A stretch of 64,000 nt of DNA, taken from Panax quinquefolius (Eukaryota; Streptophyta; Magnoliopsida; Apiales; Araliaceae). The notes beneath the pieces are model-generated. The model ran no database searches, was not told the DNA's origin, and worked only from the letters and a program-made list of their open reading frames with translations. The translations under genes were made by a program, and so were the position numbers. How positions within the stretch are numbered: the first letter of the stretch is position 1; every line of letters starts with the position of its first letter. The stretch lies in NCBI GenBank assembly GCA_020205615.1, contig CM035151.1, positions 46,491,409 to 46,555,408 on the forward strand, read 5' to 3'. Below, in pieces: positions 1-64,000 of the stretch.

Positions 1-372
1 ATTTGTTGAGAGTACACCTTTTCTATAGAGATAGAAAACTAGGGTTTTAGCCAATACACCATCTTCTTGAATCTTTATTTTTCCTTGGTGGATCACCTCT
101 GAGGCCAAACACATGGGTGGCTAACGTTGATCAAAGGAAGGAACCAAACCGGTGGATTCAAGGAGATCGCGAAGAAGAAAGTTGGAGGTGAACTTGTACT
201 GAGGAAGCTCGATCTTCAAGGGTATGATTTTATTTTCTTATTCTTCGTTTAATTAATAATTGTGCATAAAGGGTGATCCGGGTATATGGTTTGTAAAATT
301 TTTAAACTCGATTTTACACGTTTAAGCACTTTTTTGCAATTTGATTGCGTTCTTGAATATTACAAACCTAAC
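1..372 (+). repeat. 5' LTR of Copia A (3' portion only)
   Basis: This stretch matches the last ~370 bp of the 3' LTR (about 7385-7771) in the same order and ends in the family's terminal motif TTACAAACCTAAC just before the primer-binding site. It contains the R/U5 part; the promoter part lies outside the window. Confidence 0.9.
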
Positions 373-373
373 G

Positions 374-386
374 ATGGCATCGAGCC
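374..386 (+). other. Primer-binding site, Copia A
   Basis: The sequence TGGCATCGAGCC follows the LTR end by a couple of bases. In the better-preserved copies at 31488 and 38706 it reads TGGCATCAGAGCC, close to the TGGTATCAGAGC complementary to the 3' end of initiator tRNA-Met that primes many Copia elements. The missing base here falls on a CAG. Confidence 0.8.
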
Positions 387-949
<563 letters not shown>

Positions 950-1510
950 ATTAGAGTTGGAATTGGATTCCATGATAACTAATTGGAGTTGAAATTGATT
1001 TTATTTTAACTAATTAGAGTTGAAATTGGATTCTATCTTTCCTTAAATAAAGGAGTTTATTTAGATATGAAATAAGATTTTATATTATTCAAAATAAAAG
1101 AGTTTATTTGTGAATAGGAAAGAGAATCCTAATTTCCTTAAATAAAGGAGTTTATTTAGATATGAAATAAGATTTCATATTATTCAAAATAAAGGAGTTT
1201 ATTTGTGAATAGGAAAAGAATAATCCGTGTTTCCTTTAATAAAAGTTTTTTTACATGGAATTGGATTCCATAATTAATTAAAATAAAAGAGTTTATTTTA
1301 ATTAAAGATTTTTTTTTTTTTACATGGAATTGGATTCCATAATTAATTAAAATAAAGGAGTTTATTTTGATTAAAGATTTTGATTAAAATAAAATAGTTT
1401 ATTTTATTCAAAATTGGATAAATTAAAATAAAATAGTTTTATTTTGATTTAAATTTGGATTAAAATAAAGGAGTTTATTTTGATTCAAAATTAGATTTTA
1501 TACTAACTAA
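950..1510 (+). repeat. Hairpin-bearing tandem repeats in Copia A leader
   Basis: Imperfect tandem units of roughly 70-100 bp built from inverted repeats. Examples: 1044-1063, 8-bp stem with loop GGAG; 1160-1180, 9-bp stem with loop AAG; 1324-1340, 7-bp stem with loop TGG. The AAATAAA/TTTATTT hairpin recurs about ten times at intervals of roughly 30-60 bp. The other Copia copies have the same blocks with a different number of units. No coding potential is seen. Confidence 0.85.
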
Positions 1511-2755
1511 ATTTGCCCATTAAATGATATCAATATATATATTAAATGTTTATTATTCATGAGATGAATGTTATTTATTGATGCATATGATGATGTGTAT
1601 GATAATAAATGGGATTGATTATGGACTATTGACCAATGTGATTGGATTTTATTTTAGTTGGATGCATGAATGTATGGGTTTTATTAAATGGGGTCTGCGC
1701 ACCTCGCCTTCTCTAATTTTTCTTAATGTAAATTCTATCTCCCTCCTATGTACTTCCCCTTGACTGCTGATCAAGGTTTCTATTTATTTTAAATAGTTTT
1801 GTAATAGGAATAGTTAGAATTAATTTTGAAAAATTAGAGATCAAAGGAGCAAGGAGCGCTTGAAGACCCGTTTGTAATGGAGCCCGGGTTTAAATGTAAT
1901 AGTTATATTTAAATATTATTTCTTGCACCCCTAGGGTTTGACCTTTTGGTTCACTTGGTGGCTCTAGTGAACCAAACTAGAATAAAAGTCCATAATCAAT
2001 CCGGGTAGAATATAGTATTCTATATGTGCATGCTTATACTATATATATATATATTATGCAAACATGCTTAGCATGTTAATTAATATATTACGTATTTTTA
2101 TATATATATGTGTGCATACGCGCTAAACAAGATGAGACAAATTAATAACAAACCCCTCAATTTTTATATTAAGTCCTAAGCGTTCAAAGATATTTGGAAT
2201 ATCGAACGTCGCCTTCTAGCATGATAAAATTAATAGAGTATTAAATATTTAATATGAGTTTGTTGTGTCACCACAAAGCAAGTATTAAGTATTTAAGATG
2301 TTAATTTATCACATTTGATGCTTATAAAGAAAATTGAACAATATTGTTTTGTTGTGTCACCACAAGGATGATATTTTTCTTTTTTGAATATATGGAGTGC
2401 TAGGTCGGACTTAACTTGGATAATTTTGATTCGGATGTGCCACCACTTGATCAAAATAATCTAAGAGGCAAAATAAAAGGAGTTTCATAGTTGATGTAAT
2501 TGACAAAAGTTGTCTACCTATTTATTTATATATAGTTTGTTGTGTCACCACAAGGCTATATACATTTGAAATGGGATCCTTATTCTCACTAGCAAATCTT
2601 TAATTAGATTTTGCGAAACTATAAGTGAGGTAATATAGTTTGAAGAAAATAGTGGGAGATACCAATTTAAAACAAGACCTAATTTATTTTGGTAATTAAT
2701 AAAAGAATGTATGTTAAAATGTTGTTAATTACAAATTCATTTACTGAATTTTACA
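1511..2755 (+). other. Copia A leader, last part, with TTGTGTCACCACAA motifs
   Basis: Non-coding leader before gag, about 1.2 kb, well conserved between copies. It holds three identical copies of the 14-nt inverted repeat TTGTGTCACCACAA at 2263-2276, 2352-2365 and 2540-2553 (5-bp stem, TCAC loop) and a decayed relative near 2437-2446. B, C and D have the same three copies at the same relative places. The 61-residue ORF inside this stretch has no recognisable family. Confidence 0.8.
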
Positions 2756-3592
2756 ATGTCTAAAATTACTATCAACTTTGCGAAGCATATTAGATGCTAA
2801 ATTAACCGGATGATTAAATGGATTGGTTAAGGAATTTGAGAATAGTTCTCATAGTTTGAAAAGCTATCTTATGTCCTTAATACGCCTATCCTCGCAATGG
2901 TTGCGAATAATGCCTCTGAGGAAGAGATTGCTACTTTTAGAAAGTGGCAAGATGATGCACAATGATTGGCTCAATGCATCATGCTCGCATCCATGAGTAA
3001 CGAGCTTGACGTCGACATGAAACTATGGATGCTCCTACTATATTCCCCGCACATCAAGTAGTTGATGGTGAGGAAAGTAGGGCCGATAGATATCGATATA
3101 TCTAAGGAGCTCTTCCGATCTAGAATGGCCAATGGCACTATAATGCTGAGACAAAAAAGTTCTTAACATAATCAATTTGATTGATCAATTAGGACAACCG
3201 GTTTTATCATGGATGGAGAGTTGAGCCAAGATTTGATCTTGCACTCACTCCCCTGACTCCTTTCACAATTGTTGTGAATTTTTCATATAAACAAGCTAGA
3301 TATCGCCTTCGTTGATTTGCTTTAACATGTTGAAAAATGATGAGAGTCACTTTCAACCAAGAAAGACCATGTCTTCTTGGTAGGGGCCAAAGGATCTTCG
3401 AAAAGAAGAACGATTCAAAGAAGGTATATAAAAGGCAAAACAAAGGATAATAAGAACAAAAGCGATACGGATAGCAAAGGAGTTTGCTTCCACTTTGCAA
3501 TAAGCTGGACACTTTGGAAAGAAACTGCGAGAAGCATCTTGCGAGGCTAACCAAAGAAGCTTAGTGAAGTTTCGATTACAAATACGATTTTT
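2756..3592 (+). pseudogene. gag: Copia gag (UBN2 type), broken
   Basis: The ATG at 2756 opens a frame beginning MSKITIN, followed in broken frames by RSILDA, WLRNLRIV and MLASMSNEL, motifs of the plant Copia gag (UBN2 family) that packages element RNA. A CCHC zinc knuckle follows around 3485-3530, but the frame shifts within it: the CTG codons read CTTTG here and CTG in element D. Several frameshifts and stops prevent a full-length product. The start is chosen because all four copies share this ATG and the following codons. Confidence 0.8.
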
Positions 3593-5853
3593 GTTCATGA
3601 TTGAAATAAATTTTTCTTTAAGTCGAGGTTCTACTTGGGTATTGGATACCGACTTTGGTTATCATAAATATAGATTTATGAAGGGACCAAGCGAAGTAGA
3701 AAGCTAAACAAATATAAGTAATCCTATGTGTGGGGAAATGTAGCAAAGGTTGCCATGCATTAGCCATAGAAACTTATAGTTTAGCAATGCCTACGGCAAA
3801 TCTATTAAGTCAATAAGTTGTTATTGTATTCCAGTTCTTGTTAAAAATATTATTTCCATTTTATTGTTGGACAATGAAATCTTTGGTATTATAATTAAGA
3901 ACAATTGTTGTTCTATTTATAATAATAATGTTTTGTATAGAATGGAATATTACTTAATGGATTTTGTATACTTGACTTACGTGAAAATATTTTTTGCAAA
4001 TTGAACAAACTAGTATAAAAAAAGGAGATGATCATTCAAAGAGTTGAATGTATGTATTTGTTGAAATACAAGTGTGAATTATTTGAAAGGTTCAAAGAAT
4101 TCAGAAGTGAAACAAATTGACAAAGTATTAAGATTCTTTGATTAGATCAAGGAATAAATACTTGTGCAATAAGTTTCTAGATCATCTCAAATGGTTTTCT
4201 CATAATGGACACCTCCTGATACGCAATAATTGATTGATGTATCTAAAAGGAAAAATCATACCTTGTTGGACATGGTGCGGTCCATAATGATTTTACCGAC
4301 ATTCCAGTATCCTTCTAGGGTCATGTCCTAGAAATGGCTGCATATCTACGAAAATGGTAACCTCAAAATCCATTTCAAGACTCCATAAAAGTTATGGATG
4401 GGGAGGATTCCTAATCTTAAGTATGTTAAGATAAGGGGTTGTCCAACTTATGTGAAAAGGTTTCAAAGGATAAGCTTGGGACAAGATTTGACAAGTGTCG
4501 ATTTGTGGGACATCCTAAAGTAAGTTTAGGGTATATGTTCTATAATTCTACTTAGCAAAAGGTGTTTGTTGCGAAACACCTACCTTTAAGAAGATAAAGG
4601 TGTTTATCATTAAAGGGCTAGTGGGAGGATAATAGATCTTGAAAAGTTCAAGAACCACAAAATACTATAAGTCAAATAAGAGGAACCTGTAGATAGACCT
4701 ATTATACCACAACTGAATCGTAAATCTGGAATAGTACCAAAGATACCTAGGAGGTATGGATTCATCATGGATGATGATGATGAGGTACACATCATAGAAG
4801 ATGATGATCCAGAGTTACATACGATGAGGTAAGTGTTGTAGACACTCAGAGAAATGGATTGAAGCAAGTTTCTCAAATATGGAACATTCGTTTTGATGAA
4901 AAAATCAAAAGAGTTTGATTTTATCAAAAATAAGAATGAACCTAGTGTGTACAAAAGGGTCAGTGGGAGCGTCGTGACATTCCTAATATTATATGTTGAT
5001 ATACTACGGATAAGGAATGACATACCAATGCTACAATCAGTAAAGATAAAGTTGTCTAAACATTCCTCCATGAATGATTTGGAAGAGTATCTTAATTGGG
5101 GATATAAATCTATATAGATAGATTTAAGAGGATGCTCGACTTAACCCAAGGAACGTATATTCATTTGATGCTAAAGTCGTTTAGCATGGCAAACTCCAAG
5201 AGATGTCTCATGTTGATGAGCTATGGAGTGTATCTCTTTAATAGTCCCCATAGACTCCAAAAGAGAGAGATCGCATGAGTGACAATCATGTATGCAATGA
5301 AATGTACGAGACACGATGTTGATCGGTCATATTATGGAGAAGTTCACTATGAGTCGGTGAAAAACATCTTAAAGTGCTTAACCCAAGCACTAAGGATGTG
5401 ATCATATTCATGGTGGGTCTAAATTAAAACTAGAGGGCTTAACAGACTCAAGTTTTTCAGACAGACCAAGATGACAAAAAAATCCACTTTAAGGTAAAGG
5501 GTTACCTTGAACAGTGGTGCAGTGAATTGGAAAGGTTCCAAACAACAAAAGAGTTCTTTGGTTTAGTGATAAAGACAAAGTATATAGCTATAAATGAAGT
5601 CGCAAGTTGATTGTTTGGATTAAAAGTTCATTACAGAACTAGAAATAGTTCCTAAGTCTCATCTTGGATCTAAACATGTGTTGTGGCACTTTCATTTGAT
5701 TATTAGAATCATTGAAAGATGGGAAATCACTATAGAGATAGTGGACTCTCATGAACAACATTACATATCCATTAACTAAAGCTTATCCAACAGCAGGATA
5801 ATCGTCACTTAGAGAAGAAGAGTATAAGATACCATGGCGATTGGCTTTAGTGC
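3593..5853 (+). pseudogene. pol: Copia pol remnant, internally deleted
   Basis: Scattered pieces of a Copia polyprotein in the expected order: a protease-like stretch around 3625-4010 (WVLDT-like, then motifs such as NNNVLY), integrase around 4110-4330 (FERFKEF; WTPPD-like), and reverse transcriptase at 4893-5117 (FLILYVD followed by RNDIPMLQSVK). RNase H and C-terminal pieces follow to the polypurine tract. The remnant is about 2.3 kb against roughly 3.5-4 kb for an intact pol, so large parts are missing. The catalytic YVDD has lost one Asp codon. No product is expected. Confidence 0.8.
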
Positions 5854-5864
5854 AAGTGGGAGAT
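5854..5864 (+). other. Polypurine tract, Copia A
   Basis: AAGTGGGAGAT lies directly before the TG that opens the 3' LTR. This is the usual plus-strand priming site of Copia elements and is identical in elements B (15129) and D (36817). Confidence 0.85.
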
Positions 5865-6808
5865 TGAAAGTAATATGCACACAAGCCAATCATGTTTGAT
5901 GATAAAGCATATACTTTGTAACAATCTTATTCATTTATTAATAAAAAGTATTAATTTATTAAAACTTTTAATTATCTACATGATGTTGTTTTATAATATG
6001 TGATAAACCCATAGTTTTAAGCAATGCTTTTAGAATAATGATGATGATCATTCTAATGAGATCTAAATTCTTAGAAAGCTTAAAACTAAAATAGTTCCCA
6101 ATCGTTGGATTACTAAATTGGGGATTAGTGAATCCGGATAGATTGGTACATACGTTGCTTTTTCATTGGATGAGGATGATTGATCTCATGATCATTTGTG
6201 TGGAGACACTAAAAGCAAGTATGTAGGTGCTTATTAGAGAATAAGTTCACTGAACGTGGCTCGCTAAGGAATACCTAATGGAGATTTACTTGCCTGTCAA
6301 AAGGAAATCCTGTAGTGATAGTAGTACAAGTGATCCTTGGACTTGAGATCATCATAGTATCTTGTGTATGATGAGTTATACTTTGACTTATTCCTTAAGA
6401 CCCTTAGGGTATATCAAAGGGTATGCTTGCGTATAATAAGTTGTACATGGAGATAATGTATGATCAATAAAGAATCTACCACTTCTAATAAAAAGAAGAG
6501 AAATGTCCTATGTGATTCGATAAATGACAACCCAAAGAGTCCTTGGCGGCGAAATGAAATTAGAAAGGAGTTTCTAATTTGCATTATTTGAGTTGTGCAT
6601 TTAAGAGTCGAAATACATATAATTAAATAAAATAAGACTTGACGATAATTCCATGTCTTATATTTAATTGGGACATTGTATGGTGGAAGGATTGAATTGT
6701 CACGGTAACTATTTACTCAAAGGTTCTTTAATGATTAATGTTGAAATCTATATTATCTGGAAAGTCGTTGATCGCTAGGAGGCTTATCCTTATTGTAGAA
6801 TAAATATT

Positions 6809-7323
6809 ATTTATTTAAATAAATTAATTGTTTAATTTATTTATTTAAATAAGATTAGAATTGTTCTAATTGATTTATTCACAACCTGGTTAATATATGG
6901 AGAACCTAAAGGGTCACACCATAAAAGGAAGAATAATTATTTAAGAAGTTAATGGCATAATCGTAATAATATGTTATGTATATTTAATTTAATCTATGGT
7001 GATAGAATAAATTAAATAGCTTAATATTTATTATTTAATATTTTAGAAATATTAAATATAAATTAATAAGAGGAGTCTTATTAATATTATTACAATTATT
7101 ATTATTTTAATTTCTAAAAGAGTTTAGGAATTAATTTAATATAAGTACTCTCATTTATTCCTAATTGGATTAGGAAGGAAAATTAGTTAAAGGAGTTTAA
7201 TTAATTATCCCTAATAAGATTAGGGAGCTTAATTAATTAAAAGAATTTAATTAATTAAATAAAACCCAATTCCTTAATTGTTAAGGTGGGTTGCCCACAT
7301 CTATAAATAAGAGGAGTCTTATT
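6809..7323 (+). repeat. Series of short perfect hairpins in Copia LTR
   Basis: Inverted repeats read directly: 6809-6824 (16-nt palindrome); 6854-6870 (7-bp stem, loop TTG); 7032-7058 (12-bp stem, loop TAG); 7062-7085 (10-bp stem, loop GGAG); 7158-7176 (8-bp stem, loop TGG); 7209-7225 (7-bp stem, loop AAG); 7272-7286 (6-bp stem, loop TTG); 7286-7298 (5-bp stem, loop TTG); 7306-7323 (7-bp stem, loop GGAG). The same set recurs in the other LTRs, with local losses in the 24998 copy. Confidence 0.85.
7301..7310 (+). promoter_or_regulatory. LTR TATA box, Copia A
   Basis: CTATAAATAA in the middle of the 3' LTR, a good plant TATA box, expected to start transcription some 30 bp downstream. It overlaps the left arm of the 7306-7323 hairpin. 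The same box is found at 9323, 16579, 26431 and 41038. Confidence 0.7.
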
Positions 7324-7771
7324 ATGGGTGTGGGGGTTGTTGACTTTTTTCTACAATGTACGTAATAATTCCAATTTGTGGGAGAGTACGCCTTTTTCTA
7401 TAGAGATAGAAAAAACTAGGTTTAGCCAATACACCATCTTCTTGAATCTTTATTTTTCCTTGGTGGATCACCTCTAGAGGCCAAACACTTGGGTGGCTAA
7501 CGTTGATCAAAGGAAGGAACCAAACCCGATGGATTCAAGTTGAGATCGAAAAAGTTTTTGAGGTGAACTTGTACTGAGGAAGCTCGATCTTCAAGGGTAT
7601 GATTTTTATTTCTTATTCTTCGTTTAATTAATAATTGTGCATAAAGGGTGATCCGGTATATGGTATATGGTTTGTAAAATTTTTTAAACTCGATTTTACA
7701 AACCTAACAAGTACTCAAGTTTCGCACTTTTTTGCAATTTGATTGCGTTCTTGAATATTACAAACCTAACA

Positions 7772-7874
7772 CCTCTTTTCATATCATGAATGTATCTCGA
7801 ATACTTTTTGACAATCTTTGATTATTAGTATCATTTCGAAATGTACTTATCATTGAATAGTTCTTGGAACTTCT
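7772..7874 (-). pseudogene. gag: Tekay G1 gag fragment between two Copia insertions
   Basis: This 103-bp piece aligns with the Tekay gag of G2 at about 42860-42925. Its right end (...GGAACTTCT) continues after element B at 17021 (CTTCTCCCAAGA...), where the G2 gag reads through GGAACTTCTCCCAAGAC. It is therefore the part of the G1 gag lying between the insertion points of Copia A and Copia B. It is degenerate and has no usable reading frame. Confidence 0.75.
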
Positions 7875-9764
7875 TGAAAGTAGTATGCACACAAAGCCAA
7901 TCATGTTTGATGATAAAGCATATACTTTGTAACAATCTTATTCATTTATTAATAAAAAGTATTAATTTATTAAAGGCTTTTAATTATCTACATGATGTTT
8001 GTTTTTATAATATGTGATAAACCCATAGTTTTAAGCAATGCTTTTAGAATAATGATGATGATCATTCTAATGAGATCTAAATTCTTAGAAAGCTTAAAAC
8101 TAAAATAGTTCCCAATCATTGGATTACTAAATTGGGGATTAGTGAATCCTGGATAGATTGGTACATACGTTAATGTTTTTGCTCATTGGATGAGGATGAT
8201 TGATCTCATGATCATTTGTGTGGAGACACTAAAGCAAGTATGTAGGTGCTTATTAGAGAATAAGTTCATTTGAACGTGGCTCGCTAAGGAATACCTAATG
8301 GAGTTTTATTTGCTGTCAATAGGAATTCTCAGAGTGATAGTAGTACAAGTGATCCTTGGACTTGAGATCATCATAGTATCTTGTGTATGATGAGTTATAC
8401 TTTGACTTATTCCTTAAGACCCTTAGGGTATATCAAAGGGTATGCTTGGGTATAATAAGTTGTATATGGAGATAATGTATGATCAATAAAGAATCTACCA
8501 CTTCTAATAAAAGAAGAGAATGTCCTATGTGATTCGATAAATGACAACCCAAAGTAGTCCTTGGCGAATAAGAATGAAATTAGAAAGGAGTTTCTAATTT
8601 GCATTATTTGAGTTGTGCATTTAAGGATCGAAATACATATAATTAAATAAAATAAGACTTGACGATAAATTCCATGTCTTATATTTAATTGGGACATTGT
8701 ATGGTGGAAGGATTGAATTGTACGGTAACTATTTACTCAAAGGTTCTTTAATGATTAATGTTGAAATCTATATTATCCGGAAAGTCGTTGATCGCTAGGG
8801 GAGGCTTATCCCTATTGTAGAATAAATATTATTTATTTAAATAAATTAATTATTTAATTTATTTATTTAAATAAGATTAGAATTGTTCTAATTGATTTAT
8901 TCACAACCGGGTTTAATATGGAGAACCTAAAGGGTCACACCATAAAAGGAAGAATAATTATTTAAGAAGTTAATGGCATAATCGTAATAATATATTTATG
9001 TATATTTAATTTAATCTATGGTGATAGAATAAATTAAATAGCTTAATATTTATTATTTAATATTTTAGAAATATTAAATATAAATTAATAAGAGGAGTCT
9101 TATTAATATTATTACAATTATTATTATTTTAATTTCTAAAAGAGTTTAGGAATTAATTTAATATAAGTACTCTCATTTATTCCTAATTGGATTAGGAAGG
9201 AAAATTAGTTAAAGGAGTTTAATTAATTATCCCTAATAAGATTAGGGAGCTTAATTAATTAAAAGAATTTAATTAATTAAATAAAACCCAATTCCTTAAT
9301 TGTTAAGGTGGGTTGCCCACATCTATAAATAAGAGGAGTCTTATTATGGGTGGTATGGGTTGTTGATTTTTTCAACATATCGTAATAATTCCAATTGTTG
9401 GAGAGTACGCTTTTTTCTATAGAGATAGAAAACTAGGGTTTAGCCAAACACCCATCTTCTTGAATTTTATTCTTCCTTGGTGGATCACCTCTAGAGGCCA
9501 AACATTTGGGTGGCTAACGTTGATCAAAGGAAGGAACCAAACCGGTGGATTCAAGTTGAACGCGAAAGGATTTGGAGGTGAACTTGTACCTGAGGAAGCT
9601 CGATCTTCAAGGGTATGATTTTATTCTTTATCTTTTCGTTTAATTAATAATTATGCATAAAGGGTGATCCGGGTATATGGTTTGTAAATTTTTAAACTCG
9701 ATTTTACACGCTTAGCACTTTTTTTGCAATTTGATTGCATTTCTTGAATATTACAAACCTAACA
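7875..9764 (+). repeat. 5' LTR of Copia B
   Basis: A 1890-bp LTR with TG...CA ends, containing the hairpin series seen in A and a TATA box (9323-9332). The next bases are the primer-binding site. Confidence 0.92.
9323..9332 (+). promoter_or_regulatory. LTR TATA box, Copia B
   Basis: CTATAAATAA in the 5' LTR, where it would drive the element's genomic transcript. The AATAAGA-GGAG-TCTTATT hairpin overlaps it. Confidence 0.7.
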
Positions 9765-9766
9765 AA

Positions 9767-9778
9767 GGGCATCGAGCC
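9767..9778 (+). other. Primer-binding site, Copia B
   Basis: GGGCATCGAGCC two bases after the LTR, a decayed form of TGGCATCAGAGCC (initiator tRNA-Met type). Confidence 0.7.
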
Positions 9779-10118
9779 AAACCTTTATGCAAATTATTAA
9801 TTGTTTTAATTTGATATATATATTGATATGTGTTTAGAACAATTTAATTGGGCATAATTTTATTGTATATAAAATTTATTAAAAAAAAAAAAAAAAAAAA
9901 AAATTGTCACGTAATTTAAATTAATTTTTTATATAAATTTAGTATATTCTAAATTTAATGTTATCAAAGTTGCCATGTTAATAACCCCGCACGTGCTTCC
10001 TTCAAAAAAAAATTAAATATATATAATAAGATATATATATACATGCTTGAATATCAATTATACAATATACCTTACATATTATGTATTTCAAGAATAATCT
10101 TGTTGTTTTAATAGATAA

Positions 10119-10181
<63 letters not shown>

Positions 10182-12068
10182 TTTTAATATTAAAATAAAA
10201 GTTTATTTTAATTTTAAAATAAAAAATATAATTTTAATCTTAAAAAATAAAAGGGTTTATTTTAATTTTAAAATTAAATTTCATGCTAACTAATTAGAGT
10301 TGGAATTGGATTCCATGATAACTAATTGGAGTTGAAATTGGATTCCATCTTTCCTTAAATAAAGGAGTTTATTTAGATATGAAATAGATTTTCATATTAT
10401 TCAAAATAAAAGAGTTTATTTGTGAATAGGAAAGAGAATCCTAATTTCCTTAAATAAAGAGTTTATTTAGATATGAAATAAGATTTCATATTATTCAAAA
10501 TAAAAGAGTTTATTTGTGAATAGGAAATATAATCCGTGTTTCCTTTAAATAAAGGAGTTTATTTACATGGAATTGGATTCCATAATTAATTAAAATAAAA
10601 GAGTTTATTTTAATTAAAGAGATTTTTTTTATTACATGGAATTGATTCCATAATTAATTAAAATAAAGGAGTTTATTTTGATTAAAATTTTGATTAAAAT
10701 AAAATAGTTTATTTTATTCAAAATTGGATAAATTAAAATAAAATAGTTTTATTTTGATTTAAATTTGGATTAAAATAAAGGAGTTTATTTTGATTCAAAA
10801 TTAGATTTTATACTAACTAAATTTGCCCATTAAATGATATCAATATATATATTAAATGTTTATTATTCATAGATGAATGTTATTTATTGATGCATATGAT
10901 GATGTGTATGATAATAAATGGGATTGATTATGGACTATCGACCAATGTGATTGGATTTTATTTTAGTTGGATGCATGAATGTATGGGTTTTATTAAATGG
11001 GGTCTGCGTATTCCTCGCCTTCTCTAATTTTTCTTAATGTAAATTCTATCTCCTCCTATGTACTTCCCTCGATCACGATCAAGGTTTCTATTTATTTTAA
11101 ATAGTTTTGTAATAGGAATATTTAGAATTAATTTTGAAGAATTGGAGATCAAGGACAAGAAGCGCTTGAAGACCCGCTTTGTAATGGAGCCCTAGTTTAA
11201 ATGTAATAGTTATATTTAAATATTATTTCTTGCACCCCTAGGGTTTGACCTTTTGGTTCACTTGGTGGCTCTAGTGAACCAAACTAGAATAAAAGTCCAT
11301 AATCAATCCGGGTAGAATATAGTATTCTATATGTGCATGCTTATACTATATATATATATATATTATGCAAACATGCTTCGCATGTTAATTAATATACGAC
11401 GCGTATTTTATATATATATACGCATGCGCGCTAAACAAGATGAGACAAATTAATAACAAACCCCTCAATTTTTATATTAAGTCCTAAGCGCTCAAAGATA
11501 TTTGGAATATCGAACGTCAGCCTTCTAGCATGATAAAATTAATAGAGTATTAAATATTTAATATGAGTTTGTTGTGTCACCACAAGGCAAGTATTAAGTA
11601 TTTAAGATGTTAATTTATCACATTTGATGCTTATAAAGAAAATTGAACAATATTGTTTTGTTGTGTCACCACAAGGATGATATTTTTCTTTTTGAATATA
11701 TGGAGTGCTAGGTCGGACTTAACTTGGATAATTTTGATTCTGGATGTGCCACCACTTGATCAAAATAATCTAAGAGGCAAAAGAAAAGGAGTTGCATAGT
11801 TGATGTAATTGACAAAAGTTGTCTACCTATTTATTTATATATAGTTTGTTGTGTCACCACAAGGCTATATACATTTGAAATGGGATCCTTATTCTCACTA
11901 GCAAATCTTTAATTAGATTTTGCTTTAACTATATAAGTGAGGGTAATATAGTTTGAAGAAAATAATGGGAGATACCAATTTAAAACAAGACCTAATTTAT
12001 TTTGGTAATTAATAAAAGAATGTATGTTAAAATGTTGTTAATTACAAATTCATTTACGAAATTTTACA
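9779..12068 (+). repeat. Copia B leader: (TA)n, hairpin repeats, TTGTG motifs
   Basis: Non-coding 2.3 kb leader with the same layout as in A. It holds a TA repeat at 10119-10178 (much shorter than in A), the hairpin tandem repeats at about 10280-10810, and three exact TTGTGTCACCACAA copies at 11572-11585, 11661-11674 and 11849-11862. A block near 9903-10080 differs from A. Confidence 0.85.
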
Positions 12069-12890
12069 ATGTCTAAAATTACTATCATCACAAGAAGCAT
12101 ATTAGATGCTAAATTAATCGAATCAAATTAAACGGATTGGTTAAGGAATTTGAGAATAGTTCTCATAGTCCGAAAAGCTATCTTATGTCCTTAATACGCC
12201 TATCCTCGCAATGGTTGCGCATAATGCCTCCGAGGAAGACATTGCTACTTTTAGAAAGTGGCAAGATGATGCACATTGGCTTTCAATGCATCATGCTCGC
12301 ATCCACGAGTAGTACGAGCTTCAAATCGACATGAAACTATGGATGCTCCTACTATATTCCCGCACATCAAGTAGTTGATGGTGAGGAAAGTAGGACCGAT
12401 AGATATCGATATCTAAGGAGCTCTTCCGATCTAGAATGGCCAATGACACTATAGTATGCATAAAAAAGTTCTTAACATAATCAATTTGATTGATCAATTA
12501 GGACAACTGGTTTTGTCATGGATGGAGAGTTGAGCCAAGATTTGATCTTGCACTCACTCCCCGGACTCCTTTCACAATTGTTGTGAATTTTTCATATAAA
12601 CAAGCTAGATATCGCCTTCGTTGATTTGCTTAACATGTTGAAAAATGTTGAGAGTCACTTTCAAACCAAGAAAGACCATGTCTTACCGGTAGGGGCCAAA
12701 GGATCTTCCTCAAAAGAAGAACGATTCAAAGAAGGTAAATAGAAAGGCATAAACAAAGGATAATAAGAACAAAAGCGATACGGATAGCAAAGGAGAGCTT
12801 GCTTCCACTACAATAAGCCCGACACTCGGAAAGAAATCTGCAGAAGCATCTTGCAGAGGCTAACCAAAGAAGCTTAGTGAAGTTTCGGTT
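12069..12890 (+). pseudogene. gag: Copia B gag, broken
   Basis: Starts at the family ATG (MSKITI). Pieces of the UBN2-type gag can be followed (RSILDA, WLRN, then the 12137-12334 stretch in a shifted frame) to a decayed zinc knuckle near 12800-12850. There the sites that read CTGCAA and CCTGGACACTGG in element D read CTACAA and CCCGACACTCGG. The frameshifts sit mostly at such CTG/CAG sites. Not functional as read. Confidence 0.75.
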
Positions 12891-15128
12891 ACAATACAGC
12901 TTTTGTTCATGATTGAAATAAATTTTTCTTTAAGTCAAGGTTCTACTTGGGTATTGGATACCGACTTTGGTTATCATAAATATAGATTTATGAAGGGACC
13001 AAGCGTAAGTAGAAAGCTAAACAAATATAAGTAATCCTATGTGTGGAAAATGTAGCAAAGGTTGCCATATTAGCCATAGAAACTTATAGTTTAGCAATGC
13101 CTACGAGCAAAATCTATTAAGTCAATAAGTTGTTATTGTATTCAGCTTCTTGTTAAAATATTATTTCCATTTTATTGTTGGACAATAAAAATCTTTGGTA
13201 TTATAATTAAGAACAATTGTTGTTCTTTATAATAATAATAATGTTTTGTATAGAACTGGAATATTACTTAATAAATTTTGTATACTTGACTTACATGAAA
13301 ATAATTTTGCATATTGAACAAATTAGTATAAGAAAAGGAGATGATCATTCAAAGAGTTGAATGTGTGTATTTGCTGAAATACAAGTGTGAATTATTTGAA
13401 AGGTTCAAAGAATTCAAAAGTGAAACAAATTGGCAAAGTATTAAGATTCTTTGATTAGATCAAGGAATAAATACTTGTGCAATAAGTTTCTAGATCATCT
13501 CAAATGGTTTTCTCATAATGGACACCTCCCGATACGTAATAATTGATTGATGTATCTCGAAAGGAAAAATCATACCTTGTTGGACATGGTGCGGTCCATA
13601 ATGATTTTACCGACATTCCAAAGATCCTTCTGGGTCATGTCCTAGAAATGGTATACATATCTACGAAAAGGTAACCTCAAAATCCATTTAAGACTCCATA
13701 AAAGTTATGGACAGGGAGGATTCCTAATCTTAAGTATGTTAAGATAAGGGGTTGTCCAACTTATGTGAAAAGGTTTCAAAGGATAAGCTTGGGACAAAAT
13801 TTGACATGTATGTGATTTGTGGGACATCCTAAAGTAAGTTTAGGGTATATGTTCTATAATCCTACTTAGCAAAAGGTGTTTGTTGCGAAACACACCGCCT
13901 TCTAAGATAAAGGTGTTTATCATTGAAGGGGCTAGTGGGAGGATAATAGATCTTGAAGAGTTCAAGAACCACAAAACACTATAAGTCAAATAAGAGGAAC
14001 TCAGTAGATAATTCTATTGTACCACAACCGAATCGTAAATCGAATAGTACCAAAGATACCTAGGAGGTATGGATTCATCATGGATGATGATGATGAGGTA
14101 CACATCATAGAAGATGATGATCCAGTTACATAGATGAGGTAAGTGTTCGATGAGGAAATGGATTGACTTTCTCAAATATGGAACATTCGTTTTGATGAAA
14201 TCAAAAGAGTTTGATTTTATCAAAAATAAGAATGAACCTAGTGTAAAAGGGTTCTAGTATTATATATTATATGATGATATACTACGGATGAGGAATGACA
14301 TACCAATGCTACAATCAAGAAAGATAAAGTTGTCTAAACATTCCTCCATGAATGATTTGGAAGAGTATCTTAATTGGGGATATAAATCTATATAGATAGA
14401 TTTAAGAGGATGCTCGATTTAACCCAGGAACGATATTCATTTGATGCTAAAGTCGTTTAGCATGGCAAACTCAAGAGATGTCTCATGTCGATGAGCTATG
14501 GAGTGTATCTCTTAATAGTCCCCATAGACTCCAAAGAAGAGAGATCGCATGAGTGACAATCATGTATGCAATGAAATATACGAGACCCGATGTCGATCGG
14601 TCATATTCTCGAGAAGATCACTATAAGTCGTTGAAAAACATCTTAAAGTTCTTAACCTAAGCACTAAGGATGTGATCATATATTCATGGTGGGTCTAAAT
14701 TAAAACTAGAGGGCTTAACGCACTCAAGTTTTTCGACATGACCAAGACGACGAAAATCCACTTTAAGGTAAAGTGTTACCTTGAGCAATTGGTGCGATGA
14801 ATTGGAAAGGTTCCAAACAAAGAAAGAGTTCTTTGGTTTAGTGATAAAGACAAAGTATATAGCTATAAATGAAGTCGCAAGTTGATTGTTTGGATTAAAA
14901 GTTCATTACGTAACTAGGAATAGTTCCTAAGTCTCATCTTGGATCTAAACATGTGTTGTGGCACTTTCATTTGATTATTAGAATCATTGAAAGATGGGAA
15001 ATCACTATAGAGATAGTGGACTCTCATGAACAACATTACATATCCATTAACTAAAGCTTATCCAACAAAGGGATAATCGTCACTTAGAGAAGAAGAGTAT
15101 AAGATACCATGACGATTGGCTTTAGTGC
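12891..15128 (+). pseudogene. pol: Copia B pol remnant
   Basis: Collinear with the pol remnant of A: protease-like, integrase-like, reverse-transcriptase-like (around 14180-14400) and RNase H-like pieces, all in broken frames. At the reverse transcriptase active site (about 14268) the codons read Tyr-Asp-Asp with the Val codon missing, whereas A and D lack an Asp codon instead. Large internal deletions are shared with A and D, so they predate the separate insertions. Confidence 0.75.
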
Positions 15129-15139
15129 AAGTGGGAGAT
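15129..15139 (+). other. Polypurine tract, Copia B
   Basis: AAGTGGGAGAT directly before the 3' LTR, identical to A and D. Confidence 0.85.
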
Positions 15140-17020
15140 TGAAAGTAGTATGCACACAAGCCAATCATGTTTGATGATAAAGCATATACTTTGTAACAAT
15201 CTTATTCATTTATTAATAAAAAGTATTAATTTATTAAAGGCTTTTAATTATCTACATGATGTTTGTTTTATAATATGTGATAAACCCATAGTTTTAAGCA
15301 ATGCTTTTAGAATAATGATGATGATCATTCTAATGAGATCTAAATTCTTAGAAAGCTTAAAACTAAAATAGTTCCCAATCATTGGATTACTAAATTGGGG
15401 ATTAGTGAATCCGGATAGATTGGTACATACGTTGCTTGCTTTCATTGGATGAGGATGATTGATCTCATGATCATTTGTGTGGAGACACTAAAGCAAGTAT
15501 GTAGGTGCTTATTAGAGAATAAGTTCATTTGAACGCATTGGCTCGCTAAGGAATACCTAATGGAGTTTTATTTGCTGTCAATAGGAATTCTGTAGTGATA
15601 GTAGTATAAGTGATCCTTGGACTTGAGATCATCATAGTATCTCTGTGTATGATGAGTTATACTTTGACTTATTCCTTAAGACCCTTAGGGTATATCAAAG
15701 GGTATGCTTGGGTATAATAAGTTGTACATGGAGATAATGTATGATCAATAAAGAATCTACCACTTCTAATAAAAGAAGAGAAATGTCCTATGTGATTCGA
15801 TAAATGACAACCCAAAGTAGTCCTTGGCCAAAGCGTAATGAAATTAGAAAGGAGTTTCTAATTTGCATTATTTGGAGTTGTGCATTTAAGGATCGAAATA
15901 CATATAATTAAATAAAATAAGACTTGACAAAGAATTCCATGTCTTATATTTAATTGGGACATTGTATGGTGGAAGGATTGAATTGTACGGTAACTATTTA
16001 CTCAAAGGTTCTTTAATGATTAATGTTGAAATCTATATTATCTGGAAAGTCGCTGATCGCTAGGAGGCTTATCCCTATTGTAGAATAAATATTATTTATT
16101 TAAATAAATTAATTATTTAATTTATTTATTTAAATAAGATTAGAATTGTTCTAATTGATTTATTCACAACCGGTTTAATATGGAGAACCTAAAGGGTCAC
16201 ACCATAAAGGAAGAATAATTATTTAAGAAGTTAATGGCATAATCGTAATAATATAGTTATGTATATTTAATTTAATCTATGGTGATAGAATAAATTAAAT
16301 AGCTTAATATTTATTATTTAATATTTTAGAAATATTAAATATAAATTAATAAGAGGAGTCTTATTAATATTATTACAATTATTATTATTTTAATTTCTAA
16401 AGAGTTTAGGAATTAATTTAATATAAGTACTCTCATTTATTCCTAATTGGATTAGGAAGGAAAATTAGTTAAAGGAGTTTAATTAATTATCCCTAATAAG
16501 ATTAGGGAGCTTAATTAATTAAAAGAATTTAATTAATTAAAACCCAATTCCTTAATTGTTAAGGTGGGTTGCCCACATCTATAAATAAGAGGAGTCTTAT
16601 TATGGGTGGTATGGGTTGTTGATTTTTCAACATACGTAATAATTCCAATTGTTGGGAGAGTACCCTTTTTCTATAGAGATATAAAAACTAGGGTTTAGCC
16701 AAACACCCATCTTCTTGAATTTTATTCTTCCTTGGTGGATCACCTCTGGAGGCCAAACATTTGGGTGGCTAACGTTGATCAAAGGAAGGAACCAAACCCG
16801 GTGGATTCAAGATTGAACGCGAAAGGATTTGGAGGTGAACTTGTACCTGAGGAAGCTCGATCTTCAAGGGTATGATTTATTCTTTATCTTTTCGTTTAAT
16901 TAATAATTATGCATAAAGGGTGATCCGGTATATGGTTTGTAAATTTTTAAACTCTGATTTTACCACGCTTACGCACTTTTTATGCAATTTGATTGCGTTA
17001 TGAATATTACAAACCTAACA
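15140..17020 (+). repeat. 3' LTR of Copia B
   Basis: An 1881-bp LTR with TG...CA ends, TATA box at 16579-16588 and the hairpin series. It is followed at once by the CTTCT target duplication and the G1 gag. Confidence 0.92.
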
Positions 17021-17498
17021 CTTCTCCCAAGATATCATTAGTACTTATCGGAATAGTTCGGAACTTGAGATATCGTTTGCGGCCGAGTACCGACCCAAGA
17101 ATCGCCTCTTCTCGTAACATAAAGGTGGCAAAGGGAACCTTTTGCTCTTCAAAGCATCCCAAGACATCAAATATCTTGGTGATCTGCTTTATCCACGTTT
17201 CCGCCTTAAGTGGTTTTGGCTCTCCAATAAACTCCGGTGGTCCCAGCTCCTTGAACTATTTAGCGGTGACCGTCCGAGAGTTTTCTGTGTTTCCACCTAC
17301 ATTTTGGACAGGAGCCCCTCTCGCCTGTTGTTGCATGAATTTCATAAAGCCTCTAAACATTCCATCGTTCATCATTTGATCGTTGTTGTTTACTTGAGGT
17401 ATATTGTCTTCCTGTTGCACATTATCCTGGGTATTGATCTATGGTGACTCAACGGTCTCCTGTGCTCCATTGCTATTCTCAATATTCTCGGATATCAT
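17021..17498 (-). pseudogene. gag: Tekay G1 gag, N-terminal part
   Basis: Read on the minus strand from the ATG at 17498, the frame begins MISENIENSNGAQ and continues through FMKFMQQQ, GPPEFIGEPKPLKAE and WIKQITKIFDVLG, the start of a Retrotrans_gag protein. It closely parallels the G2 gag (WIKQITKIFHVLG). An in-frame stop is seen soon after the start and another before FKELG. The rest is displaced by Copia B and continues at 7772-7874. The open + strand frames over this stretch are antisense shadows. Confidence 0.8.
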
Positions 17499-17665
17499 TT
17501 TCAAATACTGCCACAAAACAAGGGTTAAATGACATGCAACATATTCTCCTTATACTCTGACCGACCAATTAAATACCAATTAAACTTAGGTAGATCATAC
17601 TAGCGAAAGAATTCCCCGTCTCTCCCCTCCTAGTTCTTGTCTCACATCTCAGCCAGGGATCATAT

Positions 17666-17685
17666 CCCTAAGCTTTGATATCAAC
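17666..17685 (-). other. Primer-binding site, Tekay G1
   Basis: On the minus strand the LTR end (...GGCATCACA) is followed by GTTGATATCAAAGCTTAGGG, resembling the TGGTATCA of initiator tRNA-Met primed elements. The G2 equivalent at 43474-43494 reads TTGGTATCAAAG. Confidence 0.7.
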
Positions 17686-18719
17686 TGTGATGCCCCCAAA
17701 AATAGGTATACATCACCCATCTTGAGTCGCCAAATACATGGTACAAAATTCAAATACAACTTAATTATACAACAGTCGTGTAAAATACGACAAAACATAA
17801 TCTAAGAGTTTTAATAAGAATATTGTCATCTAGATAATATCAACACTCAATGGAGTCCTCATTACATTTATTGTCACACTATTTTATAGAATATTGAGGA
17901 CTACTAAAACAACCATCTGGACCGTCAATCTGTTCCCCGACTCGTCCCAGCTATATTCTCATTTTCTGAAGAGAACAATGAAAGAAAGGGTGAGCTCAAC
18001 TAGCCTAGTAAGAAATATTATAACTAAGATAATGCAGAATAATTTATCGTTAGCCTTCAACAGTGTTAAACTGATAAAATATAACAACCATCAAGTTTAA
18101 GCTGCAGTGAACAAGCAATCCATTAGAAAGAGTCAAGTAGAGAATAAAATCTACTATCTTCTATGATTTAAAAGGTTTTCATCACTTTTATTGTTTGAGA
18201 CTCAAATTTAATAAATAAACCACATCATCCCTGCACTACGGCCAATGATATTCATTAGTGTCACGACCACAACTTATCCATGCACTACAGGCCAAGGATA
18301 TTCGTGTATTCATCAATGGTCATGATCATGCCAACAACTGTCCATCAATGCACTACGGCCAATGATGACTTTTACCACATCATTTGTAACATTACGGTCA
18401 TGATTATACCGAATATTCCCTGGTCATAATCATACCAAGTCCATCAATGCACTACAGGCCATAGATGACTTTCAACATATTATAAACATGAGGATGATGA
18501 CAATGATATAAGAATTCAATAAAATAATTTCAAGGATAAATTTTTAAAGATTTATAATTTAATTTATCCAGAAATCAATAACATCCAAATTTTCAACATG
18601 ATACTATTTTGTGGAGTAAAATTCAAGAATGCTCAGAAGAATATTTCCATGAAAAGATACTAGATGAAGCGCAAATATCAAGGATATTCCACTAATTTCA
18701 TGGAGTATAGAAGCCAAAA

Positions 18720-19165
18720 CTTTAACCAACTGAGTATAATAGAATATATGAAATCGCAAATGGATTTTTGCCCGCCATGCGGTAATCCACGTAGACAGAT
18801 CATTTCCACGATTTAATAAGGAATGAATACGAAGGATCATTCACTATGCATGCGGTAATCCACATAGACAAGTTATTCCAACAGAATAATAAAGTATGGA
18901 ATAATAGAAGAATTCACCGGCGTCGTAATCGCACATCTGAGTTATTCAACGAATAATAAAGAATAGAACCAGGTCAAATGCAGTAACCCACACGCATGTG
19001 GATATTCCAACGTAATAATAAAGAATGGAACCAGTGTCATGCGTAATCCGCATGCATGTGGATATTCCAACAGAATAATAAAGAATGGAATAACAACAGA
19101 ATTCACCAGGCATGCGATAGACCGCACAGACAGGTTATTCCAACAGAATAATAAAGAATGGAATA
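18720..19165 (-). repeat. ~60-bp minisatellite in Tekay G1 LTR
   Basis: About six imperfect units of roughly 60 bp, each with AACAGAATAATAAAGAATGG, then a variable middle with GCATGCG/CGCACAGACAGG, then ATATTCC or TTATTCC. The same array, with other unit counts, is in both G2 LTRs (20735-21072 and 44525-44880). Most unit-to-unit differences sit in the CAG-rich middle. Confidence 0.8.
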
Positions 19166-19363
19166 ACAACCCTTACGAGTATTGAAAGAAAATAATTCTC
19201 TTCATGAATACGAAAGAAATAATACCCCTTACCTTAGTAGGAGATTTAGATCTTTATGCAATAGTGTAGTAATGAATACTCTTCTTCTTTCTTTCTTATT
19301 CTCTCTATACTTTCTCTCTCTATAGCTTGAATGAATTGATGAAAAATAATGAAGAAATGAGCT

Positions 19364-19373
19364 TCTATTTATA
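19364..19373 (-). promoter_or_regulatory. LTR TATA box, Tekay G1
   Basis: CTATTTATAG on the + strand is CTATAAATAG on the coding strand of the element. A long CT/GA tract (19280-19325) lies just downstream in the transcript direction. The same box is in both G2 LTRs and, as CTATAAATAA, in the solo LTR. Confidence 0.7.
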
Positions 19374-19417
19374 GGCTTGGCAGAGTAAGGGGAAAATAGT
19401 CTTTTCGCCATAATTTA

Positions 19418-19496
19418 TGACATCATCGCTGACATCATCGATCATATTACATCATTGCTTACCTCATCGTCTGATGACATCATCGCTTGCATCATA
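19418..19496. repeat. TGACATCATCG repeats upstream of the G1 TATA box
   Basis: Three near-exact copies of TGACATCATCG(C) and several partial ones (CATCAT, CTCATCG) in 80 bp, placed about 50-130 bp upstream of the TATA box in the element's direction. TGAC cores of this kind resemble bZIP/TGA-type sites; binding is inference. The G2 LTRs have a different array in this place. Confidence 0.6.
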
Positions 19497-21244
19497 GGAA
19501 TTCAAATTCAATTTGCTCTCTTCCACCTCCTTTTACTTTTATACCATGAATTTACTATAATAATGTTACCATTCAAATTATAAAAAAACTTACTATTATA
19601 TAATCACATCATACTACTATAATGTAATATTATAATAATATATTTGAATAAATTACTTTATCGGAAAAGATAAGACACCAACTTTCAACAAATGTCACAT
19701 GTTAAAAATTCCTCAATTTAAATCCACATTGAATAAATATTTTCTTATCACATATATTAACAATTAATTATTCACAAATAATATTACAAAATTACAATAT
19801 CGATAACAAGGTTGTTTCCAGGAAAGAGGGGGCTTTCCGATAAGGATTTCTCCCTATTGGCGCGCAATTAGGTGACCAAACCCCTTTCCTCGATAGAACT
19901 TTCTAGACATTGTCAATAATGCAAATAATAATATTATTCAAATAATATGAATTATTGATTTGATAATTTAAAATACTGTGCAATGACAATTATTGAATCA
20001 ATAATATAAAATATCAACGTAGCAATTATTGAATCAATAAAATAAAATATAGAACAGTAATTACTGTAACCATTATTGAGTAGTGACTTCTTACGTAAGC
20101 ATCAATAATCCAAGATATTGTATAATACCGCAGTATTTACTATGCAACCATACCAGACATCAGATTTTTTCTTGACGCGCCCCAAAATTAGGTATACATC
20201 ACCCATCTTGAGTCGCCAGATACATCGTACAAAATTCAAATACAACTTAATAATACAATTGTCGTGTACAATACGATAAAACATAAACTGTGAGTTTGAA
20301 TACAAATATTGTCTACTAGAGAGTATACAAACTCAAAAGGAGTCCTCATTATAATTATTGTCACACTATTTAACAGAATAGTGAAGACTACTAATACTAT
20401 CATCTGGTTCATCACTCCGTTCCCCGACTCGTCCCAGCTATATTCTCATTTCCTAAAGAGAACAGTGAAAGAAAGGGTGAGCTCAACTAGCCCAGTATAA
20501 AATATAAACATGAGGATGATGACAATGATATAAAAATTCAATAAAACAAGTTCAAGAATTAATTTATCCAAGAACTAATAACGTCCAAACTGTCAACATG
20601 ATACTTCTTTGTAGAGTAAAATTCAAGAATGCTCAGAAGAATATTTCCATGAAAATATACTAGATGAAGCGCAAATATCAAGGATATTCCACTAATTTCA
20701 TGGAGTATAGAAGTTAAAGTTTTAACCAACTGAGTATAATAAAGAATGGAATAACAAAAGAAATCACCATGCATGCGATAGACAACAAGACATTTGGTTA
20801 TTCTAACGAATAATAAATAACGGAACCAAGTCCTGTAAAATGCACAGATGTGATATTCCAACATAATAATAAAGAATGGAACTAGGTCTGGCGTAAAACG
20901 CACAGACAGGATATTCGAACAGAATAATAAAGACTGGAATCAGGTCATACGTAAAGCACAGATAGGATGTTCCAACAGAATAATAAAGAATAGAATAACA
21001 GAAGAATTTCACCAAGTATAGGGTAGCCCACGTATACAGGTTATTCCAATAGAATAATAAATAATGGAATAACATAAGTTCTCTTCATGAATACAAAAGA
21101 AATAACATCCCTTACATTAGTAGGAGATTGAATACTGCAGTAGTGTAGTAACAGAATACTCTTCTTCTTTCTCTCTTATTCTCTCTATACTTTCTCTCTC
21201 TATAGCTTGAATTAATTCGTGAAAAATAATGAAGAACTAGGCCT

Positions 21245-21254
21245 CTATTTATAG
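21245..21254 (-). promoter_or_regulatory. LTR TATA box, Tekay G2 3' LTR
   Basis: CTATAAATAG on the element strand, matching the box at 45050-45059 in the 5' LTR, which would drive the genomic transcript. Confidence 0.7.
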
Positions 21255-21274
21255 AAGATTTCTAGCTTAGCACT

Positions 21275-21555
21275 TGGAATGTGAAATGGCAAGTGGCTTG
21301 ACGACTGGTGATGTGAAAAGAAAAGTGGTTTGACGCATGTAATGTGAAACACCAAGTGGTTTGACACCTGTAATGTGAAACGACAATTGGTTCGACGCTT
21401 ATAATATGAAACGGCAAGTGGTTTGACGTCTGGTAAAAGTAATTACTATTGATGAAGGTAATTACTATTGACGAAGGTAATTATTATTGACGAAGGTAAT
21501 TATTATTGACGAAGGTAATTACTATCAACGAAGGTAATTACTATTAACGAAGGGA
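21275..21555 (-). repeat. TTGAC-rich tandem repeats in U3 of Tekay G2
   Basis: Two adjacent arrays just upstream of the TATA box: about five ~33-bp units (AAGTGGTTTGACGCCTG type), then about six ~20-bp units (AAGGTAATTACTATTGACG type). Together they give at least seven TTGAC cores, the core of the WRKY W-box. The 5' LTR has the same arrays at 45080-45360. Regulation by WRKY factors is inference. Confidence 0.75.
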
Positions 21556-22255
21556 CTCTTAGATGATGACATATGGGCCCCCCATAAAATAACCAAACTT
21601 ACCACAAACGTCTCATAATAGACTCTTTATATACATCAAGGATTAAATAAATATTACCACAAATTATTTTATTTTTAATCAACACATATTTAATCTTTCA
21701 ACAATTATTAATCATTTATAACTTGTCGTCTTAATTATTGATTAATAATATAACATAATATACAGATGATACTGTGACAATAATTGAATCAATAATATAA
21801 GAGATATGATCGTGATTCTTCGTAGCAATAATTGAGTATATAATTGAGTGACTTCTCACGTAAGCATCAATAATCAATACTGCAATTACTACTATGCAAC
21901 CACCCAGCATTATTCTTTGTACTTTTACTACTAGGTAGTTCAACAGTTTTAACGGTAACACCTCCGTCGTTATTTTTATAGAAAGATAATTTTGTCGTTT
22001 TCGAACCACGACAATACTTCCATTGTGGGGTTCACCAATGATTGTGCCGTCGTACGAATATTCCCCGACAAAAAGAATATTCCCCGACCAAACGAATATT
22101 CCCCGACCAAACGAATATTTTATAACAACTTGCTTACTTTGCAAAATTTATAAATATTACCCACAACTATAACATTATATCAAATTTACTCCATAATATT
22201 CAAAAATAATATTTATAGAAAAGTCATCTTTATTTATAAAAGTTGGGGTCTTACA

Positions 22256-22270
22256 ACCTCCCCTTCTTAT
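22256..22270 (-). other. Polypurine tract, Tekay G2
   Basis: On the minus strand AAGAAGGGGAGGT leads directly into the 3' LTR start TGTAAGACC. Confidence 0.8.
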
Positions 22271-22479
22271 GAAATTTTTCCCTCGAAATTAGCATACGTA
22301 CCTGGTATGTCGAAGATGTAAGGATACCTTGATTTCATTTTAGATTCTAACTCCCAAGTCATTTCCTCAACATCGTGGTTTCTCCACAAAACTTTAACTT
22401 GAGGTATAATCTTTGAGCGTAGAATATGTTCCTTCTTATCCAAGATTTGAACAGGAACCTCTTCATACGTCAAATCTTC
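22267..22479 (-). pseudogene. Chromodomain of Tekay G2 polyprotein
   Basis: The minus-strand frame (68 residues from its first Met) contains TYEEVPVQILDKKEHILRSK, then PQVKVLWRNHDVEEMTWELE and SRYPYIF, the fold of the chromodomain at the C-terminus of Tekay/Del integrases. This domain is thought to guide insertion into heterochromatin by binding modified histone. It ends with a stop just before the polypurine tract. It is separated from the integrase frame by a frameshift, so it is called a broken piece of one polyprotein. The family assignment is firm. Confidence 0.85.
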
Positions 22480-23625
22480 GCTATTTCATCCGGTTCTAAC
22501 TCAATAATGTGGTTCGGTCTTTCACATATTTACGTAACATGGATATGTGAAAAATGTTATGAACACGAGACATACTTGGCGATAAAAGCGAGTCTTTAGG
22601 CCACAGCCCTACTCGATCGAGGATTAAAATGGGTGATGAATCGAGGATTGAGTTTTCCTCTCTTTCCAAATCTCGTAACTCCTTTCCATGGAGCAACACG
22701 CAACAACACATGATCTCCTATATCGAATTCCACGTCCTTTCGATGAAGATCAAAGATAACTCATTTAATCTATCTTGTGAGGTTTTTATACATTGTCGGA
22801 TCGTTTGAATCTTTTCCGTAGTCATACGTACCAACTCCGGTCCCAACAACGTTGCTTCACCTACCTCATCCCAAAGATATCTTGAGAAGCGACACTTTCT
22901 TCCATACAACGCTTGAATGGAGCCATGCCAATACTTGCTTGATAACTATTGTTGTTGGAAAACTCCACCAATGGTAAGAACTTGTCCCAACTTCCCTTGA
23001 AATCAAGGACACAGAGTCTTAATAGATCTTCAAGAGTTTGAATAGTCCTCTTCGACTGTCCGTCCGTCTGAGGATGATATGCCGAGCTAAATCGTACGTC
23101 TGTGCCCATAGCTTTTTGCAAACTAACCCAAAATTGTGAAGTAAATCTTGGGTCTCGATCAGAAACTATGGATATCGGCATACCATGCAGTCTTAGAATC
23201 TCGTTTATGGATATACGAGCAAGACGTTCAAGTGTATAAGTTTCTCGTATCGGTAAGAAATGAGCAGACTTGGTCAATCTATCAACAATGACCCAAATCA
23301 CTTCTATGCCTTGAGAAACCTTAGGAAGACCGGTAACGAAATCCATGGTAATGTGCTCCCACTTCCATTCTGGAATTTTAAGTGGTTGTAATGGACCTTT
23401 TGGTACTTAATGCTCCACTTTAACTCGTTGACAAGTTAGACACCTTGAGATAAACAACGCTATCTCTCTCTTCATATTGCTCCACCAAAATGTATGACGA
23501 ATATCATGATACATTTTGGTACTCCCAGAATGGATTGCAAACGGTGTGTTGTGCGCTTCCATCATGATTTTATACTTTAAATCAGGGTCATTAGGAACAT
23601 AAAGTCTGGAGTTGACTCGAAGTAT
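22480..23625 (-). pseudogene. Integrase of Tekay G2, frameshifted
   Basis: The zinc-binding module is seen at about 23420-23580 (HNTPFAIHSG, WWSNMKREI, CLTCQ) with the expected His and Cys residues. The catalytic core is in the 22861-23346 frame: MDFVTGLP with the first Asp, VSDRDPRF with the second, and HPQTDGQSKRTIQ where the expected Glu after QS is Lys. The C-terminal GPF-like region follows in two shifted frames (22718-22909, 22496-22711). It inserts element cDNA. The E-to-K change and several frameshifts indicate loss of function. Confidence 0.85.
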
Positions 23626-24997
23626 TCATTCTTTATCGATTCTTGCTTCCGGCATAGCACCTTCTTGCACTTTCTTTCTCATACGCATTAGCTCCAGGTC
23701 TGTAACTTGAGCAGCTTTAACTTTATCGATTAAAGTCAGTTCTACTCGTATATTCACCATCATCACATGGGTCCCTAGAGTCTTTAACTCTATCTCCATC
23801 CTTTGCAAGTCACATAAAATGGGCCTTTGCGTTGACAATATCGCACTCGTAATTGCATATGATCTTCTACTAAATGCGTCAGCTACCACGTTCACTTTTC
23901 CAGGATGGTATTGGATGGTATGATCATAATCTTTCAACAGTTCAAGCCAACGTCGTTCTCGCATGTTAGAGTTCCTTTTGAGTAAAGAAATATTTGAGGC
24001 TTTTATGATCCGTAAAGATCTCCACCTTCTCCCCATACAGGTAATGCCTCCAAATTTTAAGGGCAAGATAATAACCGCTAACTCTAGATCATGAGTAGGA
24101 TAATTCCTCTCATATTCTTTGAGTTGTCTTAAGGCATAAACTATGACTTTCCCATATTGCATGAGAACACATCCCAACCCTTTGCCCAAGCATCATCAGT
24201 AGATGACAAATCCTCCGAGCGGATGGTATTGTCAAAACAAAATAAATGAGTCTCCTCTTGAGTTCTTAAAACTCTTCTCACATTCTTCGCTCCAACCGAA
24301 CTTTGTATCTTTCCGAGTCAGCTGAGTTAATGGAGTAGCAATTCGAGAAAATCCTTCCACGAATCTTCGATAATAACCAGCTAAGCCGAGAAAGCTACGT
24401 ACTTCGGTCACTGATTTAGGTTGCTCCCAGCTTTTAATTGCTTCAATCTTTGCTGGGTTAATAGATATTCCATGACTTGATACTACGTGCCCAAGGAATG
24501 CTACTTTCTCAAGCCAGAATTCGCATTTCTTCAACTTGGCATAAAGCTTGTATTCACGAAGCTTTTGGAGTGTCAGCCTCAAGTGTTGCTCATGATCTTC
24601 ACGGCTTTTGGAATAAATAAGGATGTCATCAATAAAGACGACCACAAAGTGATCCAAATATTACTTTAATACTCGGTTCATCATATCCATGAAGGCGTGA
24701 GAGCATTAGTCAATCCAAAGGACATGACTAGGAATTCATAATGCCCGTCTTAGAGTTCCGAAAAGCCGTCTTTGGAATGTCATCGGTTCTAATCTTCAAT
24801 TGGTGATATCCGGAACGAAGATCAATCTTTGAAATTAATTTGGCTCCTTGCAGTTGGTCAAACAGGTCATCAATACGTGGCAATGGATACCTATTTTTGA
24901 TGGTGACATGATTCAACTCCCGATAATCAATACAAAGTCGCATACTCCCATCTTTCTTCTTCACGAATAGAACAGGAGCACCCCAATGAGAAGTACT
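23626..24997 (-). pseudogene. Reverse transcriptase and RNase H of Tekay G2
   Basis: On the minus strand: [20 protein letters not shown], then [13 protein letters not shown] and [12 protein letters not shown] (first catalytic Asp), a broken stretch around 24660-24730, [11 protein letters not shown] (24635; catalytic Asp pair), [21 protein letters not shown], then RNase H with [19 protein letters not shown] and VADAFSRR. The order and motifs are those of Tekay/Del pol. The N-terminal end is cut at 24997 by the Copia cluster and continues at 41479. Frameshifts near 24230 and 24700 break the frame. Confidence 0.88.
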
Positions 24998-26876
24998 TGA
25001 AAGTAGTATGCACACAAGCCAATCATGTTTGATGATAAAGCATATACTTTGTAATAATCTTATTCATTTATTAATAAAAAGTATTAATTTATTAAAGGCT
25101 TTTAATTATCTACATGATGCTGTTTTATAATATGTGATAAACCCATAGTTTTAAGCAATGCTTTTAGAATAATGATGATGATCATTCTAATGAGATCTAA
25201 ATTCTTAGAAAGCTTAAAACTAAAATAGTTCCCAATCGTTGGATTACTAAATTGGGGATTAGTGAATCCGGATAGATTGGTACATCGTTGTTTGCTCATT
25301 GGATGAGGATGATTGATCTCATGATCATTTGTGTGGAGACACTAAAGCAAGTATGTAGGTGCTTATTAGAGAATAAGTTCACCTTGAACGTTGGCTCGCT
25401 AAGGAATACCTAATGGAGTTTTATTTGTCATCAATAGGAATTCTCAGTAGTGATAGTAGTACAAGTAATCCTTGGACTTGAGATCATCATAGTATCTTGT
25501 GTATGATGAGTTATACTTTGACTTATTCCTTAAGACCCTTAGGGTATATCAAAGGGTATGCTTGGGTATAATAAGTTGTACATGGAGATAATGTATGATC
25601 AATAAAGAATCTACCACTTCTAATAAAAGAAGAGAAATGTCCTATGTGATTCGATAAATGATAACCCAAAGAGTCCTTCTTGGCGAAGGCAAAATGAAAT
25701 TAGAAAGGAGTTTCTAATTTGCATTATTTGAGTTGTGCATTTAAGGATCGAAATACATATAATTAAATAAAATAAGACTTGGACAATTCCATGTCTTATA
25801 TTTAATTGGGACATTGTATGGTGGAAGGATTGAATTGTATTTCAGTAACTATTTACTCAAAGGTTCTTTAATGATTAATGTTAAAATCTATATTATCCGG
25901 AAAGTCGTTGATCGCTAGGAGGCTTATCCCTATTGTAGAATAAATATTATTTATTTAAATAAATTAATTGTTTAATTTATTTATTTAAATAAGATTAGAA
26001 TTGTTCTAATTGATTTATTCACAACCTAGGTTTAATATGGAGAACCTAAAGGGTCACACCATAAAAGGAAGAATAATTATTTAAGAAGTTAATGGCATAA
26101 TCGTAATAATATATTTAAGTATATTTAATTTAATCTATGGTGATAGAATAAATTAAATAGCTTAATATTTATTATTTAATATTTTAGAAATATTAAATAT
26201 AAATTAATAAGAGGAGTCTTATTAATATTATTACAATTATTATTATTTTAATTTAAAATAAATTAATTTAATATAAGTACTCTCATTTATTCCTAATAGG
26301 ATTAGGAGGGAAAATTAGTTAAAGGAGTTTAATTAATTATCCCTAATAAGATTAGGGAGCTTAATTAATTAAAAGAATTTAATTAATTAAATAAAACCCA
26401 ATTCCTTAATTGTTAAGGTGGGTTTTACATCTATAAATAAGAGGAGTCTTATTATGGGTGAGGTTTTTTTTTGTTGACTTTTTGAACATACGTATAATTC
26501 CAATTGTTAGAGAGTACACCTTTCTATAGAGATAGAAAAACTAGGGTTTGAGCCAATACCCCTTTTCTTGAATTTTCTTCTTCCTTGGTGGATCACCTCT
26601 GAGGCCAAACATTTGGGTGGCTAACGTTGATCAAAGGAAGGAACCAAACCCGATGGATTCAAGATTGAACGCGAAAAGATTTGGAGGTGAACTTGTACCT
26701 GAGAAAGCTCGATCTTCAATGGTATGATTTTATTCTTTATCTTTTCGTTTAATTAATAATTATGCATAAAGGGTGATCCGGGTATATGGTTTGTAAATTT
26801 TTTAAACTCGATTTTTACACGCCTTCCGCACTTTTTATGCAATTTGATTATGCATATGAATATTACAAACCTAACA
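24998..26876 (+). repeat. LTR1 of Copia cluster (5' LTR of C)
   Basis: An 1879-bp LTR with TG...CA ends and TATA box at 26431-26440. Two hairpins of the series are lost here: the GTGGG-TTG-CCCAC one reads GTGGGTTTTACAT, and the CTAAA-AGAG-TTTAG one is replaced by AAAATAA. Confidence 0.9.
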
Positions 26877-27130
26877 AATGGCATCGAGCCAAACCTTTAT
26901 GCGAATTATTAATTGTTTTAATTTAATATGTATATTGATATGTGTTTAGAACAATTTAATTGGGCATAATTTTATTAGATAAAATTTATTTAAAAAAAAA
27001 AAAAAAAAAAAGCGTCTTTATTTTTTTTTAAAGGGATACATGGGTCAATTTTAAAAAAAGGAACAAGTCAGTAATCAAAGTTACATGATGCAAATAGTAT
27101 TATATATATATGATATATATATACTGTGAT

Positions 27131-27207
<77 letters not shown>

Positions 27208-29307
27208 TCAAGTTACGTTTTTTTTTTTTGAAAATGTTACAAGAGTCTTTTTTTTGTTTAAAAGGAATGTGACGGGTATAATATATATATATATATATTA
27301 AATCGTATTTGCTTTTATATATATATATATATATATTCATATTATTTTATTATTTTATAATATATTATATATATTATATATATATATATATATTATTCTT
27401 AATAATTTTATAATTAAAATAATATTTATTTTAATTTTAAAATAAAAGGTTTATTTTAAATATTAAAATAAAAGAGTTTATTTTAATTTTAAAATTAAAT
27501 TTCATGCTAACTAATTAGAGTTGGAATTAGATTCCATGATAACTAATTGGAGTTGAAATTGATTTCATGTTTCCTTAAATAAAGGAGTTTATTTAGATAT
27601 GAAATAAGATTTCATATTATTCAAAATAAAAGAGTTTATTTGTGAATAGGAAAAAAAATCCGTGTTTCCTTAAATAAAGGAGTTTATTTAAATATGAAAT
27701 AAGATTTCATATTATTCAAAATAAAGGAGTTTATTTGTGAATAGGAAGAAAATCCGTGTTTCCTTAAATAAAGGAGTTTATTTAAATATGAAATAAGATT
27801 TCATATTATTCAAAATAAAGGAGTTTATTTTGAATATGAAATATAATCCGTGTTTCCTTTAATAATTTTTTTTTACATGGAATTGGATTCCATAATTAAT
27901 TAAAATAAAGGAGTTTATTTTGATTAAAGATTTTGATTAAAATAAAATAGTTTATTTCATTCAAAATTGGATAAATTAAAATAAAATAGTTTTATTTTGA
28001 TTTAAATTTGGATTAAAATAAAGGAGTTTATTTTAATTCAAAATTAGATTTTATACTAACTAAATTTGCCCATTAAATGATATCAATATATATATTAAAT
28101 GTTTATTATTCATGAGATGAATACTATTTATTGATGCATATGATGATGTGTATGATAATAAATGGGATTGATTATGGACTATCACCCGATGTGATTGGAT
28201 TTTATTTTAGTTGGATGCATGAATGTATGGGTTTTATTAAATGGGGTCTCACAGACCTCGCCTTCTCTAATTTTTCTTAATGTAAATTCTATTCTCTTCC
28301 TATGTACTTCCCTCGATCACGATCAAGGTTTCTATTTATTTTAAATAGTTTTGTAATAGGAATAGTTAGAATTAATTTTAGAAAATTAGAGATCAAAGGA
28401 GCAAGGAGCTTGAAGACCCGTTTGTAATGGAGCCCTAAGTTTAAATGTAATAGTTATATTTAAATATTATTTCTTGCACCCCTAGGGTTTGACCTTTTGG
28501 TTCACTTGGTGGCTCTAGTGAACCAAACTAGAATAAAAGTCCATAATCAATCCGGTAGAATATAGTATTCTATATGTGCATGCTTATACTATATATATAT
28601 ATATATTATGCAAACATGCTTCGCATGTTAATTAATATAATGCGTATTTTATATATATATGTGCATGCTGCTAAACAAGATGAGACATATTAATAACAAA
28701 CCCCTCAATTTTTTATATTAAGTCCTAAGCGTTCAAAGATATTTGGAATATCGAACGTCGCCTTTCTAGCATGATAAAATTAATAGAGTATTAAATATTT
28801 AATATGAGTTTGTTGTGTCACCACAAGGCAAGTATTAAGTATTTAAGATGTTAATTTATCACATTTGATGCTTATAAAGAAAATTGAACAATATTGTTTT
28901 GTTGTGTCACCACAAGGATGATATTTTTCTTTTTTGAATATATGGAGTGCTAGGTCGGACTTAACTTGGATAATTTTGATTCGGATGTGCCACCACTTGA
29001 TCAAAATAATCTAAGAGGCAAAATAAAAGGAGTTGCATAGTTGATGTAATTGACAAAAGTTGTCTACCTATTTATTTATATATAGTTTGTTGTGTCACCA
29101 CAAGGCTATATACATTTGAAATGGGATCCTTATTCTCACTAGCAAATCTTTAATTAGATTTTGCCGAACTATATAAGTGAGGGTAATATAGTTTGAAGAA
29201 AATAGTGGAGATACCAATTTAAAACAAGACCTAATTTATTTTGGTAATTAATAATAGAATGTATGTTAAAATGTTGTTAATTACAAATTCATTTACGAAA
29301 TTTTACA
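26877..29307 (+). repeat. Leader of Copia C
   Basis: Primer-binding site TGGCATCGAGCC at 26879, an A-run, TA repeats at 27134-27203 and shorter ones to 27393, then hairpin tandem repeats (about 27480-28060) with three long units where A and B have two. Exact TTGTGTCACCACAA copies lie at 28813-28826, 28902-28915 and 29090-29103. The two long ORFs on both strands over the TA repeats are meaningless. Confidence 0.85.
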
Positions 29308-29595
29308 ATGTCTAAAATTACTATCAACATGCGAAGCATATTAGATGTTAAATAACCGACCAATTAAACATTGGTTAAGGAATTTGAGAATAGTTCTCAT
29401 AGTCAAAAAGCTATCTTATGTCCTTAATACGCCTATCCTGCGCAATGGTTGCGCATAATGCCTCTAACGAAGAGATTGCTACTTTTAGAAAGTGGGAAGA
29501 TGATACACACGATTTAGCTCAATGCATCATGCTCGCATCTATGAGTAACGAGCTTCAAAGCTTCTTCCCGATCGAGATGAAACTATGGATGCTTC
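29308..29595 (+). pseudogene. gag: Copia C gag, N-terminal stub cut by LTR2
   Basis: Begins at the family ATG (MSKITINMRSILD) and, after a frameshift, gives a readable stretch with WLRNLRIVL-like and AQCIMLASMSNELQ motifs of UBN2-type gag. It stops abruptly at ATGGATGCTTC, where LTR2 begins. The remaining gag, all of pol and the polypurine tract of C are missing here, so a deletion or recombination joined gag directly to an LTR. Confidence 0.8.
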
Positions 29596-31486
29596 CGAAA
29601 AGTAATATGCACACAAGCCAATCATGTTTGATGATAAAGCATATACTTTGTAAATAATCTTATTCATTTATTAATAAAAAGTATTAATTTATTAAAGGCT
29701 TTTAATTATTTACATGATCTTTGTTTTATTATATGTGATAAACCCATAGTTTTAAGCAATGCTTTTAGAATAATGATGATGATCATTCTAATAAGATCTA
29801 AATTCTTAGAAAGCTTAAAACTAAAATAGTTCCCAATCGTTGGATTACTAAATTGGGGATTAGTGAATCCGGATAGATTGGTACATACGTTGTTTGCTTT
29901 CATTGGATGAGGATGATTGATCTCATGATCATTTGTGTGAGACACTAAAGCAAGTATGTAGGTGCTTATTAGAGAATAAGTTCACCGAAGCGTGGCTCGC
30001 TAAGGAATACCTAATGGAGTTTTATTTGCTTCATCAATAGGAATTCTCAGAGTGATAGTAAAGACAAGTAATCCTTGGACTTGAGATCATCATAGTATCT
30101 TGTGTATGATGAGTTATACTTTGACTTATTCCTTAAGACCCTTAGGATATATCAAAGGGTATGCTTGGGTATAATAAGTTGTACATGGAGATAATGTATG
30201 ATCAATAAAGAATCTACCACTTCTAATAAAAGAAGAGAATGTCCTATGTGATTCGATAAATGACAACCCAAAGAGTCCTTGGCCAAGGCGAATGAAATTA
30301 GAAAGGAGTTTCTAATTTGCATTATTTGAGTTGTGCATTTAAGAATCGAAATACATATAATTAAATAAAATAAGACTTGACAAGTAATTCCATGTCTTAT
30401 ATTTAATTGGGACATTGTATGGTGGAAGGATTGAATTGTAAGAACTATTTACTCAAAGGTTCTTTTATGATTAATGTTGAAATCTATATTATCCGGAAAG
30501 TCGTTGATCGCTAGGAGAGGCTTATCCTATTGTAGAATAAATATTATTTATTTAAATAAATTAATTATTTAATTTATTTATTTAAATAAGATTAGAATTG
30601 TTCTAATTGATTTATTCACAACCGGGTTTAATATGGAGAACCTAAAGGGTCACACCATAAAAGGAAGAATAATTATTTAAGAAGTTAATGGCATAATCGT
30701 AATAATATGTTAAGTATATTTAATTTAATCTATGGTGATAGAATAAATTAAATAGCTTAATATTTATTATTTAATATTTTAGAAATATTAAATATAAATT
30801 AATAAGAGGAGTCTTATTAATATTATTACAATTATTATTATTTTAATTTCTAAAAGAGTTTAGGAATTAATTTAATATAAGTACTCTCATTTATTCCTAA
30901 TTGGATTAGGAAGGAAAATTAGTTAAAGGAGTTTAATTAATTATCCCTAATAAGATTAGGGAGCATAATTAATTAAAAGAATTTAATTAATTAAATAAAA
31001 CGCAATTCCTTAATTGTTAAGGTGGGTTGCCCACATCTATTAATAAGAGGAGTCTTATTATGGGTGTGGGGGTTGTTGACTTTTACAACATACGTAATAA
31101 TTCCAATTTGTTGGAGAGTACGCCCTTTTTCTATACAGATAGGAAAAACCAGGGTTTGAGCCAATACCCCTTCTTCTTGAATTTTCTTCTTCCTTGGTGG
31201 ATCACCTCTAGAGGCCAAACATTTGGGTGGCTAACGTTGATCAAAGGAAGGAACCAAACCCGGTGGATTCAAGATTGAACGCGAAAGGATTTGGAGGTGA
31301 ACTTGTACCTGAGGAAGCTCGATCTTCAAGGGTATGATTTATTCTTTATCTTTTCGTTTAATTAATAATTATGCATAAAGGCTGATCCGGGTTTATGGTT
31401 TGTAAATAATTTTTAAACTCTGATTTTACACGCTTCCGCTTAATTTTTGCAATTTGATTGCGTTCATGAATATTACAAACCTAACA
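29596..31486 (+). repeat. LTR2 of Copia cluster (5' LTR of D)
   Basis: About 1.89 kb. The first bases read CGAAAAGTAATATGC instead of TGAAAGTAATATGC, so the 5' terminus is altered at the junction with the gag of C. It shares private variants with LTR3, including a changed TATA box (31037-31046, CTATTAATAA). Confidence 0.85.
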
Positions 31487-31487
31487 G

Positions 31488-31500
31488 TGGCATCAGAGCC
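31488..31500 (+). other. Primer-binding site, Copia D
   Basis: TGGCATCAGAGCC, with the same form at 38706-38718. This is the best-preserved primer-binding site of the family and fits initiator tRNA-Met priming. Confidence 0.8.
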
Positions 31501-33821
31501 AAACCTTTATGCAAATTATTAATTGTTCAAATTTAATATGTATATTGATATGTGTTTAGAACAATTTAATTGGGCATAATTTTATTGTATAAAATTTATT
31601 AAAATAAAAAAAATAAAAAAAAAGCGTGAATTTTTTTTTTTTTTAATCAAAGTAAGCTACTGACTTTTTTTTTAAAGAGAAACATGCTTCGGTCATTTGT
31701 ATGCAAAAGTGTTTCACGTGATTTCAAGTAAAGGGTACAAAATCTCTCATATTATATATAATATATATAACGTTACTATATATATATATTATGGTATAAT
31801 ATGTCAAAGATTATTACAATGCATGGAGATTCAAAGATTATTATATATATATATATATATTATATATATATATATATACCGTTATATATTTAATATATAT
31901 AACTATTATATATATATATAACTATTATAATCTTAATTATTTTAATTTTAGAATAAAAAATTTTATTTTAATTTTAAAATAAAATGTTTATTTTAATCTT
32001 AAAATAAAATGGTTTATTTTAATATTAAAATTAAATTTCATGCTAACTAATTAGAGTTGGAATTGGATTCCATGATAACTAATTGGAGTTGAAATTGGAT
32101 TCTATTTTTCCTTAAATAAAGGAGTTTATTTTGATATGAAATTAGATTTCATATTATTCAAAATAAAAGGTTTATTTGTGAATAGGAAAAAGAATCATCT
32201 TTCCTTAAATAAAGGAGTTTATTTAAATATGAAATAAGATTTTATATTATTCAAAATAAAAGAGTTTATTTGTGAATAGGAAAGAGAATCCATGTTTCCT
32301 TAAATAAAGGAGTTTATTTAAATATGAAATAAGATTTCATATTATTCAAAATAAAGGAGTTTATTTGTGAATAGGAAAAGAATTCATATTTCCTTTAATA
32401 ATTTTTTTTTTTACATGGAATTGGATTCCATAATTAATTAAAATAAAAGTGTTTATTTTAATTAAAGATTTTTATATATATGGAATTGGATTCATAATTA
32501 ATTAAAATAAAGGAGTTTATTTTAATTCAAAATTAGATTTTATACTAACTAAATTTGCCCATTAAATGATATCAATATATATATATTAAATGTTTATTAT
32601 TCATAAGATGAATGTTATTTATTGATGCATATGGTGATGTGTATGATAATAAATGGGATTGATTATGGACTATCGATTGATATGATTGGATTTTATTTTA
32701 GTTAGATGCATGAATGTATGGGTTTTATTAAATGGGGTTCACAGACTTCGTCTTCTCTAATTTTTCTTAATATAAATTCTATCTCCCTCCTATGTACTTC
32801 CCTCGATCGCGATCAAAGTTTCTATTTATTTTAAAATAGTTTTGTAATAGGAATAGTTAGAATTAATTTTGAAGAATTAGAGATCAAGGAAAAGGAGCAA
32901 GGAGGCGCTTGAAGACCCGTTTGTAATGGAGCCCCGTTTAAATGTAATAGTTATATTTAAATATTATTTCTTGCACCCCTAGGGTTTGACCTTTTGGTTC
33001 ACTTGGTGGCTCTAGTGAACCAAACTAGAATAAAAGTCCATAATCAATCCGGTAGAATATAAGATTCTATATGTGCATGCTTATATTATATATATATATT
33101 ATATATTATGCAAACATGCTTCGCATGTTTATTAATAATATGACGCGTATTTTATATATATATATATGCATGCATGCACGCTTAAACAAGATGAGACAAA
33201 TTAATAACAAACCCCTCAATTTTTTTTTATTAAGTCCTAAGCGTTCAAAGATATTTGGAATATCGAACGTCGCCTTCTAGCATGATAAAATTAATAGAGT
33301 ATTAAATATTTAATATGAGTTTGTTGTGTCACCACAAGGCAAGTATTAAGTATTTAAGATGTTAATTTATCACATTTGATGCTTATAAAGAAAATTGAAC
33401 AATATTGTTTTGTTGTGTCACCACAAGGATGATATTTTTCTTTTTTGAATATATGGAGTGCTAGGTTGGACTTAACTTGGATAATTTTGATTCGGATGTG
33501 CCACCACTTGATCAAAATAATGTAAGAGGCAAAATACTGAGGAGTTGCATAGTTGATGTAATTGACAAAAGTTGTCTACCTATTTATTTATATATAGTTT
33601 GTTGTGTCACCACAAGGCTATATACATTTGAAATGAGATCCTTATTCTCACTAGCAAATCTTTAATTAGATTTTGCGAACTATATATATTGAGGGTAATA
33701 TAGTTTGAAGAAAATAGTGGGAGATACCAATTTAAAACAAGACCTAATTTATTTTGGTAATTAATAAAAGAATGTATGTTAAAATGTTGTTAATTACAAA
33801 TTCATTTACGAGAATTTTACA
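31501..33821 (+). repeat. Leader of Copia D
   Basis: Same layout as the other leaders: A- and T-runs, broken TA repeats (31742-31925), hairpin tandem repeats with three long units (about 32035-32540), and exact TTGTGTCACCACAA copies at 33324-33337, 33413-33426 and 33602-33615. The 31690-31840 block, with a short ATG frame, is shared only with the third leader (38905 on). Confidence 0.85.
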
Positions 33822-34627
33822 ATGTCTAAAAATTACTATCATCAACTGAAGCATATTAGATGCTAAATTAACTGAATCAATTAAATGGATTGGTTAAGGA
33901 ATTTGAGAATAGTTCTCATGGTTTGAAAAGCTATCTTATGTCCTTAATACGCCTATCCTCGCAATGGTTGCGAGAAATGCCTCGAGGAAAACATTGCTAC
34001 TTTTAGAAAGTGGCAAGATGATGCACGATTGGCTCAATGCATCATGCTCAAGATCTATGAATAACGAGCTTCAACGTCGGCATGAAACTATGGATGCTTC
34101 TACTATATTCCTGCACATCAAGTAGTTGATGGTGAGGAAAGTAGGACTGATAGATATCAGATATCTAAGGAGCTCTTCCGATCTTGAATGGCCAATGACA
34201 CTACAAAGATGCATAAAAAGTCCTTAACATAATCAATTTGATTGATCAATTAGGACAATGGGTTTTATCATGGATGGAGAGTTGAGCCAAGATTTGATCT
34301 TGCACTCACTCCCGGACTCCTTTCACAATTGTTGTGAATTTTTCATATAAACAAGCTAGATATCGACCTTCGATTGATTTGCTTAACATGTTGAAAAATG
34401 ATGAGAGTCACTTTCCAACCAAGAAAGACCATGTCTTACTGGTAGGGGCCAAAGGATCTTCTGAAAAGAAGAACGATTCAAAGAAGGTATATAGAAAGGC
34501 AAAAACAAAGGATAATAAGAACAAAACTGATACAGATAGCAAAGGAGTTTGCTTCCACTGCAATAAGCCTGGACACTGGAAAGAAACTACGAGAAGCATC
34601 TTGAAGAGGCTAACCAAAGAAGCTTAG
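33822..34627 (+). pseudogene. gag: Copia D gag with zinc knuckle, nearly readable
   Basis: Starts at the family ATG. The C-terminal part is open from 34334 to 34627: NFSYKQARYRPSIDLLNML, KKDHVLLVGAKG, a Lys-rich stretch, and the zinc knuckle CFHCNKPGHW, whose last Cys is lost (KETT instead of a K-x-x-C-type end). Comparing copies, an altered CTGC site there shifts the frame into an early stop. UBN2-type Copia gag binds and packages element RNA. Upstream frameshifts remain, so it is probably not functional as read. Confidence 0.8.
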
Positions 34628-36816
34628 TGAAGTTTCGGTTACAATACAGTTTTTGTTCATGATTGAAATAAATTTTTCTTTAAGTCAAGGTTCTACTTGG
34701 GTATTGGATACCGACTTTGGTTATCATAAATAGAGATTTATGAAGGGACCAAGCAGAAGTAGAAAGCTAAACAAATATAAGTAATCCTATGTGCGGGAAA
34801 TGTAGCAAAGGTTGCCATATTAGCCATAGAAACTTATAGTTTAGCAATGCCTACGGACAAATCTATTAAGTCAATAAGTTGTTATTGTATTCCATTTCTT
34901 GTTAAAAATATTATTTCCATTTTATTGTTGGACAATGAAATCTTTGGTATTATAATTAAGAACAATTGTTGTTCTATTTATAATAATAATGTTTTGTATA
35001 GAACTGGAATATTACTTAATGAATTTTGTATACTTGACTTACGTGAAAATATATTTTGTATATTGAACAAACTAGTATAAGAAAAGGAGATGATCATTCA
35101 AAGAGTTGAATGTATGTATTTGTTGAAATACAAGTGTGAATTATTTGAAAGGTTCAAAGAATTCAGAAGTGAAATAAATTGGAAAAGTATTAAGATTCTT
35201 TGATTAGATCAAGGAATAAATACTTGTGCAATAAGTTTTTAGATCATCTCAAATGGTTTTCTCACAATGGACGCCTCCTGATATGCAATAATTGATTGAT
35301 GTATCTAAAAGGAAAAATCGTACCTTGTTGGACATGGTGCGGTCCATAATGATTTTACCGACATTTCAGTATCCCTCTAGGGTCATGTCCTAGAAATGGC
35401 TTATATCTTACAAAATGGTAACCTTAAAATCCTACATTGAAGACTCCATAAAAGTTATGGATGTGGAGGATTCCTAATCTTAAGTATGTTAAGATAAGGG
35501 GTTGTCCAACTTATGTGAAAAGGTTTCAAAAGATAAGCTTGGGACAAGATTTGACAAGTGTAGATTTATGGGACATCCTAAAGTAAGTTTAGGGTATATG
35601 CTCTATAATCCTACTTAGCAAAAGGTGTTTGTTACGAAACACGCTGCCTTCTAAGATAAAGGTGTTTATCATTGAAGGGGCTAGTGGGAGGATAATAGAT
35701 CTTGAAGAGTTCAAGAACCACAAAACACTATAAGTCAAATAAGAGGAACACATGAGATAGACCTATTGTACCACAACCGAATCAATGAAATGCGGAATAG
35801 TACCAGAAGATACCTAGGAGGTATGGATTCATCATGGATGATGATGATGAGGTACGTACGCATCATAGAAGATGATGATCCGAGTTACATTCGATGAGGT
35901 AAGACTTCTAGTGTGTACAAAAGGGTCGATTGGGGCGTCGTGACATTCCTAATATTATATGTTGATATACTACGGATAAGGATTGACATACTAATGCTAC
36001 AATCAGTAAAGATAAAGTTGTCTAAACATTCCTCCACGAATGATTTGGGAAGAGTATCTTAATTGGGGATAAAATCTATAAAGATAGATACAACAGGATG
36101 CTCGACTTAACCCAAGGAACGTATATTCATTTGATGCTAAAGTCGTTTAGCATGGCAAACTCCAAGAGATGTCTCATGTCGATGAGCTATGGAGTGTATC
36201 TCTTAATAGTCCCCATAGACTCCAAAGAAGAGAGATTGCATGAGTGACAATCATGTATGCAATGAAATGTACGAGACCTGATGTTGATCAGTCATATTCT
36301 GGAGAAGATCACTGTAAGACAGTGAAAAACATCTTAAAGTTCTTAACCCAAGACTAAGGATGTGAGCATACATGGTGGGTCTGAATTAAAACTAGAGGGC
36401 TTTACAGACTCAAGTTTTTCAGACAGACCAAGACGACTGAAAATCCACTTTAAGGTAAAGTGTTACCTTGAACAAACGATTGCAAATGAATTGGAAAGGT
36501 TCCAAATAGCAAAAGAGTTCTTTGGTTTAGTGATAAAGACAAAGTATATAGCTATAAATGAAGTTGCAAGTTGATTGTTTGGATTAAAAGTTCATTACAG
36601 AACTAGGAATAGTTCCTAAGTCTCATCTTGGATCTAAACATGTGTTGTGGCACTTTCATTTGATTATAAGAATCATTGAAGATGGGAAATCACTATAGAG
36701 ATGGTGGACTCTCAAGAACAACATTACATATCCATTAACTAAAGCTTATCGAACAATGGGATAATCGTCACTTAGAGAAGAAGAGTATAAGATACAATGG
36801 CGATTGGCTTTAGTGC
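34628..36816 (+). pseudogene. pol: Copia D pol remnant
   Basis: Same deleted pol as in A and B. Readable pieces: a protease/integrase linker (34847-35080, SYNNNVLYRTGILLNEF-like, ending near LDLREN), reverse transcriptase with YVD and one Asp codon lost (about 35955), and an RNase H piece at 36362-36574 (GGSELKLEGFTDSSFSD, then TKYIAINEVAS), matching Copia RNase H motifs. Compared with A it lacks the segment before the YVD motif (around 35905). Not functional. Confidence 0.8.
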
Positions 36817-36827
36817 AAGTGGGAGAT
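36817..36827 (+). other. Polypurine tract, Copia D
   Basis: AAGTGGGAGAT directly before LTR3, identical to A and B. Confidence 0.85.
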
Positions 36828-38704
36828 TGAAAGTAATATGCACACAAGCCAATCATGTTTGATGATAAAGCATATACTTTGTAACAATCTTATTCATTTA
36901 TTATAAAAAGTATTAATTTATTAAAGGCTTTTAATTATTTACATGATGCTGTTTTATTATATGTGATAAACCCATAGTTTTAAGCAATGCTTTTAGAATA
37001 ATGATGATGATCATTCTAATGAGATCTAAATTCTTAGAAAGCTTAAAACTAAAATAGTTCCCAATCGTTGGATTACTAAATTGGGGATTAGTGAATCCGG
37101 ATAGATTGGTACATCGTTGCTTGCTCATTGGATGAGGATGATTGATCTCATGATCATTTGCGTGGAACACTAAAGCAAGTATGTAGGTGCTTATTAGAGA
37201 ATAAGTTCATTTGAGCGTTGGCTCGCTAAGGAATACCTAATGGAGTTTTATTTGCTGTCAATAGGAATTCTGTAGTGATAGTAGTACAAGTAATCCTTGG
37301 ACTTGAGATCATCATAGTATCTTGTGTATGATGAGTTATACTTTGACTTATTCCTTAAGACCCTTAGGGTATATCAAAGGGTATGCTTGGGTATAATAAG
37401 TTGTACATGGAGATAATGTATGATCAATAAAGAATCTACCACTTCTAATAAAAGAAGAGAATGTCCTATGTGATTCGATAAATGACAACCCAATAGTCCT
37501 TGGCCATTGAGCAGCGAGTGAAATTAGAAAGGAGTTTCTAATTTGCATTATTTGAGTTGTGCATTTAAGAATCGAAATATACATATAATTAAATAAAATA
37601 AGACTTGACGATGAATTCCATGTCTTATATTTAATTGGGACATTGTATGGTGGAAGGATTGAATTGTCACGGTAACTATTTACTCAAAGGTTCTTTTATG
37701 ATTAATGTTGAAATCTATATTATCTGGAAAGTCGTTGATCGCTAGGAGGCTTATCCTTATTGTAGAATAAATATTATTTATTTAAATAAATTAATTGTTT
37801 AATTTATTTATTTAAATAAGATTAGAATTGTTCTAATTGATTTATTCACAACCTTTAATATGGAGAACCTAAAGGGTCACACCATAAAAGGAAGAATAAT
37901 TATTTAAGAAGTTAATGGCATAATCGTAATAATATATTAAGTATATTTAATTTAATCTATGGTGATAGAATAAATTAAATAGCTTAATATTATTATTTAA
38001 TATTTTAGAAATATTAAATATAAACTAATAAGAGGAGTCTTATTAATATTATTACAATTATTATTATTTTAATTTCTAAAGAGTTTAGGAATTAATTTAA
38101 TATAAGTACTCTCATTTATTCCTAATTGGATTAGGAAGGAAAATTAGTTAAAGGAGTTTAATTAATTATCCCTAATAAGATTAGGGAGCATAATTAATTA
38201 AAAGAATTTAATTAATTAAATAAAACGCAATTCCTTAATTGTTAAGGTGGGTTGCCCACATCTATTAATAAGAGGAGTCTTATTATGGGTGTGGGGGGTT
38301 GTTGACTTTTACAACATAATGCATAATTCCAATTTGTTGGAGAGTACGCCTTTTCTATAGAGATAGGAAAACCGGGGTTTGAGCCAATACCCTTCTTCTT
38401 GAATTTTCTTCTTCCTTGGTGGATCACCTCTGAGGCCAAACATTTGGGTGGCTAACGTTGATCAAAGGAAGGAACCAAACCCGGTGGATTCAAGATTGAG
38501 CGAAAGGATTTGGAGGTGAACTTGTACTGAGGAAGCTCGATCTTCAAGGGTATGATTTATTCTTTATCTTTTCGTTTAATTAATAATTATGCATAAAGGG
38601 TGATCCGGGTTTATGGTTTGTAAATAATTTTAAACTCGATTTTACACGCTTAAAGCTTAATTTTTTGCAATTTGATTGCGTTCATGAATATTACAAACTT
38701 AACA
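36828..38704 (+). repeat. LTR3 of Copia cluster (3' LTR of D)
   Basis: An 1877-bp LTR with TG...CA ends, near-identical to LTR2 and sharing its altered TATA box (38262-38271). It is followed not by a target duplication but by another primer-binding site and leader, so it serves as both a 3' and a 5' LTR in a tandem arrangement. Confidence 0.88.
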
Positions 38705-39074
38705 GTGGCATCAGAGCCAAACCTTTATGCAAATTATTAATTGTTCAAATTTAATATGTATATTGATATGTGTTTAGAACAATTTAATTGGGCATAATTT
38801 TATTGTATAAAATTTATTAAAAATAAAAAAATAAAAAAAAACGTGAATTTTTTTTTTTTTTCAAAAAGTAAGCTTGCAGCTTTTTTTTTAAAGGAGAAAC
38901 ATGCTTCGGTCATTTGTATGCAAAAGTGTTTCACGTGATTTCAAGTAAAGGGTACAAAATCTCTCATATTATATATAATATATATAACGTTACTATATAT
39001 ATATTATGGTATAATATGTCAAAGATTACTGCAATGCATGGAGATTCAAAGATTATTATTATATATATATACTG

Positions 39075-39111
<37 letters not shown>

Positions 39112-40518
39112 GTTATATATATAATATATATAACTATTATATATATATATAACTATTATAATCTTAATTATTTTAATTTTAGAATAAAAAGTTTATTTTA
39201 ATTTTAAAATAAAATGTTTATTTTAATCTTAAAATAAAATGGTTTATTTTAATATTAAAATTAAATTTCATGCTAACTAATTAGAGTTGGAATTGGATTC
39301 CATGATAACTAATTGGAGTTGAAATTGGATTCTATTTTTCCTTAAATAAAGGAGTTTATTTTGATATGAAATTAGATTTCATATTATTCAAAATAAAAGG
39401 TTTATTTGTGAGTAGGAAAAAGAATCATCTTTCCTTAAATAAAGGAGTTTATTTAAATATGAAATAAGATTTTATATTATTCAAAATAAAAGAGTTTATT
39501 TGTGAATAGGAAAGAGAATCCATGTTTCCTTAAATAAATGAGTTTATTTAAATATGAAATAAGATTTCATATTATTCAAAATAAAGGAGTTTATTTGTGA
39601 ATAGGAAAAGAATTCATATTTCCTTTAATAATTTTTTTTACATGGAATTGGATTCCATAATTAATTAAAATAAAAGAGTTTATTTTAATTAAAGATTTTT
39701 ATATATGAATTGGATTCCATAATTAATTAAAATAAAGGAGTTTATTTTAATTCAAAATTAGATTTTATACTAACTAAATTTGCCCATTAAATGATATCAA
39801 TATATATATTAAATGTTTATTATTCATAAGATGAATGTTATTTATTGATGCATATGGTGATGTGTATGATAATAAATGGGATTGATTATGGACTATTGAC
39901 CAATATGATTGGATTTTATTTTAGTTAGATGCATGAATGTATGGGTTTTATTAAATGGGATCTCAGCGTACCTCGTCTTCTCTAATTTTTCTTAATATAA
40001 ATTCTATCTCCTCCTATGTACTTCCCTTTCACGATTAAGGTTTCTATTTATTTTAAAATAGTTTTGTAATAGAATAGTTAGAATTAATTTTGAAGAATTA
40101 GAGATCAAGGAGCAAGCGAGCGCGGAGCGCTTGAAGACCCGTTTGTAATGGAGCCCAGTTTAAATGTAATAGTTATATTTAAATATTATTTCTTGCACCC
40201 CTAGGGTTTGACCTTTTGGTTCACTTGGTGGCTCTAGTGAACCAAACTAGAATAAAAGTCCATAATCAATCCGGGTAGAATATAGTATTCTATATGTGCA
40301 TGCTTATATTATATATATATATATATATTATGCAAAACATGCTTCGCATGTTTATTAATATAATACGTATTTTATATATATATATGCATGCAATGCGCTA
40401 AACAAGATGATGAGACAAATTAATAACAAACCCCTCAATTTTTTTTATATTAAGTCCTAAGCGTTCAAAGATATTTGGAATATCGAGCGTCGCCTTCTAA
40501 AGATGATAAAATTAATAG
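38705..40518 (+). repeat. Third Copia leader, no genes
   Basis: Primer-binding site (38706-38718), TA repeats (39058-39155), hairpin tandem repeats (about 39240-39760) and the start of the conserved leader, very close to the leader after LTR2. It stops at 40518 in the sequence AATTAATAGAGTA, before the TTGTG motifs and gag, and joins the inner part of LTR4. Confidence 0.85.
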
Positions 40519-41478
40519 AGTATCCCTATTGTAGAATAAATATTATTTATTTAAATAAATTAATTGTTTAATTTATTTATTTAAATAAGATTAGAATTAT
40601 TCTAATTGATTTATTCACAACCTGCTTTAATATGGAGAACCTAAAGGGTCACACCATAAAAGGAAGAATAATTATTTAAGAAGTAAATGGGCGTAATCGT
40701 AATAATATATTTATGTATATTTAATTTAATCTATGGTGATAGAATAAATTAAATAGCTTAATATTTATTATTTAATATTTTAGAAATATTAAATATAAAT
40801 TAATAAGAGGAGTCTTATTAATATTATTACAATTATTATTATTTTAATTTCTAATAGAGTTTAGGAATTAATTTAATATAAGTACTCTCATTTATTCCTA
40901 ATAGGATTAGGAGGAAAAATTAGTTAAAGGAGTTTAATTAATTATCCCTAATAAGATTAGGGAGCTTAATTAATTAAAAGAAATTAATTAATTAAATAAA
41001 ACCCAATTCCTTAATTGTTAAGGTGGGTTGCCCACATCTATAAATAAGAGGAGTCTTATTATGGGTGAGGTTTTTGTTGACTTTTTCAACATATGGCATA
41101 ATTCCAATTGTTGGGAGAGTACACCCTTTCTATAGAGATAGAAAAACTAGGGTTTGAGCCAATACCCTTTTCTTGAATTTTCTTCTTCCTTGGTGGATCA
41201 CCTCTGAGGCCAAACATTTGGGTGGCTAACGTTGATCAAAGGAAGGAACCAAACCGATGGATTCAAGATTGAGCGAAAGGATTTGGAGGTGAACTTGTAC
41301 ACGAGGAAGCTCGATCTTCAAGGGTATGATTTTATTCTTTATCTTTTCGTTTAATTAATAATTATGCATAAAGGGTGATCCGGGTATATGGTTTGTAAAT
41401 TTTTTTAAACTCTGATTTTTACACGCTTCCGCACTTTTATGCAATTTGATTGCGCACATGAATATTACAAACCTAACA
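40519..41478 (+). repeat. LTR4 of Copia cluster, 5' half missing
   Basis: The last ~960 bp of an LTR, starting at TCCCTATTGTAGAATAAA and ending AAACCTAACA, with TATA box at 41038-41047, followed by the GTACT duplication. It pairs with LTR1 by shared variants (CCTAATAGGATTAGGAGG). Confidence 0.88.
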
Positions 41479-42174
41479 GTACTAGGATGAATAAAGCCAA
41501 TGTCTAACAATTCCTGCAGTTGGGTCTTTAACTCCTGAAGTTCAATAGGAGCCATTCGATATGGGGCTTTGGAAATGGGTTTTGTACCGGGTTCAAGGTC
41601 GATACAAAATTCAATTTCATGCTCAGGGATTAGGCCATGAAGTTCTTCGGGGAATACATTAGGAAATTTATTAACAATAGAAATATCGTTCAAAACTGAC
41701 GTATTTTTGTTTAAATCGTGACATGAGCTAAGAAAGCTTTACATCCGTTTTTAAATAAACGAATAGCTTTATGGCTTGAGATGACCGTGATTGATTTTAA
41801 TGGTTTGGTCGCTTGAATTCGCATAATAGGTTGATTAGGAATATGAAAGCTAACAACCTTACAGAAACAATCAATTTTTGCATGATGAGTAGTTAACCAA
41901 TCAATCCTTGAATCACGCCAAATGCAAGTATTTTCAATGAAATAAGATCGACAGTAATGTGAGAAGTGCCGATTTGAACCAAACAAGACTTATAAATAGT
42001 GGATGTAATGAAGGTTTCTCCCAACGGAGTTTCCACGAGATAAGTCAAAGTCTAATTCTCCGAGTCAAATTTAATCGATGGCGCAAGTAGGACAAATAAA
42101 GAATGGGTAGAACCGGTATCAAATAAAGTATAGACTTCAAGTTAGAGTTTATAATAAGCTTACCCGTGATGACC
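41479..42174 (-). pseudogene. Protease and start of reverse transcriptase, Tekay G2
   Basis: Minus strand. The protease active-site motif DTGSTHSLF is read at about 42095-42120, followed by LVETPLGETF and other aspartic-protease-like pieces broken by stops. Then [32 protein letters not shown] and [11 protein letters not shown], the N-terminal reverse transcriptase of Tekay. The frame ends at the GTACT duplication and continues at 24997 with the SHWGAPVLF region. The join across the Copia cluster is exact once one duplication is removed, which proves a recent insertion into this gene. Confidence 0.87.
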
Positions 42175-43307
42175 TCATTCGGTTCCTTGCTTTCGGGAGG
42201 TCACAACAAACGCTCTCCCTAGCACTACCGGCTTTGACTTTTTTGGGACGGCCTTTGGTGGCTCCATCCTAGCTGAATTTGTCTTCGGTGAACGACAAAA
42301 TCGGGCTAAGTGACATTCTCTTCCACAATTATAACATGCTTTGGACGACATCGTGCAATTTGGACTGATGTGTCCCTCCCCTCCGCATTTGAAGCATATA
42401 ATAGGTGGTCTTTCTCCTTCCTTAACAATGGGTGCTGGTGCTGACATCTTTCCATCATTGTTGAATCTCCTCTTCTTGAAATGTCCATTCTTATTTTTTT
42501 TGGCCCTGATTACCACCAAAGTGGTTACCATTTCTGGCCTATTGATTCCCTCCACGCTTGTTGTCACCGCTTGATAATCGCTTGCTCATTTGGTATTATC
42601 ATTTTTACTGCATTTGCTCTCTTTTAGTTGCGTTGACTCGTTATCGCGCTCCACCAATTGAGCCCTATTTACAACATCTGAATATAAACACAGTTTATGA
42701 GAAATAAGATGTTGACGTATTTCCGGCTTCAAACCTCTTAAAAACATCCGTGTCATTCTCTCTTCATTATCCACCAAGTGGGACGCAAACCGGGATAACT
42801 CCGCAAATTTAGCCTCGTATTGCGACACGGTCATATTGTTTTGTTCTAACTTGATAAACCCCACCTCCTTCATGTGATGAATACTTTCAGGAAAGTATTT
42901 GTCGTTAAACAGCTCTCGGAACTTCTCCCAAGACATCTTCGATACGGCAGGTTGAGTACGTTTTACCGATTCCCACCAGTAATCTGCCTCTCCGCGCAAC
43001 ATAAAAGCGGTAAAGGGAACCTTTTGCTCCTCAGAGCATCCCAAGACATGAAATATCTTGGTGATCTGCTTTATCCATGCTTCCGCCATAAGTGGTTTTG
43101 GCTCTCCCTTAAACTCCGGTGGGTCCCAGCTCCTTGAAGCTGCTTTAGCGGTGACCTTGAGAGTTTCCGATGTTTCTACTGCATTTTGGACGGGGAGTCG
43201 CTCTCACTTTCTTGTTTGCATGAATTGCATAAAGCCCATGAACATTTGATCATTCATCATTTGGTCGCCTGTGCTCCATTGCTATTTTCAACATTCTCGG
43301 ATGTCAT
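42175..43307 (-). pseudogene. gag: Gag of Tekay G2
   Basis: Minus strand from the ATG at 43307 (MTSENVENSNGAQ). A stop follows after a short deletion relative to G1. The main frame (43089-42586) has AWIKQITKIFHVLGC, YWWESVKRTQ and EFAELSRFA-like motifs of Retrotrans_gag. The next frame (42567-42175) carries two zinc knuckles, CFKCGGEGHISPNC and CYNCGRECHLARFC, which bind element RNA. The two frames are separated by a frameshift near 42580. Otherwise it is the best-preserved gag in the window. Confidence 0.87.
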
Positions 43308-43473
43308 TTTCATATACTGCCACAAAACAAAGGTTAATTGATATGTAACATATTATCCCTAAATTCTGATCGACCAATTAAATACCACATAAACTTAGGT
43401 AGGTCATACTAGCGAAGGAATTCCCCGTCTCTCCCCTCCTAGTACTATTCTCACATCTTTGCCAAGGATCATA

Positions 43474-43494
43474 TCCCTAAACTTTGATACCAAT
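43474..43494 (-). other. Primer-binding site, Tekay G2
   Basis: On the minus strand ATTGGTATCAAAGTTTAGGG follows the LTR end, matching initiator tRNA-Met priming (TGGTATCA). Confidence 0.75.
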
Positions 43495-46034
43495 TGTGAC
43501 GCCCCCAAAATTGGGTATACATCACCCATCTTGAGTCGCCAGATACATCGCACAGAATTCAAATACAACTTAATAATACAATTGTCGTGTACAATACGAC
43601 AAAACATAAACTGTGAGTTTGAATACAAATATTGTCTACTAGAGAGTATATAAACTCAAAAGGAGTCCTCATTACAATTATTGTCACACTATTTAACAGA
43701 ATAGTGAAGACTACTAATACTATCATCTGGTTCATCACTCCGTTCCCCGACTCGTATTAGCTATATTCTCATTTCCTGAAGAGAACAGTGACAGAAAGGG
43801 TGAGCTCAACTAGCCCAGTAAGAAATATTATGACTAAGATAATACAGAATAAATTATCATTACCCTTCAACAGTGTTAAACTGATAAAATATAATAAACA
43901 TCAAGTTTAACTACATCGGAACAATCAATCCATTAGAAGAGTCAAGTAAAGAATAAAATCTACTATCTTCTATGATTTAAAAGGATTTTCATGACTTTTA
44001 TCGCTGAGACTCAGCTTAATAAATAATCCACATCATCGAATCACCCCTGCACTATGGCCAAGGATATTCTTTAGTATCACGACCATAAATTATCCATGCA
44101 CTACAGCCAAGGACATTCGTGTATTCATTAATGGTCATGATCATGCCAACAACTGTCCATCAATGCACTACGGGCCAATGAGGACTTTTACCACATCATT
44201 TGTAACATTACGGTCATGATTACACCGAATAATCCCTGGTCATAATCATACCAAGTCCATCTATGCACTACAGGCCACAGATAACTTTCAATAAAATATA
44301 AACATGAGGATGATGACAGTGATATAAGAATTCAATAAAACAAGTTCAAGAATTAATTTATCCAAGAACTAATAACGTCCATACTGTCAACATGATACTA
44401 CTTTGTAGAGTAAAATTCAAGAATGCTCGTAAGAATATTTCCATAAAAGATATCGATGGATGAAGCGCAAATATCAAGGATATTCCACTAATTTCATGGA
44501 GTATAGAAGTCAAAGTTTTAACCAACCGAGTATAATAAAGAATGGAATAACAAAAGAAATCACCATGCATGCGATAGATCGCATGCAGTGTGTTATTCCA
44601 ATAGAATAATAAATAACGGAACCAGTCCAAACAGAAACGCATTGCGACAAGATATATTCCAACAGTAATAATAAAGAATGGAACCAGTCCCATGTAAAAG
44701 ACATGAGTATGTGATATTCCAATAGAACAATAAAGACTAGAACCAGGTCATGCGTAAAGCACAGACAGAATGTTCCAACAGAATTATAAAGAATAGAATA
44801 ACAGAATAATTTCACCAAGTATATGGTAGCCCGCGTATAAAGGTTATTCCAACAGAATAATAAATAATGGAATAACATAAGTTCTCTTCATGAATACAAA
44901 AGAAATAACACCCCTTACATTAGTAGGAGATTGAATACTACGCAGTAGTGTAGTAACATAATACTCTTTTTCTTTCTCTCTTATTCTCTCTATACTTTCT
45001 CTCTCTATAGCTTGAATGAATTCGTGAAAAATAATGAAGAACTAGGCCTCTATTTATAGAATATTTCTAGCTTAACACTTGCAATGTGAAAAGGCAAGTG
45101 GCTTGACGACTTGTGATATGAAAAGAAAAGTGGTTTGACGCCTGTAATGTGAAACACCAAGTGGTTTGACACTTGTAATGTGAAACGACAATTGGTTCGA
45201 CGCCTGTAATATGAAACGGCAAGTGGTTTGACGTCTGGTAAAGGTAATTACTATTGACGAAGGTAATTACTATTGACGAAGGTAATTATTATTGACGAAG
45301 GTAATTACTATTGATGAAGGTAATTACTATCGATTTGGTAATTACTATTGATTTAAGGACTCTTAGATGATGACATATATGCCCCCTATAAAATAACCAA
45401 ACTTACCATAAACGCCTCATAATAGACTCTTTATATACATCAAGGATTGAATAAATATTACCACAAATCTTTTATTTTAATCAACACATATTTAATCTTT
45501 CAACAATTATTAATCATTTATAACTTGTCGTCTCAATTATTCATTTAATAATATAACATATTATACTGATGATAATCGTGATAATAATTGAATCAATAAT
45601 ATAAGAGATATGATCACGTGATTCGTGTGTAATAATTGAGTATAATTGAGTGACTTCTCACGTAAGCATCAATAATCAATACTGCAGTGCTACTACGCAC
45701 CACACACGACATCTTTTACTTTTACTACTAGGTAGTTCAACAGCTTTAATTAGTAACACCTCGTAGTTATTTTTATAGAAAGATAATTTTGTCGCTTTTA
45801 ACCATGACAATACTTCCGTTGTGGGGTCCACTTAATGATTGTGCCGTCGTATTTAATATTCCCCATATAAAAAGAATATTCCCCACCAAACAAATATTTT
45901 ATAACAACTTGCTTACTTTGCAAAATTTATAAATATTACCCACAACTATAACATTATATCAAATTTACTCCATAATATTCAAAAATAATATTTATAGAAA
46001 ATTCATCTTTATTTATAAAAGTTGGGGTCTTACA
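43495..46034 (-). repeat. 5' LTR of Tekay G2
   Basis: A 2540-bp LTR; in + orientation it starts TGTGACGCCCCC and ends GGGGTCTTACA. It contains the ~60-bp minisatellite (44525-44880), TATA box at 45050-45059 (minus strand) and the TTGAC arrays (45080-45360). It retains the ~460 bp missing from the 3' LTR. The many ORFs in it are repeat-derived. Confidence 0.88.
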
Positions 46035-46345
46035 TTTACCACCGGGTATTTCAACAGTTAACGGTAAAACTTTCGCCGTTATTTTTATAAAAAGATAATT
46101 TTGTTGTTTTCTAACTCCGACAATAATTCTGTTGTGGGGTCCACCAATGATTGTGTCGTCATACGAATATTCCCAGACAAAAAGAATATTCCTCGACCAA
46201 ACGAATATTTTATAACCACTTGCTTATTTTGCAAAATTTATAAATATTACCCACAACTATAACATTATATCAAATTCACTACATAATATGCAAGAATGAT
46301 ATTTATAGAAAATTCATCTTTATTCATAAAAGTTGGGGTCTTACA
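46035..46345 (-). repeat. Rest of Tekay G1 5' LTR
   Basis: Resumes where 20172 stops: it aligns with the outer 310 bp of the G2 LTRs (45725-46034 and 21940-22255) and ends in the same TTGGGGTCTTACA. Its sequence differs from both G2 LTRs at many positions, so it is G1, not a duplication of G2. Confidence 0.85.
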
Positions 46346-47667
46346 AGCGCCACCCCATGTTCTAGGCTGACGTTACCTCGGCGCTGTAGCGCCCCTGATC
46401 CTTTATGGACTCGCATTGCAACGCGAGCTCCGGTGTTTTTGTTGATGACGTATGCGCCAAGAAGGCCACCCTAAGCCTTATCACCCACGCATAAAGACGA
46501 CCTCCTATGCTGCATAATAATGACTTGCTTTTGACCTAGCTTGAAGGAGGAACTGAGATATATAGCAAAGCCAGCCTCTGCATATGATATATTCAGATAG
46601 CTTAGCATAGAATAGAGTAGTTTTCTTCCTCTTTTCTAATTTTTCTCTCTTTTCCTTAGATAATGTATTTAAATATAGATTAGGTAGCTTATGGAGAAGT
46701 TTGGATTTTCCTTGGAGCAACAAGAGAAGTGAGCTACACGGATTGGAAAGCTTGATAGAAGCGGAATGCTTGGAGACTAAAGAGCCTTGACATAGTTTCT
46801 TCTTATCCATTTATTTCCTCTGATTTTGTAATCCATAAATGTTGTCTTTATTACTACTTATATTTTGTTCAATAGCTATGAAATAAGTATTGGCTCTAAG
46901 GTTATAATGGAACCCTTTGTTATTTAAATTGACTTGTCTTATCTCTTTGGTTGGCACCATATGGTTTGGTTTAATATATTCATGCTTAATGATTCTCTCT
47001 AAGACATTAGTGACGATTTTGGTAATCTATATGATATTGACAGAAGGATTATAGATTTACACCGTAATATATTGACATGTGATTATGGGTTTTGACTGCA
47101 TAAGTTATGCGTAGAATATACATATATATGTGCGCCACGTGTGACCTAATAGAGAACTTGTGCTTAAATCCTTGTTAGGTTAATTCGCATAGACATATGT
47201 AGGATTATGACCTATCTTGGGTGTTCTTTTCTATTATATTCCCTATCGGGTGGATCTAGAGAGGATATGTTTATGCATACCTCAACAGAGGTGTATGAGC
47301 ACCTGTGTGTTCTCGGTCGAAAAACTGTCGTTACCATTAAGACCAAAGAGAGAAGGGTAGGAGGTTTGATGAAGCATAACCCGCCAGGTGTTCGATAAAA
47401 TGCCTGTGTGGGGTGAAGTTGTGACCTTAGCTTGTAATTCCTTCGATTACCATTTGTTATCCATTTACTTGCTTTGTTAATTTGTTATATCTAGATTTAC
47501 CACAACCCTATTAGTCTGCTGTTTGAATAAGACTTTAGCGATACAAAGTCGGTATTTGGTAAATATTAGTGATAGTTCCTCGTGGGTACGACACTCTCCT
47601 TATCACTGTATTACTTGTTAAACTTCGTATACTTGCGCGTGTTTAGTGATCGATTTTTCGACCAACA
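46346..47667 (+). repeat. Athila 5' LTR (probably incomplete)
   Basis: GC-richer than its surroundings at the start, with the perfect hairpin GGCGC-TGTA-GCGCC at 46380-46393. It ends with the family-typical GTGTTTAGTGATCGATTTTT followed by CGACCAACA. Its left end abuts G1, so its true start is not seen. ORFs at 47207-47398 and 46505-46810 show no family features. Confidence 0.7.
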
Positions 47668-47670
47668 TCA

Positions 47671-47688
47671 TGGAGGTACCAGAACAAA
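47671..47688 (+). other. Possible primer-binding site, Athila
   Basis: TGGAGGTACCAGAACAAA starts three bases after the LTR end. Athila elements usually have TGGCGCCGTTGCC here, so this is either a different primer or a decayed site. Confidence 0.4.
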
Positions 47689-47749
47689 AAGCATTAAGAG
47701 ACTGTGTAACGCCGCGAATCAATGAATTATAGTCTAGTAACACGAGGTC

Positions 47750-48924
47750 ATCAATAGCTGCAAATTCCTTTGAAATCAAACCAGGAACAATACAAATGGT
47801 GCAAAACTCGGTTGATTCGGGGGAATAGCTAATGATGATCTAAATAAGCATCTGTTGAGCTTCATTGAGATATGTGATACATTCAGGTCTAATGGAGTAT
47901 CGGACGATGCAGTGAGGCTTAGACTCTTCCCATTCACTCTGAGAGACAAATCAAAGAGTTGGCTTTATTAACTACCGCCGGGGTGCATTACCACTTGGGA
48001 AAATCTAGTACAAAAATTCTTGGAAAAATTCTTCCGTCCTGCAAAGAATGCCAAGATGAAAAATGATATTTCAATATTTGAGCAACAACATGGCGAGTCA
48101 TTGTATGAGGCGTGGGAAAGATACAAGGAATTGTTTTGAAGATGCTCTCACCATGGATTACCTCAATGGATGTATATAAATACCTTTTACAACGGATTGG
48201 GTAGTCACACCGGAAGAAGTATTGATGCAGCTTCAGGAGCTGCATTCATTGTAAAGAATTATGAAGAGGCATATGACTTGTTGGAGACCATGGCTGCAAA
48301 CAACTACAAATGGCCAACAACTAGATTGAATCAGCACAAAGCAGCCGAGATATTAGAAGTGGATGTTATTTCAACTCTAGCAGTTCAGTTGTCGGCCATG
48401 TGCAAGAAGATTGATTCTATTACAAATGCAAAAGTTTTGCAGGTAGCCTATGTTTATGATATATGTGTGGGAGCACATCCCACCGAGCACTGTGCCATCA
48501 ATCCAAAAGCTATGCAATTTGTGGGCAGTTACCAAAGACCACCAAATTCATACTCCAACACTTATAATTTTGGAACTAGAAACCACCCCAAATTGTCATG
48601 GAGCAACAACCAAAACCATCAACAAGCTGTAAGACCACACTATCCCCCAAAATTCCAAAATCAATAACAACATTATAATGCACAACCTTCACAACTAGAG
48701 AGAAAGCCAGACTTGGAAGAGATTTTGGCGAAATACATGGCCAACAATGATATCCTAATAAAAAGCCAAGTTGCAACAATTAAGAACTTCGATAATCAAG
48801 TGGGACAAATTGATAGCTTATTGACAAGTAAACCACAAGGATCTCTTCCTAGCAATATAGAGGCTAACCCAAGGAGGGAAGAGAAAGAGCAATGGCAAGC
48901 GGTCACACTTAGAAGTGGAAAATA
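47750..48924 (+). pseudogene. gag: Athila gag
   Basis: Conceptual + strand reading gives FEIKPGTIQMVQ, LRLFPFTLRDKSKSWL, a stop, LPPG, TTWENLVQKFLEKFF, GESLYEAWERYKELF, another stop, then the open stretch 48170-48667 with INTFYNGLGSHTGRSIDAAS, EEAYDLLETMA and the end AVTLRSGK near 48915. This is the Athila gag that forms particles. At least three in-frame stops break it. No zinc knuckle is recognised, as is usual in this clade. Confidence 0.85.
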
Positions 48925-49900
48925 AATTTTATCTCCAGTGGACAGTGCGGCCGCGCCTAAAATATCAAAGGAAACCACGCGGCCGAACCCTACATCAGAA
49001 CCAGAAGATGCTTAGATTCCAGGGGAAAAGGATGGTAAGGCAGGGATTGAAACAGAACAGAAGAAAATAGCAAAGGAAACACATGTTACCCCGCCAAGAG
49101 TGTATCTATCGGTACCTTATCCTCAAAGGTTTCAAAAGCAGAAATTGGACAAATAATTTACCAAATTCCTTGAGGTATTCAAGAAGTTACAAATCAACAT
49201 ACCATTTGTAGAGGCTTTAGAATAGATGCCAAGCTTTGTGAAATTCATGAATGGTATTCTATCTAGAAAGAAGAGGTTGGAGGATTTTGAAGCAGTTACC
49301 TTAACTGAGGAGTGCAGTGCAGTGCTACAAAGAAAACTACCTCCCAAGTTGAAGGATCCTGGTAGTTTCACTATCCCATGTTTCATTGGAAGCATGTCAT
49401 TCGACAAGTGTTTGTCTGACTTGGGTGCGAGCATCAATCTTATGCCATTATCCGTCTATATACAGTTGGGTCTGCCAGCACCAAAGCCAACAAACATTTC
49501 TCTTTAACTTGCAGATAGGTCAGTTACTTATCCAAGAGGAATTGTGGAGGACATTCTTGTAAAGGTGGATAAATTTATCTTTATAGTAGATTTTATCATT
49601 CTTAACTATGAAGAAGATAAAGACATTCCTATCATTTTGGGGAGACCGTTCTTAGCTACTCGGAGGACTCTCATTGATGTGAAAAAAGGAGAACTTGCTA
49701 TGAGAGTCTAGGATCAGAAAGTCACATTCAATGTGTTTACAACTATGAAGTTCCCTGCAGATAAAGAGGAGTGCTTTAGGATGAATATAATAGAAAAAGT
49801 TATGGATGATGAATTTTTGAGAGTTATGCATAAAGATCCTTTGGAGATTACATTGATGGGGGATACTGAAATGGATGAGCCAGAATTGATTTAATATCTC
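48925..49900 (+). pseudogene. Athila protease region
   Basis: The open stretch 49226-49507 contains PSFVKFMNGIL, KLPPKLKDPGSFTIPC and the active-site block SDLGASINLMPLSVY (Athila proteases have DLGAS where others have DTG/DSG). It continues after a stop with [20 protein letters not shown]. The stop before PSFVKF replaces a Gln codon expected from the family. Linker sequence with further stops follows to 50091. Confidence 0.8.
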
Positions 49901-50091
49901 TAGTTGTTAGATGCACTACCAAAATTAACAAGTTTAAAGTACCATTTGAGCCACTAAAAAGGTAAGATAAATCTTCAAACCATTAGAGGCAATCCTTAGA
50001 AGTACCTCCAATACTTGAGCTTAAACCATTACCTTATCATCTCAGGTATGTATACTTAGGCGAATCAAATACTCTACATGTTATTATTGCA

Positions 50092-51530
50092 TTGGCACTA
50101 ACCACATTTCAGGAAAGTAAGTTGATCAGAGTCTTAGGAGAATTCCATAATGCTATTGGATGGACAATTGACGATATCAAGGGAATTAACCTTTCATTTT
50201 GCAAGCACAAAATCTTTATGGAGGATGATAGCAAGCCTATAGTGGAACAACAAATAAGGATAAATCCTATCATGAAAGAAGTAGTCAAAAAGGAGGTATT
50301 GAAATGGTTATATGGTGGGATAATTTACCCCATCTCAGACAGCTCATGGGTGAGTCATGTGCCATGTGTACCTAAGAAAGGAGGGATGAATGTGGTTAAA
50401 AATGAGAATAATGAGTTGATACCAACATAGACAGTGACAGGTTGGAGAGTGTGTATAGACTATAGGAAGCTTAATAATGACACTAGGAAGGATCACTTTC
50501 CACTACCATTCATTGATGAAATGTTAGACAGACTTGCAAGACACGATTATTACTGCTTGCTTGATTGATATTCTAGGTATAATCAAATTGTCATAGCTCC
50601 TGAAGACCAAGAGAAGATAACTTTCACTTGTCCTTACGGTACCTTCGCATTCAGACCGATGTCATTTGGGCTTTGCAATGCTCTTGCTACATTTCAAAGA
50701 TGCATGATTGCTATTTTCTCAGACATGGTCTAGAAGAATTTAGAAGTCTTCATGGATGACTTCTCCATTTTTGGGGACTCATTTGATAGTTGCTTGGAAA
50801 ACTTGGTCATGGTATTGGACGCTATGTGGACAAAAACTTAGTGCTCAACTAGGAGAAGTGTCATTTCATGGCACAAGAAGGGATCATTCTTTGGCATAAA
50901 GTTTCAGTAAGGGGATTGGAAGTTGATAAAGCCAAATTAGAGACTATTGAAAATCTACCACCGCCTACATCAGTGAAAGGCGTTCGAAGTTTTTTTGGGA
51001 CATACAGGTTTCTATAGAAGATTTATTAAGGATTTTTCTAAGATTACAAAACCTTTTCGTAGTCACCTATAGAAAGATGTTCTGTTTAGATTTGATGAGG
51101 ATTGCTTGGCAGCCTTTGATCTCTTGAAAAAGAATTCAACATCAGCACCAGTAATTATCGCACCAGATTGGACCTTACCATTCGAATTGATGTGGGACGC
51201 CAGTGATTACACTGTAGGGGCTGTGTTGGGTCAGAGAAAGGAAAAGATTTTTCATGTGATATACTATGCCAACAAGACTCTATCTGATGCTAAGTTAAAC
51301 TACACAACTACTGAGAAAGAGCTATTAGCAGTTGTATATGCCTTTGACAAGTTCAGATCTTATTTTATTGGAACAAGAGTGGTAGTTTACACAGATCATG
51401 CTGCCATCAAATATTTGATATCGAAGAAGGATGCAAAGCCCAGGTTAATCAGATGGAATCTTCTTCTTCAAAAATTTGATTTAGAAATTCGAGACAAGAA
51501 GGGGACATAAAATGTAGTTTCTGATCATCT
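50092..51530 (+). pseudogene. Athila reverse transcriptase and RNase H
   Basis: Order seen: IGWTIDDIKGI, SWVSHVPCVPKKGG, TVTGWRVCIDYRKLNN, DHFPLPFIDEMLDRLA, TFAFRPMSFGLCNALATFQRCM, FMDDFSIFGDSFD (50749; catalytic Asp pair), then GFYRRFIKDFS. RNase H is open at 51106-51510: [46 protein letters not shown]. Stops interrupt the reverse transcriptase, for instance before TVTGW and inside the LLD-YSRYNQ block. Reverse transcription is its family role; it cannot do this now. Confidence 0.88.
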
Positions 51531-52312
51531 TTCCAGACTAGTGAGTCCAGAGAATGATAAAAAAGACAAAGTAGTGATCAACGAAAACTTCATTGATGAA
51601 CAACTGTTGACAATGACTTCAGAAATTCCATGGTTTGCCAACTTCGTCAATTACCTAGTAAGTAATGTGCTTCCTCTAGACTTGACTCAACGCAACATAT
51701 GAAGAAATTTTTGCATGATGTGAAAAGATATATTTGGGATGAGCCATTCTTGTTGTGACAGTGTATAGATCGTATGATTTGCAAGTGTATCCCATATAGT
51801 GAGACAACTAGTATTTTGTATGCATACCACTCTTCAGTATATGGAGGCCACTATGGGAATGAGATAACTGCAGCAAAAGTGCTTTAAGCAGGATTCTTTT
51901 AGCCCACATTATTTAAGGACGTCCATCATTTTGTTAAAAATTGCTATAGATGCTAAAGGGTGGGTAACATTTACGAACACAATGAAATTCCAGTAAACTC
52001 AATTTTGGAAGTGGAAGTCTTTGATGTATTGGGGATAAACTTTATTGGACCATTTCCATATTCTTTCAACAACCTTTACATTCTTTTTATTAGTTGACTA
52101 CGTCTCAAAATGGGTGGAAGCCAGTGCTTTACCAACTAACGATGCCAAGGTTTTCCTGAAATTTATTTAGAAAAATATCTTCACCCCTTGGTACCCCAAG
52201 AGCAATAATTAGTGATGAAGGGAGTCACTTCTATAACAAATACTTCACAACTTTACTATCTAAGTATTAGCTTAATCATAGGATTGCTACATCGTATCAT
52301 CCCTAAAAGAGT
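51531..52312 (+). pseudogene. Athila integrase, first part
   Basis: Follows RNase H: VVSDHLSRLV, a zinc-binding module around 51825-51965 (HSSVYGGHYGNEITAAKVL, stops, CYRC) and the core with FDVLGINFIGPFPYS, where the first catalytic Asp of the family is Asn, then VSKWVEASALPTND and RAIISDEGSHFYN with the second Asp. It is cut at 52312 by the solo LTR and resumes at 55800. Several stops are present. Confidence 0.8.
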
Positions 52313-55300
52313 TGTGACGCCCCCAAATTCAGACACTCGTATCTCGAATTTGGTTCGCCACGTGCTAATTCTAACATCACACTAAAATCATTAACAATGG
52401 AAATAATAGAATAATTTACATTGATATAATATAAATATTTACGTCCCAAGGTTCCGTAACCATTACTACAACAATCCAGTGATTAAACTTAAACATAATT
52501 AATCATCCTTAGTATATCATAATACGCATAGAAATAATAATACTAATACTCTTAAAGAACTAAGCTACTCCGTAGCCTTGCCCTTCCCCTTGTCCTTTCC
52601 CGAGGTACCGCCTTGCTCTTGCCTTAAGCTATAATGTTTTAGGGAAGCAAGAATGAGCAACAAGTTTGCCCAGCAAGTAATATAGCAAAGAGAATGAAAA
52701 GTTATAGCATTTGAATCTTTAAGGGTATAATAGTAAATGGTAGTTCAAGGATATCAAGAAATATCAAAAATGTTTGATAAATGTCACTAAAGATTGAAGG
52801 ATATTAATAATATTTTAAGGTTTAATTATTTCGAGGTTCAATAAGAATGAACACTGAGCAGTCGTTAAAGACTATGAACTCTTACTAGAATTAACAGTAT
52901 TATACTGCAATCCAAGATAAACGAGTACAATAGGTGATCAGCCTAAGGTACCCTACGTTATGCATAACATTTAATCATACTTGTGTGCGCACGTCGGTTC
53001 CCCGACAATATAGAATTTCCCCTTTTTAAGAGGGTTGTTCATCTCAGTAGATTTACAAGAGTCCATACCAAGTCAATTGGTTTGGATAGCTTTCTAACAT
53101 ATGATAACAGTCTAACCGAATCAAAGGTTTAGACAACTTTTATAATGCATTTTAAGAACAATAAGTCTAATGCTCGCAGTAATGTCAAAGTAATTGATTT
53201 TCGTATAGTAATAGTCATTTGCTCAATATAAGTATATCAATAATTCGGATTCATACAATATACAATGTAGAAATTTAGATAACTTGTATTCAATATGTGA
53301 ATCAATGGAAGTTTGAGAACTCGCACAAAATCCAAAGTTATGAGAGATAGGAGACTTGCCTTTAGCGTTGATTACCACTTAAAGCGTAATATCACTTCAA
53401 TGAACTACGTTATCCTATATATGTATGTATATGTATTCATTAGTCATATATACTTGATATGCATTTTCACAAACTTCCATCACACATACCTAAATTCATG
53501 TAGGCTACACATTGAAACTCATAGATCGTAACTCACATTGATTTTACCTTTAAAGTCTTTTGTACCATATGCTCATCTTTTGTATTTGCAAAATATCTCT
53601 TACTCTACATATTTTTAAGTTGTTTCACATATTAAAGAACCTTTAAGCTAGTTTTGACCCTTTATTAAAGTTATTCATATATTTCCATCTTTCAAAGTTA
53701 AAAGAGTTCATTACATAAATCAACTAGCCATAGTATTCATTATACTACATAATATTGTTAAACAACTTCTTTCTACACATGCTTGCATAATTTATCACAA
53801 TGTTTAACTAGATGCGTGAACATGTCGTATATCTCTAGAGGCATATGCATCATATTCTAATTGTTCCTAAGTTCACAATATAATTCATAAAGTTTGTCAT
53901 CTCAATTGGGTTTTCAATCACTAAGATGTCATGACTATAAATCTATACATGCAAGGTACATTGAGTCCATACTTCATATGTATTTATCAAACAAATTAAG
54001 CTATAAACATATGCTCACAAGGCTAGATTCAAAAAGGCGTAAGGTTTTATAAACATGTTTTTTGTCTTTTAACTTTTGTTTAAAAAGGTTATGATTCAAT
54101 TCCAAATCTACTAAACACGTTGTAAAATACATTGATATATGTTTAGGGAGTGTGTATGTTCTTGAAATTAAGTGGAGTGTAAGACTTCTTGCATCAAATA
54201 AGCAAACAAAATTTCTTTTCTCGACATAAAGACACTTTCGCCGAGCAGAACATTTGCTCTTCAGGACCCCGTCGTAAGTAGGCGGTGTCCCTAACTAAAA
54301 CACGAAGCAGTGTTCCCCTGTTCGCCCCTGTTCAGATTTTTGAGAAATTTTCGACCCAATTCTCATCCAAGCAACAATGTAATCATGTATAATTGTTATA
54401 AACTTGCTACATAACCTTCCTAGCATGCTTCTAACATTCCCACATATACAAACAATAAATTTCAAAGATCAATTCAAGGTTTTTGCCATTTTTTTCAAAG
54501 TTTAACACACATAGCAATTTTCTTCCTTATGAATTCGTTACTTGATCATTTTACTTCATTTAACTTTCATTGAATTCGTTTTTCACCACATTAACAATAT
54601 CTAACTTAAATTTACAGATTCTAGCATGTTTCAACCATAACCATTTCAACTTAAACAAGTGTTTTCATACTCATGAACTTTGGAAAGCTTGAGTGTATGA
54701 ACATCTAGTGGAAAGGTTACCTTTTCTGAAGTTGAATTGCTACTCTAGCTTCAATTTGCAGATTATATAAGCTCACAATATTCACACTCCTACTAGAAAT
54801 CTCAGAGAAATTAGCAACATGGTAATGAATGAGAGGGGCTTTATTTATAGGCAAGCTTGTGACCAATTTGGTTTTGTTCAATGAATCAAACCGTTGGAAT
54901 GGAGAAGAAGCTAATGGTTATGAAGGATTTGGTAGAAGAGTACAATTTAGCCCTCTCCTTCTCCATGATTTGCTAGCTATGGAGTTGGTGTTGAGGACTA
55001 GGCCAATGGCCTATAACGTGAAGAAAAGAAGGAGTGACTCTCATTTTGGGACACCACCAATTCTCGACACTTTCTTTTGCACACTTAGGGCAATTTTGCC
55101 CTTGTTCACACTAGAGCATACAATTACACCCACTCATATATTACACATAAAATCATATAATCCATATACATTGATTTATTTCAAATAATAATTATTCTAG
55201 ACTAGGATATAATTTAATTGTGTACCAATGCTACTTATTATTAATTTATTTATTTAATCAAGTTACTTTCTCTTATAGGTTTAAAATACCCATTTAATTA

Positions 55301-55794
55301 TTCCCACACACATCAATATGTCACATAAGACTTTTTATATAACTTCGTCAATTACCTAAGTCAAGCTTACTTTTATCACATAGTGTTATATAATAATTAT
55401 TTTCATTACAATGTGCACCTCTCACTTTATATTAAATGAAAACCTTATTATATATGATTTCTCTTCACACACTATTATTCATGATAATTAACGAATAACA
55501 AATAAATCAACCTCATTATGAAATTATTTACTTATTAGTAATACTAATTAATTCCATCATTAGTTAAATTAGTATTTTCTCAATTCATCATCTTGCCACA
55601 CTAGGCATAACTCCACAAGTTTAAACTAAGCTTCTCATCGCTTTTGCTTCATTGTTTAATTATCACTTAGCTTAATCAATTAAAATGCTCATCACAACAC
55701 ATGTGGATGCTATATATATATTTATATTCAAATAAATATGCAAACAAATCTTTATTATCAATATTATAATTTATTAGAATTCGCGGGTATTACA
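52313..55794 (-). repeat. Solo LTR, Tekay-like, 3.48 kb, TSD AGAGT
   Basis: Starts (in + orientation) TGTGACGCCCCC and ends CGCGGGTATTACA, with a perfect 5-bp duplication AGAGT on both sides (52308-52312 and 55795-55799). There is no internal region, so the element was removed by LTR-LTR recombination. A TATA box on the minus strand (54842-54851, CTATAAATAA) gives its orientation. It shares the downstream GAGC-AACT-GCCCAG-AAGTA-type segment (52650-52685) with the Tekay LTRs. ORFs at 53313 and 54829 have no recognisable family. Confidence 0.9.
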
Positions 55795-55799
55795 AGAGT

Positions 55800-55963
55800 G
55801 GTCAGGAAGAAGTCTCTAATCTGGAAGTGAAGAGAATTTTAGAAAAAATTGTAAATCCATCAACGAAGGATTGGTCTATGATGCTGGATGACGCACTTTA
55901 GGCATACAGGACTGCATACAAGACACCCATTGGCATGCCACCTTATCAGTTGGTATATGGCAA
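55800..55963 (+). pseudogene. Athila integrase, continued
   Basis: After the AGAGT duplication the integrase resumes: [30 protein letters not shown], a stop where Trp is expected, AYRTAYKTPIGMPPYQLVYG. The stop and the order match the C-terminal core of Athila integrase. The frame ends at 55963 against a Tekay-like LTR and its remainder is not found in the window. Confidence 0.87.
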
Positions 55964-56623
55964 TGTGACGCCCCCGAAAATAGGTATACATCACCCATCT
56001 TGGGTCGCCAGATACATGGTACAAAATTCAAATACAACTTACTAATACAACTGTCGTGTACAATACGACAAAACATAAACTGTGAGTCTGAATACAAATA
56101 TTATTTACTAGAGATTATACAAACTCAAAAGGAGTCCTCATTATAATTATTATCACACTATTTCACAGAATAGTGAGGACTACTAATGCTATCCTCTGGA
56201 CCATCACTCCATTTCCCAGACTCGTCCCAAATATATTCTCATTTCACGAAGAAATGCGAGTTAAAGAAAGGGTGAGCTCAACTAGCCTCAGAAGAAATAT
56301 TATGACTAAGATCATGCAGAATAAATTATCATTAGTCTCCAACAATGTTAAACTGATAAAATATAATAGACATCAAGTTTAACTGCAGCGGAACAAGCAA
56401 TCCATTAAAAGAGTCAAGTAGAAATAAAATCTACTATCTTTTATGATTAAAAGGTTTTTCATCATTTGTTATCGGCCGAGACTCGACTTAATAAATATTC
56501 CACATCATCGAATTACCCTGCACTACTGACCAAGGATATTCTTTAGTATCAATGCCACAATTATCCATGCACTACGGGCCAAGAATATTTGTGTATTAAT
56601 TAATGGTCATGATCATGCCAACA
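55964..56623 (-). repeat. Tekay LTR fragment G3
   Basis: Starts TGTGACGCCCCCGAAAATAGG and matches the first 660 bp of the G1 and G2 5' LTRs (43495 on), then stops at GATCATGCCAACA where another LTR begins. Its left end is an exact LTR terminus set in the Athila integrase; the rest of G3 is not seen in the window. Confidence 0.85.
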
Positions 56624-56707
56624 TGTGACGCCCCCAAATCCGTGTAACATCGATTACAGGACATGGTGCTAACGATATAACATACATCATCATCTATCTA
56701 ACTAACT

Positions 56708-56758
<51 letters not shown>

Positions 56759-57835
56759 TTAACTATTACATACTTATTCAAAATAAAGTCCCAAGTCTTT
56801 ACAACCTTTAATAAATCAAACTTAAACTTAGCGTTTATCGCAACATCACATCATATGCTTGAAATATAATTATTACATAAATAACTCTCATCATTTCATT
56901 TTAGACTTTCCTTTGTCCTTTTGCCTCGAGCCCTCGCCACATTATCGACTATTAACCTAAAAAGTATAAGCAAGAATGAGCACAAATTGCCCATCAAGTA
57001 TATATGATGGTTTGAGAACATACATCGTGGAAGTAGAAGCATTAGTATGAATATTTCTCAATAGTTGAAATAAATATCAAGAGATAAACTGGAATATCAA
57101 GATAAGTGTTCTAGAATTCTCAATAACATACTAAGGGTGTTAGATACCCCTACTTTGTTTCATCAAAAACCATCGACGGTTTAACAATCAAATAGATTGT
57201 AAACGGTCTCGTAAATACTCGGTGATCACCTTTATCGCACCTACATTGTGCACAAGTATAAAGTTTAAACACATAAGCATAAATGGGACTATATGCCCAT
57301 TATCGCTACTTCCGTTATCCTGTAAGGTTGTTCATCTTAGTATTCATATCGGACCTCACCAAATAAATTTGGATTGGTAAACATCAAATAGCTTCAAAGG
57401 ATTTGAATTGTTTAAACAATATACTATGTTTGCATCAATAACATCTAGTGGACGAAAAGCTAGAAAGCATGCTGAATATAGTTCATTAAGGAATACGAAC
57501 TTTAAAGTATAGCAGCTTATAATAGGAACTGAATAATCATCAATAACGTTTCGCATCACAATTGAAGTTATAGAACTTTACAATAAAGGAGCTTGCACGA
57601 ATGATTAATTAATCACAAGCCCAAACTTACCCTCGCGGCAATCAACTAAATAAGAGTTGAATAAATTCATAATGAAAAATAGGGTAAGAAACTTGCCTTT
57701 GCTTATCATTGTTTACTAATAATGATTAATAGCTTACACAATATCATACACTTCATGTGCCTACACAATCAGTATAATCATGCACATCAACTATTAGTAG
57801 CGTATTTGTAGTTATAATAGTTATAATAATTTTGT
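56624..57835 (-). repeat. Second Tekay-like LTR fragment, with (TAA)n
   Basis: Begins TGTGACGCCCCCAAATCCG at a clean junction in G3. It is distantly related to the solo LTR: both have a CCCAAG block, a GCAAGAATGAGCA-type segment (56970) and AACTTGCCTTTG (57690). A TAA trinucleotide repeat occupies 56709-56758. The right end is uncertain and grades into the minisatellite at 57836. Unlike the solo LTR, no terminal TATTACA end is found, so it is truncated. Confidence 0.65.
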
Positions 57836-57985
57836 GAGTTTACTCTATTTTCAATTTTTAGAGTTTACTCTCACGATTTTCACCTCTTCACGATTTTTAG
57901 CGAGTTTACTCTACGATTTTCACTGACTCTACGATTTTTAGAGTTTATCCTCCTACGATTTTTTTCTTCGACTCTGCGATTTTAT
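57836..57985 (+). repeat. Short tandem repeat next to the antisense ORF
   Basis: Six or so imperfect units of about 20-30 bp built on GAGTTTACTCTACGATTTT, some with inverted halves (AGAGTTTACTCT). It lies between the truncated LTR and the first exon of the Tat antisense ORF. Confidence 0.65.
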
Positions 57986-58030
57986 TCGCAACGAAAGGAT
58001 TCTACCGATAAACTTGGTGATTTTGCTTAA

Positions 58031-59070
58031 CATTCGGGAGGCATTGTTGATAGTACTTTGGGTGGGTTGGATGACATTCCCCTTTCTGTGGCATCTCCTG
58101 ACTCCTTTTCCATTGACTATATTGTGAGTATCCTTTTTTAATCCATAAATGATTTGTCTTGAATTTTCGTTCCTCTTTTTCTTTAAAATATATTGTGCTT
58201 TAATATCTTGATTTCAGAGCGAGAGGATGAAAGATTTGCCTTTGCCCGTTGAGGCACTCGCGTTATTTGCTGTTCTCCATTCGGATGTTGCCCACTCGCC
58301 ATATAGTGACCTTGGTTATCCTCCAGGTGACCAAGGCTTCGAGGAATCCTTAGCCGTACAACATCTTTATGCTCCTCCATCCCTGGTCTTGACAGATTCT
58401 ATGGTGGCCTCTAAAGTAGCTCCTGCCAGAGCTTCCTTCAATCCAAGTGGGGATCTTGTTTCTTGGAGGGGTTTCCTAATATCTTCTTCTAGTCAGGAAA
58501 GTCTGGAGCGTCTCCTAGCTCGATTCTCGCAAATCCTTGACCGGTTGATTATTAAGACAACTTCCACCCAAACTCTCTTCCTAGACCAGCTCGTAGGCCT
58601 TGTTCTTGGGTTGCATACTCTTTCTTTATATTCCTTGCAAGTTGAGGACTTGAAGAAGTTTAGCGATGATGTAGATGACCTTGCAGCCATAGGTGTTGAC
58701 ATGTCTCCTTTTCGTGATAGGTTGGATTTTCTCAAGTCGAGTTTTAATCTTGTTTCACTACGTTCAGAGGTTGTTGTACGTAAGTGTGAAGATGAATCCT
58801 TTTTAGTGCAGCTTTCTAAGCTTGATGAAGCAGCAAACAAATTGAAGATCCAGTCTCAAGATTTAGAGGGCCAGCTTCGGGATCTAGAGGCAAAACTTCA
58901 GGAGGTAGAGTGTCAGCGCCGGGACTTAGAGTCGACTACCCAACAAAGTTAGCGAAATTGAAAAAGTAAATCTTAAGATTCGAGATGTTGTCATTGCTGA
59001 CTTGGAAGCTTTAGTTGTGTCTCCTCTTCATTTTGATATGTCTTGGCCTTTAGACCATAACTTATTGTAG
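58031..59070 (+). pseudogene. Antisense ORF of Tat element, with intron and coiled coil
   Basis: Antisense to pol. Exon 1 is open from the stop at 58028 to 58123 (GGIVDSTLGGLDDIPLSV...). A GTGAGT...TTTCAG intron of 94 bp (58124-58217) joins it in phase to exon 2, which holds the 241-codon frame from the ATG at 58227. The C-terminal part is a charged coiled coil (LDEAANKLKIQSQDLEGQ, LRDLEAKLQEVECQ). The frame ends at 58952, but the coil resumes in another frame (VSEIEKVNLKIRDVVIADLE) to a stop at 59068, so there is one frameshift near 58945. Function is unknown. Antisense ORFs between pol and 3' LTR are known from Tat/Grande-type elements. Confidence 0.65.
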
Positions 59071-59449
59071 TAGTTTTTTTTTCGATTTCTGTTTCAGAAA
59101 CTCATTTACCCATATTTCATTTATCAGAACTTGGTTTCTTTGACCTTGTTAATTGCCTTTAATTTGAATGATTCCTTAAAACTCAATATTTATAATTGAA
59201 TCTCAAGTTATTCAAATTAATATTCCAAGACAACAATAGGTATTATAAAAAACATGAATTTTTTCAAAAATATATATATTTTTTCCAAACCAACACTTGA
59301 ATTTATACTCTTTTTTTTAAGAAAAAAAAAAATTTCAAGTATAAGTGAAAGTTTGTCAATTTATTGATAATAAAATTGCTTTTAATGAAAAGAATAACGT
59401 TTCATTATAGTAAATCTTGCTTTTATAGAAGAAAGCATAACGTTTGCCA
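59071..59449. other. Non-coding, AT-rich spacer of Tat element
   Basis: No coding potential or named motif is seen. It holds T- and A-runs (59258-59340) and leads into the tandem repeats. Confidence 0.5.
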
Positions 59450-59715
59450 CTTTTAGAGATAAAGTGTAACTTTCTTGCTTTTGTCGAATAAAGCATAACA
59501 TTCTCCACTTTTAAAGTGTAACTTTTGGGTTTGAGGGCTTATACTCAGGTGCCTCAATCACTTTTGAAGTTGAAAGTGTAACTTTCGAGGGTCATTAATC
59601 AGTGCCTCAATCACTTTTGAAGTTAAAAGTGCCTCGATCACTTTTGAAGTTGAAAGTGTAACTTTTTGATCAAATGCGGTGCCTCGATTACTTTTGAAGT
59701 TGAAAGTATAACTTT
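59450..59715 (-). repeat. Tandem repeats downstream of Tat pol
   Basis: Four or five units of 30-60 bp with GAAAGTGTAACTTT and GTGCCTCAATCACTTTTGAA blocks. AAAGTGTAACTTT is nearly self-complementary. Variable tandem repeats between pol and 3' LTR are a known habit of Tat/Ogre elements. Confidence 0.75.
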
Positions 59716-59729
59716 TTGTGATGTTCTTC

Positions 59730-60446
59730 TCATGTATAATATTTCTTTACCCACTTCAAGTTTAATGGGCCTGAGACAACATCTGATCCCACACGAGATA
59801 TCTTGCAATACCCGCTTTTGGAGATCTCTCGTACCCCATACGGGCCTTCCCATTTGGGGTAAAATTTGGTGGTTGGGGTTCCCCTAATGTCTTGAGTTGT
59901 CGTTTTTAGCACCAGGTCTCCCACTAGAATTTGTCGTGGTACCACCGCGGTATTGTATTGTCGTCGTAGTCTTTCATGGTACCGTTCAAGCTTTTCTTTA
60001 GCCTTGTCGCGGAAGTCGCCTAAGGCCTCCAGGGCAGCTGGTCGGCTCTCTTCCTCGACTAAGCTTCGAAGTCTAATTCGAGCCGAAGGAATTTCTATTT
60101 CGGCGGGCAAGATAGCTTCTTCACCATAAACCAAATCGTATGGGGTTTCGCCTGTAGGCTTTCTTTTTGAAGTTCGATATGCCCATAACGCTATTGGTAG
60201 TTGTTCTGCCCATTTCTTCGGATGATCGTCTAAGGTTTTTGATAAGATTTTTATCAAAGTTTTGTTTGTCGCTTCTCTTCTGTCGTTGCTTTTCGGGTAA
60301 TAGGGTGATGATTTGTAATGTTTCACCCTGTATCTTTCCATCATATTTTTGATGTCCCTATTGATGAAGGGAGTTCCATTGTCCGACAAAATGATCTTCG
60401 GGATCCCAAAACGGCAAATGATGTGCTCCTTGATAAAATTTGCCAC
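59730..60446 (-). pseudogene. Tat integrase, core end and C-terminus
   Basis: A 238-residue open frame: FIKEHIICRFGIPKIILSDN (second catalytic Asp in SDNGTPF), YYPKSNDRREATNKTL (catalytic Glu), then WAYRTSKRKPTGETPYDLVY, LPAEIEI, a basic stretch and FYPKWEGPYGVREI (GPF/Y module). It ends with LNLKWVKKYYT before the tandem repeats. It is joined to the upstream integrase frame (60341-61369) by a frameshift near 60440. Apart from that it looks undamaged. Confidence 0.88.
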
Positions 60447-61369
60447 TTCTTTGGTCCGTAGCCTTCTTCAAGAGTATTTCTTCCACCCACTTTGTGTACA
60501 TCTCTCATGGCGATTAAAATCCATATGTTGGTCTTAGAATTAGGGTGTACAGGACCTATAAGATCCATTCCCCATGTATGAAAGGGCCATGGTGTTGCTA
60601 AGGTGCGCAAATCCACGGCATGAGCATGTATCAAGTTTCCATGTATTTGACAAATGTGGCACTTTTTGACAAATTCTAGACAATCTCCTTCCATCTTTGG
60701 CCAATAGTAACCATGATCGATAAGTTGTTTGTACAACTTGGCTCCCCCTTGATGTTCATCCTTGTGCATTTGATAAACCAAATCTTTGGCTTCACCTAGT
60801 TCCAGACACCGTAGAGGCTTGCCATTGAAATCTCTTCTGAACAATTCTCCATTTTGTATGAAGAATCGTTGCGACTTCCTCTTTATTATAATTGCATCCT
60901 TCTTTTTGGTTGGAAGAGTCTCGCTTTGTAAGAAGTCCACATAAGGAATTCGCCAATCCGCTATATCATCAATAAAAGCGCATTCATCCTCCCCAGGGTA
61001 TTCTTGGCATGAAAAACATAGGCGTTGTAGGGCATCTGCTTCCTTCTTCATTTCAGGCCAATAATACCCTTGGCGTTGCATCCTACGATACAGGCCTATG
61101 TCTGCAAACCCGCAGTTCTCTTCATGCACCTGATGTAAGACTCTATTTGCTTCTTGCCTCCCCAAGCATCGTGTCAATACACCATCTGCTTCTTTGTGAT
61201 ACAAGGCACCTTTGATAATGTTGTACTTCTGTAGCTCCATGATTGGTATTGTTCCTTCCTTTATTTGCAATTGATGGGAGATGTTATATCTCCAATCATC
61301 TATCATGTCTTTGGGGAACAAGTCTAGCACCGTGGTTGGGAGGGTTTTCTTCATTACCTTCACAGACAA
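60447..61369 (-). pseudogene. Tat integrase N-terminus with two zinc modules
   Basis: An open frame of 342 residues from the Met at 61369, running to 60341 and overlapping the next frame. Residues 79-121 hold a His/Cys module (HQVHEENCG, then GYYWPEM and CFSC). Residues 202-240 hold a second (MHKDEHQGGAK, GYYWPKM, CHIC). The integrase core starts at WPFHTWGMDLIGPV with catalytic Asp269. WRIPYVDFL, the usual integrase entry of Tat elements, lies between the modules, so the first is the extra one. The frame shifts near residue 290. Confidence 0.88.
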
Positions 61370-61429
61370 ATCTTCTCCTTGGACATAGACTCGAGATGCT
61401 ACCGTTGCTAGTGCATCAAGTTGTTTATT

Positions 61430-62011
61430 TTATCCTCTTGGCACATATTCAATCACCACCTTCTTGAAGCCTTCCATCACCTTTTGTGCTACAGTTCGAT
61501 ATGGCGCCAGGATAGGTTCCTTCACTCCAAATTGGCCTTTTATTTGCTGCACTATAAGGTTTGAGTCTCCCTCTACTTTAAGGTATTTGACTCTCAACTC
61601 TTGAGCCGCCAACAATCCTAGTATGAATGCCTCATATTTCTCGCTTCATGTTTGTGCAAGGAAATCCAATTTGTATGAAAGGCCACTTTAATTTTCTTTG
61701 GTGGTCAACACCACTCCTGCTCCGCCTTTACCTTCTGCAGATGATCCATCAAAAGCCAAACTCCACCATTCTGGGTCCTCCTCCATCAAGTCGATTGATT
61801 CTACTTCTCCACCTAGAAGATCCTCAGAAGGGGGTTCATATTCTCCATTTGGAAATTGAGCTAGCAGGTCTACCAAGGCTTGACATCGGATTGCCTTTGG
61901 TGTTACACACTTGATGTCGTATTCTGAAAGAATCATCATCCATTTGGCAGGTCTCACTACTAATGCTGGCTTAGTTAATAGGTATCTGATTGGATCGATT
62001 TTTTGTTGCAA
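61430..62011 (-). pseudogene. Tat RNase H end and second (archaeal-type) RNase H
   Basis: Frame 62011-61688 gives the end of the first RNase H (DPIRYLLTKPALVVRPAKW, LSEYDI) and then EWWSLAFDGSSAEGKGGAGV, the start of an additional RNase H with its first catalytic Asp. After stops at 61640-61690 it continues with KYEAF and, in 61615-61430, LKVEGDSNLIVQQIKG with a further catalytic Asp. This second RNase H marks the Tat lineage. At least two frame breaks prevent a continuous product. Confidence 0.85.
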
Positions 62012-62026
62012 GCTTTACTTGTGGTG

Positions 62027-63135
62027 CTAGAAAATAATGCCGCATTTCTCATGAATGAACACAAACGCTAGGCAATGCCTCTCCACCTGTGAATACCTAG
62101 TTTCTGGTCCTCTGATTATCCGGCTAATGTAATACACATGTTTCTCTTCTCCATCCACCTCTTGCGTGATCAATCCTCCTATAGACTTCTTGGTAGATGT
62201 GATGTACAACTGTAATGGCATTCCTCTTTGTGGCACTACCATCGTTTGTGCTGAAGACAAAATTCTTTTTACCTTCTCAAAGGCCTGTTGTTGGTCTTGC
62301 CCCCAGTCCCATTGTGCCTTTCCTTTTAGCAATTTGCCGAAAGGTTCTGTGACTTCGACTAATGCTGGCATGAATCTTCTCATGTACGAGACTTTCCCTA
62401 GGAAGCTCTTTAACTGCTTTTACGTCTTTGGTGGTGGCATCTCTGTAACTGCTTTCACCTTGCTTGGGTCCACCTCTAAACCTCTGTTGTGCACCAAGAA
62501 GCCCAAGAATTTTCGGGACGTCATTCCAAAGGCGCACTTCTTCGGATTTATCCTCAACTTGCACCTTTGGCATCGCTCAAACACTTTCCTCAAGTCCTCC
62601 ACATGAGTTGTCGCCTTTTTGGATTTCACTACTATGTCGTCCACATAGTCCTCCACTATATCATGAATCATGTCATGAAATATGGCGTGCATTGCCCTTT
62701 GATAAGTTGCCCCCCCCCCCCCCCGCATTCTTCAACCTGAATGGCATTACTACATAGTAGAAATTCCCAAACGGGGTATGAAAGGCTGTCAACTCTACAT
62801 CTTCTATGGACATCTTTATCTGATTGTAACCCACAAACCCATCCATGAATGACATCATCTCATGATTAGTCGTTGCATCTACCAAAGTGTCTATGTTGGG
62901 TAATGGATACATGTCCTTTCGGGCATGCCTTGTTCAAGTCTCTGAAATCCACACATATTCGTAGTTGTCCATTTGATTTCTTTACCGGTACGATCTGGAA
63001 AGCCATGTTGGATGTTGGATTGGCTTGATGAACCCTACTTCTAAAGAACTTTTTGATTTCTTCTTTTATTTGTGTTTCCATTTGGTGCATAGTTGCGAGG
63101 TGCTTGCTTCACTGGCTTCATTCCCGAGCTTATGT
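62027..63135 (-). pseudogene. Tat reverse transcriptase and RNase H
   Basis: Motifs in order on the minus strand: NMAFQIVPVKKSNGQLRICV, DFRDLNKACPK, MYPLPNIDTLVDA, SFMDGFVGYNQIKM (first catalytic Asp), FYYVVMPFRLKNAG, a run of 15 G where about 5 are expected, ATYQRAMHAIFHDMI, YVDDIVVKSKK (catalytic YVDD intact), KKCAFGM, LGFLVHNRGLEVDP, then RNase H-like LQLYITSTKKSIGG and HVYYISRII. The G-run adds about 10 nt and shifts the frame; further frameshifts lie near 62900 and 62400. Confidence 0.88.
62710..62724 (-). repeat. Homopolymer G15 (C15 on +) in Tat reverse transcriptase
   Basis: Fifteen C on the + strand in the codons for Asn-Ala-Gly-Ala-Thr. Five G would keep the frame, so the run is expanded by about ten bases or miscounted in the assembly. 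Confidence 0.85.
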
Positions 63136-64000
63136 TTAGATTGTGCTCCACAAGATCTTTGTCAATTCGGGCATCTCATCGTAATTCCAAGCAAAGACAT
63201 CCCTATACTCTCGCAATAGTTGTATGAGCTCCTCTTTCTGGTCAGCCTCAAGCTCCTTGTTGACATAAGTCAGTCTTGGCGTTCCTCCATCTATTTCTAA
63301 ATTAACTTCTTCTAATTCATTTTGTTGAGGTTTTGGCCTATCCTTGAAGCATTCTGGAGCTGGTTCAACCTTCTGTTGTACAACTTCTTCTTCTTCATTA
63401 TTGCTGGAGTGGGGGACACCTCCGAGCCATTGGGTTTGCACGCTTCCTTGGGCTCTTCCCCTTGCACTGCCGTCAATGATCGAAACACCACCTTTCCGTC
63501 GGGTTTAACAATCCTCTCCCATTTTGCCTTTTGGCCATCCTCAGACTGTGCAATCCTCTTGGCATTTATTATATTTCTGGCATCTTCAGGATCCGCTAGC
63601 CTTTTCTTCTTGTCTCTTCCTTCCTTCTCCAAGTCTACTACTACTGGCTTCATATTTTTGGAACATTCTCCATGTTCCGAGGTCTTCTTCTTCTTTTTTT
63701 CTGCAGGTACAAACTTATCTTCCTGCACTTCCTCCCACTTTGCTAGTCTTAGGGAATCGTGCCTTGCGATCTGGTTCTCTCCTCTTCAAATGACATCATC
63801 AAAAAGTTGTTTCTTTGATGATGTGCCTCCTCTGGTCCAAAAGGATTTCGAGTTGCTGGTACCTTCACTTCTCTCCCTTTCCAAATAGCTTTCAGGCATT
63901 GATGAAAACCGAGGGTACCACCCCATAGTCATTTTGCCAAGCCCTTCCCAAAGAAGACATGATATCTTGTGCATCCACCTCTGCAACATGGAACATTACT
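63136..64000 (-). pseudogene. Tat polyprotein upstream of reverse transcriptase
   Basis: Minus strand. The frame 63728-63312 is a Lys/Glu-rich linker (KFVPAEKKKKKTSEHGE, RDKKKRLADPEDARNII). The frame 63441-63136 leads into reverse transcriptase with ELIQLLREYRDVFAWNYDEM, the usual N-terminus of Tat RT. A third frame reaches the window edge (63989-63786). No clear protease motif is seen. The overlapping long + strand frame at 63322-63888 is a low-complexity Ser/Phe-rich shadow of the Lys-rich linker. Confidence 0.75.

Follow-up and report, generated by a model that had tools for sequence, protein, structure and literature searches.

The closest described arrangement in Copia elements is that of the Sireviruses, whose long terminal repeats (LTRs) carry clustered palindromes, or stem-loop sequences, upstream of the TATA box (sections of PMC2829016; the maize form is cited in part of PMC10760457). 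According to those sections, one G+C-rich motif, mostly with a CGG-CCG core, is repeated in the LTR and, in two elements, also beside env. Other likenesses concern how loops are read. In HIV-1 SL2/SL3 (psi), CCHC knuckle F1 holds the final G of the GGAG or GGUG loop, binding being favored by weakly paired, G-rich surroundings, and the one-knuckle MoMuLV NC binds an exposed G; replacement of the HIV-1 GGAG loop has little effect on packaging, which counts against the packaging reading proposed below (all from excerpts of PMC7599994). GNNG is the sequence read by the knuckles of Lin28; AAGNNG and AAGNG lie in small hairpin loops, and the fourth G is specifically recognized (excerpt of PMC3759924). 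Hepatitis B virus, a reverse-transcribing element, has dispersed stem-loops with RGAG loops (excerpt of PMC7612645). LARDs and TRIMs are non-autonomous LTR elements, presumed to be mobilized in trans, with conserved predicted RNA structure (PMC7215508). Finally, the template-switch hairpins of rRNA genes share perfect stems, short loops, and two-sided changes with the hairpins considered here (part of PMC8794818), although the main text of that paper contains neither "retrotranspos" nor "reverse transcri".

The abundant family described here, found in a 64,000-nucleotide stretch of Panax quinquefolius DNA (the window), departs from each of these systems as the excerpts portray them. Unlike Sirevirus palindromes, its hairpins have varied arms, run through the whole element, end the loop in a 3′-terminal G, and have A/U pairs at the loop; instead of many copies of one CGG-CCG-core palindrome, its element A carries 62 distinct A/U-rich 5-bp stem cores, the arms having no common sequence. 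HIV-1 has a few such hairpins, in the leader, with a two-knuckle protein and measured binding, whereas binding in our family is inferred. Lin28 is an animal regulatory protein, and no transposon is involved. In hepatitis B virus, the core protein is the reader and there are three named sites. That core protein is not known to have a zinc knuckle. Among the non-autonomous elements, Cassandra forms an LTR super-hairpin, in contrast to many local hairpins plus gag-pol remnants here (PMC7215508). Our literature search returned no report of element-wide, varied-sequence hairpins with a fixed loop G; the view of the first-pass annotation that no Copia family with the trait has been described was nevertheless too strong, given the Sirevirus LTR clusters.

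Elements in the window

The features referred to below, all on the plus strand, are as follows.

374 to 386, +: primer binding site of element A, ATGGCATCGAGCC, immediately after the LTR end
931 to 1510, +: leader hairpin array of A, 95-bp spaced units (TTTCC, three hairpins, GGAAA) and more hairpins (fold)
2750 to 5865, +: gag-pol remnant of A, 32 end-G hairpins (stem of at least 5)
3473 to 3488, +: hairpin AGCAAA-GGAG-TTTGCT, covering codons S K G V C in the Gag zinc-knuckle region
5866 to 7772, +: 3′ LTR of A, TGAAAG...CCTAACA
6557 to 6580, +: hairpin AAATTAGAAA-GGAG-TTTCTAATTT; locus L049, of the related family, has the same stem with loop GCAG
6790 to 7330, +: U3 zone of A rich in hairpins, ending at TATAAATA (7302 to 7309)
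7306 to 7323, +: hairpin AATAAGA-GGAG-TCTTATT; in L049, TATAAGA-GTAG-TCTTATA (outer A-T versus T-A)
7875 to 17021, +: element B, LTR to LTR, CTTCT at both flanks
24998 to 41475, +: array of LTR, partial internal, LTR, internal (D), LTR, partial internal, and partial LTR, GTACT flanking the whole
27480 to 28060, +: leader hairpin array of copy C, 14 hairpins versus 2.7 expected
39260 to 39770, +: leader hairpin array of partial copy E, 11 hairpins versus 2.3 expected

Copies outside the window were sampled from the 3.57-Gb host genome as numbered loci (L001 onward). The leader units of A are tandem copies of one another.

The copies have the structure of Ty1/Copia elements, with TG...CA LTRs, an iMet-type primer binding site, and 5-bp target duplications (CTTCT and GTACT). 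The primer binding site of copy D, near 31486, is TGGCATCAGAGCC, one mismatch from the plant site TGGTATCAGAGC quoted in PMC7215508. At the protein level, the assignment runs through a relative, locus L019, whose copia-type gag and RVT_2 exceed the cut-offs; in A, the RVT_2 match at 4863 to 5114 (E = 4e-4) falls below it. The window's copies hold no open reading frame of at least 200 amino acids and no intact gag-pol frame, and the remnant of A is missing about 270 and 430 nt relative to L019. Because it is without these pol stretches and without a long reading frame, the family probably borrows its proteins. Indels near CTG/CAG differ between copies in the assembly, and some of the frame breaks may be assembly errors. 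No Rfam family reached its gathering score within the elements, and tblastn with three queries found no relatives in viral contigs.

Hairpin density and the loop G

We counted perfect hairpins with stems of at least 6 bp and loops of 3-5 nt, using dinucleotide and trinucleotide shuffles as controls. The short inverted repeats that the first-pass annotation had listed in the LTR and leader lie exactly where it placed them or no more than 1-2 bases away, including 7286-7298; at 6809-6824 there is an inverted repeat, which is an AT palindrome inside hairpins 6799-6815 and 6816-6843. Its claim of a density above that of shuffled sequence was borne out in the U3 zone at 6790-7330 (10 hairpins versus 2.3 and 3.1 in di- and trinucleotide shuffles) and in the leader at 930-1510 (13 versus 2.7 and 2.7), as was that of G/C pairing beyond composition: hairpins with at least two G/C pairs number 3 versus 0.1 and 0.2 in U3, and 3 versus 0.2 and 0.3 in the leader. 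The same hairpins recur, with some differences, in B, C, D, and the partial copy. They are not, as had been supposed, limited to non-coding parts, for the gag-pol remnant at 2751-5850 contains 30 versus 3.6 and 3.2, and the coding part of B contains 37 end-G hairpins versus 2.2 expected.

The excess is maximal at loop lengths 3 and 4, and flanking DNA, including a Gypsy pol piece (22500-24990), is near chance and without excess. The flank at 17030-20000 yielded 5 hairpins of the mirror form versus 1.4 (stem of at least 5; shuffle maximum 9). RNAfold, another proposed check, gave the elements lower z scores, with means by region of -1.0 to -3.9 on the plus and -1.5 to -4.2 on the minus strand, than it gave a pair of flanks (-0.3 to -0.6). 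The element scores are equally low on the antisense strand, on which the hairpins also form (45/51 versus 42/51); both points were counted against the packaging reading.

The end-G loops are bound to one strand. Across element A (931-7772; stem of at least 6, loop 3-4), 51 end-G hairpins lie on the sense strand versus 1.2 in trinucleotide shuffles, and mirror-form hairpins number 1 versus 0.7; put differently, 51 of 60 hairpins have a final sense-strand loop G and one is of the mirror type. They spread along nearly the whole element, through leader, coding remnant, and LTR U3, so that many stem-loops with a common loop motif are dispersed over its sense-strand DNA. Two reverse-inserted copies, with 32 end-G hairpins versus 0.7 (L010) and 10 versus 0.3 (L014) on their own sense strands and none on the other, led us to reject a strand or assembly artifact. 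All eight further loci of the family carry the signal, and the sequence beside them does not. The element-wide spread, the peak at loops of 3-4 nt, and the final sense-strand G were not part of the first-pass description.

What recurs is the final G and the weak pairs next to the loop. The loop-adjacent pair is A/U in 60 of 62 hairpins, C occurs in only one loop, and in the coding part of A, G/C occupies 3/64 places at pairs 1-2 versus 35/96 at pairs 3-5. The proposed reuse of loops is evident in the window copies scanned, each counted separately: TTG 26, TGG 24, TAG 23, AAG 20, and AGG 15 among triloops, with GGAG (45) and AGAG (28) the two commonest tetraloops. Deamination of 5-methylcytosine at CNG centers into TNG loops was ruled out because the mirror loops are missing and AAG, AGG, and GGAG are not explained by it. 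Two editing processes, by APOBEC3A in loops and from A to I in fungi, were also rejected, since they involve the wrong letter and would not create hairpins.

A related family with coding stretches

The relative L019 matches Retrotran_gag_2 (6.5e-12), rve (1e-10), and RVT_2 (1.3e-14) above cut-offs; it encodes integrase, and its copia-type gag has one zinc knuckle (zf-CCHC 1e-4). Of 30 loci of the relative, 18 have a readable knuckle motif, CX2CX4HX4C, interrupted by an internal stop in five of the 18. First-look candidates for this coding relative run to thousands in the genome. Hairpins exceed expectation at all 30 loci (7-20 versus 1.2-2.9); another segment of the relative contains none, versus 0.4. 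Against synonymous-codon shuffles, two open stretches of L019 have 8 versus 2.05 and 4 versus 0.28 at stems of at least 5; at stems of at least 6, the 757-amino acid stretch has 4 versus 0.74, the shuffle maximum also being 4, a result that, like the empty segment, was counted against the packaging reading. This test is cleaner than the corresponding one on A, in which pieces without stops were shuffled in every frame (32 versus 6.0), because those frames overlap.

Hairpins per kilobase in the window's family and the relative are 10.8 and 4.1 in pol and 14.7 and 2.7 in the leader-array region, versus 6.2 and 6.3 in the rest of the leader and 10.9 and 10.5 in the LTR; the equal LTR density was counted against the packaging reading. 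The leader array of A shares only short matches with the one related leader read (L048). When hairpins were picked in the relative from gap-free alignment, 25 of 32 were present in the window's family, the last G was kept in 28/32 versus 55/80 interior loop letters (p = 0.03), and the two-sided changes were Watson-Crick in 3/3. Picked in the window's family, the last G was kept in 36/48 versus 82/116 for loop interiors (p = 0.36), and 9/19 two-sided changes were Watson-Crick (p = 0.15); these two results were counted against the packaging reading. In 13 hairpins compared between the families, the left arms hold 14 differences and the right arms 19, five of the latter from a single misaligned hairpin.

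Variation between copies

For the counts between copies of the window's family, we set aside the leader array, positions 4301-4519 of the window, and three loci (L001, L004, and L017), together with any column that was gapped in more than a fifth of copies or adjoined one that was. A/T stem sites are less variable than those outside stems (56/6488 versus 579/30601 minority cells), and the last loop G is less variable than other G (8/609 versus 345/7628); other A/T loop sites vary at 27/971. An earlier count that included misaligned tandem units showed no lower variability in leader stems, and the 13 copies of the 95-bp leader unit were too similar for covariation to inform. Among 29 copies of the relative, stems are no less variable than the rest (0.040 versus 0.041, A/T sites) and the last G hardly less so (0.086 versus 0.105).

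Wobble asymmetry was rejected as proof of sense pairing. It is strong in the static set of A, where mismatches in end-G stems are 11 G.U and 0 A.C (13 versus 1 in a second count), and we do not rely on it because it is absent among between-copy variants, both in the window's family (GU 24 versus AC 18) and in the relative (54 versus 52). Its absence among variants was also counted against the packaging reading.

Discussion

The first-pass annotation offered three origins: selected RNA structure, a hairpin-generating replication process, or a small-RNA source. The first appears best supported by the sequences, in that the loops are strand-bound, the loop G is kept and stems are steadier among the window family's copies, and some pairs are compensatory, although the relative's internal tests are negative. 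For a small-RNA source, the stems, at 5-14 bp, are short.

Our leading but tentative interpretation is that these are selected sense-RNA hairpins, most likely dispersed packaging sites for a zinc knuckle of Gag. On this reading, sense transcripts of the Copia lineage would carry many short hairpins with a G at the 3′ end of a 3-4-nt loop, two weak A/U pairs sitting beside it. Selection on the RNA would maintain them; the reader would most likely be a CCHC zinc knuckle, foremost the lineage's own single Gag knuckle, and the hairpins jointly would serve as binding sites for packaging into virus-like particles. The leader array would have been gained in the window's family rather than lost in the relative, and the higher density of the family's gag-pol remnant and leader is what would be predicted for a parasite that competes for Gag. 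Whether the whole amounts to a code of G-capped mini-hairpins, read by a single knuckle, written partly in synonymous codons, and amplified by a non-autonomous offshoot to outcompete its helper, is more doubtful, if conceivable.

The main rival, which we consider unlikely, is that template switching makes and repairs the hairpins: in reverse transcription, the growing strand would double back across a 3-4-nt loop, use its own arm as template, and then resume. The place where the strand prefers to fold back, rather than one where a protein binds, would then be marked by the final G and the weak inner pairs. The perfect arms and the mostly 3-4-nt loops fit, as does the G/C share at pairs 3-5 in the coding part of A (0.36, with 0.35 locally and 0.22 in chance hairpins), and the process, which would also lower stem variability between copies, has been argued to create and maintain rRNA-gene hairpins enriched in four-nucleotide loops (part of PMC8794818). 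Alone, however, it gives no last G steadier than other loop letters, and against it stand the changes on both arms, the survival of hairpins in open reading frames, and the adjoining Gypsy pol piece without excess.

That the sense-RNA hairpins are selected for something else, such as recognition by a host CCHC or cold-shock protein, stability of the RNA, control of translation, or a shield from silencing, is rather unlikely. The sequence evidence for sense-RNA selection fits this equally, and Lin28, an animal host knuckle protein, reads similar loops (excerpt of PMC3759924); but the hairpins extend from the leader through the coding remnant to U3 and are not confined to one regulatory region, and the greater richness of the protein-less family is better fitted by competition for Gag. 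DNA-level palindromes for U3 transcription factors and small-RNA hot spots, as in Sireviruses, seem improbable: the densest U3 block is indeed just upstream of the TATA box, like Sirevirus motifs (sections of PMC2829016), yet the arms have no common sequence, a palindromic DNA site needs no strand-bound loop G, and the trait continues through coding sequence. Chance, base composition, tandem duplication, or assembly artifact, suggested by the tandem leader units and the indels near CTG/CAG, is very improbable given the far lower shuffles, the 62 distinct cores, and the agreement of the eight further loci.

In our view, it is poorly understood in plants how the RNA of LTR retrotransposons comes to be packaged selectively and by what means non-autonomous elements prevail in this. 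With the hairpins, which can be seen by eye, in every family copy examined and in the coding relative, the packaging reading becomes a directly testable question about a zinc knuckle. If template switching is instead the cause, the element would have recorded, in nature, how a reverse transcriptase makes hairpins.

Results

Copia copies in the window

Several copies of a single Copia family lie in the window (A, B, C and D, with a partial E), all on the + strand:

5' LTR end, internal part 373-5865 and 3' LTR 5866-7772, +, element A
7875-17021, +, element B, with target duplication CTTCT
24998-41475, +, array of LTR, partial internal part, LTR, internal part, LTR, partial internal part and partial LTR, the whole flanked by GTACT

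The array, with four LTRs, of which one is partial, and three internal parts, of which two are partial, inside a single GTACT duplication, looks as if it had grown from one insertion by unequal LTR recombination and internal deletions. In the Copia copies the PBS lies directly behind the LTR, and the gag-pol remnant gives zinc-knuckle and RVT_2 matches, both weak, and no ORF of 200 aa. Small indels between copies fall at CAG/CTG-like sites (CAGAG/CGAG, CCTGG/CCGG; for example, near 31486 versus 26878 and 374, and 3255 versus 12560). They resemble systematic errors of base calling where CHG sites are methylated, and part of the frame breaks may be unreal. The leader copies carry long (TA)n tracts and A-runs between the PBS and the hairpin array (660-840, 10110-10180, 27090-27400).

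Gypsy-type sequence on the - strand separates the Copia copies (RVT_1 5e-14, rve 1e-6). On that strand, 22861-25063 and perhaps 42586-43203 hold Gypsy-type pol (RVT_1, rve) and a 205-aa gag-like ORF, and the Copia copies may be nested within this element. A further LTR-retrotransposon-like stretch lies at 59730-61429 (-), its integrase core match just below the cut-off, and snoR71, a plant C/D box snoRNA (Rfam), at 48053-48159 (-). A U3 probe from the Copia family gave at least 2256 first-look candidates in the 3.57-Gb assembly; among the 40 scored, the best outside the window reach 97-98%.

Hairpin excess and a shared loop letter

The first-pass annotation had proposed that the LTR and leader are dense in short hairpins sharing a few loops. 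The density was borne out: U3 and leader contain 3 to 5 times, and the gag-pol remnant 8 to 9 times, as many perfect hairpins (stem of at least 6, loop 3-5) as dinucleotide and trinucleotide shuffles do. In 2-kb steps along the window the excess tracks the elements, with a mild excess in some flank bins (18001, 8 versus 3.0 expected; 17100-20100, 11 versus 3.5). Among stems of at least 6 with at least one G/C pair, loop length peaks at 3 nt (24 versus 1.8 expected) and 4 nt (21 versus 3.0), with lesser counts at 5 nt (6 versus 1.9) and 7 nt (5 versus 1.1), chance levels at 0-2 nt, and scattered longer loops (for example, 27 nt, 7 versus 2.0).

The sharing of loops stands in the form of a common final letter: in A (stem of at least 6, loop 3-4), the loop ends in G, read on the sense strand, in 51 of 60 hairpins (1.2 expected), and the mirror form, with that G on the other strand, occurs once in 60 (0.7 expected). 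The trait is not confined to LTR and leader, however, but extends through the gag-pol remnant. At a stem of at least 5, these end-G hairpins of A comprise 37 triloops, mostly W-D-G, and 33 tetraloops, R-K-W-G with few exceptions, on 62 distinct cores; C appears inside the loop in a single case, GTCG. The loop-adjacent pair is A-U or U-A in 60/62 cores, and the second pair has a 5' A in 47/62. In the coding part of A, G/C pairs become frequent from the third pair (35/96, versus 3/64 at the inner pairs). The hairpins are unevenly spaced, with roughly one every 98 nt and the highest density in leader and U3.

Assembly orientation and composition were ruled out as causes, because the hairpins follow the element's own sense strand and sequence outside lies near expectation. 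In eight further 10-kb loci chosen for a U3 probe match (stem of at least 6), forward-inserted family parts hold 63, 59, 47, 22, 11 and 11 end-G hairpins (0.5-1.9 expected), and reverse-inserted parts hold 32 and 10 on the - strand and 0 on the +. Non-family sequence there has 0-2 on the + strand and 0-4 on the - (0.1-1.2 expected), and two arbitrary 3-kb stretches gave 3 versus 1.2 and 1 versus 0.9 expected (stem of at least 5).

A coding relative

Locus L010 carries a pol fragment with about 75% identity to the gag-pol remnant; as a genome query, this fragment gave 7198 first-look candidates, and the 40 scored were all at least 94% identical. All 30 loci cut for this relative carry excess end-G hairpins (7-20 versus 1.2-2.9 expected; stem of at least 5, 10 shuffles each), the lowest being L018, the truncated copy that served as query. 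In one of the loci, L019, an open stretch of 757 aa encodes copia-type gag, a single zinc knuckle (CFHCNKPGHWKRNC), gag-pre-integrase and integrase; a second stretch, of 222 aa, carries RVT_2. Against 500 synonymous-codon shuffles, at a stem of at least 5, the former holds 8 end-G hairpins (2.05 expected, maximum 7) and the latter 4 (0.28 expected, maximum 2); at a stem of at least 6 the counts are 4 (0.74, maximum 4) and 3 (0.09, maximum 2). The 332-aa stretch of the L010 fragment has 6 versus 1.3 expected, and the 222-aa stretch of its continuation in L017 has 0 versus 0.1. Thus, the trait is the property of a lineage and occurs in protein-coding sequence.

Compared by hairpins per kb (stem of at least 5; window's family versus relative), the families match in the LTR (10.9 versus 10.5) and the second leader part (6.2 versus 6.3), but diverge in gag-pol (10.8 versus 4.1) and the leader-array region (14.7 versus 2.7). 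Locus L048 of the relative matches the leader array only in short pieces around 1414-1492, containing two end-G hairpins. Because the units are tandem, gain of the array in the window's family would be a simpler reading than loss in the relative. The family's pol lacks about 270 and 430 nt relative to L019. In L049, a stretch of the window's family in reverse orientation (1760-2500, 91%) directly follows the relative's LTR and contains mirror-form hairpins.

Change between copies and families

Among copies of the window's family (4-21 per piece, counted as minority cells), stems vary half as much as sequence elsewhere (113/8264 versus 1205/43630). The last loop G is the least variable G (8/609 versus 345/7628), and other A/T loop letters are no less variable than those outside (27/971). 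The nominal p values (last G, 1.6e-5; A/T sites of stems, 2.5e-10) take no account of copy relatedness. LTR pairs differ by 1.8% (B) or 3-8% (others), so much of the copy variation is older than insertion. A contrary result comes from 29 copies of the relative: stems are as variable as the rest, the last G is hardly less so than other G, and there is no wobble asymmetry, as expected of mostly decaying insertions but also of no selection.

Gap-free hairpins aligned between the families were picked in either one. The relative supplied 32, of which 25 are also present in the window's family, with the last G kept in 28/32 and interior letters in 55/80 (p=0.03); the window's family supplied 48, of which 26 are also present in the relative (36/48 and 82/116, p=0.36). 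Two-sided changes, which bear on the compensatory change that the first-pass annotation proposed to look for, are Watson-Crick in 3/3 in the first set and in 9/19 in the second (p=0.15). Paired changes include AATAAG..CTTATT versus TATAAG..CTTATA and AATCTAT..ATAGATT versus GATCTAT..ATAGATC. On unchanged stems, loops are swapped (window's family/relative) as GGAG/GCAG, GTCG/GAGG, GTTG/GCCG, AAG/AGG, AGG/GAG and TAG/TTG; many hairpins of the window's family are altered or absent in the relative.

Discussion

Sense-strand loops with a terminal G, an interior that varies more freely and inner pairs that open easily suggest a protein whose binding would require a single exposed G. Template switching, the main rival, accounts for the perfect arms and short loops but leaves the loop G unexplained.

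The likeliest reader would be the lineage's Gag, acting through its single zinc knuckle. Its CX2CX4HX4C motif is readable in 18/30 loci, five of them with an internal stop; of the other 12, one is without the last C and 11 are without a match. The short Gag relatives P0001-P0003 are, in their predicted form, without the last C of the knuckle. P0002 gave at least 44012 first-look candidates in the assembly (150 scored, 86-91% identity), and its Gag lineage seems extremely abundant.

The literature offers parallels. The first HIV-1 knuckle holds the last G of GGAG and GGUG loops, much as loops here end in G, and MoMuLV NC, which has one knuckle, binds G where it is exposed (PMC7599994). The knuckles of Lin28 recognise GNNG, and its sites show AAGNNG in small-hairpin loops (PMC3759924). 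In Hepatitis B virus, packaging signals with RGAG loops are dispersed (PMC7612645). Among titles and abstract openings, with most subscription papers out of reach, we found no report of a retrotransposon with hairpins along the whole element that share one fixed loop letter.

Based on the loop features, these parallels and the single knuckle, we infer that the hairpins together could form a dispersed packaging code whose binding by Gag is predicted. Two results slightly lower our confidence in this code: the LTRs of both families are equally dense in hairpins, and the loop G stands out only when hairpins are picked in the relative. If Gag does read the hairpins, the code would have been amplified in a dependent family, the one whose copies lie in the window.
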